Source of the DNA: Nereocystis luetkeana
Lineage: Eukaryota > Sar > Phaeophyceae > Laminariales > Laminariaceae
DNA: 64,000 nucleotides
NCBI GenBank assembly: GCA_031213475.1
Contig: JARUPZ010000003.1
Location: 7,060,740 to 7,124,739, forward strand
Direction of reading: 5' to 3'
Below the pieces are notes generated by a model that searched no databases, had not been told where the DNA came from, and was given only the letters and a program-made list of their open reading frames with translations. The position numbers and the translations under genes are program-made. Below, piece by piece: positions 1-64,000 of the stretch. Each line of letters begins with the position of its first letter. Position 1 is the stretch's first letter.

Positions 1-3000
1 AGTACGATTCTCGACAAGTTGTTTGAAATGTGTTATCCGTTTTCCGTCGATGTCGTCTGCGCCTACGATGTGCCACTACTGATGAAAGTTTTGCGCGGAG
101 GCCTCGAGCCGAACTTTCGACCCGCTTCCGCGCCTCTTGCATGCTACTCATCTGGCTGGTTTTCATTGTCCCCACGATTCGTGTGACGCTCCTCCACCCC
201 TTGCCGCAATGTTCAGGTGAAATTCATGGTGGATTAAAGCTCCATCCCATCCGGTCGGTGCTCCGAGGAAAACAACTAGTATAAACACCCCATGTGTTGG
301 AAGGGTTATACATATTTATATACGTACAGTAGTCAGCAATGGTATGAGCAGCAGTAATAACAGTGCCCTTTCGGTAGAGCGAGCTGGCCGCTCACGAATG
401 GAGAGTATGCCGCGCTACACCTGCCGCCGAGGGCCTCCGTGTATGAAGCGCACGTTCGTTAGTGCCTTGTGAGCCTGACGCGGGGTCTTGCGGGTCCCAC
501 CCTTCCGAATACGTGTAGGCATGCCCAGCACGAAATGGATGAGCTCGACCAGAGGCTAGCGCGTTTTGAGAATGTCTCGTCCAAGAGATACCTCGGTTGC
601 GACGACGGCCCGTCCCGCTAGACGCGCCCTCTCCGTGTGAGGCCGTGAGGCAACGCAAGTTTTGGTTTTCTTGGGTTGTCTGCTTCGGGGTATTTGCACA
701 TGTCGGTGCTTGCTGTGTTGGTGGGCATTGCCATACGTTGGCCTTCGAATGCTTGCAGTTGGAGGCAGGTGCTATGAACGATATTGCATACAAAAACGTT
801 CGCAACCTTTGTCGGTCGTTTTTATTGTCTAGTTTGGGGTCATGTTCTGTGTCTCAGACACGCAAGCCGGGAAATGCGAGACGTATTCTTCCGGTGGAAC
901 TAAAAAACATTACTTGGACATGCTGTGGGTACGTGCAAGTATCGGCACGGGAAGCAGCGTCTGTCTCCGAGTGTGTGTATGGCAAGCTGTACAATAGGGT
1001 AGTTACGAAAGCTTCCAATGGGCCGATGCAATGTTGGCCTTCTAGAGTAATTGCTGACACGGCTGATGCCGCGACAAGGGGGCTACCCCCGTTTTCATTT
1101 CGACTGTTGGGCCATCCGGACGACTCGCTCTGTCGTTTGCCCAAACAATGAGCATATACCGTAGGTGTACCATAAGCACCACTCACCGGGGGATGCACGT
1201 CGTGCAACTGCAAGGCGAACAAGCTAGCACTTGAAAACGTAGAGCATGTCACTCGGACGGGTGGTCCTGTGCGGTTGAAAAACAGGGCTTACATTTAACA
1301 CCCCCCCCGACAACCGTGGCGGGATCAGCGTAACGTTCGAGCAGTGGCAAGCAAAACCAACAGGGATATTGATGCCACCCCGATATCATCTGATGCGTTT
1401 GATCCATACTCACTATCGATAGTCGATCCGAGACTGTGCCGCACGGTAGGTATTCGCATTGGAAAGCTTGGATACCTCGCACATTAGGTCGTTGAAAAGC
1501 TTTTGTGTGGGGGGGGGGCTCGTGTAAAATGCATATAGAGCAGAGATAGGGGCGCAATGTCGACGTAGTCACCATACCTCGTAGACGGGTCAGGTTCTCC
1601 CTGTTAGCCGAGACAGGAACGCGTCGGAAGTGCGCAAAAACGAAGTTCAGCTGCAACAATACTTGCCAGTCCTGTGACGCATAGTGTATCGGTTATCTCA
1701 AGCTAAGCTGTCGGGTATACCTCGTGCATGAGTATACGTTAGGGTAGGAACAATGACCGACGCAAGCCGCAGCCACGCACGAGGGGTGTGTTGGTAAATT
1801 TCGAATGGTATACTTGAGGTTTCCACATCCTATAATCCCCCCACGACGGCCTCAACAAAATTTACGCTCGTCATCTACGTCGACGTCTCCAAACCCAGCC
1901 GACCGTTCTAAGAGCCCTGTGTTGTAATGCTCAAATGGTCATGTTGGGCTCACACTGTTTGGTGGCCGTTGTCCAGATAAAGAGGTCCACAGTATCATGC
2001 GTAGCGTGCTACTATGGCACTAAAAACGGTGCACGGTACTACTCTACCGTGCATGCATGTCTGCACCGGAATTCAAACCAGCCATTCATACCAAGTGTCG
2101 TGTTTCGATGGCGGCCCCGGTTCAGTTTGTCCGGGGCACCAGCCTGGAGTGGTGCTGCTATCTCGTGGGGTCTTAATTCTGGGACGCATTCTTCGCGTGC
2201 CTTGGGCCACATGTTTGGACGACACCAGTTTATTGTCGTACTATAGCATCCTGATACGTAGTGCACATGACCCACGCTGCCTTCTCTTCGTTTGTCGAAC
2301 ATGACAAGCTGGGAGGTAGCTGATTGTCATCGTCACATTCAACACCCTCCTTGTCCAATATCGTTCACCTTTGCCCTGTTCCTTATCTCTGAGCCACCCC
2401 GCACCCTTGTGGAGCCACAAAACAAAGTGCTGATGGTAGTCAGCTATACGTCGCCCGTTTTCTACGCAAGTGTACACAGCGTAGACAACGCGACACATGC
2501 GATATACTTGCTCCGAGAGGTGGACAAATGTCCCGACGAAATATATGCCTCACGCGGGTATCCATACCAGAACGTTCTACATTGTTCGGAGCCTATTTCA
2601 CCCGAGTTCCGGTAACGGTACGGCTGGAAATCGATCGATATTGCAGCAAAGTCGGTGCTTGTCTGGTTCTCGCCTCCACGCAACATCCGCGTATCGCCCG
2701 CTACTCGGTCGGAACACACTGCTTGGAGAAACACGGACGGCTGATCGCAAGCACAGTGGCGTCAGGTGTACTTGACGTCGGTGAACCGCGGGGCATTCTA
2801 GACTGATGGGAGACGTGGGAGAGACGATATGACGAAGCATACGGTACACATCGAGACCATATATTTGAACAGCAAACAGATATTGCTAATGAAAGCAAGG
2901 AGAAACGATCATTGTCATGGTATGGCTAGGTTCTGTATCGTCTGCGAGTCTCCGCATCTGAAGCGCTTCTTACTGCGCATCCACACAAAGACAAAACGTT

Positions 3001-4141
3001 AATGAAGTCAGGACCATCCATGACCTACTGCGCAGGTTGTACAACCAACATTCTTGAAACTCATGTATCGCGGATTCCAACGGCATTGGGTAGTTCCTTA
3101 GCTGGGGAACCCCGTCGCCCTGAAAACGTTTGACGTACCCGAGAGACCTCCATTGTTTTTATAAATAGCACGAGTCAAAGTCCCGCCAAATACCCTAAAC
3201 CAAACTTGACGCCGACGCACACCAACATCAAGTAACACCCAAATGCTCACGCGGCGCGAGTTGGCTCCGGATTTAAACGCTGCTTACTTCAAAACTATGG
3301 AATACACCATTCGCAGTGCGTGGCGCATTTCGAGATCTGGCGGGATCGAGGCATGCAGCCGAGACGATGCGCACTAGAGAAGAGGTGAATCTAGCATGAA
3401 GGGCCACAGTCTTTGCGTAGCACGCCGACAATATACAAGGACAACAAATACAAACATCACCGATGTGCGTAACTCGGTGCGGGGTCAGCATACAAGGTCA
3501 CCGATCCCACTGTTCCGAATCTTCCGGCATTTGATGGATGATAACATCGGTATTTATTTGCCACAGCGGTTCAATTTAGGGTACTTTCAGGCGAAATGAA
3601 CAAATGCTTGTTGGACGTGTGTGGATCGTGAATCCTATCAACGACAATTCACCACCACCCCACACGTTATCTATGCTAGCCTGGCATCGATCGAATCTCG
3701 ATCACGTTGAGGTAGAAAGGAAACAAGGCTTCGAGGGATGTCATACTGCTGAAAACGTTACTGCCATTCACACACCCTCGCTGGGGACATACTGAAATCA
3801 TGATTCAGCTCAGGCCTGCGATATCAGTTCAAACTACGATCGCGATATATGTTGTATATATTAGGACCGCTGTTTTGAATCGACAATGATTGTGTTCCCA
3901 GCGGGTTGTATTACCCCGCTTATTTTGAACGTTCATACCAGCAGGTGCTCTGGAAATGTCTTTGACGGTAGTTTCGAGAGCATATAGAGCTTGCTGGAAG
4001 TACATGCACACTGACTGGTTTACCCAGCAGGAGGACGCCATACACAACGTTTCGTTTAAAAATCATGTAGGCATTGTAGAGGAGGACACCATACACAACG
4101 TTTCGTTTAAAAATCATGTAGGCATTGAGGAATCAGATATA
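1..4141. repeat. Left copy of a recent 4.1-kb direct repeat
   Basis: This stretch matches 25837-29917 in the same orientation almost base for base, at an offset of about 25.8 kb, with only scattered substitutions and small indels. It starts at the window edge, so the true left end is unseen. I recognise no coding domain in it; the longest frame (597-1151, 184 codons) has no known motif. Parts of it, such as 190-260, resemble at a diverged level the R2 repeat found downstream of the F5/8-domain exons (10813-10870, 19471-19510). It is therefore probably the downstream part of another, truncated array unit rather than a transposon. Confidence 0.9.
4031..4132. repeat. Tandem pair of a 51-bp unit
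   Basis: Two adjacent units with a 51-bp period begin at about 4031 and 4082 and differ at few positions. The matching place in the right repeat copy (about 29850-29900) has one unit only. The second unit was therefore gained or lost after the 4.1-kb block duplicated. Confidence 0.85.
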
Positions 4142-4798
4142 ACGGTAGCACCTCAGTATATTTTTGCTCCGTGCAGGTGTTGATACAAGACCAAACCTAC
4201 TGTTTTACTGCACATAGACGTCTGCATATGATGTTCAGCGGGGGCCAGACGAAACCACCTCTGAATCCTGAAACGCCCTTCAATGGTAAGGAACAGATTG
4301 CTTCATCGTAAATATTATCACGAAAAGGCATCGTACTGGACCTATCGGTTCGTCCCGATATTTCAGTCCGGTAGCTGACGCACCTTCTGAGTAATTCCCA
4401 TGTCGTTCAGAGCAGTCCAGGTTTGGGTTCTTGAACAAGCATAGCAGCTGCCAACAACGAGTCACCATCGGAGGTCGTTAGAAAGATCGGCGTGGAGACT
4501 CCAATATACCCAACCCAAGTGTGTCGCTGCGAGCCAAGGTAGCTGCAACAGTGTTGACAGGGCAGACTTCAATACCCGACAGATGGCATCTTCGTATGTT
4601 TATGGTACGTAAATGTGGCTCTTACGTCGATTGAGTTGCTGGGTCAGTCTGAACGAACCAATTGCACTTCTGGCCACGAACTCAGTATACGATCCGTTGA
4701 CAACGATTGGCGTCCGCTCACCTGGGAAAGTCAGGCACTGGCCGTAGTCCCTTCGAAGCGAACCACTGTTCAGTTTGCCCGGATTTATTCCTTCTGCT

Positions 4799-5021
4799 CT
4801 TGCCAGAGGCGAGCATAGCTCCTCAAGAAAGTTCTTGGGGGTGGAAAATGCTCCGCTCGTTCAGCGCTCGAGCCGGCTTCGTAGCGCAACTTGCTGGCAC
4901 ACAATCCCATGGTTTGCTTCTATTGCCCACTACAACCACTCCTCTTATATCGTCACTTTGAAGGACACCACAACAGAAACTACTCCGGACTTAGGTACCA
5001 CGTGCTCCAGCCTGTTCTAAA
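4799..5021 (+). promoter_or_regulatory. Conserved upstream region of gene A
   Basis: About 200 bp before the ATG are conserved in all four array units (here, 15800-15998, 22865-23039 and, inverted, 37951-38173). The best-kept block, of the form GGCTTCGTAGCGCAACTTGC, lies at 4874-4893, about 146 bp before the ATG; it sits 144 and 148 bp before the start position in units B and C. A TATAT-like string occurs near 4945. Constant spacing in otherwise diverged copies suggests a core promoter or 5'-UTR element; no transcript data are available. Confidence 0.6.
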
Positions 5022-5079
5022 ATGCGCTGTTTCGTTCTGCTCGCCACCATCTATGCCGCGACCCTGGGCACCTCATATG
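5022..5079 (+). CDS. Gene A, exon 1: signal peptide of a secreted F5/8-domain protein
   Basis: The exon encodes MRCFVLLATIYAATLGTSY plus one base (phase 1) and ends at a GTAAGA donor. The peptide has a short polar start, a hydrophobic core and small residues near the end, as expected for an ER signal peptide. The same exon occurs at 15999, 23040 (ATG lost) and 37950 (-). Splicing to 8571 joins it in frame to an F5/8 type C domain, giving a predicted protein of about 165 residues. The intron of about 3.5 kb contains a second, degenerate first exon at 7930, so this exon appears to have been placed here by the 4142-7866 duplication. The splice is inferred, not shown. Confidence 0.65.
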
Positions 5080-5768
5080 GTAAGAGAAATGTACATCCGG
5101 AAGACCTCGAGGGTAAGCGGTCCGATCCAATCTTTGCACTCGGTAGATAGGTCGTGGTCGACTTGGTGTCGTCACAATGCCCAGCTACAGCAGGGCCCAG
5201 CGCTGCCCTGCGCGAGTCCGATCATGGTAGCATCATGGTAGTTTGCTATGCTTGGACGTGTGTCGCAACCGTTCATGCATGTGGCTGGTCCTGCCAAACC
5301 CGGGTCCCTCTTGTTTAGACAGTTAATGGTTTTGTTCTATTCAGCCGTCAACGGTACGGAAATTCTACCGTTTTCCGTACTCCGTACAAATTTTCTTTGC
5401 TTTATTCAGATTCCCATTTCTATTTTCGCCTAAATTTTCGTCTCTCTCTCCTACAGGGGTCGTAACGTAGATCGGGGGGTCGCTTACACGCTGTAACTCG
5501 CTCCTTCCCACTACCATTCGTACCTTCACTATTTCCTCGTCGATTCCCGTCGAATTTCGCCTACCCACGCTACAACGCTCTCAGCAGTTAATTTAATTTG
5601 TATATTTGAGCAAATTATGACTTCATCATCACGCTGGGAGCGGAACCCAGGGAACCAACACCATCAGCAATCGAGGGTACCCCCGCCGAACCACCGGTGA
5701 CACCGTTGCTGTGTTACCTACTACAATAATTACACTTGTCAATATTATTCACGTTAGAAATCTCCTGA

Positions 5769-6013
5769 GGCGTTCTACGATAGAGGTTCACCCTACGTTT
5801 TCTGAGGCTCCTCGCTTACGGAGCTCCATACCTCATCCGAAAACTGACTTCAGCAAAAATGAAGATGCATCGCGGCGAATAATCCCATGGCCCAAGTCTA
5901 CAAAACGTTTTTTTTTCGAAATCAAGATTTTTTCATTCGAACGATTTGGGGTTAAGAAACCCCGTTTTTCATAAACAAAATAGCGGAAATGTGCTACCTC
6001 TATCGTAGAACGG
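5769..6013. mobile_element. MITE-like element, family B, copy 1
   Basis: A 245-bp element has terminal inverted repeats of the type GGCGTTCTACGATAGAGG and no coding capacity. Related copies lie at 14174-14425 (diverged) and 36955-37203 (the inverted partner of this copy, carried by the arm duplication), with an end fragment at 60660-60733. Isolated ends of the same type occur at about 6845, 16764 and 36106. It is probably a non-autonomous DNA transposon; I could not define the target-site duplication. Confidence 0.75.
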
Positions 6014-7339
6014 GTCTCCTCTGTAGCGTTTTGCAAGGCTTCACATTCAGCATGATGGTTGGCAGCGCCGTCGTGTCTTCCAGGCTAGCATCAAAACCAA
6101 GTGAGCGTCTATGTCTACGATGTAACCGAAAAAATGCTGTGAGGACATGTATTGTCCGTAGGCGAGTTAAAGTAACTATAGCAGGGTAGTGAGGAAAATG
6201 TGGTCTTACTGTTGGGTATCACTACCTATGTAGAGTCGGATCGGTCTGCTATAGGCGAGGATGAAGAGGAACGGGTCGGAAATGCGGTATCCATACCGTT
6301 GTTCACCAACAAAGCGTGACGAAGATGGACGGCAGAACCGTTGCGTCGCTGCTCAGACTGTACTCAAAGCGAAGCAATTGTTTGGTTGTCTTCGGGCTGC
6401 ACCCATTCCGACAAATTAAACCTGAATCTTCTTCGACGATCATCAGTATCCCAAAGCATTTTGTTGTATCGACACTGACTGGCATGCGCCTCAATATGAT
6501 TTGTTTTCTGTTATGGCCGACACCTTGCAGAATTCTACTCAACGGAGCCTCCTTCAATAACGTCCCCAAAATGGTGGTGGCGAAGCAACCGCTATGCTCA
6601 ACGTATCGGGGTTGAAAAACGCAATTCCTACGTGATTGGGAAGCTCTCTGCTACAACTCGTTCGGCACATGAAGAAGCGATACCAGATGGTTGAATAGCT
6701 TCGGAGGAGCACATGCATTTGAAAAAATGGATATCTGGGAGGCGATATCGTCAAGACGAACGTTCCTTCGCTGGATATATATCGGTCAAGGTCGAACAGC
6801 AGAACCAACTCTTGTTTGTTGCTCTACTGTGGTATTTAGAAAAGAGGCGTTCTACGATAGAGGCCCACCTTTAATTGTTCCGAGATTTCCTATGTCCCCC
6901 CATGGTATACTGCGGAATTCAACGGGGGCAAACATAGGAATACGACTGAGGATACACGCATCTCGTACGTGTACCTACGCATTGTGCCCAGCAATAGAGC
7001 ACAAGGTATGCACTCATGTTTCAACTGCCGCCCGGTGAGGACGCCGCGGTGGCTCAGACACCGCTTGCCCTGAATGTGAAATGTCTTTTGTAAAATGCCT
7101 TATTGTTTGAGAATATGCGCATAGGCGTTTTCGAGTGTAAGGGCGCTAGACTCACAGTAATAATCTTAACATCTATCAGTACGAAGCACGGAATCCAAAC
7201 CCGAGGAAAGTCTCTCTACCGGTTTAGACTACGCACACACCCGTCGTATAATTCGTCATTATATCCTGATTAGGGTCGACCTTAACGACACGTATTGTTT
7301 TTCGTTTTTCCCCGAAATTTCGGCATTTCACCAAATTCA

Positions 7340-7799
7340 GCGAGGGTTGAATCTTATCGAGGAAGTGCCTCCGTTGGCTCGGGAAACAATCGTCCACCCG
7401 GCACAGAACCGTCCCTGCAGCAGCTTCGCTAGTGAAACCCATGCGTGCGGTGGCCCCACAGTCATCGGCCTGACTCGTAGGCAGGTGTCGGTGCCTTGGG
7501 GAGTGAAATCCATCACCAACGCGTCACGCAACAACGCCCAACGCTTGCCCAAAGCGACAAAGTCTCAGTTATTGCTGTCACCGAGCTCAGTCGGTCGACG
7601 AGTTCGGTGCGGTCACCTTGTGAACTCGGCCACGAGAGCCCAGAAAGCTATTGCGCCTTCTGCGTTCGGCCATGACTTGCGAGTGACCTTAGGAACGACC
7701 CCTGTCAGCTCTGTGTGCTCGCGAGTGGTGGCACAGCTCGAGCGGTGGGGTTGCCCGATCCTCTACGGCCTTGTACCTAAATTTCCTGGAAAACCCTAA
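7340..7799 (+). other. GC-richer open module in the inverted arm, unknown
   Basis: A stretch of about 460 bp is visibly richer in G and C than its surroundings and stays open on the + strand for 150 codons (7347-7799). The inverted copy at 35167-35664 is open for 165 codons. The antisense strand is also open in part, so the frames may reflect composition only. I recognise no domain, and the two copies are too alike for their agreement to be evidence of coding. A short inverted repeat (AAACACTTC / GAAGTGTTT) closes the module at about 7797-7832. It lies within the predicted intron of gene A and, inverted, of gene D. Confidence 0.35.
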
Positions 7800-7929
7800 A
7801 CACTTCGAGGCGACTTTGGGGGGGTGAAGTGTTTCGGCTTTTCCCAAACATATTTCGGGAAAATACGTGTAAACAACCCCGAAAAAAGAAACTCCAGACC
7901 TGAGCGCACCGTACCCCGGCCGCTTTGCA

Positions 7930-7998
7930 ATGCGCTATTTATCTCTCCTGGCCACCGTCCACGCTGCCACGGTGGGCTCGGCAAACACTCCTACGGGT
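7930..7998 (+). pseudogene. Remnant of the original first exon of gene A
   Basis: ATG at 7930 starts MRYLSLLATVHAATVGS, clearly related to the signal-peptide exon at 5022. The sequence after it has lost about 10 bp where the others have CATATG and the GTAAG donor, so no normal donor is present. Only about 60 bp of upstream sequence match the other promoters; homology stops at 7866, where the inverted arm begins. This exon therefore seems to have lost most of its promoter and its donor, and to be superseded by the exon at 5022. Confidence 0.6.
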
Positions 7999-8570
7999 CG
8001 CTTCCCAAACTCCTCGCTTTCAACTAGCCTGTTTCGTCGAAGTTGTACGATGCCAAGTGAAAATTTCAAGTGGATATAAACGCCTGCCAATTTACATTGT
8101 TTGGCGTGCCTAATACCCCGGAGTACATTGTAAGCACTTGAGGTAATTCTGTCGCTCGTGTAAAAGGTGTGTTGATGCCTGACTGTTGGGTGGCAGTGTA
8201 GGGACATGCCAAAGATGCAATTAACAAGCCCTAGCGGTGAATACCGAAGAGGCAAACATTCCATCGCTGGTAGTATAGTTGTGGCGAAGCAGCAACGGAA
8301 GCATAGTTTGTTTGTGGTGGTCATCTAGTACACAAACTGTGTTGCGCCCATCAACTGAACAGTTCACGCGTGAAGAAGTCTAGGAACTAAAAGCTCCTGG
8401 GACTGTTCAGCGCCAAACAAAGCCATCAAAGCAACTACTACTGATAGCTCCGGGTATGAAGCACGGCATACAAACCGGAGGGGACCGCAATTCCGACTTT
8501 CCGTACGTGCCCGCATTGTTGTTTGGCCGTCCATCGTGGAATTATGTGTGGCACGCCGCGTCCGCGTTAG

Positions 8571-9001
8571 CCCTAGTTGACGCGCGTGACAGGACAACCG
8601 TGTACGCGGCTGGCCCCGAGTGCGAGGAAAGGAGATTATATCCTGGCTCTAACTGGGATTACTGCGATCCGAATAACACTCTCGATAAAAGTCTATCGAT
8701 CAACTCTCGCTGGTCGTGCAAGGGGGACATCCTCGATGATGATGACGAGGGGTGCTGGATCGAGTACTACTTTGGCGAACCACAGGACATCGTCAAAGTG
8801 AAAATCGCCTTTTATAATGGGACCGACAACACCCGGAAGCTCAACGTGTACGGCAACGGTGTCTACCACAGCCAAATCGAGTCCAGCGGGACGACAAATC
8901 GATACCAGAGCTTCTACCTGGACACGGACGAAACGGAAAAGTTGACGTTTCACCTCGATCACTGGGAGTCCAACCCTAGCATGTGGCTCAGCATAACGGA
9001 G
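8571..9001 (+). CDS. Gene A, exon 2: F5/8 type C (discoidin-like) domain
   Basis: After a TTAG acceptor, 431 bp stay open for 143 codons and encode a galactose-binding-like beta-sandwich of the F5/8 type C kind. Family features are the SRWSC stretch, GCWIEYYFGEPQDI (domain core strand), VKIAFYNG, KLNVYGNG, YQSFYLDTDE and the closing MWLSITE. Four cysteines (GPEC, DYC, RWSC, EGC) could form disulfides, which suits secretion. Such domains usually bind sugars or other surface ligands; in a brown alga a wall or matrix polysaccharide is plausible, but that is inference. The exon ends in phase 0 at a GTAGGT donor. A nearby acceptor at 9070 would add Asp-Tyr and a stop (9071-9079). The reading frame is intact. 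Confidence 0.8.
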
Positions 9002-9070
9002 GTAGGTCGACCAACGCGATGGCATGCTTATTGGCGTATGGAATACGTGGTAACTCATTTGTTTCTATAG

Positions 9071-9079
9071 GATTATTAG
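9071..9079 (+). CDS. Possible tiny last exon of gene A
   Basis: After the 9002 donor, an acceptor TTTCTATAG ending at 9070 is followed in phase 0 by GAT TAT TAG, which would end the protein with SITE-DY. The alternative is read-through of the donor to the stop at about 9070. The order of signals is convincing, but this terminal exon is not conserved in units B and C, so it remains tentative. Confidence 0.35.
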   Translation, partial: DY

Positions 9080-10149
9080 GCACAACCACTCCAGCCGATG
9101 GGTGCTCTTCCGGTCGAGAGACACATCCTGCTAATGAAATACATTGGAATCATCGGGATCTGGTGCTGTTGGGAATGCACCCTACATTGGCTGCTTCGTT
9201 GTGTGAGTTGCGGGAAAACACTTCCCCTTCGCACCGCGCCTCGAACGACTACAGGAGTCGATATCTTAGAGAGACACTTTTGTTTTGTAGGCGCTGCCGA
9301 TGGTGGCGGTGAACGAGCAAATAAAACAAACACATGTTTGTTCCGCGGTGAATTCCCAACGATATTTCGATTCGACCCGGAAATCCCCTCCTTGACGGAT
9401 AGATATATACATATGTTCGTGGAATATGTGGCAACCTCGACAAACGAGCTTCGGTGTACATTGAGAGCAGCCATGTTCAAGATAAGATACGACAATTCCG
9501 TACACTCGGAAGGACACTTTCTTGGCACGATGTTGGTACAAGTGTACGAAACGATCGTAGGGGAAAGCTAACCGATCATCGTCCGAGTTTTCTCGTGGTA
9601 AACATCAGTTAGTAGTGGCGCTCATGATGTTTTACCTTCATTCCGTCCTTACTGCGGGGCAAACAAAAAGAAGAAAAAAGCCGGCAACTCATGGGCGGCT
9701 AATAAAAAGTAGATAATATACCCCAAACGACTCAGGCGGTATTCGTGTAATCCGCCACCACAATCGTTCGTCATACTTGCTCCAATATGGTGTCTCGGAT
9801 GTGCGTTTCTGAGCGTATGGGATGCTATCTTCAAAATATGATAGTTTTATTATTTACCAGCACTCGTATTTATTTGGAGTTTGCCACAAGGACGAAATAG
9901 AGGCGAACCAAAATCAACTAACTCGTGGAGAAAGCGGTTGTTTTTGTTTGTAGGGGTAATGTTATGAACAAACGGGGGTGGGGTGAAGTTTCGTCCTGCG
10001 TCTTTCCTTATACCAATCGGCAACGAGACAACAAGTGTTTCCGTAATATCGACCCCTGTAGGTACTGGGTAGAAACCCGGTGTATTCAACGTACGGTGAT
10101 TAGCGGTGGGGCCTTCAAGGAGTTCAAAGGCCGTGGTCAACTGTTGCGT
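9080..10149. other. Gene-free stretch downstream of gene A
   Basis: An open frame of 157 codons (9098-9571) lies here. The aligned sequence downstream of unit B (about 18570-18720) is recognisably homologous but not open, so I treat the frame as chance. I see no known domain, RNA gene or element in the rest. Confidence 0.5.
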
Positions 10150-12020
10150 TAGAAGAAAGAAATTATCGCTGGGGAGGGCGGCACTGCTGTGTCCAGAGAT
10201 TTGTACCGTGGGGATACGTTCAGGTGAGAGATATTATACATACATGGTGTAGAGGTTGCATTGGTTCGAAGTACTTCTCTTTCGAACAGCGTGGCGTACT
10301 TCGTACTTCTTCGGTACGAAAGGTTTTGGAAGGTTGGAGCCTGGTCAACCCATACTGGCCGTCGAGTAGTGCACTTCAATGCTTCAATGTATCCCAAGTT
10401 CGGTGGTTGGTGCAGATATGAAATCGTATGGATGATTGTCGCGTGCATGGAGTATAAAAATAAATGGGAATTATGTAGTACGCTGGGACAGCATTGTTGT
10501 GGATCCCGCCGTTGACGCTCGAGTCGGCGTCGTCGTTCCCCCATGCCTAAAAGGGCCCCACCCGTCGTGTGCGGGTGGGGGGCAAACACTACAAATGTTG
10601 GTTTCCCGACACGTTTGTTCAAAGATTGTGTTGCCGTTTCCCACGATATTCCGCTCTAGCGAGATACTCCTGGTGTCGATACGTTTCCCCTGTGCTGTTC
10701 AGAATGTACAACTATGCATAATGCTGCTCACCATGCCAGTGAGAATAACCCATTTCCGTCCCCCAGGTGATACGTCCCTACGTCCCTGATGCTCCCTCGT
10801 CTCTGGTCGGAACGTTCAGGTGAAGTTCATGGTCCAGTAAAACGCCAACCCAAGCCACCAAGGCGTGCAGAAGAGCTGCAGCTGCTGAAACACCCCCCCC
10901 GTCTCATTCGTTCTGCAGGGTTCTAAATGAAATATGAATTTTGGGTTAGCACAAACGGTATGAGTCCTACTTTTGTATGGCGAGCTGGAGAAGCACGAGC
11001 GGGGATCCGGACGTGCCACACACGCCGTCAATGGTTCCGGCCTATCTTTGGAGTATGCACACTTCAATTTTCGTAGTACATCCCTGCGTGTAGATATGTA
11101 TGTGTCAAATGACGGTGTCGATGACCTCGGTTGGCTGCTGTGGGATCGTACAACGGTCAGTCCAGCAGGTATCTCTGCGGGAGGGAGGGGCCTCTATTGA
11201 TGGATGTGGTCTACAAAAGTGTGATTGCCTGAGGAAACGCCTTCGATACGTGTAACAGCTATGAGAAACGCGACGTGCGTTGATATATATATGGGCATTT
11301 TGATTGGTTAGGGGTTAGGTGCAGATGTTGGAGCTTAAGGCTCCTGTGGTCATCGAGATACATTGGTCATTGACTGCTTGGGGTTGGGGAACGAATGAAG
11401 ACGATGTGGGGGTGCACTCGGAAACCATCGCGATGCGTCGTCTGCCTGTCTGTCGTCGGTTGCTCGGTTCGCGGTCTGCTGTGGGCGCGCTGGAACTATC
11501 GTACCTGTCTCGACCGTATGCTGTGTCGCACACACATATGAGGCCGATGCGGCAACAACGTAACATTCCCAATGTGCCCCCAAAGCTAACTGCGTTGGGT
11601 GTTTTGTGTATAGATGGCGGTGTTGGCGATTGAGTTCAAGGGCTTTAAGCCAATTCGCTGATTGTTTGTTCGTATAGATATTCTCTCGACATGCCGTCGT
11701 TATGTTGGCAAGGTTGACGCGATTCAGATCGCACCCCATGACTTTGTACTATGCGACATACCGGAAGCCCAACCAGTACAAGTCTGATCTGCAGCTATGC
11801 GTAGCCGTATTCTTGATACCTGCTAGAGCTCCAAGTTGACAGGTGTCGGCGGCATGTACAAGTTCATGGGTACAGACGTGGTGGAAAAACGGCGTAGAAG
11901 TCGACACGGCCAAATAATGTCCACCCCATTCGCCGAGAAAACACGGGGCTTGGTGCGTCCAGGCAGACATGTCGCGGTGCTTAGGTTATATTCGTGTGAC
12001 TTCCACGGCATCAGCTGGCT
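10150..12020 (+). repeat. R2 repeat, copy in unit A
   Basis: A diverged, non-coding repeat of about 1.9 kb has a partner in the same orientation at 18800-20500. Shared landmarks are about 10205/18880, 10813/19471, 10990/19640, 11140/19800, 11310/19900 and 11700/20290. Its first part also matches 25290-25790, and the 10813-10880 part matches 190-260 and, inverted, 33490-33560. Identity is low enough to be patchy by eye, so these are old duplicates. Each copy follows an F5/8 exon, so R2 is part of the ancestral array unit. The edges are approximate. Confidence 0.65.
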
Positions 12021-13369
12021 CGTGCCTGACAGAATTATTTTTTTTTGAATGATTTTCAGTAAAAAATGCTAGCGACGTAACCCGCAGTAGCCACCAGGAA
12101 GACTACTGGGTATACAGTCTTCGGTGTCTGTTTTACCGGGACGGCGTATGAAGATACCTGCACAAAAGCTACACTGAACTCTGCACAAACTCCCCCAAGC
12201 CTCTCACTCTCGCATGGCCATGAAACAATACTCGACGCGTTTTCGTAGTGTCATGTTGATGTTATTCCAGATCAGATGGGGATATATAATATCTGTTTTT
12301 GGTCGTCCTATATTATTGCTGCAAGGGCACTACTCACGCTGTGTGATGTCACTCTCCTCTACACGCATGTCTATACCGTAATCTATACCAGAGAGTATTG
12401 TTTATCGCCGTGTTTTGAAGGACCACCGTGCTCAGTCAGCACTACGTGAAACGTCTTCTTACTGGCGCATGCGTACCCAAAGAATGCATGCCTCTGTACT
12501 GATTGCACATACATGCAGACATCCGTTGTAACTAACTGCTGTTTTAAATGGCTCGGCTTTGGAAAACCGCGAGTTGTACTTAATATGTAGGGAGGTTCAA
12601 GACTGTGGAAGACGGCGGTGGATCGTTCGGTCGAAAGGTTAACAACGTAAACGCTAGTCGGATTAACCCTTCCATTCAACGGCTAACCGCCTGCTACTCG
12701 GTCTTGGCAGGCTGCTTCGAGGTTTATGTACTCGTACCGTCATGTGGACTGGTCGGTGAGGCAAAAGGTACTGGTTTCGTGCTACGTATATATATGTTGG
12801 AGCGAAGATATATTTCAAAATATTGAATGCATGACACGTACGTAGAAATCTTTGATTTGGAAAGCACACACGTCAGCAGGAGAGGCAGGGTAAATGATTT
12901 ACGCTTTGCTGGGGGTTCTTCTCCGAAGCTAAGCTGAATGAGGCTCTGCCCTTGGGACGCCCGTACCTTCATCAAAACATCGACGAAAATTGAATGAAGC
13001 CACAGTAATGTATGTCCTGCTGTGAGTGAACAGCAAACGGTCTTGGAACCTATCCATCGTGCTCTTTGGGTTGTTGCTCGGTTGCACAGCCTCGTCAGTC
13101 CGAAACGGTCTTGCCCGAACGTCCAGCCTCTACTATCGCACCAGTCGAAGGCCGAGAGCTACCACGGAACACAAAAATGATGCAGCTGCACAGCAACCTC
13201 GTCTAACAAAGCGATGCTCGCGGGGCGGGAGCCGGTTTCGTGTTCAAGCACGGTACTAATCGTAGCTCAACACGATGGGAGACAAAAGTGCAGTGTTTCT
13301 CATTGCGATTTCTCGCGGTATCGAGGTATGCGCGTGACAAAATTAGTTTGGGCAATAGTTGATCCCTTC
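12021..13369. other. Gene-free stretch
   Basis: No gene, RNA or clear element is visible here. The part near 12640-12850 may be a very diverged relative of sequence at 2640-2900 and 21590-21800, judged from shared short blocks such as CGCCTGCTACTCGGTC-like strings. Only short open frames without known motifs occur. Confidence 0.4.
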
Positions 13370-13460
13370 AGAATGGCAGTCCCGTTTTGGGCGCAAACCA
13401 CTCAAACTCCAAGTAGTATGTCCCCAACTGTCTCCTAACACGGGACCGCAGTCCCAAATG
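13370..13460. mobile_element. MITE-like element, family C, decayed copy
   Basis: About 90 bp with ends related to GGACTGCAGTCCCGTTTTGG in inverted orientation (GGCAGTCCCGTTTTGG at the left, ACGGGACCGCAGTCCCA at the right). The interior differs from the two copies in introns of the large gene (60050-60147 and 61475-61551). It is non-coding and is probably a very short non-autonomous DNA transposon. Confidence 0.55.
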
Positions 13461-13674
13461 GGTTCACGTGCAGTACGTTGAGGGTACCACCCACCACACA
13501 AACAAGAACACTACCCCGTTGAGGAATGTGTGCAATTAGGCGCGGGGATGAGATACATTGCCGGTGATCTCGCTCATCTGAATCGCACCGTCACTTCCTG
13601 AAGGATGACACCTCAGTAATTGCCAACGCAAACCAACATACCCATTCTTGAAGCGGAGACATCGAAGGCTTACT

Positions 13675-13788
13675 ATTATGAGGGACCATATTAAATAGGA
13701 CCTACGATACACACAGAAACCTATATACCAGGTATACTAAACTATTTATAACAACAACATTAGGTCCTACTTGCTATGGTCCCCCGTA
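13675..13788. mobile_element. MITE-like element, family A, copy 1
   Basis: An element of 114 bp has ends of the form TTACGGGGGACC / GGTCCCCCGTAA. Next to these ends sit the conserved inner blocks AATAGGACCTA and TAGGTCCTA. Related copies are at 15681, 39297, 42096 and 58947. It is non-coding and AT-rich inside, and looks like a very small non-autonomous DNA transposon. Confidence 0.8.
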
Positions 13789-14173
13789 AAAGTTGTGTGT
13801 GTGTGACGTGGACCCCCATGACGGGCAACCTCGACTGCAGTCAATGCTTTGTCCGACAACAATTGTCCGCCAATGGTTCATCAGCCAATGCCCTAGAAAC
13901 CGACGAAACAAGGGAAAGACAACGTTGCACGGGCGGAATCAAGTGGCTCCCGCACAGGAACCTCAGAGGAGCCGTACCGTTTCGAACGTGTGAACGCACA
14001 CGTACGTGCGGTATCATCTCCGTTCATGATGGAAATGTACAATTTTGATCCGCATTGATTGGCTTCGTGATGTGTGTATTTCCTTTTCTCTTTTATGGTG
14101 TGTTCATCGCACCAGGTGATCGATAATATGTTCCAGGGCAGGGTCGAGAGCTCTCACAGCTTTCGGTTTCTGA

Positions 14174-14425
14174 GGCGCTCTGCGATATTAATAGTAGTTC
14201 ACCCGATTTTTTCTGACGCTCCTCTCTCAAGGAGCTCTATTGTTCAACCGAAAACTGAATTCAGCAAAATTCGGAGCGTATTCAGATGAACGATGCCATG
14301 GCCCGAGTATACAAAAACGTCATTTTTCGAAACAAAATGGGCGTTCCGACGATTTGGGGCTAAGGAACCCCGTCATTGGTAAATATTTTAGAAGAAATTT
14401 GTGGCCTCTATCTATCGTAGAACGC
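14174..14425. mobile_element. MITE-like element, family B, copy 2 (diverged)
   Basis: About 250 bp align along their whole length with 5769-6013: a GGCGCTCTGCGAT end, a GACGCTCCTC..AAGGAGCTC block, CCATGGCCCGAGT in the middle, GATTTGGGGC near the right side and a TATCGTAGAACGCG end. It is more diverged than the pair of copies in the inverted arms and is therefore an independent, older insertion. Confidence 0.75.
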
Positions 14426-15680
14426 GTGTTCTACAAGTAAGTACGTAATATACGCGTGGTACGCAGCAGGTTTTAAATAGTTCGTGAGGTGTCCTGTGGA
14501 AACGCCGACGAAAGACGAAAATAATTAACTTCGGTAGTACCTTAACAATGCAGCTTCGTGTGTGCTCCGTATACGAGAACTCGTCAAAGGGATAATCTGC
14601 TGAAATAGTCTACAGAGGTCAACAGATTATGTCGGGTGCGTGATCAGACGGAATCACCTGAAAAATGGATGGCAACGCTGATTGAGACGTAGCTACTGCT
14701 CTATCCAGTTATTATGTGGTACAACTTGCCTCAAAAAAGCGCCCCTGCTGAACTGTGGAGCTAGGACGTAACCTGTCGTGCATACCTACGTAGGTAAGAG
14801 ATTTGCCACCCTTTTTGGCAAGTTGTGTAGGTTCGTGACCCGATTCCAGTCAGCACTACTGCAGTGCACCTGGAAAACGACCTACAATAGGATGCACCAG
14901 TACCTTCCAGCGGTGGATCTACGTACAACTTTACGGGTTTTATTTATTGACTACCGGTACAAGTGTCGGGAGGAACACCGTGGTCCGCAGTTTTTCCATT
15001 GTACACCGCCTTTCATAAATAACGCCGCCTTCCTGGCCCCTTGCTGGCACATCTAGGGTCCGGTCAGCCGTGAACGTGATCGATAGGGTTAAAGGCTGGT
15101 TTGGGTCTACGCTTGTGCATTTATCACACCCTCGGAAGTGTTCCCACCCCTGGCACTAGTGTAGAATCCGTTGCCCAACACCTCTGGAAGATATATAGTG
15201 TCTTCGTTGTCGTGGGGACTCTAGCAACACGTGCATATTACTCCAACTACCTTCGAGTAGGAGATGTTTGAATACAATACGCATTCGGGCCTTTCGCTGG
15301 CCAAGTATCATTGCGGCCAAGGAAAGAGTCAGCATCTATCCGAGATCGTGGGAAAACGCAGCGCCGAAGATGTCAAGTACCCAGCCTGCGTAGGTTATGC
15401 CCGACGGGTATAGCTCGAAGGCGTAATGCGCTGTCGCTTGTATCAAGCATCCCGTAAGTGTGAACATGTCCTGGCGACCCAGTATAGCACGTAGTCAGAT
15501 GTTTTCGTCGGTTGTGTTCGTGTGCTCGTATACGGGCAAAGGAGAACCTATCCATGCCCAGAAAACCCCTGGCAAGATTGGCGACGACTGGGGCGTATAC
15601 AATTATGAAACGGCTCGTACCAGTCTGTTCGAACGAACATTTGTTTCAGTTATCCCGGGGTATTCGTCGTGCATTTACTA

Positions 15681-15785
15681 TTTTGGGGGACCGTAGTAAA
15701 TAGGACCTAAGGTAAACACAAAAAACGTTCTATTTACGGTTTCATCTACAAGGTATGGCCCTCTATACTGTGGTACCCCGTGTTA
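15681..15785. mobile_element. MITE-like element, family A, copy 2 (decayed)
   Basis: About 105 bp retain the left end (TTTTGGGGGACCGTAG), the AATAGGACCTA block and a worn right end (GTACCCCGTGTTA). It lies just upstream of the promoter of unit B. Its termini match each other less well than in the other copies. Confidence 0.65.
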
Positions 15786-15799
15786 CGGATGTTTTATAC

Positions 15800-15998
15800 A
15801 ACCTGAAGAAATTTCTTGGAGGCAGAGAATGCTCCACTTCTGCACCCCTTAAGCTGGCTTCGTAAGGCAACTTGCCATCGCTGTCTTCTGTTTTGGTTTC
15901 GTCTGCACACCAATCCTCCCACTCATCTTCTCTCCCCACATCCCACAACAATACAGAACAAGTAAACGTCGGTGCACCGTACTCCAGGCCTTTCAAAG
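15800..15998 (+). promoter_or_regulatory. Conserved upstream region of unit B
   Basis: It is homologous to 4799-5021. The GGCTTCGTAAGGCAACTTGC block lies at about 15855-15874, 144 bp before the ATG. The TATAT-like string seen in unit A is not kept here. Confidence 0.55.
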
Positions 15999-16056
15999 AT
16001 GCGCTGTTTCGCCCTTCTGGCCGCTATTTACGCTTCCGCTCTGGGCACCTCGTATG
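15999..16056 (+). CDS. Unit B, exon 1: signal peptide
   Basis: The exon encodes MRCFALLAAIYASALGTSY plus one base, followed by a GTAAGAGG donor, and is fully conserved with the exon at 5022. The partner exon at 17989-18421 is out of step by two bases, so this exon may feed a non-functional message. The intron between them (16057-17988) shows only diverged unit sequence, including an isolated family B end near 16764. Confidence 0.55.
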
Positions 16057-17988
16057 GTAAGAGGATAAACCGCATGCAACTACTCTGGTGCAAGTTGTGA
16101 GGAGCAAGCTTGCCTCGCAGCTGGTTATTACAGTGAATGGGGGTCGATTCACCTCGCTTTGTCATGATACGCTACTACAGTACGGACCAGCGCCGCTCGG
16201 CATTGCTCCGATGGTACCAATGTCGTTGTGGTCGGTATCCTTAATAACATGCCACTTAACCGTAAACGCATGCAGGTTGTCGTTAACATATTCCATGTTT
16301 TTTGCCGTTTAGTCTGCCTGAAGATACGGGATACTACGCTTAGCATGAAGGCCATACCGATGTTGCCCGTTGTTGGCACTCACCACGCGTGTCAGTTTCA
16401 TCTTGTTGATATTGTAACATAGACGGGGGCATGTTACCTCCTGAAGGTTTGGCTCGGAATCAATCTAAGAGTCATCATTGCCAGCAGCATTGTCGTAGTA
16501 TGGACGTCTATGGTATGCCGTGAACCTTTCCAAAGTTAGCGTTTACCCGGCAGAATGTCCAGAAGTGAAAAGGGAGGTTTTTCTCAGATCACATGATAGG
16601 CTGGGCACCTCCAGGTCATTTGGTTTCTCAACGGCTCGGAGCCGCTTGAGAAAGTGGCTAACGTTCGGGCTATGCATGGTGTTCAGACTCACAATTTGCG
16701 CCGCCGTGAAATGGTATGTTGCTCTTCGCTCCCACACTCTGTCTAAGTCCAATTTCGAGAGCGTTACAGGCGATCTACGATAGAGGTATCAAAGTTGGGT
16801 AATAAAAAGTATGAGCCACGGCATCTTTACCGGGCACCAGTTGAAGGAGGTGCCGCATATCGAAATTGTTGAAAGTGCGCGCCCCACACATCCCAAGGTT
16901 CAGCCGTATTTATGTGTTTGTCTCCGTGGAGTTTCTACATCATACGGTGGGGGGAAAGAGGGTCTTACGAACAAATTGGGTGAAGTTCTGCCGTAGAACG
17001 CCTCGGCAGAGATCGAATCGCCCGAGTGGGCTGAATGACGGAATGAGAATACGGGTATTCCCTCTACCGTAGTTCCAGTTCTTCGGGTGCGTCACGGCAT
17101 ACACAGTACTTAAGTAGATCGTCGTTTTGGTGGCCCTCTCTAGGTATGCCAGAGTCGGTCTAGCGTATCCCTCCCTACCATAAAAAACGTAGAAACGGAG
17201 AGGAACAAGTCAGCGGTCCGACATTTATGCAAGGGATCAGAAACAGGGCGTGAAAAAACAAATGAGAAATATAGTCGTTGCAATACCACCTGGAAACACG
17301 TGAGTAGTACGGTCAACATCAGCTCGACCTCCAACGACATTCTACATCCCAACCTATCTGGATGTGTCCGTGCCAGCACGTGATTCAACACCATTCCCTT
17401 CATACGTTTTAGTGAACCAGATAGACCACGCAACTCGATCCCCACACCCAGCACCGGCAAGTAGCTGATTTCCTCAATTATAATACAATATCAATCGGAT
17501 ATTGTAGGTCAATAGGAAGCCCCCCTCCGGTTTGTTTTGGACGTGTCTAGTACTTCGTGGTCGGGCTTTGGCCCTGGTAGACGTTGAGTGTGCCGGCAAG
17601 GGGTGTATCTTGACCGGATGGTTGAATATGTTTGAAGCAGCATGGAAAGCAAAGCATCCAGGCGGGGGGCGGGCAATGCCGACAAGACTAAAGTTCTTGG
17701 GCTGGCGGTACTACTATGACGAGGGAACAGAGAAAATGCGTTTCGTTTGTGGTTCTACTCCAGTACATAGCCTGTACAACGCCCATCTAGAAAGAGCACT
17801 ACTCTACGGCTGTTCGCTGCCCACGGTAGGTGAACCATCACGCCAGATTTATCAATACCTCTAGATACGAACAACATCATCCGTACCCGAGAGAACGCCA
17901 TTCAGATAATCGGACTCCACATATTGGTGCCTAATCCATTCCCGATGTCCACCTTGATGGTTCTTGTCGGACGCCTCGCCAGGTTCAG

Positions 17989-18421
17989 ATCTAGTAGACG
18001 CACGCGCGAGAGGACAACCGTGAGCGTGGCTGCTTCTGGGTACGACGAGAGGACCTCCTACCCTGGCTGTACCCCGGACGGCTGCATCCCTGATAACACT
18101 CGGGATGAAAGTCGCTCGAGCAACTCTCGCTGGTCGTGCAAGGGGGACATCCTCGATGATGATGACGAGGGGTGCTGGATCGAGTACTACTTTGATGAAC
18201 CGCAGGACATCGTCGAGGTGCGTATCTCCTTCTATAAGGGCACCGAGAACAGCAGGACGCTCAACGTGTACGACAACGGTGGCTACCACAGCCAAGTCGA
18301 GTCCAGCGGCTCGACGCACGGATACCAGACCTTCTACCTGAATACCGATGAAACAGCCGAGCTGAAGCTTGAACTCGACGACTGGAGTTCCAACCGTGGC
18401 ATGTGGATCAGCATTACGGAG
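17989..18421 (+). pseudogene. Unit B, exon 2: F5/8 type C domain with a shift at its start
   Basis: The F5/8 domain itself is open and well conserved (NSRWSCKGDIL, GCWIEYYFDEPQDIVEV, YQTFYLNTDE, MWISITE, then a GTAAGT donor). Compared with units A and D the first 25 bp hold a net two extra bases. From the TTCAG acceptor the frame set by exon 1 runs into a stop after about 11 codons. I saw no nearby alternative acceptor that restores the phase. It is therefore probably a recent pseudogene, unless an unseen exon supplies another phase. The strong conservation of the rest suggests that the break is young. Confidence 0.65.
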
Positions 18422-18799
18422 GTAAGTGAACAAGCGTGAAATTATAGGTTTTGTCCATCGCAAATATATAGGCGAGAATAATGGAGGATGTTGATATAAG
18501 GAATGCCTTTTCCTAATCCAAGATGAGTCTGGTGTCTCGGTAGCTTTACATAACATAACAACCGTAGCCGACTGGGCCTGGTCGAGTCGACTGGCACATC
18601 TTGCTATGAGCATTGCAGATAATACCCCGGATTTCGTGATGTTAGGAATGCACCGTGCGTGATATATGTCGTTGAGTTCCGTGGACGCGCTTCCCCGATA
18701 TACCGCGGCTTAGAAGTCAATTACTGTGTAGAACCCAAGAACGCCTATGTACGTATGGCGAATAGTGGTGGGGCGTTGAGCAACTCAATAGGCTACTCA

Positions 18800-20500
18800 A
18801 TAGGCTGTGGTTAACTGGTTTCCAGTAGAAATGGTCAGTCTTCGAGTAGGCCACTCCTGCGGCCCGAGAGGGTGTGCACGTGTGCTCACGTTCAGATGAC
18901 AGAAGCAAGGTGTAGACGAGGCAAACGTTTGGGGAGTTTTCTGCTCGAAATACGACATGTAATTGTTTGTTTGCGAGCGTTCGGGAGGTGTCATATGTTG
19001 TGCCTCAAGGCGGTCGTGTTGTGTTATGATGCTTGACTGAGTCACAGGTCGAGTTATTGATGCAAATCTGGACTCGTATTCAATAAGGGCATAAGCATAA
19101 ACAGTACCTGGCACACCTTGATCACGCCCAAGTGGAACCACTACACAGGGAAACCATTGTGCTGCGGAAATTACCGTTTCCTCTTCTCCACGGCGGTGTA
19201 TTGTACACCAGGGTGTGTGGATCAAACGTTACAAGCGTTTCAATACGATATCATCATCGCCACGACTGGTCACAGTTCAGATATTCGCGTTCTATGACCA
19301 TCCGCTCTCACGACGATGTGCCCCTGGTGCCGACGGTCTTATGCCGACTGTTGAATTTGAACATCGATAGAATATTGTGCCCCCTATCCCGGTGACACCA
19401 ATTCACGTTGTGTCGCCGATTCAATAATTCCCTACATCTCCCCTGGTGCGCCTTTTGCTCTACCCACAACGTCCAGGTTATGATCATGGTGAAGTAAATC
19501 CTCCTTCCAACCGGGCCAGGCGTCGAGAAGAACCTGCTCCTGAACCCCCCTCCCAGAATCATTCATTTGCTGAGGTCTTGATGAAATCCGCAAACGTTTT
19601 GGGCATTCGGGGTAGAAATCCCTTCTCCATATGACGACCTGGCTGTGCGCGAGCGGGGTGTTCGACGTTCTACTCACACCGTCGATATTTCCGCCTACCT
19701 ATGGAGTGCACACACAACAAGTACGGAGTAGGTCCCAGCATGTAAATATTCGTTGCACACAAGTTGGATCACCTCGGTTCGACATGACGGAGTTGTACAA
19801 TGGTTGGTCCAGCAGATATCTCTGTGGAGTAGGCGGCCCCTCCTGCTGGTCGTACCGTCTAAAACCGTCACGACACGCCGTTGATCCGCCAGTGGTTGTT
19901 GGTTCGGTTTTGGGGCAGGTATGGAGTGTTGGTGATTGAGGTTTTGTTGAAGACCCCGGATACGTTGGTCGCCCATTGCTTGTGGTTGGAGAACCTGTGT
20001 AGGTGATACGCGTGCGTACTGGGACACAATCGAGGTGCACCGTCGGGTGTTGGCTGTATGGTTTGGGCTATGTGGTACGTGTGCGCTAGACCTACCGTAC
20101 CAGCCTTGATCGTAGGATGTGTCGCACACACTAGAGCCGCCGGCACGAAGACGTCAGGTTCCGACGTACGCTTGGGGATTTTTGTACGGGTATCGGTGTT
20201 CTGCCTCGAGCTCCATCATACCGTCGGGGTGAGCTCGAGGGCTTCACACCGATGGGTTGATTATTTTCTTCGTGTTGACATCGTTGGCAGGCCTTCGTTG
20301 TAGTGGCAAGGTAGACGCGACTCAGATTACCTCGGATATATTGTTTGGGCAGTCTTTGTCGGAAGCCGAGCCAGCGCGCTGACGATCTGTAGCCATGCAT
20401 AAACATAAGCTTGGATACCTACCATAGTAGAACCTCGAGTCGCTGCGTGTGGGAGGCATGTGCATGTGTATCGCACCCAAGCTGGTGTCGCCATAGCGGT
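18800..20500 (+). repeat. R2 repeat, copy in unit B
   Basis: Partner of 10150-12020 in the same orientation, at the same place relative to the F5/8 exon. The left edge is marked by a GGTTAACTGGTTTCC stretch near 18810 that also appears near 25295 (GGTTGACTGGTTTGCC). It is non-coding; edges are approximate. Confidence 0.6.
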
Positions 20501-22413
20501 GGAGTTGCCAAGGATAACTAGAGTCTCCACTTCCTTCACAGAAAGGGGATGGTGCTGGAAGTGCATCCGGAGAAATATTACGGCTTTTGATGCTCGTTTG
20601 CCTGTGGTTTCAACTACACCGGCTAGCCCAACATAACTTGTGTAAGTATCTATATATGGTTACATGGTTACATGGTTTACTTGACAGCGACTCAAGCCGT
20701 AGGCCCCCACAGGGCCATTCGTATGCCGTTTGCCGTATGCCTCGAATGGCTCATCGGCAAGGTGTCGTCTCATAAACACTCATTACCTACGTCGAACGAG
20801 GTGAAACTCTCCAGAACGCTTTAACTCTCACGTTGACATATACACGTATTCCGTATGTCTTTGTATCGTCTATGAGGCGTTCTCGAAGGTACGAAGCAAT
20901 CCGCTACTATTCGTTATCGTGGTGCTATGCCACAACTTACGGCACATGGTGCCGTTGCACTCTACGCAAAGGTTCACGCCGTGAGGCATCCAAGGAAATG
21001 ACGTCAATCGTAGTCTTTCTAAGGCGAACCCGGTTCTGGTTCGTCGGGAACACCAGTTGGCGTACACCGTTCCGGCGTGACATCTCCGTACTGTAACGTC
21101 ATCCTGGTGTTACGCCACGTATTCTCGAGGCCACGACAGTTTGAATAGGTTGGTGCTCGTACGATGGCAACCTTATCATCAACATGACTCGCGTTGCTTC
21201 CCTTCGATTGCCGGATTGGTTAGGTTGGGTCGTATCTGGAAGCCGTCGATACCTTCAACTCATGCTATGCTGAGCATCGTTCAATCTTGCCTTGTTACAT
21301 ATTTCTGCATCACTGCGCCTTCATGTGTTCTACGCACACTACCGTTTCGGCAAAAAGCAATTAGTAGCCCGTTTTTACAACAACGGGCACACCCCTCGTA
21401 CACAAACCAATATATGTGTCGTGTTTGGTCCAAGCGGCGAGTAGAACGCACAGTCCGTATACGATGCCCATCGTAGCAAGGGGGTTTGAACCACCGCACG
21501 TTCGATGTGTTCTGAATCAAGTTGTCTAGAATACAGAGGGTGCGTCGGTGGATCGAGCGATACCCACCCAACACGAAGGTCTGTCCGGTTCCCGCTTTCT
21601 GGGAACCACGTATCGCCCGCTACTCGTTCTCCGCAGAGAGCTTTCGATGTCTTGTAGAGGGTTGAGAGCAGGGTGCAGTCGCGTCGGTGATACGGTTTTA
21701 AGCGGAAGACACTTTTTGCTTTTATCAGACGTAGGAGGGACGATGTTGTCGACAGATACGGTGCACAACACGTTGAAGTATACGAACGAAATCAGACACC
21801 GAGCGGGGGAGGAAGATGGAAAGACGCGTGCGTTTGTAGGGGCAATTCCGAGGATGTCTGAGACCACTCGCTTCTTGAGTTACTATCCTCATGAAAGCAT
21901 CGAACGAACAACCAAGCTAGACCTATCCAAGACCTACTGCAGGTGTAGAGCGAAGGTCATGGATATCGTAAATACAACTCAAATAAACTTCGGGAAGCTC
22001 CTCCGTTACAGAGCCACTTTTTGGTTTTTAGAAAACGTGCTGCCTCACTCCTATTGCGCGGCGAACGCCGATAGTTGACACCGAGCTAAGGCTCGAAAAG
22101 CTCTAGCAAACAGCCTCGTGTAACAACTCACCGTGCTGTCAAGGCGGGGGGTGGCTTGGTATGAACACACGGAAACTGTCAAAACGAGGGCAAGTACCAT
22201 TGCCATGTTTGTCTTATTTGGCGACCTGGTGATATCGAGATATACGCCGTACTGTAGTATCACACTGAGACTATTGGTGGGAGGAGCGTCGTTCAAACGT
22301 TAAAGGGATCTAGTTTAGATGGTCAACGCCAACCAAGTTGACAGCAAGATTGAGAACGGTTATGTGTACCTCAAGGCACTGACTGCAAACGAGGTCGGCG
22401 GTCGTATGGGTCC
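20501..22413. other. Gene-free stretch
   Basis: No recognisable gene. Positions 21590-21800 resemble 2670-2880 in the direct repeat in short blocks (GTATCGCCCGCTACTCG, then CACATCG/CACAACG and TTGAA at matching distances). This supports the idea that the 4.1-kb repeat is a better preserved relative of the same array unit. The frame at 21548-22078 (176 codons) has no known motif. Confidence 0.4.
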
Positions 22414-22855
22414 GAATTGTCAACATCAGTATTTGCTAATACGGGTCGACATATCGGTTCTGGAAGCCTGGGACACAAATGCATACGTGTTGGACGTGTG
22501 TTTGACTTGGATCCCAATGAGGATCCACCATCGTCGTAAGCTGGTCTTGCTGAACAAACTGGTGCTTACGTTGACGGGATTATTCGTCATAGCGCTGCTG
22601 CCCCGGACCTTTTCACCGCCTTAAGCAAATTCGTGAATTGTCAACATCAGTATTTGCTAATACGGGTCGACATATCGGTTCTGGAAGCCTGGGACACAAA
22701 TGCATACGTGTTGGACGTGTGTTTGACTTGGATCCCAATAAGGATCCACCATCGTCGTAAGCTGGTCTTGCTGAACAAACTGTTGCTCAGGTTGACGGGA
22801 TTATTCGTCATAGCGCTGCTGCCCCGGACCTTTTCACCGCCTTAAGCAAATTCGT
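22414..22855. repeat. Tandem pair of a 221-bp unit
   Basis: Two adjacent units (about 22414-22634 and 22635-22855) differ at only a few positions. Each is open for about 70 codons, encoding NCQHQYLLIRVD and ending in a hydrophobic stretch LTGLFVIALLP. Both frames stop at the same place. The pair is too alike for this to prove coding, and I recognise no family. It ends just upstream of the promoter of unit C. Confidence 0.85.
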
Positions 22856-22864
22856 GAATGTGAC

Positions 22865-23039
22865 GAAGGCTTCGGTAATTCGGTCCTTAAGCTGGCTTTG
22901 TAACGCACCTTCCTGACAAGAGATTGTGTTCGGCTTCTATTGCCCACCGGTACCACTCCTCTTGTCTCCGGAAAATTTGCCATCACTTCGAAAGGGGCAA
23001 CTCCTAACTTAGATACAGCGTACTCCAACCGCTTCTAAA
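22865..23039 (+). promoter_or_regulatory. Conserved upstream region of unit C
   Basis: It is homologous to 4799-5021 and 15800-15998. The AAGCTGGCTTTGTAACGC block lies at about 22889-22906, roughly 148 bp before the position of the lost ATG. Confidence 0.5.
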
Positions 23040-24900
23040 ATTCGCTATTTCGCTCTCCTGGCCACCATCTACGCTTCTACTCTGGGAACCTCGCATGGTG
23101 AGAAATACCTATACACGGGATTATTCAACTAGAAGCTGTGGGATACACATTCTCGCAGGTGATAGATTCGATGTAGTTCACTTCTTCTTGTCATGATACT
23201 GATGGCACTAATGATGCAGCTGTTGGCACTCATATTCAAGCGTGTTACGACGGCTCGGATGTGCACATACTTCATCCTCCACACCCGGATTCACGTCTAG
23301 ACCTTTAATTGTGTGAGCTACGCGTTCTTCCAAAGTATGGAATTATGCCATTTTCGTGGTACCATACCGATGTCACCCATTATTTCAGCTTCAGCTCGCC
23401 AAGTGCGTGCTTGAAGATTCTCGACCTAAGCGGACACTACCCTCCTGAATGTTCTGCACGGCATCAATCACACCAAACATTAAAAATAGTTTTTCGGACC
23501 GTTGTGCCAGACCTTCTTCCCGAAAAAATCTTCAACCAGGAGAGTATTTGACAAGTTCAAAGAGAGCCTTTGGGCGGTGACGGTTGGTGCTGTAGTGAGA
23601 TACAGCAGGAGGTATTCCTATTGGCTCTCGCTGGATATGTGGCTTCGTTTATTTGTGCCCCCTATCAGTTCGAAGTAATTATGAGGATGACAGGTCGGTC
23701 ATTCGGTACCTACGACGACGCGCAAAACCGGGTGTGACCCAAACCGGCAACCGCACCATCGGAATCCCATCGGGAACATATCAACAGTGCAGCAAACCAA
23801 AAACTACACCTTCCTCCGATTGCGAGCATAGAGCCGCCTTGGCGAAAAAAACAAATCGTGAGCACATTTTCATGCCGAACCTCGCGTACCGGTATGCATT
23901 ACCGCGATTCGTCACGTGCATACGTACGATGTCATACACCTGGTTGAACGTGTTAGCTCGGCGAAGCCTCCTACACCCCGGTGCCCGAACAAATATTCCA
24001 CGGGAAATAACCTATGTTGCTAAAGGTCGTGCAACTGAAGGTGGGGTTTTTAGGCGATCGGCCTCCGTCCCCCCGAGCTTCACTGCATGTGTCGAATACC
24101 CCGGGGTTTAGTTTTGTCGTTCGAAGAGACTAAATACCCGTCGAATGCGTGTGTTCACATTTTCCGATGTATAGCTGTGGAGGGTCATGGATAGAAAGCC
24201 ATCTCCAAGACCTGCGGGAGATCCTGACTATACCATCATCATTTCGCTGACGGTGCTATATAGCGGTCTAATGCCGTATGCAGTATTGTCTGCGGGGTAT
24301 TATCTTTGATTGTAGGAACGCGTTCGAAGTGATGCCCACTCGACGGTTCACTCGCAAGAAATGCCACACCGCACGGTTTCAGAACCCGAGGGAACGCTAT
24401 GCAGATTTGTTGAATCACACAGCACGGGCCCAACTTACCTTTTCGCCCTGCATCGTGATTTGGTGTCACACGCCGTGCCGGCACTAGCCCTCGTTGACGC
24501 GAGCCACAGGACAACCGTGGAAGTTGATGCCTCGCCGTACGAAGACAGGGCGACTCCACATGGGTGCTCCCCCACCATTCCCGAAAACAGTCTAGACAAA
24601 AATGACGCGACTCACTGGTTGTGCACTGTGGACCTCCTCGAAAATAAAGACGAGGGATGCTGGATCGAGTACAACTTTGACGAGAACCGTGTCGCGATGG
24701 GCATCAAGTTCTACAGAGTGGCTGATAATGTCTTCAAGATCAAGCTGTAAGTGAACGGTTTCTACGACCAAACATTCACGTCCAGCGGTAACACGAGCGA
24801 ACACCAGACCATCTACCTAAACACTGATGAAACGGCAACACTGAGGCTTCACCTCCACGACAGGGTGTCCATATTCAACACCTGCATGGGCACTAGGGAT
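23040..24900 (+). pseudogene. Unit C: F5/8-domain gene, broken
   Basis: Exon 1 (23040-23097) encodes the usual signal peptide core RYFALLATIYASTLGTSH and keeps a GTGAGA donor, but the start codon is ATT. Exon 2 (24488-24900) follows a GCACTAG acceptor and encodes ALVDASHRTTVEV, then a diverged domain with GCWIEYNFDEN. It has TAA where units A, B and D have TAC (KLNVY), and it has lost 18 bp in total. With no start codon and an internal stop it is a pseudogene, more decayed than unit B. The end of exon 2 (GAT before GTGGGT) is placed by alignment. Confidence 0.75.
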
Positions 24901-25289
24901 GTGGGTCAAACTGTTGATGTTTCGTAGTTAGAGTAAGGATGCAACAAATTCTGGCAGTGTAGGAAAACCCTGACCACGTAGAGCAACTTAGGGCCTCTAA
25001 CAAGGCCATGAAGTTTCGCGTGTCTCAGCCGCGATCTGCCGACTGAATGAGTAGTAGCCGCCCCGTGCCGCTCGAGTACACCAACGAATATTGCCGGACA
25101 TGTTGTACACAGCATCGCGGACTCAACGAAGCTGAGGCTGCCGGGATGCGCGGCTTCTCGACTAGTTAGTGGGCTTAAAGGGTAGACGGGATCGCCTGTG
25201 CACCTCGCTTCAAGACAGTACCCCCGTGTAAAGACCTCGGGCATGCGTATGAGGATTCGTGCGGAGCTAGGTTACTCAAAAACGAAAAA

Positions 25290-25836
25290 GAGCGGTGGTT
25301 GACTGGTTTGCCCTGTACAAGCAATCCACGCCCCTGCGGGTACATACCGTGCATTTTCGCGAGAGCGGAAACTACCCGGTGTAGGGTGTGGGGGTGACAA
25401 AGTGCAAATATGTTTGGATTTCGGGAATCGAAATGTACTCGTTCCCGCGCGAATGTCCGGAAGGTTCGAGTTTGGTTAAGCCACGCTGGCCGTCGAATAC
25501 TGTGTTCCAGCACGTGCGTTGTTTTCCTCTCATTAGGTGCTCAGTTCGAATCTGGAACAATTGGGCATGCCACACCAGAAACTCGCCATCTCCGTTGGGT
25601 GAAAATAGGAAAGAAATACGACATGAAAACTCGGGTTGGAGGAACGTTGACTGGGGTCGTGTAGGTCGGCGCTAGGGCTCCTCCATCACAGACAAGGTCC
25701 TCTCGTGGAAGTGTGGTGAGCTTAAGCTTTATTTTTACCAATCCGTCGGAGGATGAAATAAAATAAAATAAACTCTCTCGATATGCTGCGCCTGGCAGTA
25801 TGCAGCAGCAGATGTAGATCGACCTACCAGCACTTT
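25290..25836 (+). repeat. R2 repeat, first part, in unit C
   Basis: This part aligns in short blocks with 10150-10500 and 18800-19100, for example GGAAGGTTCGAGTTTGGTTAA and CTGGCCGTCGA-type strings near 25455-25495 against 10325-10370. It runs straight into the right direct repeat at 25837, which suggests that the direct repeat is the continuation of this unit. Confidence 0.5.
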
Positions 25837-28800
25837 AGTACCACTCTCGACAAGTTGTTTGAAATGTGTCATCCGTTTTCCGTCGATGTCGTCTGCGCCT
25901 ACGATGTGCCACTACTGATGAAAGTTTTGCGCGGAGGCCTCGAGCCGAACTTTCGACCCGCTTCCGCGCCTCTTGCATGCTACTCATCTGGCTGGTTTTC
26001 ATTGTCCCCACGATTCGTGTGACGCTCCTCCACCCCTTGCCGCAATGTTCAGGTGAAATTCATGGTGGATTAAAGCTCCATCCCATCCGGTCGGTGCTCC
26101 GACGAAAACAACAAGTATAAACACCCCATGTGTTGGAAGGGTTATACATATTTATATACGTACAGTAGTCAGCAATGGTATGAGCAGCAGTAATAACAGT
26201 GCCCTTTCGGTAGAGCGAGCTGGCCGCTCACGAATGGAGAGTATGCCGCGCTACACCTGCCGCCGAGGGCCTCCGTGTATGAAGCGCACGTTCGTTAGTG
26301 CCTTGTGAGCCTGACGCGGGGTCTTGCGGGTCCCACCCTTCCGAATACGTGTAGGTATGCCCAGCACGAAATGGATGAGCTCGACCAGAGGCTAGCGCGT
26401 TTTGAGAATGTCTCGTCCAAGAGATACCTCGGTTGCGACGACGGCCCGTCCCGCTAGACGCGCCCTCTCCGTGTGAGGCCGTGAGGCAACGCAAGTTTTG
26501 GTTTTCTTGGGTTGTCTGCTTCGGGGTATTTGCACATGTCGGTGCTTGCTGTGTTGGTGGGCATTGCCATACGTTGGCCTTCGAATGCTTGCAGTTGGAG
26601 GCAGGTGCTATGAACGATATTGCATACAAAAACGTTCGCAACCTTTGTCGGTCGTTTTTATTGTCTAGTTTGGGGTCATGTTCTGTGTCTCAGACACGCA
26701 AGCCGGGAAATGCGAGACGTATTCTTCCGGTGGAACTAAAAAACATTACTTGGACACGCTGTGGGTACGTGCAAGTATCGGCACGGGAAGCAGCGTCTGT
26801 CTCCGAGTGTGTGTATGGCAAGCTGTACAATAGGGTAGTTACGAAAGCTTCCAATGGGCCGATGCAATGTTGGCCTTCTAGAGTAATTGCTGACACGGCT
26901 GATGCCGCGACAAGGGGGCTACCCCCGTTTTCATTTCGGCTGTTGGGCCAACCGGACGACTCGCTCTGTCGTTTGCCCAAACAATGGGCATATACCGTAG
27001 GTGTACCATAAGCACCAATCACAGGGAGATGCACATCGTGCAACTGCAAGACGAACAAGCTAGCACTTGAAAACGTAGAGCATGTCACTCGGACGGGTGG
27101 TCCTGTGCGGTTGAAAAACAGGGCTTACATTCAACACCCCCCCCCACAACCGTGGCAGGATCAGCGTAACGTTCGAGCAGTGGCAAGCAAAACCAACAGG
27201 GATATTGATGCCACCCCGATATCATCTGATGCGTTTGATCCATACTCACTATCGAGAGTCGATCCGAGACTGTGCCGCACGGTAGGTATTCGCATTGGAA
27301 AGATTGGATACCTCGCACATTAGGTCGTTGAAAAGCTTTTGTGTGGGGGGGGGCTCGTGTCAAATGCATATAGAGCAGAGATAGGGGCGCAATATCGACG
27401 TAGTCACCATACCTAGTAGACGGGTCAGGTTCTCCCTGTTAGCCGAGACAGGAACGCGTCGGAAGTGCGCCAAAACGAAGTTCAGCTGCAACAATACTTG
27501 CCAGTCCTGTGACGCATAGTGTATCGGTTATCTCAAGCTAAGCTGTCGGGTATACCTCGTGCATGAGTATACGTTAGGGTAGAAACAATGACCGACGCAA
27601 GCCGCAGCCACGCACGAGGGGTGTGTTGGTAAATTTCGAATGGTATCCTTGAGGTTTCGACATCCTATAATCCCCCCACGACGGCCTCAACAAAATTTAC
27701 GCTCGTCATCTACGTCGAAGTCTAGTCGACCGTTCTAAGAGCCCTGTGTTCTAATGCTCGAATGGTTATGTTGGACTCACACTGTTTGTTGGCCGTTGGT
27801 CAGATAAAGAGGTCCACAGTATCATGCGTAGCGTGCTACTATGGCACTGAAAACGGTGCACGGTACTACTCTACCGTGCATGCATGTCTGCACCGGAATT
27901 CAAACCAGCCATTCATACCAACTGTCGTGTTTCTATGGCGGCCCCGGTTCAGTTTGTCCGGGGCACCAGCCTGGAGTGGTGCTGCTATCTCGTGGGGTCT
28001 TAATTCTGGGACGCATTCTTCGCGTGCCTTGGGCCACATGTTTGGACGACACCAGTTTGTTGTCGTACTATAGCATCCTGATACGTAGTGCACATGACCC
28101 ACGCTGCCTTCTCTTCGTTTGTCGAACATGACAAGCTGGGAGGTAGCTGATTGTCATCGTCACATTCAACACCCTCCTTGTCCAATATCGTTCACCTTTG
28201 CCCTGTTCCTTATCTCTGAGCCACCCCGCACCCTTGTAGAGCCACAAAACAAAGTGCTGCCGGTAGTCAGCTATACGTCGCCCGTTTTCTACGCAAGTGT
28301 ACACAGCATAGACAACGCAACACATGCGATATACTTGCTCCGAGAGGTGGGCAAATGTCCCGACGAAATATATGCCTCACGCGGGTATCCATACCAGAAC
28401 GTTCTACATTGTTCGGAGCCTATTTCACCCGAGTTTCGGTAACGGTACGGCTGGAAATCGATCGATATTGCAGCAAAGTCGGTGCTTGTCTGGTTCTCGC
28501 CTCCACGCAACATCCGCGTATCGCCCGCTACTCGGTCGGAACACACTGCTTGGAGAAACACGGACGGCTGATCGCAAGCACAGTGGCGTCAGGTGTACTT
28601 GACGTCGGTGAACCACGGGGCATTCTAGACTGATGGGAGGCGTGGGATAAACGATATGACGAAGCATACGGTACACATCGAGACCATATACTTGAACAGC
28701 AAACAGATATTGCTAATGAAAGCAAGGAGAAACGATCCTTGTCATGGTATGGCTAGGTTCTGTATCGTCTGCGAGGCTCCGCATCAGAAGCGCTTCTTAC

Positions 28801-29917
28801 TGTGCATCCACACAAAGACAAAACGTTAATGAAGTCAGGACCATCCATGACCTACTGCGCAGGTTGTACAACAAACATTCTTGAAACTCATGTATCGCGG
28901 ATTCCAACGGCATTGGGTAGTTCCTTAGCTGGGGAACCCCGTCGCCCTGAAAACGTTTGACGTACCCGAGAGACCTCCATTGTTTTTAAAAATAGCACAA
29001 GTCAAAGCCCCGGCAAATACCCTAAACCGAACTTGACGCCGACGCACACCAACATCAAGTAACACCCAAATGCTCACGCGGCGCGAGTTGGCTCCGGATT
29101 TAAACGCGGATTACTTCGAAACTATGGAATACACCGTTCGCAGTGCGTGGCGCATTGCGAGATCTGGCGGGATCGAGGCATGCAGCTGAGACAATGCGCA
29201 CTAGAGAAGAGGTGAATCTAGCATGAAGGGCAACAGTCTTTGCGGAGCACGCCGACAATATACAAGGACAACAGATACAAACATCACCGATGTGCGTAAC
29301 TCGGTGCGGGGTCAGCATACAAGGTCGCCGATCCCACTGTTCTGAATCTTCCGGCATTTGATGGATGATAACATCGGTATTTGCCACAGCGGTTCAATAT
29401 AGGGTACTTTGAGGCGAAATGAACAAATGCTTGTTGGACGTGTGTGGATCGTGAATCCTATCAACGACAATTCAACACCACCCTACACGTTATCTATGCT
29501 AGCCTGGCATCGATCGAATCTCGATCACGTTGAGGTAGAAAGGAAACAAGGCTTCGAGGGATATCATACTGCTGAAAACGTTACTGCCATGCACACACCC
29601 TCTCTGGGGACATACTGAAATCATGATTCAGCTCAGACCTGCGGTATCAGTTCAAATTATGATCGCGATATATTTTGTGTATAGTAGCACCGCTGTTTTG
29701 AATCGACAATGATTGTGTTCCCAGCGGGTTGTATTACCCCGCTTGTTTTGAACGTTCATACCAGCAGGTGCTCTGGAAATGTCTTTGACGGTAGTTTCGA
29801 GAGCATATATATAGAGCGTGCTGGAAGTACATGCACACTGGTTTACCCAGTAGGAGGACACCATACACAACGTTTCGTTTCAAAATCATGTAGGCATTGA
29901 GGAATCAGATATAACCC
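25837..29917. repeat. Right copy of the 4.1-kb direct repeat
   Basis: Same orientation as 1-4141 and nearly identical. It ends at 29917 after GGAATCAGATATAAC, the base at which the left copy passes into the 4142-7866 block; here the next bases are CCCGGTGGC instead. The missing continuation is found inverted at 38882-35100. It has only one of the two 51-bp units seen at 4031-4132. Confidence 0.9.
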
Positions 29918-32900
29918 CGGTGGCTTGGTAGGTGGTCCGCGTGCCTATCAAGATCAATTATTCGTGTTTTAGAAGCCATCCTACCACAGGAAACCAACCC
30001 GGTCGATAGAAAAGTAAAAGCGCGATTTAGCTATCCTCCGGGGCAATTTCTTACGTCATACCTGGTATGCGGTAAGCCCTTATTCAAGAAAATGGTCGAC
30101 ATTCCCTGTGTACGAGAGCATATAAGTACACTTGCTGCATACTGGTAGTTCTGTTGTCTCATACCCGGGGTATTTGAACGATCTTTTTAAACTAATGGTA
30201 CAGAAGCATAGCTTGTGAGTACGTACGAGGAATCCCTCCTCCGCAAATATTTTGAAAAACAGCACTGTCACCCCTTGACAGACAGCGTCGAAGAGACCGC
30301 CTAGACAGCCCGAAACCCGTGACACGAGCGAAACATCCCTGGTTTTTTAAAGCGCCTGACCATATCCTTGAAACAACTGCTCTAATGTTTGAAAAAACAG
30401 ACCGGCTTGCGATAGGGAGAACCCCAAAATATAAAGCAGCGTGGGGGGGAGGAGGATTTCGATAGCGTGTTGTATTTAAACAACCTAAAACTGAACCAGA
30501 TACAACGCCTTGCTTGCTGCAGGATGTACGGCGTGGGAGGCGGAGTGGCTACGTTGATTAATGAAAGGAATATACCGAGAGAAAATCAGAGGTCAAGCTC
30601 AGTAAAAGTGACTGCAGTAACACATACAACTATTACCTCGGCACTAGGGTAACTCAACAAGTCAATGACGACGCGCCGGTTTTCTAGAGGGTCTGAAATA
30701 TATGGCCGTGATCCGTCCATCGATCGCCGGAGAAGCTGACGCTCGGCAAACGCTGACTGACATGCCAGTGCGAGTTCCGAACCAATATCGTGTACGCACA
30801 TGCAAAACAATACAAACCATACCCAAGAGAAACAAAAAGCACTGCTGACAAGAGTCGGACCGCGTGATCAACTTTGCTAGTCCCGGTGGGACACTAAACT
30901 CCAGCATACCAGGTCAGCGCTGACTCCGACATCTGGTAGGATGTCTGTTTGGCGTACAAGAAAATCACGCTGATGCGAAAGATAAGCTAGCGTCTACGTG
31001 GATTTCAGTTCGGGTTCACGTAGCTGACTAGGCCGCTAAACATATTTCGCTCACGTGTCCCCGACATGTTGGCCCGCTAAGCCTACATGCACGTCTTGTG
31101 AAGTCCTACCGTGATAACGTGAAGCAATCCACGATAGCAAAAGCAAAAATCCATCATGGTGTTTTGTTGGTGTATTTCTGTCACATGATATGGATAAGCT
31201 GTGGGAGCTCTCGGGAGCTACAGTGCCCGGATATGCATTCTACTCATACCAAGACGTCCGGGCGTATAGTGTCGAGGACAAACATTTTCCTCTTGAGCCG
31301 AAGACAACACTTGAGCGTTACGCGCTGTAGAAGATGAGAGTTGCCGCAGGTTAGGGGTGGCTCCTGACGTTTCTGAGGCTCCTCATCTTTGAGGGGTTGT
31401 CTGCCCCGTTCAGCAGTAGACGAAACATCCACTACAGATGAACAATCGGATGGACTGCTGTGTACATATCGAATACCGCCGTGTGGTATGAAATCATCAG
31501 GGTTTCCAACGATAGTTAGGCATACTATATTGGGTAGTGAGTTACTCAGTGTCCCTAAGAAGCCCCATCACCAAGAAACAGTTGAGCCAAAAATGCCACC
31601 TCCTATCGTGTCACGGGTCTGGAGTTGAGGATGCCTTTGTACGAAACACGCGCGAAGTACTACGGAGCCCCATAGCTAAACTCATGTGTAACGGAAACAC
31701 CACTTCGAAGGTTCCAGGAAGACGTAACAGAACACAACTGGACACGTGATGACATGATGACACATTGTCAAGTAGATGTTCAAAGCGACAATGAGTTCAA
31801 AAAAATACCCATGTTTCACAAACGATGGGGGGGGGCAGGGGGGGCCAGGTACCTCGCACGGACAGCATTGCCAGCCCCAACCCCTTGCAACATGGCACCG
31901 GGATGCAAAACGGCGAACGAAGAATATGTCCCCACACCGAGACACTGCGTGTAAACTGGACCAGGTTTCCACCCCGCTGATGGCCCCAATCAATTTCAGT
32001 GAGGTAGCCCTAGTAATCACTTCAACCACGATAAAAAATCATGACTGTTACATATTACGGTACATGCATAGACTTGAGGTATATTGCTACCACATTCTGC
32101 ATGCAGTGCCTCAGCAGCAAGGTAAAGAGGAGCAGGTAATGGTTCCCCAGCGAGTAGAATGCCGTATACTACACGGAGCTCGAACGGCTGTGCAGAACAA
32201 TGAGGGAGGAAGATCATTTGAGATATTTTGCAAACTTTGTGCCGGGTAATGAGCACAATGCGTATACTCACACCAGGTACCATGTATACATTAGCGCCGT
32301 CGTGCCGCACAGCAGTAACGTTGAGGGCTGCGACGGGCTGCGTGTCGTTGTCATTGCCGAACGTTCCTCGCATAGCCGCATACTTCTCAAAGTATGTACG
32401 GACTGGCTTACTTTAGGGGGGGGGGGGGGTAGTTGAAGAATCGTTTATTGCAAAAGCCAAGCCCGTTATATTGCTCCGGACGCCTTTCCAGCGCCCTCCC
32501 ATCTCGGCGAAAGGGGCGACCTCCATTTGACCGAGGCGACTTCGCTGCCTTCAAGCCTTGTGTATGCGCTCATACATGTATATATATATTATATATAACT
32601 TGGACAACTTACAGCTAGGTATCCAAGATCGAGAATATGTGCGGCTACACATCAACATTGTACCACCTTGACTTCCGACATCGAGTATAGTTTCGAATAC
32701 ACTTTATATTATCCAAGGCGCTCGATCATTCGTTCTCGACATTACAAGGACGGCATTTATGTCAGCAATTCCCAAAGGAAGCAAGAAGCATTGGGCGGAT
32801 CAACGTGAACCTCTTGTCGTTACCCCGACCACGTGGTTGGGTGTAAGTCTCACCACCGAACCTATGCACGATGTACCTAGCATATATATGTACAGGCGTG

Positions 32901-34556
32901 TATCGAAACGTCACGTCTCCGTAGCGGCGTCGCGGGTGTGTGAGATACCGAGAACACTCCAAAACGTCAAGCGCACTCACCCCCGTCCTCGAGCCAAACC
33001 ACCAGCGACCGATTAGCACATCTCGATTTTTTCCAAGGGCCTGCCCCCAACACAAATAATGGGCAACCATCGTATCTCGATACCCACGGAGACCTCAAAC
33101 AACAACACCTGCACGTGCCTCCAAACCAAGAAATAAACGGATGGATGTGCATTGCAAATCACGTGTTCCCAAGTCTTTGCACTTACGGGCCACGCCCAAT
33201 GGGAGGGCCGCCGTCTCAACGAAGCCTTATGGTATACCAGGCATTTTACTACGCGGAAGCACCCAGCCTAGCCCGCCCGCTGTATGTTGAACATATCCGT
33301 ATGGATACATACTGAGGTTGACGACTGTAGCATGTACCCTTCATAGGGGGAGGCGATCGACGGCGTGTGTAGTTCGTCTTATCACCCGCTCGTGCAACTG
33401 CCAGCTCGGCATACGGAACCTGCACTATCACAACTACATCCCACAGAGTTTTAGAACACGACATGAATTCAGTAAACACGTAGGTGTGTGTTCAGCAGCA
33501 GATCCTTCTCCAGGCGCTGACGGGGGTGGTATTGGGTATTACTCGACCATGATTTTCACCTGAACACATAGGCGAGGGGGGAAAAAGGAACAATTCAATT
33601 GTGGGGACATTATACGTCAGCGACGGAAAAAACGAGATATCGGTGAAATAATGAACAAGCGGCGGGGACGTCGGGGTCTTTGGGTCAGTTCGAGACCTCG
33701 GCATCACATGCTATCAATTAGAGAGCCTCGATATCACAGACGACCACGATGGACAGCGAATAATCTAATGGGAAAATCTGGTCGAACACGGCGTTGAAAT
33801 GCTGGTAGCTTGTTGTATACACGTTGATACACAACATAGCGGCAGCGCAAGGAGGGATGGGGCCTTTGGAGCCTCGGAGGATCGGTTTAGCCGACTTTAT
33901 TTGCCTACTTCAAGTTCCACAGCACGGAATTATCCTCTTGCACGAATCAAGTTTTAGCATATTTGTGTGTATTACGCCCGAACAGGGGATGTACTGAAGA
34001 ATTATAACACCATCCTTGGCGGTACGGATGGTTCGACCTACCTCGAAACTCCCAGAATCCCCCGAGCGAATGGATACCTCGAACTTATGCAACTCCTAAA
34101 CTTTCGATATTCCTCGTGGAGGTATCTACACCGTGACACAGTCTATGGCTAAAGGGGGGCTCTCCTCAGAGACGATTCTGTGTATACAGCAAAGGAGTCC
34201 ACCGGCATCGTTCTCTTTGCTAAACGGCTCATCGCCATACATTCGTGCGTTTGTGCAAGGTTTTCCAGTTTCCGGACCGTAGATATATCCCGAGCCGGGG
34301 TGGATATGGTACGTGTCTCATCATATCTCTGACGATTTCACGAGAAAGCCGTGTATTCCCAGCAGGTTCAACTCCGTTCATTCCTATAAATCAAACACAG
34401 CCTTCCTAGCAGGATGTATCTGTCGACTCAAACAGCACCAGGGGGCTACTGTAGTAGTCATGTTGCGCAATATTGCAGAGACACGCTAGTCAACACAGCT
34501 CCGCTAGAGCAACCCCTTTAATCTGGGTTATTTCTTCTATCCGCATATATTGTATA
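29918..34556 (-). other. Gene-free part of the inverted segment (downstream side of gene D)
   Basis: No gene is recognised. Read on the - strand it has the expected order for an array unit: the F5/8 exon (34594-35027), then R2-like sequence. The clearest match is 33490-33560 inverted, a CAGGTGAAAATCATGG block followed by a CTGCTGCTGAACAC block, against 10813-10900. Positions 32950-33010, inverted, resemble 2665-2700. A G-rich run lies at 32410-32431 and a short TA-rich run at 32578-32598. Confidence 0.45.
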
Positions 34557-34593
34557 ATTATACAAACACGAAGTGATCAAGTGTTTCACATAC

Positions 34594-35027
34594 CTCCTTG
34601 ATGCTCAGCCACGTTTCGCTGTTAGACTCCCAGTCGTCGAGGTACAGCTTCAGCTTAGACGTTTCATCGGTGTCCAGGTAGAAGGTCTGGTAAGCGTTTG
34701 TCTTGCCGCTGGACTTGATCTGACTGTGGTAGCCACCGTTGTCGTAAACGTTGAGCTTCCGGGTATTCTCGGTCCCCTTATAGAAGGCGATTTCCACCTC
34801 GACGATGTCCTGTGGCTCGCCAAAGTAGTACTCGATCCAGCATCCCTCGTCCTCATCATCATCGATGAGGTCTCCCTTGCACGACCAGCGAGAGTTGTTT
34901 GCGCGGCTCTTGTCACGAGTGTTTTCGGGGACACAGCCGTCCGGGGAGCAGCCGTTTCCTGACGTCCTCTCGTCGTATGCCGAGGCAGCCACTTCCACGG
35001 TGGTTCTGTATCGCGCGTCAACTAGGG
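34594..35027 (-). CDS. Gene D, exon 2: F5/8 type C (discoidin-like) domain
   Basis: On the - strand a CCTCCCCAG acceptor is followed by 434 bp open for 144 codons: ALVDARYRTTVEV, then CSPDGCVPENTRDK, NNSRWSCKGDLIDD, GCWIEYYFGEPQDIVEV, KLNVYDNGGYHSQI, YQTFYLDTDE and TWLSIKE, ending at a GTATGT donor. It joins in phase with the signal-peptide exon at 37893-37950 through a 2.9-kb intron. The protein would be about 165-170 residues, secreted, with four conserved cysteines. If the donor is not used, the frame stops after VCETLDHFVFV. One extra Asp/Glu codon is present compared with gene A. With gene A this is one of the two units without visible damage. Confidence 0.8.
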
Positions 35028-36954
35028 CTGGGGAGGGGGCACGGCGTGCGACATGTAAGGGTCGATCTTAAGGACGAGTGTTTTTCATTTTTTTTTTCTG
35101 TATTTTCCCGATATATGTTTGGGAAAAGCCGAAACACTTCACCCCCCCAACGTCGCCTCGAAGTGTTTAGGGTTTTCCAGGAAATTTAGGTACAAGGCCG
35201 TAGAGGATCGGGCAACCCCACCGCTCGAGCTGTGCCACCACTCGCGAGCACACAGAGCTGACAGGGGTCGTTCCTAAGGTCACTCGCAAGTCATGGCCGA
35301 ACACAGAAGGCGCAATACCTTTCTGGGCTCTCGTGGCCGAGTTCACAAGGTGACCGCACCGAGGTGGTCGACCGACTGAGCTCGGTGACAGCAATAACTG
35401 AGACTTTGTCGCTTTGGGCAAGCGTTGGGCGTTGTTGCGTGACGAGTTGGAGATGGGTTTCACTCCCCAAGGCACCGACACCTGCCTACGAGTCAGGCCG
35501 ATGGCTGTGGGGCCACCGCACGCATGGGTTTCGCTAGCGAAGCTGCTGCAGGGACGGTTCTGTGCCGGGTGGACGATTGTTTCCCGAGCCAACGGAGGCA
35601 CATCCTCGATAAGATTCAACCCTCGCTGAATTTGGTGAAATGCCGAAATTTCAGGAAAAAACAAAAAACAATACGTGTCATTAAGGTCGACCCTAATCAG
35701 GATATAATGACGAATTATACGACGGGTGTGTGCGTAGTCTAAACCGGTAAAGAGACTTCCCTCGGGTTTGGATTCCGTGCTTCGTACTAATAGATATTAA
35801 GATTATTACTGTGAGTCTAGCGCCCTAACACTCGAAAATGCCTATGCGCATATTCTCAAACAATAAGGCATTTTACTATAGACATTTCACATTCAGGGCA
35901 AGCGGTGTCTGAGCCACCGCGGCGTCCTCACCGGGCGGTAGTTGAAACATGAGTGCATACCTTGTGCTCTATTGCTGGGCACAATGCGTAGGTACACGTA
36001 CGAGATTCGTGTATCCTCAGTCGTATTCCTATGTTTGCCCCCGTTGAATTCCGGAGCATACCATGGGGGGACATAGGAAATCTCGGAACAATTAAAGGTG
36101 GGCCTCTATCGTAGAACGCCTCTTTTCTAAGTACCACAGTAGAGCAACAAACAAGAGTTGGTTCTGCTGTTCGACCTTGACCGATATATATCCAGCGAAG
36201 GAACGTTCGTCTTGACGATTTCGCCTCCCAGATATCCATTTTTCATATGCATGTGCTCCTCCGAAGCTATTCAACCATCTGCTATCGCTTCTTCATGTTG
36301 TGCCAGACGAGTTGTAGCAGAGAGCTTACCAATCACGTAGGAATTGCGTTTTTCAACCCCGATACGTTGAGCATAGGGGTTGCTTCGCCACCACCATTTT
36401 GGGGACGTTATTGAAGGAGGCTCCGTTGAGTAGAATTCTGCAAGGTGTCTGCCATAACAGAAAACAAATCATATTGAGGCGCATGCCAGTGTCGATACAA
36501 CAAAATGCTTTGGGATACTGATGATCGTCGAAGAAGATTCTGGTTTAATTTGTCGGAATGGGTGCAGCCCGAAGACAACCAAACAATTGTTTCGCTTTCA
36601 GTACAGTCTGAGCAGCGACGCAACGGTTCTGCCGTCCATCTTCGTCACGCTTTGTTGGTGAACAACGGTATGGATACCGCATTTCCGACCCGTTCCTCTT
36701 CATCCTCGCCTATAGCAGACCGATCCGACTCTACATAGGTAGTGATACCCAACAGTAAGACCACATTTTCCTCACTACTCTGCTATTTATAGCTATTTTA
36801 ACTCGCCTACAGACAATACATGTCCTCACAGCATTTTTTCGGTTACATCGTAGACGTAGACGCTCACTTGTTATTGATGCTAGCCTGGAAGACACGACGG
36901 CGCTGCCAACCATCATGCTGAATGTGAGGCCTTGCAAAACGCTCCGGAGGAGAC

Positions 36955-37203
36955 CCGTTCTACGATAGAGGTAGCACATTTCCGCTATTTTGTTTCTGAA
37001 AAACGGGGTTTCTTAACCCCAAATCGTTCGAATGAAAAAATCTTGATTTCGAAAAAAAAACGTTTTGTAGACTTGGGCCATGGGATTATTCGCCGCGATG
37101 CATCTTCATTTTTGCTGAAGTCAGTTTTCGGATGAGGTATGGAGCTCCGTAAGCGAGGAGCCTCAGAAAACGTAGGGTGAACCTCTATCTATCGTAGAAC
37201 GCC
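36955..37203. mobile_element. MITE-like element, family B, copy 3
   Basis: Inverted partner of 5769-6013, copied with the arm rather than inserted independently. Ends are CGTTCTACGATAGAGG and CCTCTATCTATCGTAGAACGCC; the right end has an extra TATC compared with the left-arm copy. Confidence 0.75.
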
Positions 37204-37892
37204 TCAGGAGATTTCTAACGCGAATAATATTGACAAGTGTAATTATTGTAGTACGTAACACAGCAACGGTGTCACCGGTGGTTCGGCGGGGGTACCCTCG
37301 ATTGCTGATGGTGTTGGTTCCCTGGGTTCCGCTCCCAGCGGGATGATGAAGTCATAATTTGCTCAAATATACAAATTAAATTAACTGCTGAGAGCGTTGT
37401 AGCGTGGGTAGGCGAAATTCGACGGGAATCGACGAGGAAATAGTGAAGGTACGAATAGTAGTGGGAAGGAGCGAGTTACAGCCTGCAAGCGACCCCCGGA
37501 TCTACGTTACGACCCCTGTAGGAGAGAGAGACGAAAATTTAGGCGAAAATAGAAATGGGAATCTGAATAAAGCAAAGAAAATTTGTACGGAGTACGGAAA
37601 ACGGCAGAATTTCCGTACCGTTGACGGCTGAATAGAACAAAACCATTAACTGTCTAAACAAGAGGGACCCGGGTTTGGCAGGACCAGCCACATGCATGAA
37701 CGGTTGCGACACACGTCCAAGCATAGCAAACTACCATGATGCTACCATGATCGGACTCGCGCAGGGCAGCGCTGGGCCCTGCTGTAGCTGGGCATTGTGA
37801 CGACACCAAGTCGACCACGACCTATCTACCAAGTGCAAAGATTGGATCGGACCGCTTACCCTCGAGGTCTTCCGGATGTACATTTCTCTTAC

Positions 37893-37950
37893 CATATGAG
37901 GTGCCCAGGGTCGCGGCATAGATGGTGGCGAGCAGAACGAAACAGCGCAT
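37893..37950 (-). CDS. Gene D, exon 1: signal peptide
   Basis: Read on the - strand it encodes MRCFVLLATIYAATLGTSY plus one base before a GTAAGA donor, identical in protein to the exon at 5022. It joins in phase 1 to the exon at 35027-34594. In this locus there is no second first exon between promoter and domain exon, unlike gene A, so this arrangement may be the source of the duplicated block. Confidence 0.7.
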
Positions 37951-38173
37951 TTTAGAACAGGCTGGAGCACGTGGTACCTAAGTCCGGAGTAGTTTCTGTT
38001 GTGGTGTCCTTCAAAGTGACGATATAAGAGGAGTGGTTGTAGTGGGCAATAGAAGCAAACCATGGGATTGTGTGCCAGCAAGTTGCGTTACGAAGCCGGC
38101 TCGAGCGCTGAACGAGCGGAGCATTCTCCACCCCCAAGAACTTTCTTGAGGAGCTATGCTCGCCTCTGGCAAG
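37951..38173 (-). promoter_or_regulatory. Conserved upstream region of gene D
   Basis: Inverted copy of 4799-5021. The conserved block lies at about 38078-38098 (read as GCAAGTTGCGTTACGAAGCC on the + strand). Confidence 0.55.
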
Positions 38174-39296
38174 AAGAGCAGAAGGAATACATCCGGGCAA
38201 ACTGAACAGTGGTTCGCTTCGAAGGGACTACGGCCAGCACCTGACTTTCCCAGGTGAGCGGACGCCAATCGTTGTCAACGGATCGTATACTGAGTTCGTG
38301 GCCAGAAGTGCAATTGGTTCGTTCAGACTGACCCAGCAACTCAATCGACGTAAGAGCCACATTTACGTACCATAAACATACGAAGATACCATCTGTCGGG
38401 TATTGAAGTCTGCCCTGTCAACACTGTTGCAGCTACCTTGGCTCGCAGCGACACACTTGGGTTGGGTATATTGGAGTCTCCACGCCGATCTTTCTAACGA
38501 CCTCCGATGGTGACTCGTTGTTGGCACCTGCTATGCTTGTCCAAGAACCCAAACCTGGACTGCTCTGAACGACATGGGAATACTACGCATTGCTGACTGA
38601 AATCGGACCCACCGACATACCGTATTACTCAGAAGGTGCGTCAGCTACCGGACTGAAATATCGGGACGAACCGATAGGTCCAGTACGATGCCTTTTCGGG
38701 ATAATATTTACGATGAAGCAATCTGTTCCCTACCATTGAAGGGCGTTTCAGGATTCAGAGGTGGTTTCGTCTGGCCCCCGCTGAACATCATATATTATGC
38801 AGACGTCTATGTGCAGTAAAACAGTAGGTTTGGTCTTGTATCAACACCTGCACGGAGCAAAAATATACTGAGGTGTTACCGTGCGCCTTTGCTGCCGTCG
38901 TTTTCGATTGATGTGGGCTACCGAACGATATATGTACTGCAGTACTTCTTGGAGGTGATATTTTTCACGTGTTTGGAAGGCGTATCGGCCCAAGGGGGCG
39001 GTATCTATTGTATCCCGATGATGAATTTCCCTGTGTATTTAAATCGGGGGTTGTTCCCTCTGGTAGGGTGGTATCTAAGAGAATGGATGGTGGTCATACC
39101 AGTGCCAGGTACCAGGTATACGGTAAGCTCTGACGTCCCACCTTCACGTAGTGTCCGCTCTTTTCAAGTCACCCCACACCAAACACCCACATGGTCTGCT
39201 GTGATGGTCGACAACACGAGTGCAGCCCCCCGTACCAGGGCCATGTTTCATTATGGTGCTGGGGCTGATCCATCAAGAAGCAGGAGCGCAATACTA

Positions 39297-39408
39297 TTAC
39301 GGGGGGGCATATTAAGTAGAACCTACGGTCCTTACAGAAACATATATCTGGTATATTTTGCTATTTTTCCTTACAATATTTGGTCCTATTTACTATGGTT
39401 CCCCGTAA
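39297..39408. mobile_element. MITE-like element, family A, copy 3
   Basis: 112 bp with TTACGGGGGG and CCCCGTAA ends, the inner block AAGTAGAACCTACGG and the right inner block ATTTGGTCCTATTTAC. It closely resembles the copies in introns 1 and 12 of the large gene. Confidence 0.8.
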
Positions 39409-39946
39409 TATACACCGCATGTAATCGCCTTCCTCGCATCCGGATTGTATACCCTGCATGACGCGATATAAAACCCGTAGTACGCGCGATCGAAGAATCA
39501 CACACAGATGGAAAGAAAAGCTTCGACGAAACCCTTGATCCCACACCTGTTGTTTTTTTTTGTTTTGTAAATGATCGTACCTACCCACTTTACGAGACAC
39601 ACCCACGCATTCGTCAATACACGTAGTTCTCCGCCAACTGTGCGCCACTTGCGCTCCCAGAACAACGAGGCAACTCGCCCCGCCTCTTCCTGACGCGTCG
39701 GCCCCTGCTATGGGCGCGCAAGCATCTATCTGCTGCATGCGTCCAAGCTGCTGCTGTTTGTCGTTTGTGCTGCGGGGCCCGTGCGGTATGGAATATGGAG
39801 CAACTCTGTAACCCCAGTGTGTCTGGTGATTCCAAGCATCGAATACACCGCAGGTATTGCGCAGCTACGCAATGTCTGATTTAAGGCCACTACTACTAAC
39901 GAAAAAAAAAAACACGTTTCGTGACATTTTTGTCGTGAATCGTGTA

Positions 39947-39987
39947 TTTTTTTTGTCGTGATGCGCGAATCACGACGAAAAAAAAAC
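39947..39987. repeat. AT-rich stem-loop
   Basis: The arms TTTTTTTTGTCGTGAT and ATCACGACGAAAAAAAA flank a six-base loop. Further GTCGTGA and TTCGTGACAT motifs lie on both sides (39914-39945 and 40040-40062). No known function is apparent. Confidence 0.6.
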
Positions 39988-41107
39988 ACCATGCAAGACG
40001 CCAATTTTTTTTTTAGTTTTTCCCCAAAAATGGAAAAAATGAAATTCGTGACATTTGTCATGTCTCCAAATACCCCTAATCAAGGCACTACGCAACCCAC
40101 GCGCGCCAACGGTATCCGAAGGTCGGTATAGGGGCATGGCAGACTCTGCTTCGTACCTGGTACGCCGTTTGTGGACAACGGGCGGCTACCTAAAGGCATC
40201 GCTGTTGCGGGCTAACAAACAGATGGTGGCCTCGAACTTACGAGGAGAGCGAGCCACTGCTCGAAGACAAACGCGAAAAGGACCTGAGGATGTCACAGGC
40301 CAGGCCGGCAGACGCCCGGCGAGATGGAATCTCGCGATCCGCGCTTAGCCGACGGTCGGTGAAATTGGGGTCTCGCAAGCTGGATCATGGCTTCGGCCCG
40401 TGATTCGAATATACCACGAGCGGCGCCAGGCGCAATCGGTCTGGCCCGCCGTGGCCGTGCCCCACTCGTGAGAGTTGCCTCCACCCGCTAAAACCGTTGG
40501 ATTTGAAATATTGGATTTTTTACAATTTGAAAATATAACGAAACGTGACGTTTTTCGGCTTTTTTCGTAATTATTCGCAACAAATTTTCGCCATGAACAT
40601 TCCAATCAGACCCATGGCCCAACGCCGTTTCAGACGAAACGTCGGTCGGGAGTTTGGAGCTCCGGTTTTGCTTGCAGGTGGTGGTCTGATTTGTTCCAGG
40701 CACCCTTCTCCCTGGTACAGTATTCGTCCTACAGCATAGCAGCAGGAGTACGAGTGTGACGACGCGACGACGCAGTCACTCGCGTGACACCTACAACACC
40801 TGTGACAACCTGTTCAACCTGCAACGCCGCTCGGAGACAGAAAGAAACGCACACAGCCACAACACAGCCTCCTCCTCTATCCCTTCTGTTCCCTGTGTCG
40901 TGCATCTTGTGGCTTGTGTCCTGAACCTTGTGCCCTGGGTTACATGGAGATCAATGCGATCTTTGCATCTTTGCGGCGACGAAACGCGAAACGACGAAAC
41001 GGCGGTTTCCCTGCGTCAAAACTCCAGAACCATAACACCTTCATCTATATTGGAAACCCCCATGTACGACACTTTTTTGACGTCGCGCAGCTTCCCTCTC
41101 TCTTGCC

Positions 41108-41662
41108 ATGACGACGATGCCCGCTGTAGACGATTCCGGCAGCACAGCAGGCTCCGCAACCCACGGCGATGCATACCGAAGTTTCTGCGATGTGTTGGAT
41201 GAGAAGGTCGATACGAAAGTAGCAGCACCGGCCGAGCAACCAGGACAACTCGTCGAGGCCTCCCTCCAGACCTCTGCTGCTGAGGCTAGGAACAGCAGTG
41301 ATGCTGCTGAAGCTGCTGCTGCTACTGCTGTTGCTGCTGCAGCAGCTTCAGCTATTCGTGCCACCACGAACGTGCCGACGCCTGCACACAGCGCCGACAC
41401 CTTCGACCAAGCGGCCCGGAGTCTTCGCCTGGGCCTGGTCGGCCGACACGCGCCGTTTCGGACACCGTTCGGGCTGAAGCCGCTTGTCTACTCGGACTGG
41501 ACTGCCACGGGTCGAGCTGTGTCTTGCATCGAGCGGTACCTCTATAACGACGTGCTGCCGCTGTTTGGCAACACACATACTACCACATCCATCACGGGTG
41601 CGCAGACGACTTGCTTCAGGCATGAAGCGAGGCAGATCATCGCGGAGGCCGTCAACGCTAAG
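41108..41662 (+). CDS. Fusion gene, exon 1
   Basis: Residues 1-185. An Ala-rich, low-complexity N-terminus is followed by the start of the aminotransferase domain: [20 protein letters not shown], then [16 protein letters not shown] and [13 protein letters not shown]. Phase 0, donor GTGGGT. ATG 41108 is the first in this frame after the upstream region; no clear organelle-targeting peptide is visible. Confidence 0.88.
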
Positions 41663-44600
41663 GTGGGTGCGTTCTCCCCGTTGGGACTGGGGAGGCTTAC
41701 GTCTGACAAACCCCTCCCTAATTGCAAGTAGTTTTTCCTTCCGCGCAAGTACGTAGGGCACCAGGCACCAGGTGCTGCCGCCCCAGTTATATACCAGTAC
41801 GTAGGCACGAGTGGGGACAACTACTGCTGTACCTGGTATTAATAGTACGTACGAGGCGCTTCCCATAGCGGGCGATTCCGCTCGCTCACGAGCAAGAATG
41901 GAATGGAACAGACGGCCCGAATCATTAGGTGCGGACAGGCGACTTGCAAATGCCAAGAGCCCCATGCTTGATCCAGGAAAACAGTCCGGACGCCGCATGC
42001 ATGTACGTACTCGTACGTACGTGCATTCTTCTTATCTTCTTTTTATTTGTACGAAAGAGAAAACACAACACGGCACAGCAACGCGAACACAATTATTACG
42101 GGGGACCACAGTTAATAGGACCTATGGTACACATAAAAACCTATATATTTAACCATTTTTACTAACAATATTTGGTCCTATTAACTATAGTCCCCCGTAA
42201 TAAATGACACGAAAATTGAAGAAAAACGATCAAAACGTCCCCTCTGGTATAATTATTTCCCGCCGGATTGGAGCCCCTCACGCCGGAAAAAAAAAAAAAA
42301 AAAAAAACGAACGAACAGCAGAGCTTCCCCTCAGCCTGGTACGGGTACGACCCTCTCGCAACCACCTCACCACCGATTAGGTCCGGGTAAAGCTTTGCTC
42401 CATCTCTGCCCCAGTGAGCCCCGTCGCACGCCTCGCGTGAAACCCGGTGCTTACCGTGGCCCTCGTTCGCCAGCTCGACAATGTTGGTGTTGAGACGGCG
42501 ATGCTTTCTCTCTGATATTCCTGCTTGGTCGCAAAAAGAAACATCGCTTGAATTGTTTTTGCAACTCAAACAGCCCTTGGGCCATCTCTTATGAGGGTTT
42601 TGAAAAGCGAAAAACTTACCCGAAACTGTGCTTTTATACGTGCTTTCACGTACTTTAGACCCGGAGTCCGACCGAATCAGGCTCGCTCTTCTCAGAATAT
42701 CTGCGGTCTTTTGGGGAGAGGTATCTAGACCCGTTTTCCTTTTCTCCAGGGGTATCTTTCCAGTTTTTTACGATGCTGTCGTCTTCAGACAAAAAAATCA
42801 ACAGGGCGTTTTCAGATACATATCGACGTTTCAGCCGAAAGAATGACCTCTTTTTCAGAGAAATCGAGTTCGACACTGAATACTTCGAGGAAACTGGAGT
42901 GTATCGACGATGTTTCAAATTGATGTCCTGAAGAAACGGCAAACGGCGTTGTATGCCTTTCGCAAAATGGCTGGTGGGACTTCAAGAAATGCGGGCCCGA
43001 TTCGCCCGTTTCCCTGCTCAAACACGCCTGCGAAGGTGCTGAAACCTCGATTTCCAGAAACCGAAACCGGTTTAGCATAAGAGATGGCATTGGGCCGTTT
43101 CCTATGCAGTTCGAGTTTTGAGCTTCAGATCTTGACCCAATCGCATTTTCAGATGTGAACTTGGCATATCGAAACCGTCTTCCTATGCGGAAAAATCCGA
43201 TTCTTGTGTGTGCAGAGATTCGAGCAAACGCCGAGACCAACTGCTGTTTTTGTGGTTCGGCGCCACGAAAAGACGCGCTGGGTGCGCTGCCCTGCGCGTA
43301 GGACCCGAGCGTCCGACCTAAGGCTGGCTGTCCCCGGTCTGGCGGCGAAGAGACGTGGCGGGTGCGCTAGAGCCAACCTGTCTTGGTATTTTGTGTTCCA
43401 GTTTGTGACTGACTGCTGCGGCTGCTGCTGCTGCTGTACAGCAATTTAGTCTACGAGTACTCGTACGTATCCCCCGAGAGGTGCGTGCCGAGTTTGTTCT
43501 TTAGGCCCGAGCCCGCGCCAGCCGACTGCATTCTGGCCACGGAGGGACGCGCAGCCCGAGCGTCGGGCACGAAGCAACGTCGCTATACAGCTGTGTACCA
43601 CCCAATTCATCGATAATTCTGCTGCTGTTTGCTGTCGTGGATAACATCTTGAACTTAGAGAGCATGACATTTTTCGATTTGTGGAAATCTAATGACCCAA
43701 GTCGTCGGGTTTTGGCCAAAAATCCGACGAATTGGGCCATCGGATTCTCAAATCGAAAAAAACCCGGTCGGATGTTGCATATTCGGTCTGCATTAGCAGG
43801 GTCATTCATTTTTTAGATCGAAAAATACAAATCTGAAGATCGAAATCGAACCGCATAGGAATCATATAGGAATCAGTCTCACGAACTCGTACCAGGTACT
43901 TATTATCTTCAACCCGACGTCGGAAAGACAGACAGGGCCCATTAATGCTTCCCTCGTGTCTCGATGTACACACCACGCCTAGCCACGAAAACGGCGACCC
44001 CGCTCCTTCTAGTATCACCTCTGCCCGCCAGCGCCCACCGGCACCAGCGATGGCGCCGCGCTCGCCCGCGGCGCCGTGGTCTGGGTACACGTACGCACAC
44101 AAACGAAAGAGGAAGGAAGTATCTCGCCGGCATGTAATAGAAGGAGGCGGTGTCCGATTGGGAGCTCTTGAGATGCCAGGGATGTACCAACCGGGCACGC
44201 TACGGAAACATATATCTCTGAATAAGTCTATATATCAGGTATATACTGATTTGTATTAGCGCAAAAGCCAACACTCGGGGAGATTGAAAGCCAGCTCTCA
44301 GGGAGATCCCGCTCATATCGCACCCCAGTATGCCGAAGCAATGCGCGTCTTATGTCCTGCTTCATGCAAGGTCAAGGTTGCCCTTCGGGATGTGCTTTGC
44401 TTGAAACCTGACGGGTGTCACGTATTGAAAAGGGAGAACACACGTTCTTTTACTGGTACACCCATGAGCCTATGCCAGGTTCGCTGTGCTGTTGTACAAG
44501 TTGTATGATCGCTGCTGTTGTTGGACGGCCGTGTTTTGCACGCCGCGGGTACCTTCAGAAGAAAACGCGGATCGCGTAAAGTAGGACGGCGCAAATGCGC

Positions 44601-47600
44601 ACACACATACGTTGAGGTAAGTGCCTTCCCTGGCTGTCACCACGGGGGGGGCTCTGGATTGCGGCTCCTGCAGTATTCTGGTCTGCTACAAAATAAAGAG
44701 CTTGGGGGACGAAACACATGAAAAATCGAAGCTGAATGTGCTCCGCTGCTCTCGAGAAGTCTTGATTCAGAGTCCCGACCATTGTACCGACCCTATCGTG
44801 TACCCTGGTCCTGCGGTAGGCCCAATGGTACACGGGCGGATACTCACGCACACACAGACAGTCTTTCGATGCTGCGTCAAAGGGGTTAGACTTGAAGCGA
44901 GGCTGGTGTTGTAAACGTGGCTGCCCCCGCTATGCGCGTTGTAATGCTCTGCAGAACATGGAAAAGCCTGGCGGGGTAATTTGTTTTGTGTACGCTTTAA
45001 TAGTCCTGCTTGGATCAGGCTCGCAAAAAAGCTCTCGCGAAAAGGGTCGGCCCCTCGATGGTTTTGGCATGCGGATGGCGTCAAATTCAAGGGGGTTTTT
45101 CAAGTTGAACAGGGGAAATATCATCAGACGTTCCGATATATTTTTCATGACGGGATGAGAATCGACGATGTGAGCTTGATTTTAAAGTCGGACGTAAAAC
45201 TGTGGTCACGGATGCGGGTACTGGTGAACACCGCACACACGCAAATTCAAAGCATCGTGGCTGCCACAAAGGCCAGAGCTTGAAGCTCGGGTGCCGTTGT
45301 ATTGCTGTTATACCGCCGCTGCAGCTAACGCTGCAGCTGTGGTGTTGTTCAAGCGTGGTTGCGCGGCTGCTCGTGAATTTCCGAGAAAGTACGTGTCTAT
45401 CTCGTCCTGCCGCCTGCGCGACATCCGAATACTGATTAATCGGAGTTTTCGCCTGCGCGGCATCCATAGCTCCTACTCGCACGACCCCAGGAAACATGGC
45501 ACGCGTACGCACACACAGACGCACCGCGGGCGGCCGTCACAAATGGGAGAGCCTGATGTGCGACGGCTGTTCCACCGTGGCTGTCACAAATGGGAGAGCT
45601 TGAGAGTTTCGGCGACAGCGTGGAATAGATTGTACCTGGTGTACTGCAGTGCAGCGTATCGTGCCGATTTCAACAAATGGGGGTGTTGAGTACCAAGTGT
45701 TTTATCAGTCGAACTCACAGCTGACGTTTTTCATAATGTTATAAAACGGAGGTGACTCACTGCCGCGAGATACCGCTCTGGACAGAAATGTAAGCCCCGT
45801 TGAGGTATCGATATGAAGATCGAACATGATGCCCACAAACGCCGTGGCCGAGACGAAGGGAAGAGCTTGTTGTGCCGTGGCGGCCACGGAGTAGAGAGCT
45901 CGAGAGTTGAATGGACGGTGTGGTAGCAGCACCTGAAAGCTTAGAAAGCGAGGAAAACATCTGAAATGCGGAGTTTCCATGGATTTGGTTGGTTCTCGCA
46001 GGTCTACATAGGCCTCCCCGCGGTCACTTGCTAGAATATTTCGCGACTTTGAAGGTCCAGAGCACGCGGCGCCACTGGCCTCGGCTGGGGCGCGCCACGC
46101 AAGCCGATAGCGCGAAGGAAGGACCGGCGGCCCGAAGATAAAAGTTTTGTGTTCCTCGAGAAAGGTGCAGTTCTTACGTGGACATATACTCATACGCTTA
46201 TATTGTGTCACACCTGGTGCTGCTGCTGCTGCTGCTGTATCAGCACTCGTGTTCGTAAGGTACGTATATGTTTTAATTATCTCGTAGGTACCTGGTACCT
46301 TGGCTGCACTTGGAGGTATGACCTGTCGATGCCCGCTGTTAGCGACGCAATGCGAGCGGGATCATCTCCCGGAATTGTGCGTACCTGACATATATTACTG
46401 CTGCATGCCCTGTAAGGGGAGCCCCGCCGCGGGAAAGTCCAGCGGTGTTGGTGTCCCCATTTGCGGTGCGGGTATGGGTTGTGGGACTCTCGGCGACAGC
46501 ACGCAGACCTATCTCGTAGGTACCTGGTACCTTGGCTGCACTTGGAGGTATGACCTGTCGATGCCCGCTGTTTAGCGACGCAACGCGAGCGGGATCATCT
46601 CCCGGAATTGTACGTACCTGACATATGTTACTGCTGCATGCCCTGTAAGGGGAGCCCCGCCGCGGGAAAGTCCAGCGGTGTTGGTGTCCCCATTTGCGGT
46701 GCGGGTAGGGGTTGTGGGACTCTCGGCGACAGCACGCAGACCGACGAACAGCACACAGCTGTAGAGCAGCGTTGCAACTTCTCGCCGCGCAATACGCACA
46801 GTAGTGCCTGATATTCTTCAGTCCTCCGTAGTAGGTCGAGACGAGGAGACTTTGTGCGCTCTGCCTCGCCTTCGTTGCGCCTGCTGCAAGGACCCTTACT
46901 GCGATACGTTCGGGGGTGAAGGCTGTTCACGTAATGCATTTTTCTCCGAGGGCTAGGAAGCATGTCCAGGTGGGATCAAGCTACGGGCGTAGACCCCACC
47001 ATTTACCCTTGACCCTGACCCTGACCCCAACCTTCAGCCAAAAAAAACGGGCTACAAAGCCAGACTGGCGGGTGCGCCGCGTTCGCACCGAGCAAGAAAC
47101 ATCCCGTGCTGCGGACTCGATTCCGGAGTGCGGACCGCGCATAGCCCGATTATTACGACAAGGGTTTCCCGGATTTTTCCGCACGAACAGATTGTGTAAG
47201 GCCTGCTACTGTTCTGCTAACCCAACCCTGGTTCTTACCGATATTCGTAGGCACCCCAACCGGTGCACCGCACGTGTGACACGAGAAGGTTTCGAAACCG
47301 AGCCGTGCCTTCGTGCCACATCCGCAAATACGAAGCCTGATTTTGGTGTCTGCGACAATAGACCGCAGAGGTGGCAACGAGACGGTTGAATACGATGGTG
47401 GGTGGGCTACGTACACGCAAACAGCAATCAGGGAGCCCCATAGCAGTTGGTGAAAACAAAGCTAGAGCGTTCATCGTTCGGTGGTGGTTGTGAGTGGTTC
47501 TACTGTAGTTGGGCTATTGCCATGTAGACTCCTACAGCAATACGCGTGGACTCGCGCTTGCCCTATGGGATGGAAACCCTCCTTCCTGTCCACCCCATCC

Positions 47601-50600
47601 GCCACCCCGCCTCCGCCTCCATATCGGCCGCCACCTCACTCACCCCCCCTACCCCCACCTCTGCCTCCACATCGGCCGCTACCTCAACCCTCCCCCAGAC
47701 CCCCACCTCCACCCCTGACCCACCCCCTGACCGCCGCCCGCACTACTCTCTAGGTGACCGGACGGGCGGCGGAAGACGTTGTGCTCTTTACCGGGACAGG
47801 TGCTACTGCTGCAGTCGCGAAACTTGTGTCTGCGATCGGTCTATCTGGCCCGCTTCCTCGGGGGTCAAAGCCGAGCGACAGGTGAGATTGGTAGCACTAG
47901 TATTTCATAGTAGAGAAGACGAGGAAGATGATCGGATAATAATGTATCATACCTGCGGTATGTGTTGGAGCGTTGCGCTCCCTTTGGCCGTGTCGCTGTT
48001 GGGCTGTTACGCTGGTTGCGTGGCTTGACTCCGCTTTTTTTGGCCGTATCGGTGTCTGTTCTTGGCTTCTTGGATGTCTCCTTGCTTTCGAGGGGGCGTC
48101 GGTGAGAATGCCTTTGAGTTGGCGAGTTCGTACCGAGTACGATTGGCTGACCGGTCGAACACGCGGCGCTATGTATCCTCTGTCTTGGTGACATTTATCC
48201 GTGTTTCCGTTCCTAAAAACCCTTTTTCGAATAGTGTTTGTATCCGCAGCGCGCCTCCCTCCTCCCCAGGTGTAAACCCTTTGGTAGCTGGAGGTATTGC
48301 GCGCTTCACGAAACAGAAATCGGCAACCAAGGCGCGGCCAACCATGGCAAGGATGGCGGGACATAGGCGTTTGCTTATCTGTCGTGTTGTTTTTGTAGTT
48401 CTGGTCGAAAACGTGTATTATCAGTTTGAGGAGTTTGTGTGTTACTCACTCGTGACTCTCTTTCGTCTGTGTTTGAACTGATCATCTGCTTGTTCTACAA
48501 GAGGGAGGCAAACAAGGGTATCTCTTTTATTTTTCCCTTGCGCCTAGTTTCGGTGTTCCTCGCGTTTAAAGTCGGCCCGCTTGCTCCACGATGTTAGGTG
48601 TTGAACGAACGGCTTTGTCTACAGTAGTAACCATGTCACTTCTGGTCCCAGGTCTCACGCGGCGCCCCCTGGGGCTCCGGCTCAGACCTAATTGCAAGCA
48701 AGCCGGGTGCACCGCAGGGCACCAGCGCCTTCAGCTCGAACAACTAACCAATTAAAGCAAAGCCTTCCAAGCAGTGGGGGCCTGCCCTGGGGCTCAAGAT
48801 GCCCTCGGCTCGACTGAGGTAGTCCACGCAGAAGCCCACAGAGCGAAGATATATTCGCGCGCCGCCGAACCTGAACCCCGCCTCCATAAATTAACGACTC
48901 CCTCGAACACGGAGGCCGGCAAGCGACACGTTGCACGACGCTTGCTTGTACCCCCACTACTCGCCGGCCCGCTCCGAGTTGATGCTCCGCCGGCACCGTC
49001 CACCTTTTACATGGACACGAACGACCCCCCTCCCCGTCTACGCCCTTTCCTCCCCTACCTTCCCTGCTCGCCCTGGCTACACTTTTCCCGCCCGTCCCCG
49101 CAATAATATCGCCGCCACCGCCTCTGCCGCTCCTGCTGCTTCCCCCTTGCCGTTCTCTCTTGCGCGCGGTGAACAGGCCTGTGGTGTTTGTGGGCCCGTT
49201 CGAGCACCACTCCAACCTGCTGCCCTGGCGGGAGAGCTGCGCCGAGGTGGTCACCATCGGGGAGCGGACGTCCGGGGGGTTGGACCTAGGGGAACTGAAG
49301 GACCAGCTCGATCGCTTCGCGGGCCGCAAACCCAAGATTGGTGAAAGTCGTGTCTGCTCTTCGTGTGTGTGTGTTTTCGGTAGTGACGCCCTGATTGAAG
49401 TCCGGTCTGCTCCCGACACCGGAGTCGTAAAGTCGCGGAGGGGGGAAGGAAGGCGGCGTCGATGAGCCGCCCGGCTTTGCAGTCTGTGGCGGTGGTTCCG
49501 ACCGTACGTTTCGTGGTTGGTTGAATTCGGATGGCTTTTTCACTGTCGTGCAGTTGGAGATGCGCTGCTGTGTTTGCACGTGCGTGTGTTTTGTGTTAGC
49601 GAGGTCATGTTTTTATATCAGTTCTTTTTTTGTTGTTGCTCCTTACGCGGGAGAAGGCGTGACACATGCTTTTGCTCGATTTTACCCCCACCACGGTGCA
49701 ACGTGTCGGCGCGGGTACCTCCGAGGGTGTGGCTATTTCGTAGTTTAATAGTTACCCCCCATCCATCGTATAATAGCACTCTGGTAACCGCCAGCGCTGA
49801 TACTGCAGATCCAAACGGTCGGATATCGGATAAACCTACCGTACTCGTGGGGTGCGGTCGGCGTCCTGCCCTGTTCGCCATTCTTCCCCCCACCCCTCGA
49901 TGCCATCCATCCACTGCTGTGCGTTTGTGCTGCCTGTGTTTCGGGCGCCTTGCCCGCCACAACGTGATTCAATTATTGTGTATCCACTGTTGCGCACGCC
50001 TCCAACGCTGTCGCCGTCTTTTCTAATGGCATCTCTTGGCTCGTTCTTGATCGCCCAATCACCCTCCCCACGCGCGCCCGCGCCTCCATCGACGATCACC
50101 TCGCCCTTCCTTTTCGCGCCACCTTGTAACTTTATCGTTAGGGTCGTTTTCGGCGGCGTCCAACGTTACGGGTGGGCTAGAGGAGGTGGACAAGGTCACG
50201 GCTACGCTTCACCGCGCAGGCGCTTTGGCTTTGTGGGATTACGCCACCGCCGCGCCGTACGTGCGCATGGACATGAACCCCGTGGCTTCGGGCGCTGACG
50301 ACCAGGTTGGCGCTGCTTTATAGCTGTATTTGACAGCACCAAGGTGTACGAGCCAGGTGTAGCAGCCAAGGGTGGAAGCCGTGGCTAGCGATGGACGGTT
50401 CGGTCTTGGGGGGGGGGGGGTAGCTCAATTTTACCAGTACGTACGTCTTTCTGGCTCTGGGAGGGGAGAGAGGGGGGGGCTGGAAGGGGTGTTAGGGGGG
50501 AGGGTGAGAGAGAAACTCTGGGAGGGTCACGGAGGCGTTCGTAGTTTGTTTTGTGCGAGTTTGATGTGAAACCCCATGGACCGATTGTAGTTTTGCGGAG

Positions 50601-51313
50601 CGGTCCTCTGAAACCGTCCGCAGCCCGCACTTACACCCTGCTCTCATGCTTGAGAAAGCAGGGCGCTATGCCTCCGTGCACGTTTCCGGTGCCTCGCGCT
50701 TGTCGCCCCCCTGTCTCGTGCACCCGTTCCTGCCATCCCGGAGAGCTCGTCAGTTCGCACACCCCTGACCGATACCCCCGTCCGTTGGCTTTCGAAAACC
50801 CGATGCTCATAGATGCAGTTACACTTGCCCCTCCACACCACCGCCACCGCTCACCTCTCCCCCCCCCCCGACTGGCGTTGCCATCGCTCTCGTCCGTGAC
50901 GTGTGGCCCTTTCCTCTCAGGCTTTGGTAGCGAAGGACGCGATATTTTTCTCCGGCCACAAGTTCTTGGGCGGCACAGGCACCCCCGGGGTACTGGTGGT
51001 TAAAAAAAGCCTCCTTCGTAACGCTGTACCGGGCACCGTCGGAGGGGGCACGGTTTTCTTCGTCACGCAGGACGACCACCGCTACTTGAGGTCATGCCCC
51101 TGTGTTGGCGTCGGCGTTGGTGTTGGTGGTGGTGTTGGTGGTGTTGGTGGTGGTGGTGGTTCGGTGGTGACTTTTGGAGTCTGTTTTGTTTGGGTTGTTT
51201 GTTGGGGTTGGTGTTGGTGTTGGTGTTGGCATTGGTGTTGTTGTCGTTGGTGTTGGTGCTGGTGATGTTGATGTTGTTTCCGCCACGTGCGCCGATTTTG
51301 CTGCCGCCGCCGC

Positions 51314-51369
<56 letters not shown>

Positions 51370-54300
51370 GAGGCATGGCTTCTTTGTTTTGTTCGTTTTT
51401 GCTGCCGTTCGCTGCCGTTGGTTGGTGTTGCCGTCCGCCTGTAGTGTTCTGGTCGTTGCTTTTTCGAGTAAGACGCTGGGCCCGTGCGTTAGTTTCGAGG
51501 GAGAAGGTTTGGACGCCACGCCCTCGACCGGCTGAAGGTCACCCGTGATTCTTTCGGGAGAGATGTCTCGGCCGCGGTCTTGTTTTGTCGATGTCCCCCT
51601 CCCACCTGAAAATCGAGGAAGAGGAAGGTCATGGTTGCTGCGTTTCGTTGCACATTTCTGCCACGTGCGAAGCAAGACGGGCGGAGGGGGGAAATTTGGT
51701 TCGTGCTTGTTGGGACACTTCGTTCGCGTGTACTGTCATTAATATACATGGGGGTATTAACTCAACGAAACTTGAGCTTGCCCTTAATATTGGCGTTCGA
51801 ATTGGTCTTCGCCCTCACCTCGACCTGGGCATCTGACATCGACCGTGTCCTTGATGTTGAAGTTGACGTAAGTATGTGCCTTGACCTTGACCTGGACCCT
51901 GACCGACAGTAAGCATTGCACGCCCCGGACAGGTCATCGCTTCCCACCGTTCGTCATCTACCTTTTGCCCTTCAAGGCAGATAATGTTCCAGACAATGTG
52001 TTATGTACAGTAGCCCATGTGGCCTGGTGAGACCCGCACAATCCGCACTATCTAGCATGTGCCCTGGGTTGGATCTGCCCTACAAGGCAGATTCTGCACC
52101 GCCTTTCTCAGCGGCAGGTGAAGACCTCGATCATCTGGACTGCAGATTAAACAGATCACGATCTGCCCTCGTAATGTGTGCATTACCGTCCTCAACTCTG
52201 ACCTTGACCTCGACCTTGGCCTTGACACTAACATTGTCCTCAAACTCGATCTCGGCCTTGCCCGCCGTGACTTTTATTTTTTGTGGTGCGGGCCTTCAAT
52301 CTTCTCCTCGGCCTTTGCCTTCACTTTGCCGTGACTCTCACGCTATGTCTCCTGTGGCAGCAACAAGGAGGAGCGGGAGGAGGGGGGAACGCCCGACATC
52401 ATGGGCTCCATCCGCCTGGGGCTGGCGGTACAGATGAAGGAGAGCTTGGGGAGGCGGGCCGTACTGGTGAGCGTCGCCGCCGCCGCACGCGCCCTCCATA
52501 TTCGGTGCTTTTTCGCACACCCCTGTGCTCTGTTCCTCACACCGCCCCTCCTTATCGCTGTTGGGCGGCGAAAAGGCGGGAGCCAGGGGGCGCTTCGCAG
52601 GGTGTACCGGTACGCTTGGTAGGGGTGCAATTGGCGTGATATGCGATATTTTTATCTGAGTACTCGACATTGGATATTGAGAAAGGGCTGAGAAAATACG
52701 GGCGGCAAACATGTAAGTGTCGGACAGAATAGACGTTGCCGTGACACTGAACTGTGAGTTTTGCACTTACGGGGGTGTAACGGGGGGGTTGCTGTTATGC
52801 GGGTACCGGACAGGGGTGTGGTGGCATCTGTCTGCTAGAAAAGGCGCGCGTAGCATTGCCTTGGGCTGCATGTACGTGCACGAGGGGGAGGGGGGGGGCA
52901 GAAGAGGTAAATGTCCGCCTCGGCCGGCGGGCTCGCTCTGTGTTCGCGATGGATTTTTCGTTCGTCGGCACGGCGTTAGGGGGGGCGGGGGTGGAGTGCC
53001 GCACGTTGTCGATGAACTATCGAGACGGAGAGCGTCGAGGTTGCAAGGCCGAACCGACCGACAGCTGCCTGCCGCCCAACCGTGAACATCAATCCGGTGT
53101 GAGCGTCCCCGTGCGGTCGATGCTATCTTTCACGGGGAAGATGCTGCGACTCCCGGGAGAGTTTTCCACGTGTTACTTAGGCATCGTCCCAGGGGGGGGA
53201 GGGGGTGGGGGGGGACCTCCTTTCCTCCAGCATAAGCTTGAGCTCCAGCGCACCCCCGTTGTAGCCGATTCGCTGTTCGGGCGAGCCGTAGAGCTCTCCC
53301 CGAGATGTTACGAGCGCTTGCTTCAAGTGACCAGTACTGTTGTGTGCGCGTTCAGGAGAGGGAGGAGGCCCTGGCCGAGCTCGGACTGAACACACTGAGG
53401 GGTCATCAGGGAATCGTCGTCCTCGGCGACACAGGCAGGAAACGCCTCCCCATCTTCTCGTTCCTCGTCAGGAGTTCCAATGGACGGTGAGAGGCACACG
53501 CATGCTTCGCGGAGTATGTGGCGCAAGGCGCACGCAGACTCAAACACGGGCACGAATACCCACAAAAGCGGACCCAAACGCACCTACCAGGTATATATTT
53601 ACTTTTAATGGACACAAACACGAACAAACGAATACAACATTAACACTACTGGACCACGGGCATAAAACGCATGCCTTGCACCAGCTACCTGCCTACTTTC
53701 TTTGAAAAACACTCACGCGCGCACAGACAGTGCCTAAATCCCATGTATTTATATAGGCTCTCACGCACACACAGACAGACCAAAACACAACTATGCCAAA
53801 CAGACATAGCACTGACCGGAACAAAATGGAACCACCACCAAGGCACGCACGCTCGCCTCGCGCGCGCGCAGGCGGCTTCGCTGTGTGTAGCCTGACGCCG
53901 TCGAGTTTATCACGCCCACAACCGCGACGGGAAAATTCGGGTCTTGCTAGAGTGTCTCAACTCCCAAATGCCACTCGACTTTTCCATGTGTACGAGCTGG
54001 TCCCTCCGAGAGGATCACGGTGTTTTTATGTAGACGAGAACAGTTTGCACGTATATTGCATCCTCGCCACCCCCTCCCCCCCCCCCCCCTGGTGCAAGCA
54101 ATGTCTGCCTGGTCGGTGAAAACCCGACATGCTCCGTCCCGGCATTGCATGAGACCGAGTACATCTATCCTATCGAGTACACCCCCCCCCCCCCCCCCCC
54201 CCCCCCCCCGCTCTCCTCCCCATTTCCAGAGCCAACAACCCACTCATTCGCTGCTCCGTTGGGTGCGTTCTCTCCGCCAAGGTACCTCCACTACAACTTC

Positions 54301-54498
54301 GTCTGTGCGCTCTTGAACGACCTGTTCGGCGTGCAGTCCAGGGGGGGATGCCAGTGCGCCGGCCCCTACAGCCAGCGCCTCCTCGGAATGTCGCCCGAGG
54401 ACACGAGGGCGGTGGAGTCGGAGCTGCTCTGCAAGCACGAGCTGCTGAGGCCCGGGTTTTCTAGGTTCAGCCTGGCGTACATCAACTCCGACCAAGAG

Positions 54499-54545
<47 letters not shown>

Positions 54546-57500
54546 CCTTTTTTTTATAGATTTTATTCGTCCGGTCTTTCAGTTCCGCCCCAATGGTCCG
54601 GTCGAAGAGGTCGTGGTGCTCGGGATGCTCTTGGTTTTGGGGGTGTTGGCAGTGTTGTTGTTGTCGTTGTTGACTGTTGTGGTTGTTGTGAACTTGTTGC
54701 TGCGATTGGCGTTCTGGTTACTATTTTCGTTGTTTTTGATGTTACTGTGGTTGCGGTCGATGTCAATATCGGTGTTTGTTTGACTGCCGTTGCTGCGGGC
54801 GACCATCCTGCGATCACTGTGCAAGCCGGCATGCTGTTTGCTCCTGGGGGGGGGGGGGGGAGGGGGGCGGGACAGGGGGCATACTTGATGCTGAAGGGTT
54901 TTTTATGTTAGTCTTGCCGTTGCTGTTAGGTTTCGTCGGCGGCGTTTGGGGTTGTTAACGTTCTTGCTGGTGTTGTTGCTGTTCTCGCTGTTACTGCAGG
55001 CGAGAGGTACACCCTAGACGCGGAGCCAAAGCGTTGTTGATGTCAGCGCTGCCGTTGCTACTGTTTTTCGCCGCTAGTGTTGAGGCTCTTGCTCGCGTGG
55101 TTTGCTTAATGTTGCTGCTGCTCTTGTTCGTGCAGGCGAAGTACATCCTCGACGCGGTGCTGTTCGTGGCGGACCACGGGGCGTCGTTCCTGCCCCAGTA
55201 CCGCGTGAACTACAAGACCGGGGAGTGGAAGCACAGGACGAGGTTCACGCGCTTCCCGGAGCGAAGGTGAGGCGTTTTTGGTTTATTTCCGGTTTTTTTT
55301 TTTTCAATGTTTGTGCCTATCACTTCTCGTGCCACCCTGTGCACGTCCGCGTCTGTTCTCCGTCGTCCCCCTCCCCGCTTGCGTTTGGTCGCCCGCGTCG
55401 AATTCGTGGTCGCCGCCACCTGCCTGTTACTTTAGGTGGGGACCGTGGTCGGTGATCATCGACACACGGCGCACGCGTGCGCGCATCTCTGGATGCCAGC
55501 CACGGAGGCTGCACCCGAAGTGCCGCCCCTCGTCCGCCGCGCTACAGAGGTGCATCCATGGTTTGCATGGGTTTCAAGACGGAGCCACCCCCTGCCGCAG
55601 CAGTAGCAAGAGCCGGCTCGCGCCTTCGTATTTTCTTCCCCTCCTTCCTCTCCGCTATCTCTTCGTTTCCCCCATTTGTTCTCCCTGAACCACTCCTTCG
55701 TCTCGAAAGCGGTGGGTGGTCAATGGCCAAATAGGCAAGGCAAGCATAACATTAGTGTGCCCTTCCCGGTGGGTGCAAACCCGACATGCTCCTTCACGGC
55801 GTTGTAGGAATGCAATGGTCTGTGGTCATACATCTACGGCCATGCATGATATTGACTACCCCCCCCCCCCTCCTCCGTTTCTCTTGCTTGGCTCTCCCCT
55901 CCCCCTGATTTGTCTTTCCCTAGATGCCCATTTCCCCTCCTTCATATTGCCCGCCCCCCCCCCCTCCCCCTCCCTTCCCCTCCTTCCTCCCGCCTACCTC
56001 TCCACTCTTCCTCCCATCTATCTTGACGAAACTACCCCCTTTCCTCCTGACAACCCGCCAGCCTCCTCCCCTCCGCCCATAGGGCGTTGCTACCCTCCGC
56101 AGTGCCCCACAGTCGGTGGCAACACATCCCCTCTCCTCTCTTGCCCATCCCAACCCCAAAATAACACGAAACAGGTGGTTAGGGCACTGCAACTACGGCT
56201 TTCCCGCCTCGTCGGCGTCGAAACCCCAGGGTAAGGAGGATGCCCCAGTTCAGGGCTGGGCGGGACCGGGCGGGTTGGAGGCGCCGGGGAACACACCGGA
56301 GGCTCGGGAGGAGGGAGTGAGAGAGCGGGAGATGATGGAGGCAGTGTTCCAGGAGGCGTTCAAGCATCTAACGGCGGCTGATGCTGGGTCCCGCGAGGAG
56401 CGATGGCAAGGGTGAGCGAGGCTGTGTTTGTGCTGACGTGTTCGTTGTGTGGTGTGGTGTGTTGTGCTATGTTTTGTTGTTGGTGTTTTGTCGTGTCGTG
56501 TTGTGCTTTATTGTATGTGTTGTGTCGTGTTGTGAGGTGTTGTGTTGTGTTTTGTTGCGTGGTGTAGTGATTTGTTGAGTTGGCTTTGTTGTGTTTTAAT
56601 GAGAGGTAAGTTCTTTTTTCAATGTTGATATGTGCTCTCAGGCGCTGTGCCGCGTTGTGCTGTAAACCGTTGGGCTCGTCTGTGTTTTTGCTGTGCCATG
56701 TTGTGCTGTGGTGCTTTGTGTGTGGCTGCGTCGTGCTGTGCTAAGCTGTGCTGCGCTTGGATGCGCCGTGCCCTGCCTTACTGATCGGTAGTGCTGTTTG
56801 TGTTGGCGTCGCTGTTGGCGCTGATTTGAGTGCAAGCGTTTGCGCTTTCATTGGTGTTGGCGTTAGTGCCTGACCTTGGTAGGTTGGCCTATTTGTTTTT
56901 TGCACCAAGCGGCAACCAATCTCCACCCTCGATCGACAGCTTCGTTGGGCGAGAGGGAGACAACGAGAGTGTGGGACGGGTGTTTGGATGGAGCGGGTGT
57001 TTGGAGGTACGCAGTGGGGTGGCGGCGGCGAGGGAGGGAATTCGTGGTTGAGTGACGCGAAGCGTTCTGCTTGAAGGAGGTCTTACTTTTTGGAAGTTTG
57101 TGATTCGCGATTCGCGATCGGCGCAATGCACGAGTATGCCGCATGTGGTTGGGTGCTTTGGGCAGGGGACTGCGGGAAAACTATCGCTTGCGAGTGACGT
57201 CGTCGGCTCAATTCTAGGACGCGAGCCTTGAAAAGGGTGGCGCGTTTTTTCCTCGGAAGTTTCCCGCCGCCGGTTTGTCATGCTCAACCCTTTCGTCGTG
57301 CGCGTCGTCCCCTCCCACCCCCCCCTTCCCTCTCTTCTTGATATGTCGCACCCGCCCGCCAACCCCGTTCAACCGCTACAGCGCGGAAGACGTGCTGGGG
57401 GCCGAGGGGGAAGCCCTCCGTTGGTTTCCATACCCTTGGGAAGGCGGCAACGGCAGCAATCCCCGCGGAACCAGCGCGGCGAGACCCACAGACTCTTCGG

Positions 57501-60353
57501 CGGATACGCCTGGTGCAGACGTGTCGGGGGTGCCGTCGGCAGAGGGGGCGGAGCACGGGATGGACCCCTCGCCCCTTCCCGTGGATGAAGTGCCGTCCTC
57601 CTTTTCCTCGTCGCCCTCTCCGCCCTCCTCTGGCCGATGCATCATCAACCCGGCGGTCTATGGGCCCAGTGTCGAAGGAGCGGACGCTTCGGCGGCGTGC
57701 CCCGGTGCTCGAACGGGGGCTAGGCAACCAGAAGGGAGGGCGGTGCTACGCTCTTTGAACGAAGCGGCCACACTCGCCATCGCGGCGGGTGTTGCTCGTG
57801 CAGGTACTGCTGGTGCTGCTTTTTCCTCCATCGGTAAGAGCGTAGCTGCAGGCGAGGAGGCCGGTTCTCGCGTTGGGGAAAGGTTCAAGGAAGATGTGGG
57901 GGCGGTGGCGGAGACGAATAGCCCGGGCCCGGGCCGACCCGTTGGCGTAGGGAGAGAAAATGGGGAAGGTTTGGCGGTAGCGCCGGAGACGACCAGCCTT
58001 GTCGAGGGCGCGGGCGCGGTGAGGATGAAGGCTTCATCGAAGGTCAGTTACCGGTCGGACAGCGCTCTCGTGCGTGGCGGCAGAGGCTTCCGCGCAGTTG
58101 TGCACGACTGCCCCTCCCTTGTGCTCAGCTTTCCTTGCCCTTGTCCGGTCTCGCTATTGTTTTGTGTGTTTTCGCGCGGCGTGTTTGGTGTTGCCATCCG
58201 CATCCTTTTTTACCCTACCTCTACCCGTCCTCCCACGATTGGCTTATAGTGCGTCTCAGGGTTGAAAAACTAGGTATGCGTTTCGTCCTAGTACCCCCAC
58301 GTTCTCGCGGTTTACTTCCCCGGCGTTCCCTGCGTCTTTGCAGGTGATACGCGACTCATTCACGAGAACGACAAACGTTCCGTCACGCACGCACAAACTG
58401 TGGGCGAGAAACGTTCCCTCCTGAGAGCTCGAGGCAGCGGTAGCAGTAGTTGTCGCTGACATTTCAATCCATCGCGGCGGGTTAGCAGGGCCCTCCCTCA
58501 ACCACATTCGTGTTTTCTCTTTTGGCGCCTTCCCCCCCCCCCCCCCCCCCCGCCCCCCCTTATTTCTCTTCTTCTTGTGAGCAGAAGGAAACTACAGGTA
58601 AAATTCGAAAAATAGACGACAGCCACAAGTACCCGCTCCGCAGGAGCGGGCAGACGGGTTTTCTCGCAGAGGAGGGGGAGGCGGTTTTGTCGCCATCAGC
58701 CTCGGCGTCGCCGTCTTCCATCACCGACGCGGTCACCGTGGCAACTGGCAGCAGCAGCAACAGCAATGGGCACGGCGACGGAGGCAGCGGCAACATCAGC
58801 AGCAAACAGAAGGGGTACGAGGTACACATGGCGGCCTTGGGCAAGCTGGGTGCCGGGTCGGCTGGCTCGAGGTTGTTCCCGAAGCCGGGGAAGAAGATCT
58901 TGAGGGCTGTGGGCCAGGCGGTGCAGGCGAGTCCGTTGTTCTCTACTTACGGGGGACTATATTAAATAGAACCTACGGTACGCACACACAAACCTATACG
59001 TTTCGCCATTTTTACCAGCAATATTTGGTTCTATTTACTGTCGTCCCCCGTGATATATATATATATATATATTGTTCTGCGTTTCCCCCTTATTGTACGT
59101 ACTTACTTGTCGCCCACGACGTCGTCGTCGTCTTCCGAGCTCGGTTTGATGTTCGTTTCGTTGCTTGATTTTGTTTGGTGATTTTGGTCTATTTTGTTTG
59201 TCATTGGTGAGGCGTTTTTGTCCAGTACCGTTCACATGAAGGGGGTGTACTCCTCCCGTGGTCATACGACTGCTGCGGCCACGCATGGGACGAGTACACC
59301 CCTTCTCCCTACTCGCCCTTCCGCTTCCTCCTCGTGTCACCTCCCCTTCCTCTGTCGCCTCCCCCCCCCCCCTGTATAGTAAATGAAGGGGTTGGGTTGG
59401 CGTCGGTTGGCAACGACACCGTAAAACATGCCGCTCACTACTTGAGCTACAGCAGACAACCGGGGCACCGTTTTTGTTTCTTGTTGGCGGTCGATTGCAG
59501 CGGGCGATCGAGTGATAGATCACTTGTGCGGGCTGGAGAACCTTTGCTCTGCACGAGGGGAATAATCGCATCACGTATTTTTGTGGGGAGGCACCCATGA
59601 GGCAGTCACGTACTGCCCCACCCCCACTGCCGACTCTAGAAGTGGCCACACCGGAGATTACACTAACTCATTGAAGCTGTCATTCATATGCAAGTCCGCC
59701 TCACAAGCAGTTCTTGGTAGGATGCAGCTCACCCTTGATGCGACTCGCCGGACACCTCACGTTTTTCTTCGCGCTTGTTGCAAGCAATGCCTGCCTGGTC
59801 GGTGGAAAACCGACGTGCTCCGTCCCGGCATTGCAGGGGTGCGAGGGTCTGTGGTCATACGACTACGGCCATACATGATCTCGAGTACACACCACCCCCA
59901 ACCTCCCCTTCCTCGGTTTTGGCTTCTTTTTTTCCAGTTCGCCCCCTCCTTCCTATCCGCTTCGTTCCCCCCCTCGTAACATCTATTCACCGGGATATCC
60001 AAAAACGCTTCCGTTTGGACCTGTGCGAAACTCCTCACCTTTTGTCAACCCTTTTAGGACTGCAGTCCCGTTTTGGGGACAGACTGCTTAGAATTATATT
60101 GGAATGTCCCCAAAACGGGACTGCAGCTCCGAAGGAGTTAAAAGGGGCGCTGCTGACACGTTGTTTTCTCTTTCGGTCTCCGCGACGGAACGGGCATGGG
60201 CAGGGGTGGAAGATGATCGAGGAGGGTGACCGCCTGTGCCTGGGGTTGTCCGGTGGCAAGGACTCCATGACTCTGCTGCACGTGCTGCTGGACCTTCAGA
60301 AGCGAGCGCCGATTAAGTGAGCGAGCTCCGTATGTTGGTGGTCATTGTGGTGG

Positions 60354-60384
<31 letters not shown>

Positions 60385-63300
60385 GGTCATTGTGGTGGTG
60401 GTGTTGTTAGTGGTGGTGGTCGTGGTGGTGGTGGTGGCGATGGTGGTGTTGGCGTTGTATTTTTTGTTTTTGTTTCGCGAGAGGGTGGAGGGAGAAATGG
60501 ATGTCCGGGAGTGGCGGTGTCAACTCGTTCTGCTGCCCCCCCCCCCCCCGACGCGTGCTGCGACAGAGGTACTACCTTTTGCCTCGCAAGGCAAGCGAAG
60601 AACTCTAGGGCGTGGGATTGTTGATCGGAAAACGCCAGCGTAATATTGTCAAACATTGAGGTTTTCTCACTAATAGTATGGAGTCCCTCAGGCGAGGAGC
60701 GTCAAGAAAATAACATCATCGTAGAAAACGCCTCCACGCTTGAAAGAAAGACGCCCGCAGCATGCTGAATTGAAAACGGCATGTAGTGGCGTAAACGTTC
60801 GTGATGCGAACGTGCCGCAGCCCGGCGCTTGAAACACTGACTGACATCAACTGCGTCGTTTGTTTTTTGACGCAAATGATGGCAGCACTTACCCTACAGT
60901 AACCCGTCCTTGAAACTCGCCCATCGGTGAGATGAAAAAACAGATGGGTCTGTACTAGGTATATGTCAGCAAAATACCTGAACCCCTCTTGAGAGACGCA
61001 AGCGATGTGAAAAAGTAAAACGAGTGAAAAAGGTAAGCGTAAGTCCTTTACCGTATAACACGCGCCTGGTAAACCGTTTAGACAGATGTGACAGCAGAGC
61101 ACGGATCGGTCTTCCTTTTTTATCGCCCCATACAGTTCGCCCCCCCTTTCGGTAATGCCGCGGTGCCTCCCTCGATACTTGCGTCTTTCTTATCCCTTCA
61201 CCCCCTCGCCCCTCCCGAACCCCACTCCCCACCCCGCTTTCCGCCCCGGTCCGTCAGCTTCGAGCTGTCGTGCGCGACTGTGGACCCGCAGACGGCCTCG
61301 TTCGACCCGTCCCCCCTGATCCCCTACCTCGAACGCCTCGGCGTGAAGCTTCACTACCTCAGTTCTCCCATAATCGAGCTGGCCAAGACCTCCATGCAGG
61401 GGGACAGCCTGTGCGCATTCTGCGCTAGGTGAGAAGGAGGGTGTTTCTGCTGGGGGGGGAGTGTTGATCCTCGTAGTACTGCGGTCCCGGTTTGACGACA
61501 AAATACTTGGTTTTTGACTAGATTGTCCCCAGAACGAGACTGCAGTCCTAATAGGGCTATAGCTGGGTGTCCGGAAAACTTGGGGGCGAGGGGGTTCGAA
61601 ATTATGTTGTGAGCCTCGAGTTGATGAGTTGAGTCGTAGTTGAGTCGAGCGGAGTGGGGGTTGAGTTTTTCAGTTCGATTGGTTTTGAGCAACTTGGGTG
61701 GGGTAGTTGAAGTTGAAGTCAGAGTGAGTGCGGAGTTGTAGAGGTGATGGTAGGGTAGGTTGGAAGATGGGGGGGGGGGGGGTGAGGGATAGTCTGTTGG
61801 GGGGGAAGTAAGTTTGAGGAGGAGGAGAGGTAGAGGGGGAGGAGGGGTTGGGGGTGGGTGGTGCAACGAGCGGTGAGCAGGGGAGGCGCGGGGGGGGGTG
61901 GTGGTAACCTCGCACTGGTATGATGGGCGTTGTGGAGGTTGGGCGAACAGTGGGCCGCGGCTACGCGCGAGGCCCATGGTGCTGTGTCACTTGGGCTCCC
62001 GTGCCTCGGTTGGTTGCAGGGGATGGTGACTGTAGATAGTGATGCACCATGGTATGCTACATGTGTACAGCGAGAAATGGCGCCGAACTAGCGTCGAGTT
62101 AAACGAAGACACCCCCCCCCCCCCCCCCGACCTTTGAGCTCCCGTGCCTCGGTTGGTTGCAGGGGATGGTGACTGTAGATGGTGATGTATGCTACATGTG
62201 TACAGCGAGAAATGGCGCCGAACTAGCGTCGAGTTAAACGAACACAACGCCTCGCCCCCGCCCCCCCGCCCTCCTTTCTTCCTTCTGGCGGAGCCGCTGG
62301 CGTTGGCAATTGCCCCAGCGGAATTCTTTAGAGTTTTATTTGCCAAACAGATAGCGGAATATTTTGTTTGCTCTCAGCGCGTCAAAAGACAAGTGCAGTT
62401 TGCCCAATCTGTGTTACACATAGGTACGTCTATCACATGTACGATAGGCGTTGTGTAGTCGTCTCTGCTTCCCTTCCCGCCGGTGTGGAGGTACTTGTAC
62501 TCCGTGATGGTGGAGGTGATCATGTTGGTCGTCATCGTCTTCGTCGTCGTCGTTGCCGTCGTCGCTGCCGTCGTCGCTCTTGTTCGCACGGCCAGGATGA
62601 AGCGCGGGCTGCTGTACTCGTGCTGCCGCGAGCACGGCTACAACAAGCTCGTCCTGGCGCAGCACCTGGATGATCTTGCCGAGAGTTTCATCATGTCTGC
62701 GCTGCACAATGGCCAGGTGCTTCAATATACCCCCCCGCCCCCCTCACTCCCCCCGTGCCCCCTTCCCCCTTCTTTTCTCTCCACAGTACCCCCCTCAATC
62801 GTCCCGCCTGTTTCCTGCCCACCTCGCCCATCCCCCTTTTCTCTCTCACGCTATCAAGCATTCCATTGTGGGAAAACCCTGAAGGTATTTAGAGACGCGC
62901 CCCCTCTTCGCAACGGGGAGAGTCACTTTCATTCATCGGGGAGTTCCTATAGGAATATACTACTTGCAAGCATTGTCTGGCTGGTTGATATTTGCTGGCG
63001 CCTGACTAGTCGTAGTGCGTTTCGACGCATGCTCTAGGTCTCGGCAGTGCACGCGTACGTACGATCACAGCGGTCGTCGCGAGCTTGTTGTTTCAGTCGT
63101 CCAGGCATACTCCCGCCTCGGGACCTCGCCTTGGGACTTTGCCTCGAACAAGCCACCCCTTTTGCTTTTTTGGTTTTGCGCCGACTTTTATGCGATAACT
63201 TGGTTGACAAGTATCCCCCCGATCGCGACGATAAGTTCCCACCACCCATCCTTTTGACTTGACTTGCAATTCTCCCCACGAGCGCGACTTCAATGTGCCA

Positions 63301-63830
63301 CCACCCGTCCTATTGACTGCCGTAAGTTCTGTACCGTTTTGATATATTCTTGGTTGCTCCAGGATGCCCCCCCCGACCACCCCCTCTCTCCATTGCATCC
63401 CTCTTACACCTCCCCGCTTCTCCACCCCCTACCCTTCCGCCCCCCACCCCACCATGTCCCCAAGAATATGTTTGGGGTGTTTTAGGTCGCGATCTACATG
63501 TCCCGAAACGTTTACGCTCTTCTTGGTGCGGGATGCCCCGGAACAGCCCGGTCTCTCTCTTTCATCCCTCTACCCCGCGCCCGCGGTTCCCCCCCTTTGC
63601 CTGACCTCGCGTAATTGGATGACACTCCTCCTCTGCGCTGTTCTCTGAAGGTCCGCACGATGAAGGCCAACTACAAGATAGAGGCCGGGGACGTTCGGGT
63701 GATCCGCCCTCTGTGCTACGCCAGGGAGGCGTTGATGAAGGACTTTGCCAAGGCCAACCGCCTCCCGGTGGTGAACGAAAACTGCCCCGCGTGCTTCGAG
63801 GAGCCCAAGGAGCGCCACCGCGTCAAGAAG
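41108..63830 (+). CDS. Fused class V aminotransferase (cysteine-desulfurase-like) and TtcA-like PP-loop tRNA thiolase; 3' end beyond the window
   Basis: Sixteen exons join in phase: 41108-41662, 47754-47881, 49177-49340, 50142-50305, 50921-51090, 52361-52466, 53356-53486, 54282-54498, 55136-55266, 56175-56411, 57382-58042, 58585-58926, 60204-60316, 61258-61428, 62596-62716 and 63651-63830. They give 1197 residues without a stop. Residues about 120-690 are a PLP-dependent class V aminotransferase fold: HH at 238-239, Asp315, the Schiff-base lysine 351 in SGHKFLGG and a cysteine loop GGCQCAG (496, 498). Residues about 690-985 are a Ser/Ala/Gly-rich linker. Residues about 985-1197 are TtcA-like: PP-loop SGGKDS (1018-1023), CAFC (1092/1095), HLDD and CPAC (1182/1185). 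By family knowledge, desulfurases pass sulfur from cysteine and TtcA makes 2-thiocytidine in tRNA with an Fe-S cluster, so the fusion suggests sulfur relay within one protein. That role, the site in the cell and the exact start are inferred. Confidence 0.88.
42096..42200. mobile_element. MITE-like element, family A, copy 4 (best preserved)
   Basis: 105 bp with near-perfect ends TTACGGGGGACCA and GGTCCCCCGTAA-type (here AGTCCCCCGTAA), flanked by TA on both sides, a likely TA target-site duplication. It lies in intron 1 of the fusion gene. Confidence 0.85.
43669..43762. repeat. Imperfect fold-back of about 94 bp in intron 1
   Basis: TTTTTCGATTTG at the left pairs with CAAATCGAAAAA at the right, and AATGACCCAA..CGTCGGG pairs with CCGACGAATTGGGCCAT around a centre near 43716. 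It is non-coding. It could be a very short foldback element or a structured intron segment. Confidence 0.6.
46280..46743. repeat. Tandem pair of a 232-bp unit in intron 1
   Basis: Two adjacent units start at 46280 and 46512 with TCTCGTAGGTACCTGGTACC and differ at only a few positions, including one single-base length change near 46571. The start of each is a palindromic GGTACCTGGTACC. A recent duplication; no gene is seen in it. Confidence 0.85.
47754..47881 (+). CDS. Fusion gene, exon 2
   Basis: Residues 186-228: [20 protein letters not shown] and [16 protein letters not shown], the small-domain glycine-rich loop that binds PLP phosphate in class V aminotransferases. Acceptor CTCTCTAG, donor GTGAGA, phase 2. 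The 6.1-kb intron before it is the longest in the gene; its 3' part is a C-rich tract with a repeated block of about 50 bp. Confidence 0.85.
49177..49340 (+). CDS. Fusion gene, exon 3
   Basis: Residues 228-282: [20 protein letters not shown] and [20 protein letters not shown]. His238-His239 match the histidine region stacking on PLP in the family. Acceptor GAACAG, donor GTGAAA, phase 1. Confidence 0.87.
50142..50305 (+). CDS. Fusion gene, exon 4
   Basis: Residues 283-337: [19 protein letters not shown] and [20 protein letters not shown]. Asp315 takes the place of the aspartate that contacts the PLP ring nitrogen. Acceptor TCGTTAG, donor GTTGGC, phase 0. Confidence 0.86.
50921..51090 (+). CDS. 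Fusion gene, exon 5 (PLP lysine)
   Basis: Residues 338-394: [20 protein letters not shown], then [20 protein letters not shown] and [13 protein letters not shown]. Lys351 in SGHK is the expected Schiff-base lysine. The donor is GTCATG, a weak GT site, directly followed by the TTGGTG-rich tract of intron 5. Confidence 0.87.
51102..51369. repeat. TTGGTG-rich tract and (CCG)/(CTG) microsatellite in intron 5
   Basis: Positions 51102-51275 are built of GTTGGTG and GGTGGT variants. Positions 51302-51369 are a CCG run passing into about 17 CTG units. Long frames here on both strands (poly-Cys, poly-Leu, poly-Ala, poly-Gln) are products of the triplet repeat. Confidence 0.9.
52361..52466 (+). CDS. 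Fusion gene, exon 6
   Basis: Residues 394-429: [20 protein letters not shown], then [24 protein letters not shown] is a hallmark stretch of this aminotransferase group. Acceptor TGTGGCAG, donor GTGAGC, phase 0. Confidence 0.86.
53356..53486 (+). CDS. Fusion gene, exon 7
   Basis: Residues 430-473: [20 protein letters not shown] and [19 protein letters not shown]. The [10 protein letters not shown] strand is typical of the large domain. Acceptor GCGTTCAG, donor GTGAGA, phase 2. Confidence 0.85.
54093..54180. repeat. Short hairpin repeat, copy 1 (intron 7)
   Basis: GCAAGCAATGTCTGCCTGG starts a family whose first half folds back on itself (GCAATG.CTGCC with GGCATTGC; GGTCGGT with ACCCGAC). The second half carries GAGTACA before a C run. 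Relatives are at 55760-55860, 59777-59896 and about 63908-63975, with a partly related hairpin at 59241-59305. Confidence 0.6.
54282..54498 (+). CDS. Fusion gene, exon 8 (cysteine loop); GC donor
   Basis: Residues 473-545: [36 protein letters not shown], then the helix to [11 protein letters not shown]. Cys496 and Cys498 lie where cysteine desulfurases carry their persulfide cysteine loop. The next exon begins AKYILDAV in phase 0, so the exon ends before GCGAGA: a GC donor. No GT fits without adding residues from the GA run. Acceptor CGCCAAG. Confidence 0.82.
54501..54542. repeat. (GA)n microsatellite abutting the exon 8 donor
   Basis: About 21 GA units begin two bases after the donor and form the first bases of intron 8. 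Changes in repeat length would act directly next to the splice site. Confidence 0.9.
54985..55020 (+). pseudogene. Decoy copy of the start of exon 9
   Basis: TACTGCAG followed by GCGAGAGGTACACCCTAGAC and GCGGAGC mirrors the true acceptor and first codons of exon 9 at 55131-55162 (GTGCAG, GCGAAGTACATCCTCGAC, GCGGTGC), and the sequence before both is T/G-rich. Used as an exon it would read ARGTP and stop. A worn duplicate of an exon edge, about 150 bp upstream of the real one. Confidence 0.65.
55136..55266 (+). CDS. Fusion gene, exon 9
   Basis: Residues 546-589: [36 protein letters not shown] and FTRFPER. This is a conserved stretch of the C-terminal part of the aminotransferase. Acceptor TTCGTGCAG, donor GTGAGG, phase 2. 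Confidence 0.85.
55760..55860. repeat. Short hairpin repeat, copy 2 (intron 9)
   Basis: It is related to 54093-54180 and 59777-59896: CGGTGGGTGCAAACCCGACATG, shortened here to its CCCGACATGCTCC core, then GGTCTGTGGTCATACATCTA and CGGCCATGCATGATATTGAC before a C run. Confidence 0.55.
56175..56411 (+). CDS. Fusion gene, exon 10
   Basis: Residues 589-668: [20 protein letters not shown], then an acidic helical stretch [24 protein letters not shown] follows FPER of exon 9 in the expected order for the family. Acceptor CGAAACAG, donor GTGAGC, phase 2. Confidence 0.83.
57382..58042 (+). CDS. Fusion gene, exon 11 (end of aminotransferase, start of linker)
   Basis: Residues 668-888. The first 22 residues ([20 protein letters not shown]) end the aminotransferase. 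The remaining 200 or so are rich in Ala, Gly, Ser, Pro and Glu, with no recognised domain, and form the linker. Acceptor CGCTACAG, donor GTCAGT, phase 0. The linker's composition is close to the local GC-rich sequence, so its exact length should be checked with transcripts. Confidence 0.78.
58585..58926 (+). CDS. Fusion gene, exon 12; GC donor
   Basis: Residues 889-1002. A charged start ([16 protein letters not shown]), a Ser/Gly/Asn-rich middle, then the beginning of the TtcA-like domain, [15 protein letters not shown]. The next exon starts [11 protein letters not shown]. coli TtcA has RRNVGEAIADFNMIEEGDR, the same spacing. The exon therefore ends at CAG before GCGAGT, a strong GC-type donor. 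A GT two codons earlier would shorten a conserved helix. Acceptor TGAGCAG. Confidence 0.8.
58947..59053. mobile_element. MITE-like element, family A, copy 5
   Basis: 107 bp with TTACGGGGGACTA and GTCCCCCGTGA ends lie in intron 12, only 20 bp after the GC donor of exon 12. A run of TA follows at 59052-59073. Inner blocks match copies 3 and 4 closely. Confidence 0.8.
59241..59305. repeat. 65-bp hairpin related to the short repeat family (intron 12)
   Basis: GGGGTGTACTCCTCCC pairs with GGGACGAGTACACCCC around a centre GTGGTCATACGACTGC. The centre matches the second half of the short hairpin repeat at 59777-59896. Confidence 0.6.
59777..59896. repeat. Short hairpin repeat, copy 3 (intron 12), most complete
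   Basis: GCAATGCC at 59783 pairs with GGCATTGC at 59838, and GGTCGGT pairs with ACCGAC inside. After it come GGTCTGTGGTCATACGAC and TACGGCCATACATGATCTCG. The string CTACGGCCATAC is also found at the 5' end of 5S rRNAs, but the rest does not continue as 5S. Confidence 0.6.
60050..60147. mobile_element. MITE-like element, family C (intron 12)
   Basis: About 98 bp: CCCTTTTAGGACTGCAGTCC with CCGTTTTGGGGACA at the left, and the reverse (TGTCCCCAAAACGGGACTGC, then AGTTAAAAGGG) at the right, around an AT-rich centre. It is almost all terminal inverted repeat. Relatives are at 61475-61551 and 13370-13460. Confidence 0.8.
60204..60316 (+). CDS. Fusion gene, exon 13 (PP-loop)
   Basis: Residues 1003-1040: [20 protein letters not shown] then [23 protein letters not shown] is the ATP-binding PP-loop of the tRNA thiolase family. 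Acceptor ATGGGCAG, donor GTGAGC, phase 2. Confidence 0.9.
60346..60450. repeat. (TGG)n microsatellite in intron 13
   Basis: About 100 bp of GGT/TGG units with few interruptions, starting some 30 bp after the exon 13 donor. Confidence 0.88.
60660..60733. mobile_element. MITE-like element, family B, end fragment (intron 13)
   Basis: About 74 bp match, inverted, the first 75 bp of the element at 5769: GAGGAGCGTCAAGAAAA, then ATCGTAGAAAACGCC at the end. The rest of the element is missing. It links the intron region to the repeat-rich left half of the window. Confidence 0.65.
61258..61428 (+). CDS. Fusion gene, exon 14 (first CxxC)
   Basis: Residues 1040-1097: [40 protein letters not shown] and [22 protein letters not shown] (1092/1095) matches CSLC of E. 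coli TtcA, which helps bind the 4Fe-4S cluster there. Acceptor CCGTCAG, donor GTGAGA, phase 2. Confidence 0.9.
   Translation, partial: LRAVVRDCGPADGLVRPVPPDPLPRTPRREASLPQFSHNRAGQDLHAGGQPVRILR
61475..61551. mobile_element. MITE-like element, family C, decayed (intron 14)
   Basis: TACTGCGGTCCCGGTTTG at the left and TTGTCCCCAGAACGAGACTG with CAGTCCTA at the right. It is shorter and more worn than the copy at 60050. Confidence 0.65.
61993..62250. repeat. Tandem pair of a unit of about 145 bp (intron 14)
   Basis: CTCCCGTGCCTCGGTTGGTT begins both units (61994 and 62138). Both go on through GGGGATGGTGACTGTAGAT and ACAGCGAGAAATGGCGCCG to CGAGTTAAACGAA. A C run separates them. The left unit has a few extra bases near 62043. 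Confidence 0.85.
62596..62716 (+). CDS. Fusion gene, exon 15
   Basis: Residues 1097-1137: [20 protein letters not shown], then [24 protein letters not shown] stands where TtcA has HHRDD, a conserved active-site stretch. Acceptor CGGCCAG, donor GTGCTT, phase 0. The intron side before it is a TCGTCG-rich tract. Confidence 0.9.
63651..63830 (+). CDS. Fusion gene, exon 16 (second CxxC), last one visible
   Basis: Residues 1138-1197: [40 protein letters not shown] and [24 protein letters not shown] (1182/1185) matches the C-terminal cysteine pair of TtcA (CNLC in E. coli). Acceptor TCTGAAG, donor GTACGT. The family usually has some 40-60 more residues, so at least one more exon should lie beyond 64000. 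Confidence 0.9.
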
Positions 63831-63932
63831 GTACGTCGATGGGTTTCTTTGCGTTGTCTTGCAATGTCTGCCTTGCGAGAAGGTACATCGATGGGTTTCT
63901 TTGCGTTGCCTCGCAATGTCTGCCTGATCCGT
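63829..63932. repeat. Tandem 52-bp duplication across the exon 16 donor
   Basis: The unit from AAGGTACGTCGATGGGTTTC to TGCCTTGCGAG (63829) is followed by a second from AAGGTACATCGATGGGTTTC (63881). The copy repeats the exon end and donor, giving a second AAG/GTACAT site 52 bp downstream, which is out of frame. Confidence 0.85.
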
Positions 63933-63975
63933 GAAAAATCAACGCGCTCAGACCCGGCATTGCAGAGTGTCTGAC
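63908..63975. repeat. Short hairpin repeat, partial copy 4 (last intron)
   Basis: GCAATGTCTGCCTGATCCGT and a later CCCGGCATTGCAGAGTG match the hairpin half of the family at 54093 and 59777; the GTGGTCATAC half is absent. A GGTGTCGAGA repeat follows at the window edge. Confidence 0.55.
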
Positions 63976-64000
63976 GGTGTCGAGAGGTGTCGAGAGGTGT

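Follow-up and report, generated by a model that had tools for sequence, protein, structure and literature searches.

A kelp gene predicted to join a SufS-like desulfurase domain to a divergent TtcA-like tRNA thiolase domain

The tRNA thiolase TtcA is thought to activate the base of its substrate with ATP and to hold a [4Fe-4S] cluster by three cysteines, an arrangement that leaves one iron free for sulfur (PMC5372739, PMC5372745, PMC10067955). In E. coli, the listed sulfur donor is a separate protein, IscS, and the sources consulted describe the sulfur route to the [4Fe-4S] tRNA thiolases as still under discussion (PMC5372745, PMC10067955). The locus considered here, which lies in a 64,000-nucleotide stretch of the genome of the brown alga Nereocystis luetkeana (contig JARUPZ010000003.1 of assembly GCA_031213475.1; this whole stretch is called the window), raises the question of whether a eukaryote carries a desulfurase-like enzyme and a TtcA-like thiolase in one polypeptide, and whether the first half of such a protein could supply the second.

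The gene was rebuilt from the raw sequence, its exons being anchored by protein similarity and splice sites, and the resulting model occupies positions 41108-63830 on the + strand of the window, with 16 exons and 1197 codons, free of stops and consistent in phase (Table 1). The original prediction of 16 exons and 1197 unbroken codons is reproduced by this independent model, which has the same ends, and the motifs that it named are all present at the residues it gave them: SGHK, which starts at 348 and contains lysine 351, GGCQCAG, which starts at 494, SGGKDS at 1018-1023, and CxxC pairs at 1092/1095 and 1182/1185. A Pfam profile search, which had been named beforehand as a check, also finds both domains in the chain and above their cut-offs, namely Aminotran_5 at residues 128-546 (133.7 bits, cut-off 21.5) and ATP_bind_3 at residues 1013-1178 (60 bits, cut-off 27). 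The chain runs past 63830 into an exon 17 outside the window, which completes the thiolase domain; a stop codon or last exon beyond exon 17 was not found, as none of eight terminal-exon candidates was convincing.

Table 1. Exons of the gene model, with the features that they encode; positions refer to the window, except for exon 17
Feature	Position	Strand	Content
Exon 1	41108..41662	+	ATG 41108; low-complexity N-terminal extension (residues 1-119), then desulfurase-like domain begins
Exon 2	47754..47881	+	Desulfurase-like domain
Exon 3	49177..49340	+	Desulfurase-like domain; EHHSN, active-site histidines 238/239 (71/71 relatives)
Exon 4	50142..50305	+	Desulfurase-like domain
Exon 5	50921..51090	+	Desulfurase-like domain; PLP lysine 351 at 50960-50962 (71/71 relatives)
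Exon 6	52361..52466	+	Desulfurase-like domain
Exon 7	53356..53486	+	Desulfurase-like domain
Exon 8	54282..54498	+	GGCQCAG loop; Cys496 at 54349-54351, Cys498 at 54355-54357; then GC donor
Exon 9	55136..55266	+	Desulfurase-like domain
Exon 10	56175..56411	+	Weakly conserved C-terminal part of desulfurase-like protein
Exon 11	57382..58042	+	LRWFPYP, last conserved desulfurase-like motif (about 57416-57436), then most of linker
Exon 12	58585..58926	+	Remaining linker and first thiolase-domain residues; then GC donor
Exon 13	60204..60316	+	PP-loop SGGKDS at 60249-60266
Exon 14	61258..61428	+	First CxxC (1092/1095) at 61412-61423; aligns with E. coli TtcA CSLC
Exon 15	62596..62716	+	Thiolase domain, HxxDD motif
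Exon 16	63651..63830	+	Second CxxC (1182/1185) at 63783-63794; chain goes on into exon 17
Exon 17	L009 1380-1493		38 codons; donor GTGAGT; end of thiolase domain

Two introns, those after exons 8 and 12, begin with GC instead of GT. The genome also contains an unfused paralogue of the N-terminal half, on the minus strand of contig C20 at about 15900-25400 (L121-L122), which is 61% identical over 472 columns and, as judged by eye, has several intron positions in common with the window gene. The paralogue intron that matches the one after exon 8 also begins with GC, which supports this donor, and its intron after the KIG motif apparently does so too; GC-AG introns therefore look normal in this genome. 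At the other end of the gene, the codon use of residues 1-119 scores -0.17 on the scale explained below, which is near the intron range (mean -0.30, 95th percentile -0.12), and for this reason the true start codon is uncertain. Given this start, the first 60 residues are acidic (10 acidic and 3 basic) and lack a clear signal peptide, the sole hydrophobic window near the N terminus being an alanine-rich stretch at residues 69-83; this composition argues weakly for a cytosolic location of the predicted protein.

That the model owes its two halves to an error of assembly or annotation, which brought unrelated exons together, is very improbable. The introns are repeat-rich, as such an error would have it, but the sequence from 41000 to 65200 contains no run of N, all exons follow one another in order along a single strand of a contig of 17 Mb, the frames fit at every junction, and the exons of the C-terminal half match only at this locus. 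As for the repeats themselves, similar short inverted-end, MITE-like elements lie inside introns of the gene at 42090-42206 and 58945-59060 (the second recognized by eye only), and a second type of inverted-repeat element, with CTGCAGTCCCGTTTTGGGGAC, occurs in neighbouring introns at 60047-60139 and 61478-61556. Upstream of the gene, near-identical open frames recur 26-28 kb apart (570-1151 with 26406-27011, and 7170-7799 with 35167-35796, the latter pair on opposite strands), which suggests that the first 40 kb of the window contain duplicated or mobile DNA, and two related open frames at 8384-9070 and 17834-18439 contain a repeat with Trp and Cys, possibly a sugar-binding domain (by eye). 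Downstream and beyond the window, L010-L011 (78845-82450 if the window numbering is carried on) holds frames that resemble, by eye, a non-LTR retrotransposon endonuclease and reverse transcriptase.

Evidence on whether the two halves belong to one protein comes in part from the linker of about 290 residues that separates them. The aligned bacterial relatives of the N-terminal half end near the RWF motif, and exon 11 runs on open for some 200 codons beyond this point before it joins exon 12 in frame. In total exon 11 has 220 open codons, a length with no counterpart in the introns: the 589 stop-free runs counted in introns on this strand all stay below 190 codons, with a maximum of 186, and none of 912 intron windows as long as the open run past the enzyme end (about 200 codons) is stop-free, although only four of these match its G+C. 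Codon use was measured with a score for synonymous codons whose training set was the two domains. On this scale the whole linker scores -0.02, as compared to 0.13 and 0.23 for the domains, each scored by the other, and to a mean of -0.30 for introns. Exon 11 as a whole outscores each of the 547 intron windows of equal size, which overlap and are not independent, and nearly all of which it exceeds in G+C; four of its five parts, taken alone, rank among the top 5-23% of such windows, a weak result. In the linker part of exon 11 a reverse frame with four stops ties with the exon's own frame (-0.039 and -0.040), and in exon 10, which scores 0.02, another frame with four stops reaches 0.09. The frame controls in exon 11 weaken the evidence from this exon and were taken to make a single fused protein, and with it the self-supplied reading described below, somewhat less probable. 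In exon 12, the stretch of 81 codons that precedes Met970 behaves differently: it scores higher in codon use than 509 of 510 intron windows, which again overlap, and among the six frames its own scores best (0.031, against -0.099 for the second). Of 397 intron windows of equal length and matched G+C, on the other hand, 54 lack a stop as well.

Met970 matters because the locus could also hold two neighbouring genes on the same strand, a desulfurase-like gene that ends in a retained intron 11 and a thiolase gene that starts at this residue. It is the only methionine in exon 12 and precedes the PP-loop by 48 residues, a position like that of the start in standalone bacterial relatives; an unspliced exon 11 would meet an in-frame stop at about 58249, the codon use of exon 11 is weak, and the C20 paralogue, which reaches its own stop codon some 40 residues beyond RWF (near C20:15921), shows that the N-terminal protein can stand alone. 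No convincing C-terminal half was found in roughly 16 kb of the C20 contig beyond the paralogue. We nevertheless regard two genes as unlikely, since the codon use upstream of Met970 is coding-like and frame-specific, exon 11 stays open for about 200 codons beyond the enzyme end, and the frame is kept across the junction of exons 11 and 12. Taken together, the open frame, the phase, and the codon use speak for one continuous protein, even though the contribution of exon 11 is modest, and we conclude from the DNA that the locus probably encodes a single fused chain, translated from what would be a single mRNA. Of the proposal that a desulfurase-like and a TtcA-like protein are joined here, the joining is supported at this level, whereas the IscS type of the donor does not.

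The N-terminal half is, by its sequence, a distinct subfamily near SufS (group II, SufS/Nfs2-like) and not IscS-like. In the NCBIfam scan the order is SufS, encapsulin cargo desulfurase, SufS, and CsdA, with a weak DndA match of 19 bits, and no model named IscS is listed, so that an IscS-type donor was rejected. Because the score of 129 bits is below the NCBIfam SufS cut-off of 475.1, the half is labelled SufS-like rather than SufS. Among proteins of solved structure, those closest to it in sequence are SufS-type desulfurases (E 5e-25), and the subtypes named among 44 PDB sequences are SufS, CsdB/selenocysteine lyase, CsdA, and a chloroplast enzyme. In an alignment of 70 bacterial loci and the C20 paralogue, from which, as from the tree, 4 of 74 loci (truncated, 300 bits or less) had been dropped, all 71 rows keep not only the histidines and the lysine marked 71/71 in Table 1 but also His350, Asn241, Cys496, Cys498, Asp315, and Arg534. 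Cys498 and the EHH histidines align with SufS, with which the half also has in common the fold, the PLP lysine, the arginine, and the catalytic loop cysteine of the SufS/Nfs2 group. The loop, however, reads CxCAG in this family in place of the HHCA or HCA of the SufS sequences compared, so that CxC replaces HHC, and the family differs further by its conserved C-terminal RWF region and, in the window protein, by its union with a thiolase. The fold was tested on the model of a bacterial sister protein, L027, rather than on the window protein; this model has a mean pLDDT of 88.7 and its top structural matches are plastid Nfs2 and bacterial SufS. The best 50 of its 1913 matches are all group II desulfurase or selenocysteine lyase entries, at an identity of 21-24%. 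The structure alignment took in 31 of the 74 bacterial loci.

These 74 loci, found in a scan of bacterial genomes, encode standalone enzymes that are 38-51% identical to the N-terminal half, and Actinomycetota account for 44 of the 70 bacterial rows in the alignment. Relatives on plasmids are, among the best 15 of 178 records, class V-fold PLP-dependent enzymes by name. In the tree, which is a quick one without bootstrap, the window half and the C20 gene are joined with SH-aLRT 100, and the genes of two Rhodospirillaceae bins, L025 and L027, stand as sisters to this pair (support 97). The L027 gene lies in a region (2-7839) with an ArsR regulator, a TauE exporter, a DsrE-like protein, and CCG- and 4Fe-4S-domain proteins, which we take to be HdrB/HdrC-like; relatives of the CCG protein also occur near L079 (8629-10798) and L080. 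A further neighbour cluster, with a cysteine-synthase-like protein, is present at L025, L027, L032, and L057, the Pfam check covering the L025 member only and the L027 member being a longer mechanical ORF. When the enzyme itself and overlapping ORFs are left out, the largest neighbour family accompanies at most 6 of the 74 loci, so these sulfur-related neighbours of a few bacterial genes suggest sulfur chemistry as a minority pattern.

The C-terminal half, as far as its sequence tells, is a divergent TtcA subfamily. Aligned to E. coli TtcA, it keeps the PP-loop, HxxDD, and both CxxC motifs, which are features of the tRNA 2-thiocytidine(32) synthetase, and in this respect the TtcA-like assignment of the original prediction stands; the assignment has to be loosened in that the half scores below the NCBIfam cut-off for the TtcA equivalog, the 2-thiocytidine enzyme (200.1 bits, cut-off 272). 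It is also below the cut-off for the TilS N-domain (62.1 bits, cut-off 93.6). With the cut-off of the 2-thiocytidine enzyme missed, position 32 of the tRNA is only a guess as the target. Canonical TtcA and the C-terminal half are 30-37% identical in the rows compared and fall into separate clades; the subfamily has NCPAC in place of the canonical PCNLCGS, and in the window protein the thiolase is joined to a desulfurase.

Among 398 genomes sampled in one bacterial phylum, 225 contain a match to the C-terminal half and two a close one (58% and 47% identity). In the bacterial family of the best match, 113 of 117 genomes contain a match, which in 112 has an E value of 1.2e-58 or lower, and the full-length rows of this family, that of the 58%-identical genome, have 47-59% identity. 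Twelve such bacterial genes were inspected and their proteins appear standalone; open frames of up to 887 codons had looked like fusions, and this candidate was rejected, the arginine-rich upstream part being a likely non-coding frame. In the tree, in which the program flags long branches, the window row included, the window half joins two bacterial proteins of the divergent subfamily with a support of 100/99. For two genomes with the divergent subtype, G253 and G035, this gene is the best match to E. coli TtcA (39% and 37%), whereas two comparison genomes have a TtcA at 73% and 65% identity to the E. coli protein. Of these two, G253 is the one assigned to the family with 113 of 117 matching genomes (e.g., L132, L151, L152; NCPAC type). 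As a hint from two genomes, the divergent gene may take the place of TtcA in those bacteria.

The expectation that the two enzymes are separate proteins in bacteria is borne out, since both halves occur alone among the bacterial genomes examined. In the alga, a search of the whole genome (465 Mb) found the C-terminal half only at the window locus. Two other PP-loop (PF01171) genes emerged from a Pfam search of the genome, at C4:2988053-2989333 and C23:9648868-9650509; this search missed the thiolase exons of the window, and exon-by-exon searches can therefore miss members. No thiolase was detected by tblastn in the flanks of the 74 bacterial N-type loci (at most 8 kb a side, often less), and the TtcA profile had no match in 872 mechanically called ORFs neighbouring them. 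In 34 N-bearing genomes the C-terminal half found a match in 20, all at 35% identity or less and none of the C subtype. Conversely, the N subtype was seen in none of 25 C-subtype genomes (4/27 matches, made up of two positive controls and two weak general matches) and in neither of the first two C-subtype genomes, which were run without a control. No bacterium tested has both subtypes, and thus no ancestral partnership was found. An origin from a bacterial fusion or operon was rejected on these three grounds, that is, no flanking thiolase, no neighbouring ORF match, and no co-occurrence of the subtypes in 34 N-type and 27 C-type genomes. An origin from giant viruses was set aside as well, as viral contigs gave no confirmed match for either half with six exact peptide patterns each (one pattern match was unconfirmed).

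What would such a protein do? From the conserved motifs of both halves and the known dedicated pairs, we infer that the simplest reading is a TtcA-type version of a desulfurase-supplied thiolase. PLP on Lys351 would free sulfur from cysteine and leave it as a persulfide on Cys498, with Cys496 as a possible relay. In the other half, ATP bound at the PP-loop would activate the tRNA base, and a cluster held by cysteines 1092 and 1095 and one of 1182/1185 would receive the sulfur on its free iron, from which it would be moved onto the base. The covalent joining would stand in for separate carriers. We lean slightly towards this self-supplied reading as a whole, namely one nuclear gene for a bifunctional protein of at least 1235 residues, in which a group II desulfurase is followed by the linker and by a [4Fe-4S] PP-loop TtcA-like thiolase, with both activities present and the sulfur handed over within the chain.

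The fusion might also be real while its N-terminal half is another PLP lyase, with selenocysteine or a different sulfur compound as its substrate, for instance, rather than the donor of the thiolase. The distance of this family from the SufS cut-off (129/475 bits), its unusual invariant CxC loop, the sulfur-oxidation-like genes that adjoin it in a few bacteria, and the selenocysteine lyase entries among the structural matches listed all fit such an enzyme, but the family retains Lys, Cys, His, and Arg where group II desulfurases have them, and most of the fold matches listed bear the name cysteine desulfurase. We consider it a fairly unlikely alternative to a self-supplied thiolase. With more reserve, and only tentatively, this self-supplied protein can be read as a eukaryotic, covalent [4Fe-4S] tRNA thiolase assembled from two bacterial-type enzymes, a group II desulfurase of the CxC type and a divergent TtcA, that are not paired in any bacterium tested. 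In that case the tRNA of the alga would contain 2-thiocytidine or some other thio-base, made with no need for Urm1- or Tus-type carriers.

If true, the fusion hints that a eukaryote has a tRNA modification so far unrecorded there; the review consulted lists 2-thiocytidine for bacteria and archaea only (PMC5372739). It would also place donor and acceptor on the same polypeptide, where point mutants could test the hand-over. The enzyme classes are known, the joining appears to be new, and both subfamilies are unusual. A natural desulfurase-TtcA fusion was not found in the open-licence papers searched, and it may already be present, unremarked, in eukaryotic annotations. The closest functional parallels in the sources consulted are the YrvO-MnmA and NifZ-ThiI pairs, in which, as proposed here, a desulfurase is devoted to one tRNA thiolase (PMC5372745). 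In B. subtilis yrvO adjoins mnmA, and YrvO-MnmA needs no carrier proteins (PMC5372745); these pairs, however, are separate bacterial proteins with other thiolases, whereas the window gene is TtcA-like and covalent. A covalent thiolase-desulfurase chain does exist in engineered form, for MnmA of the P. falciparum apicoplast can be replaced by a fusion of B. subtilis MnmA and YrvO (PMC10219651). MnmA alone also complemented in one of four attempts, and the link in that fusion is thus not shown to be needed (PMC10219651). The engineered chain shares its covalent nature with the window gene and differs from it in being man-made, in its IscS-like YrvO donor, in its use of MnmA, and in its opposite domain order (PMC10219651).
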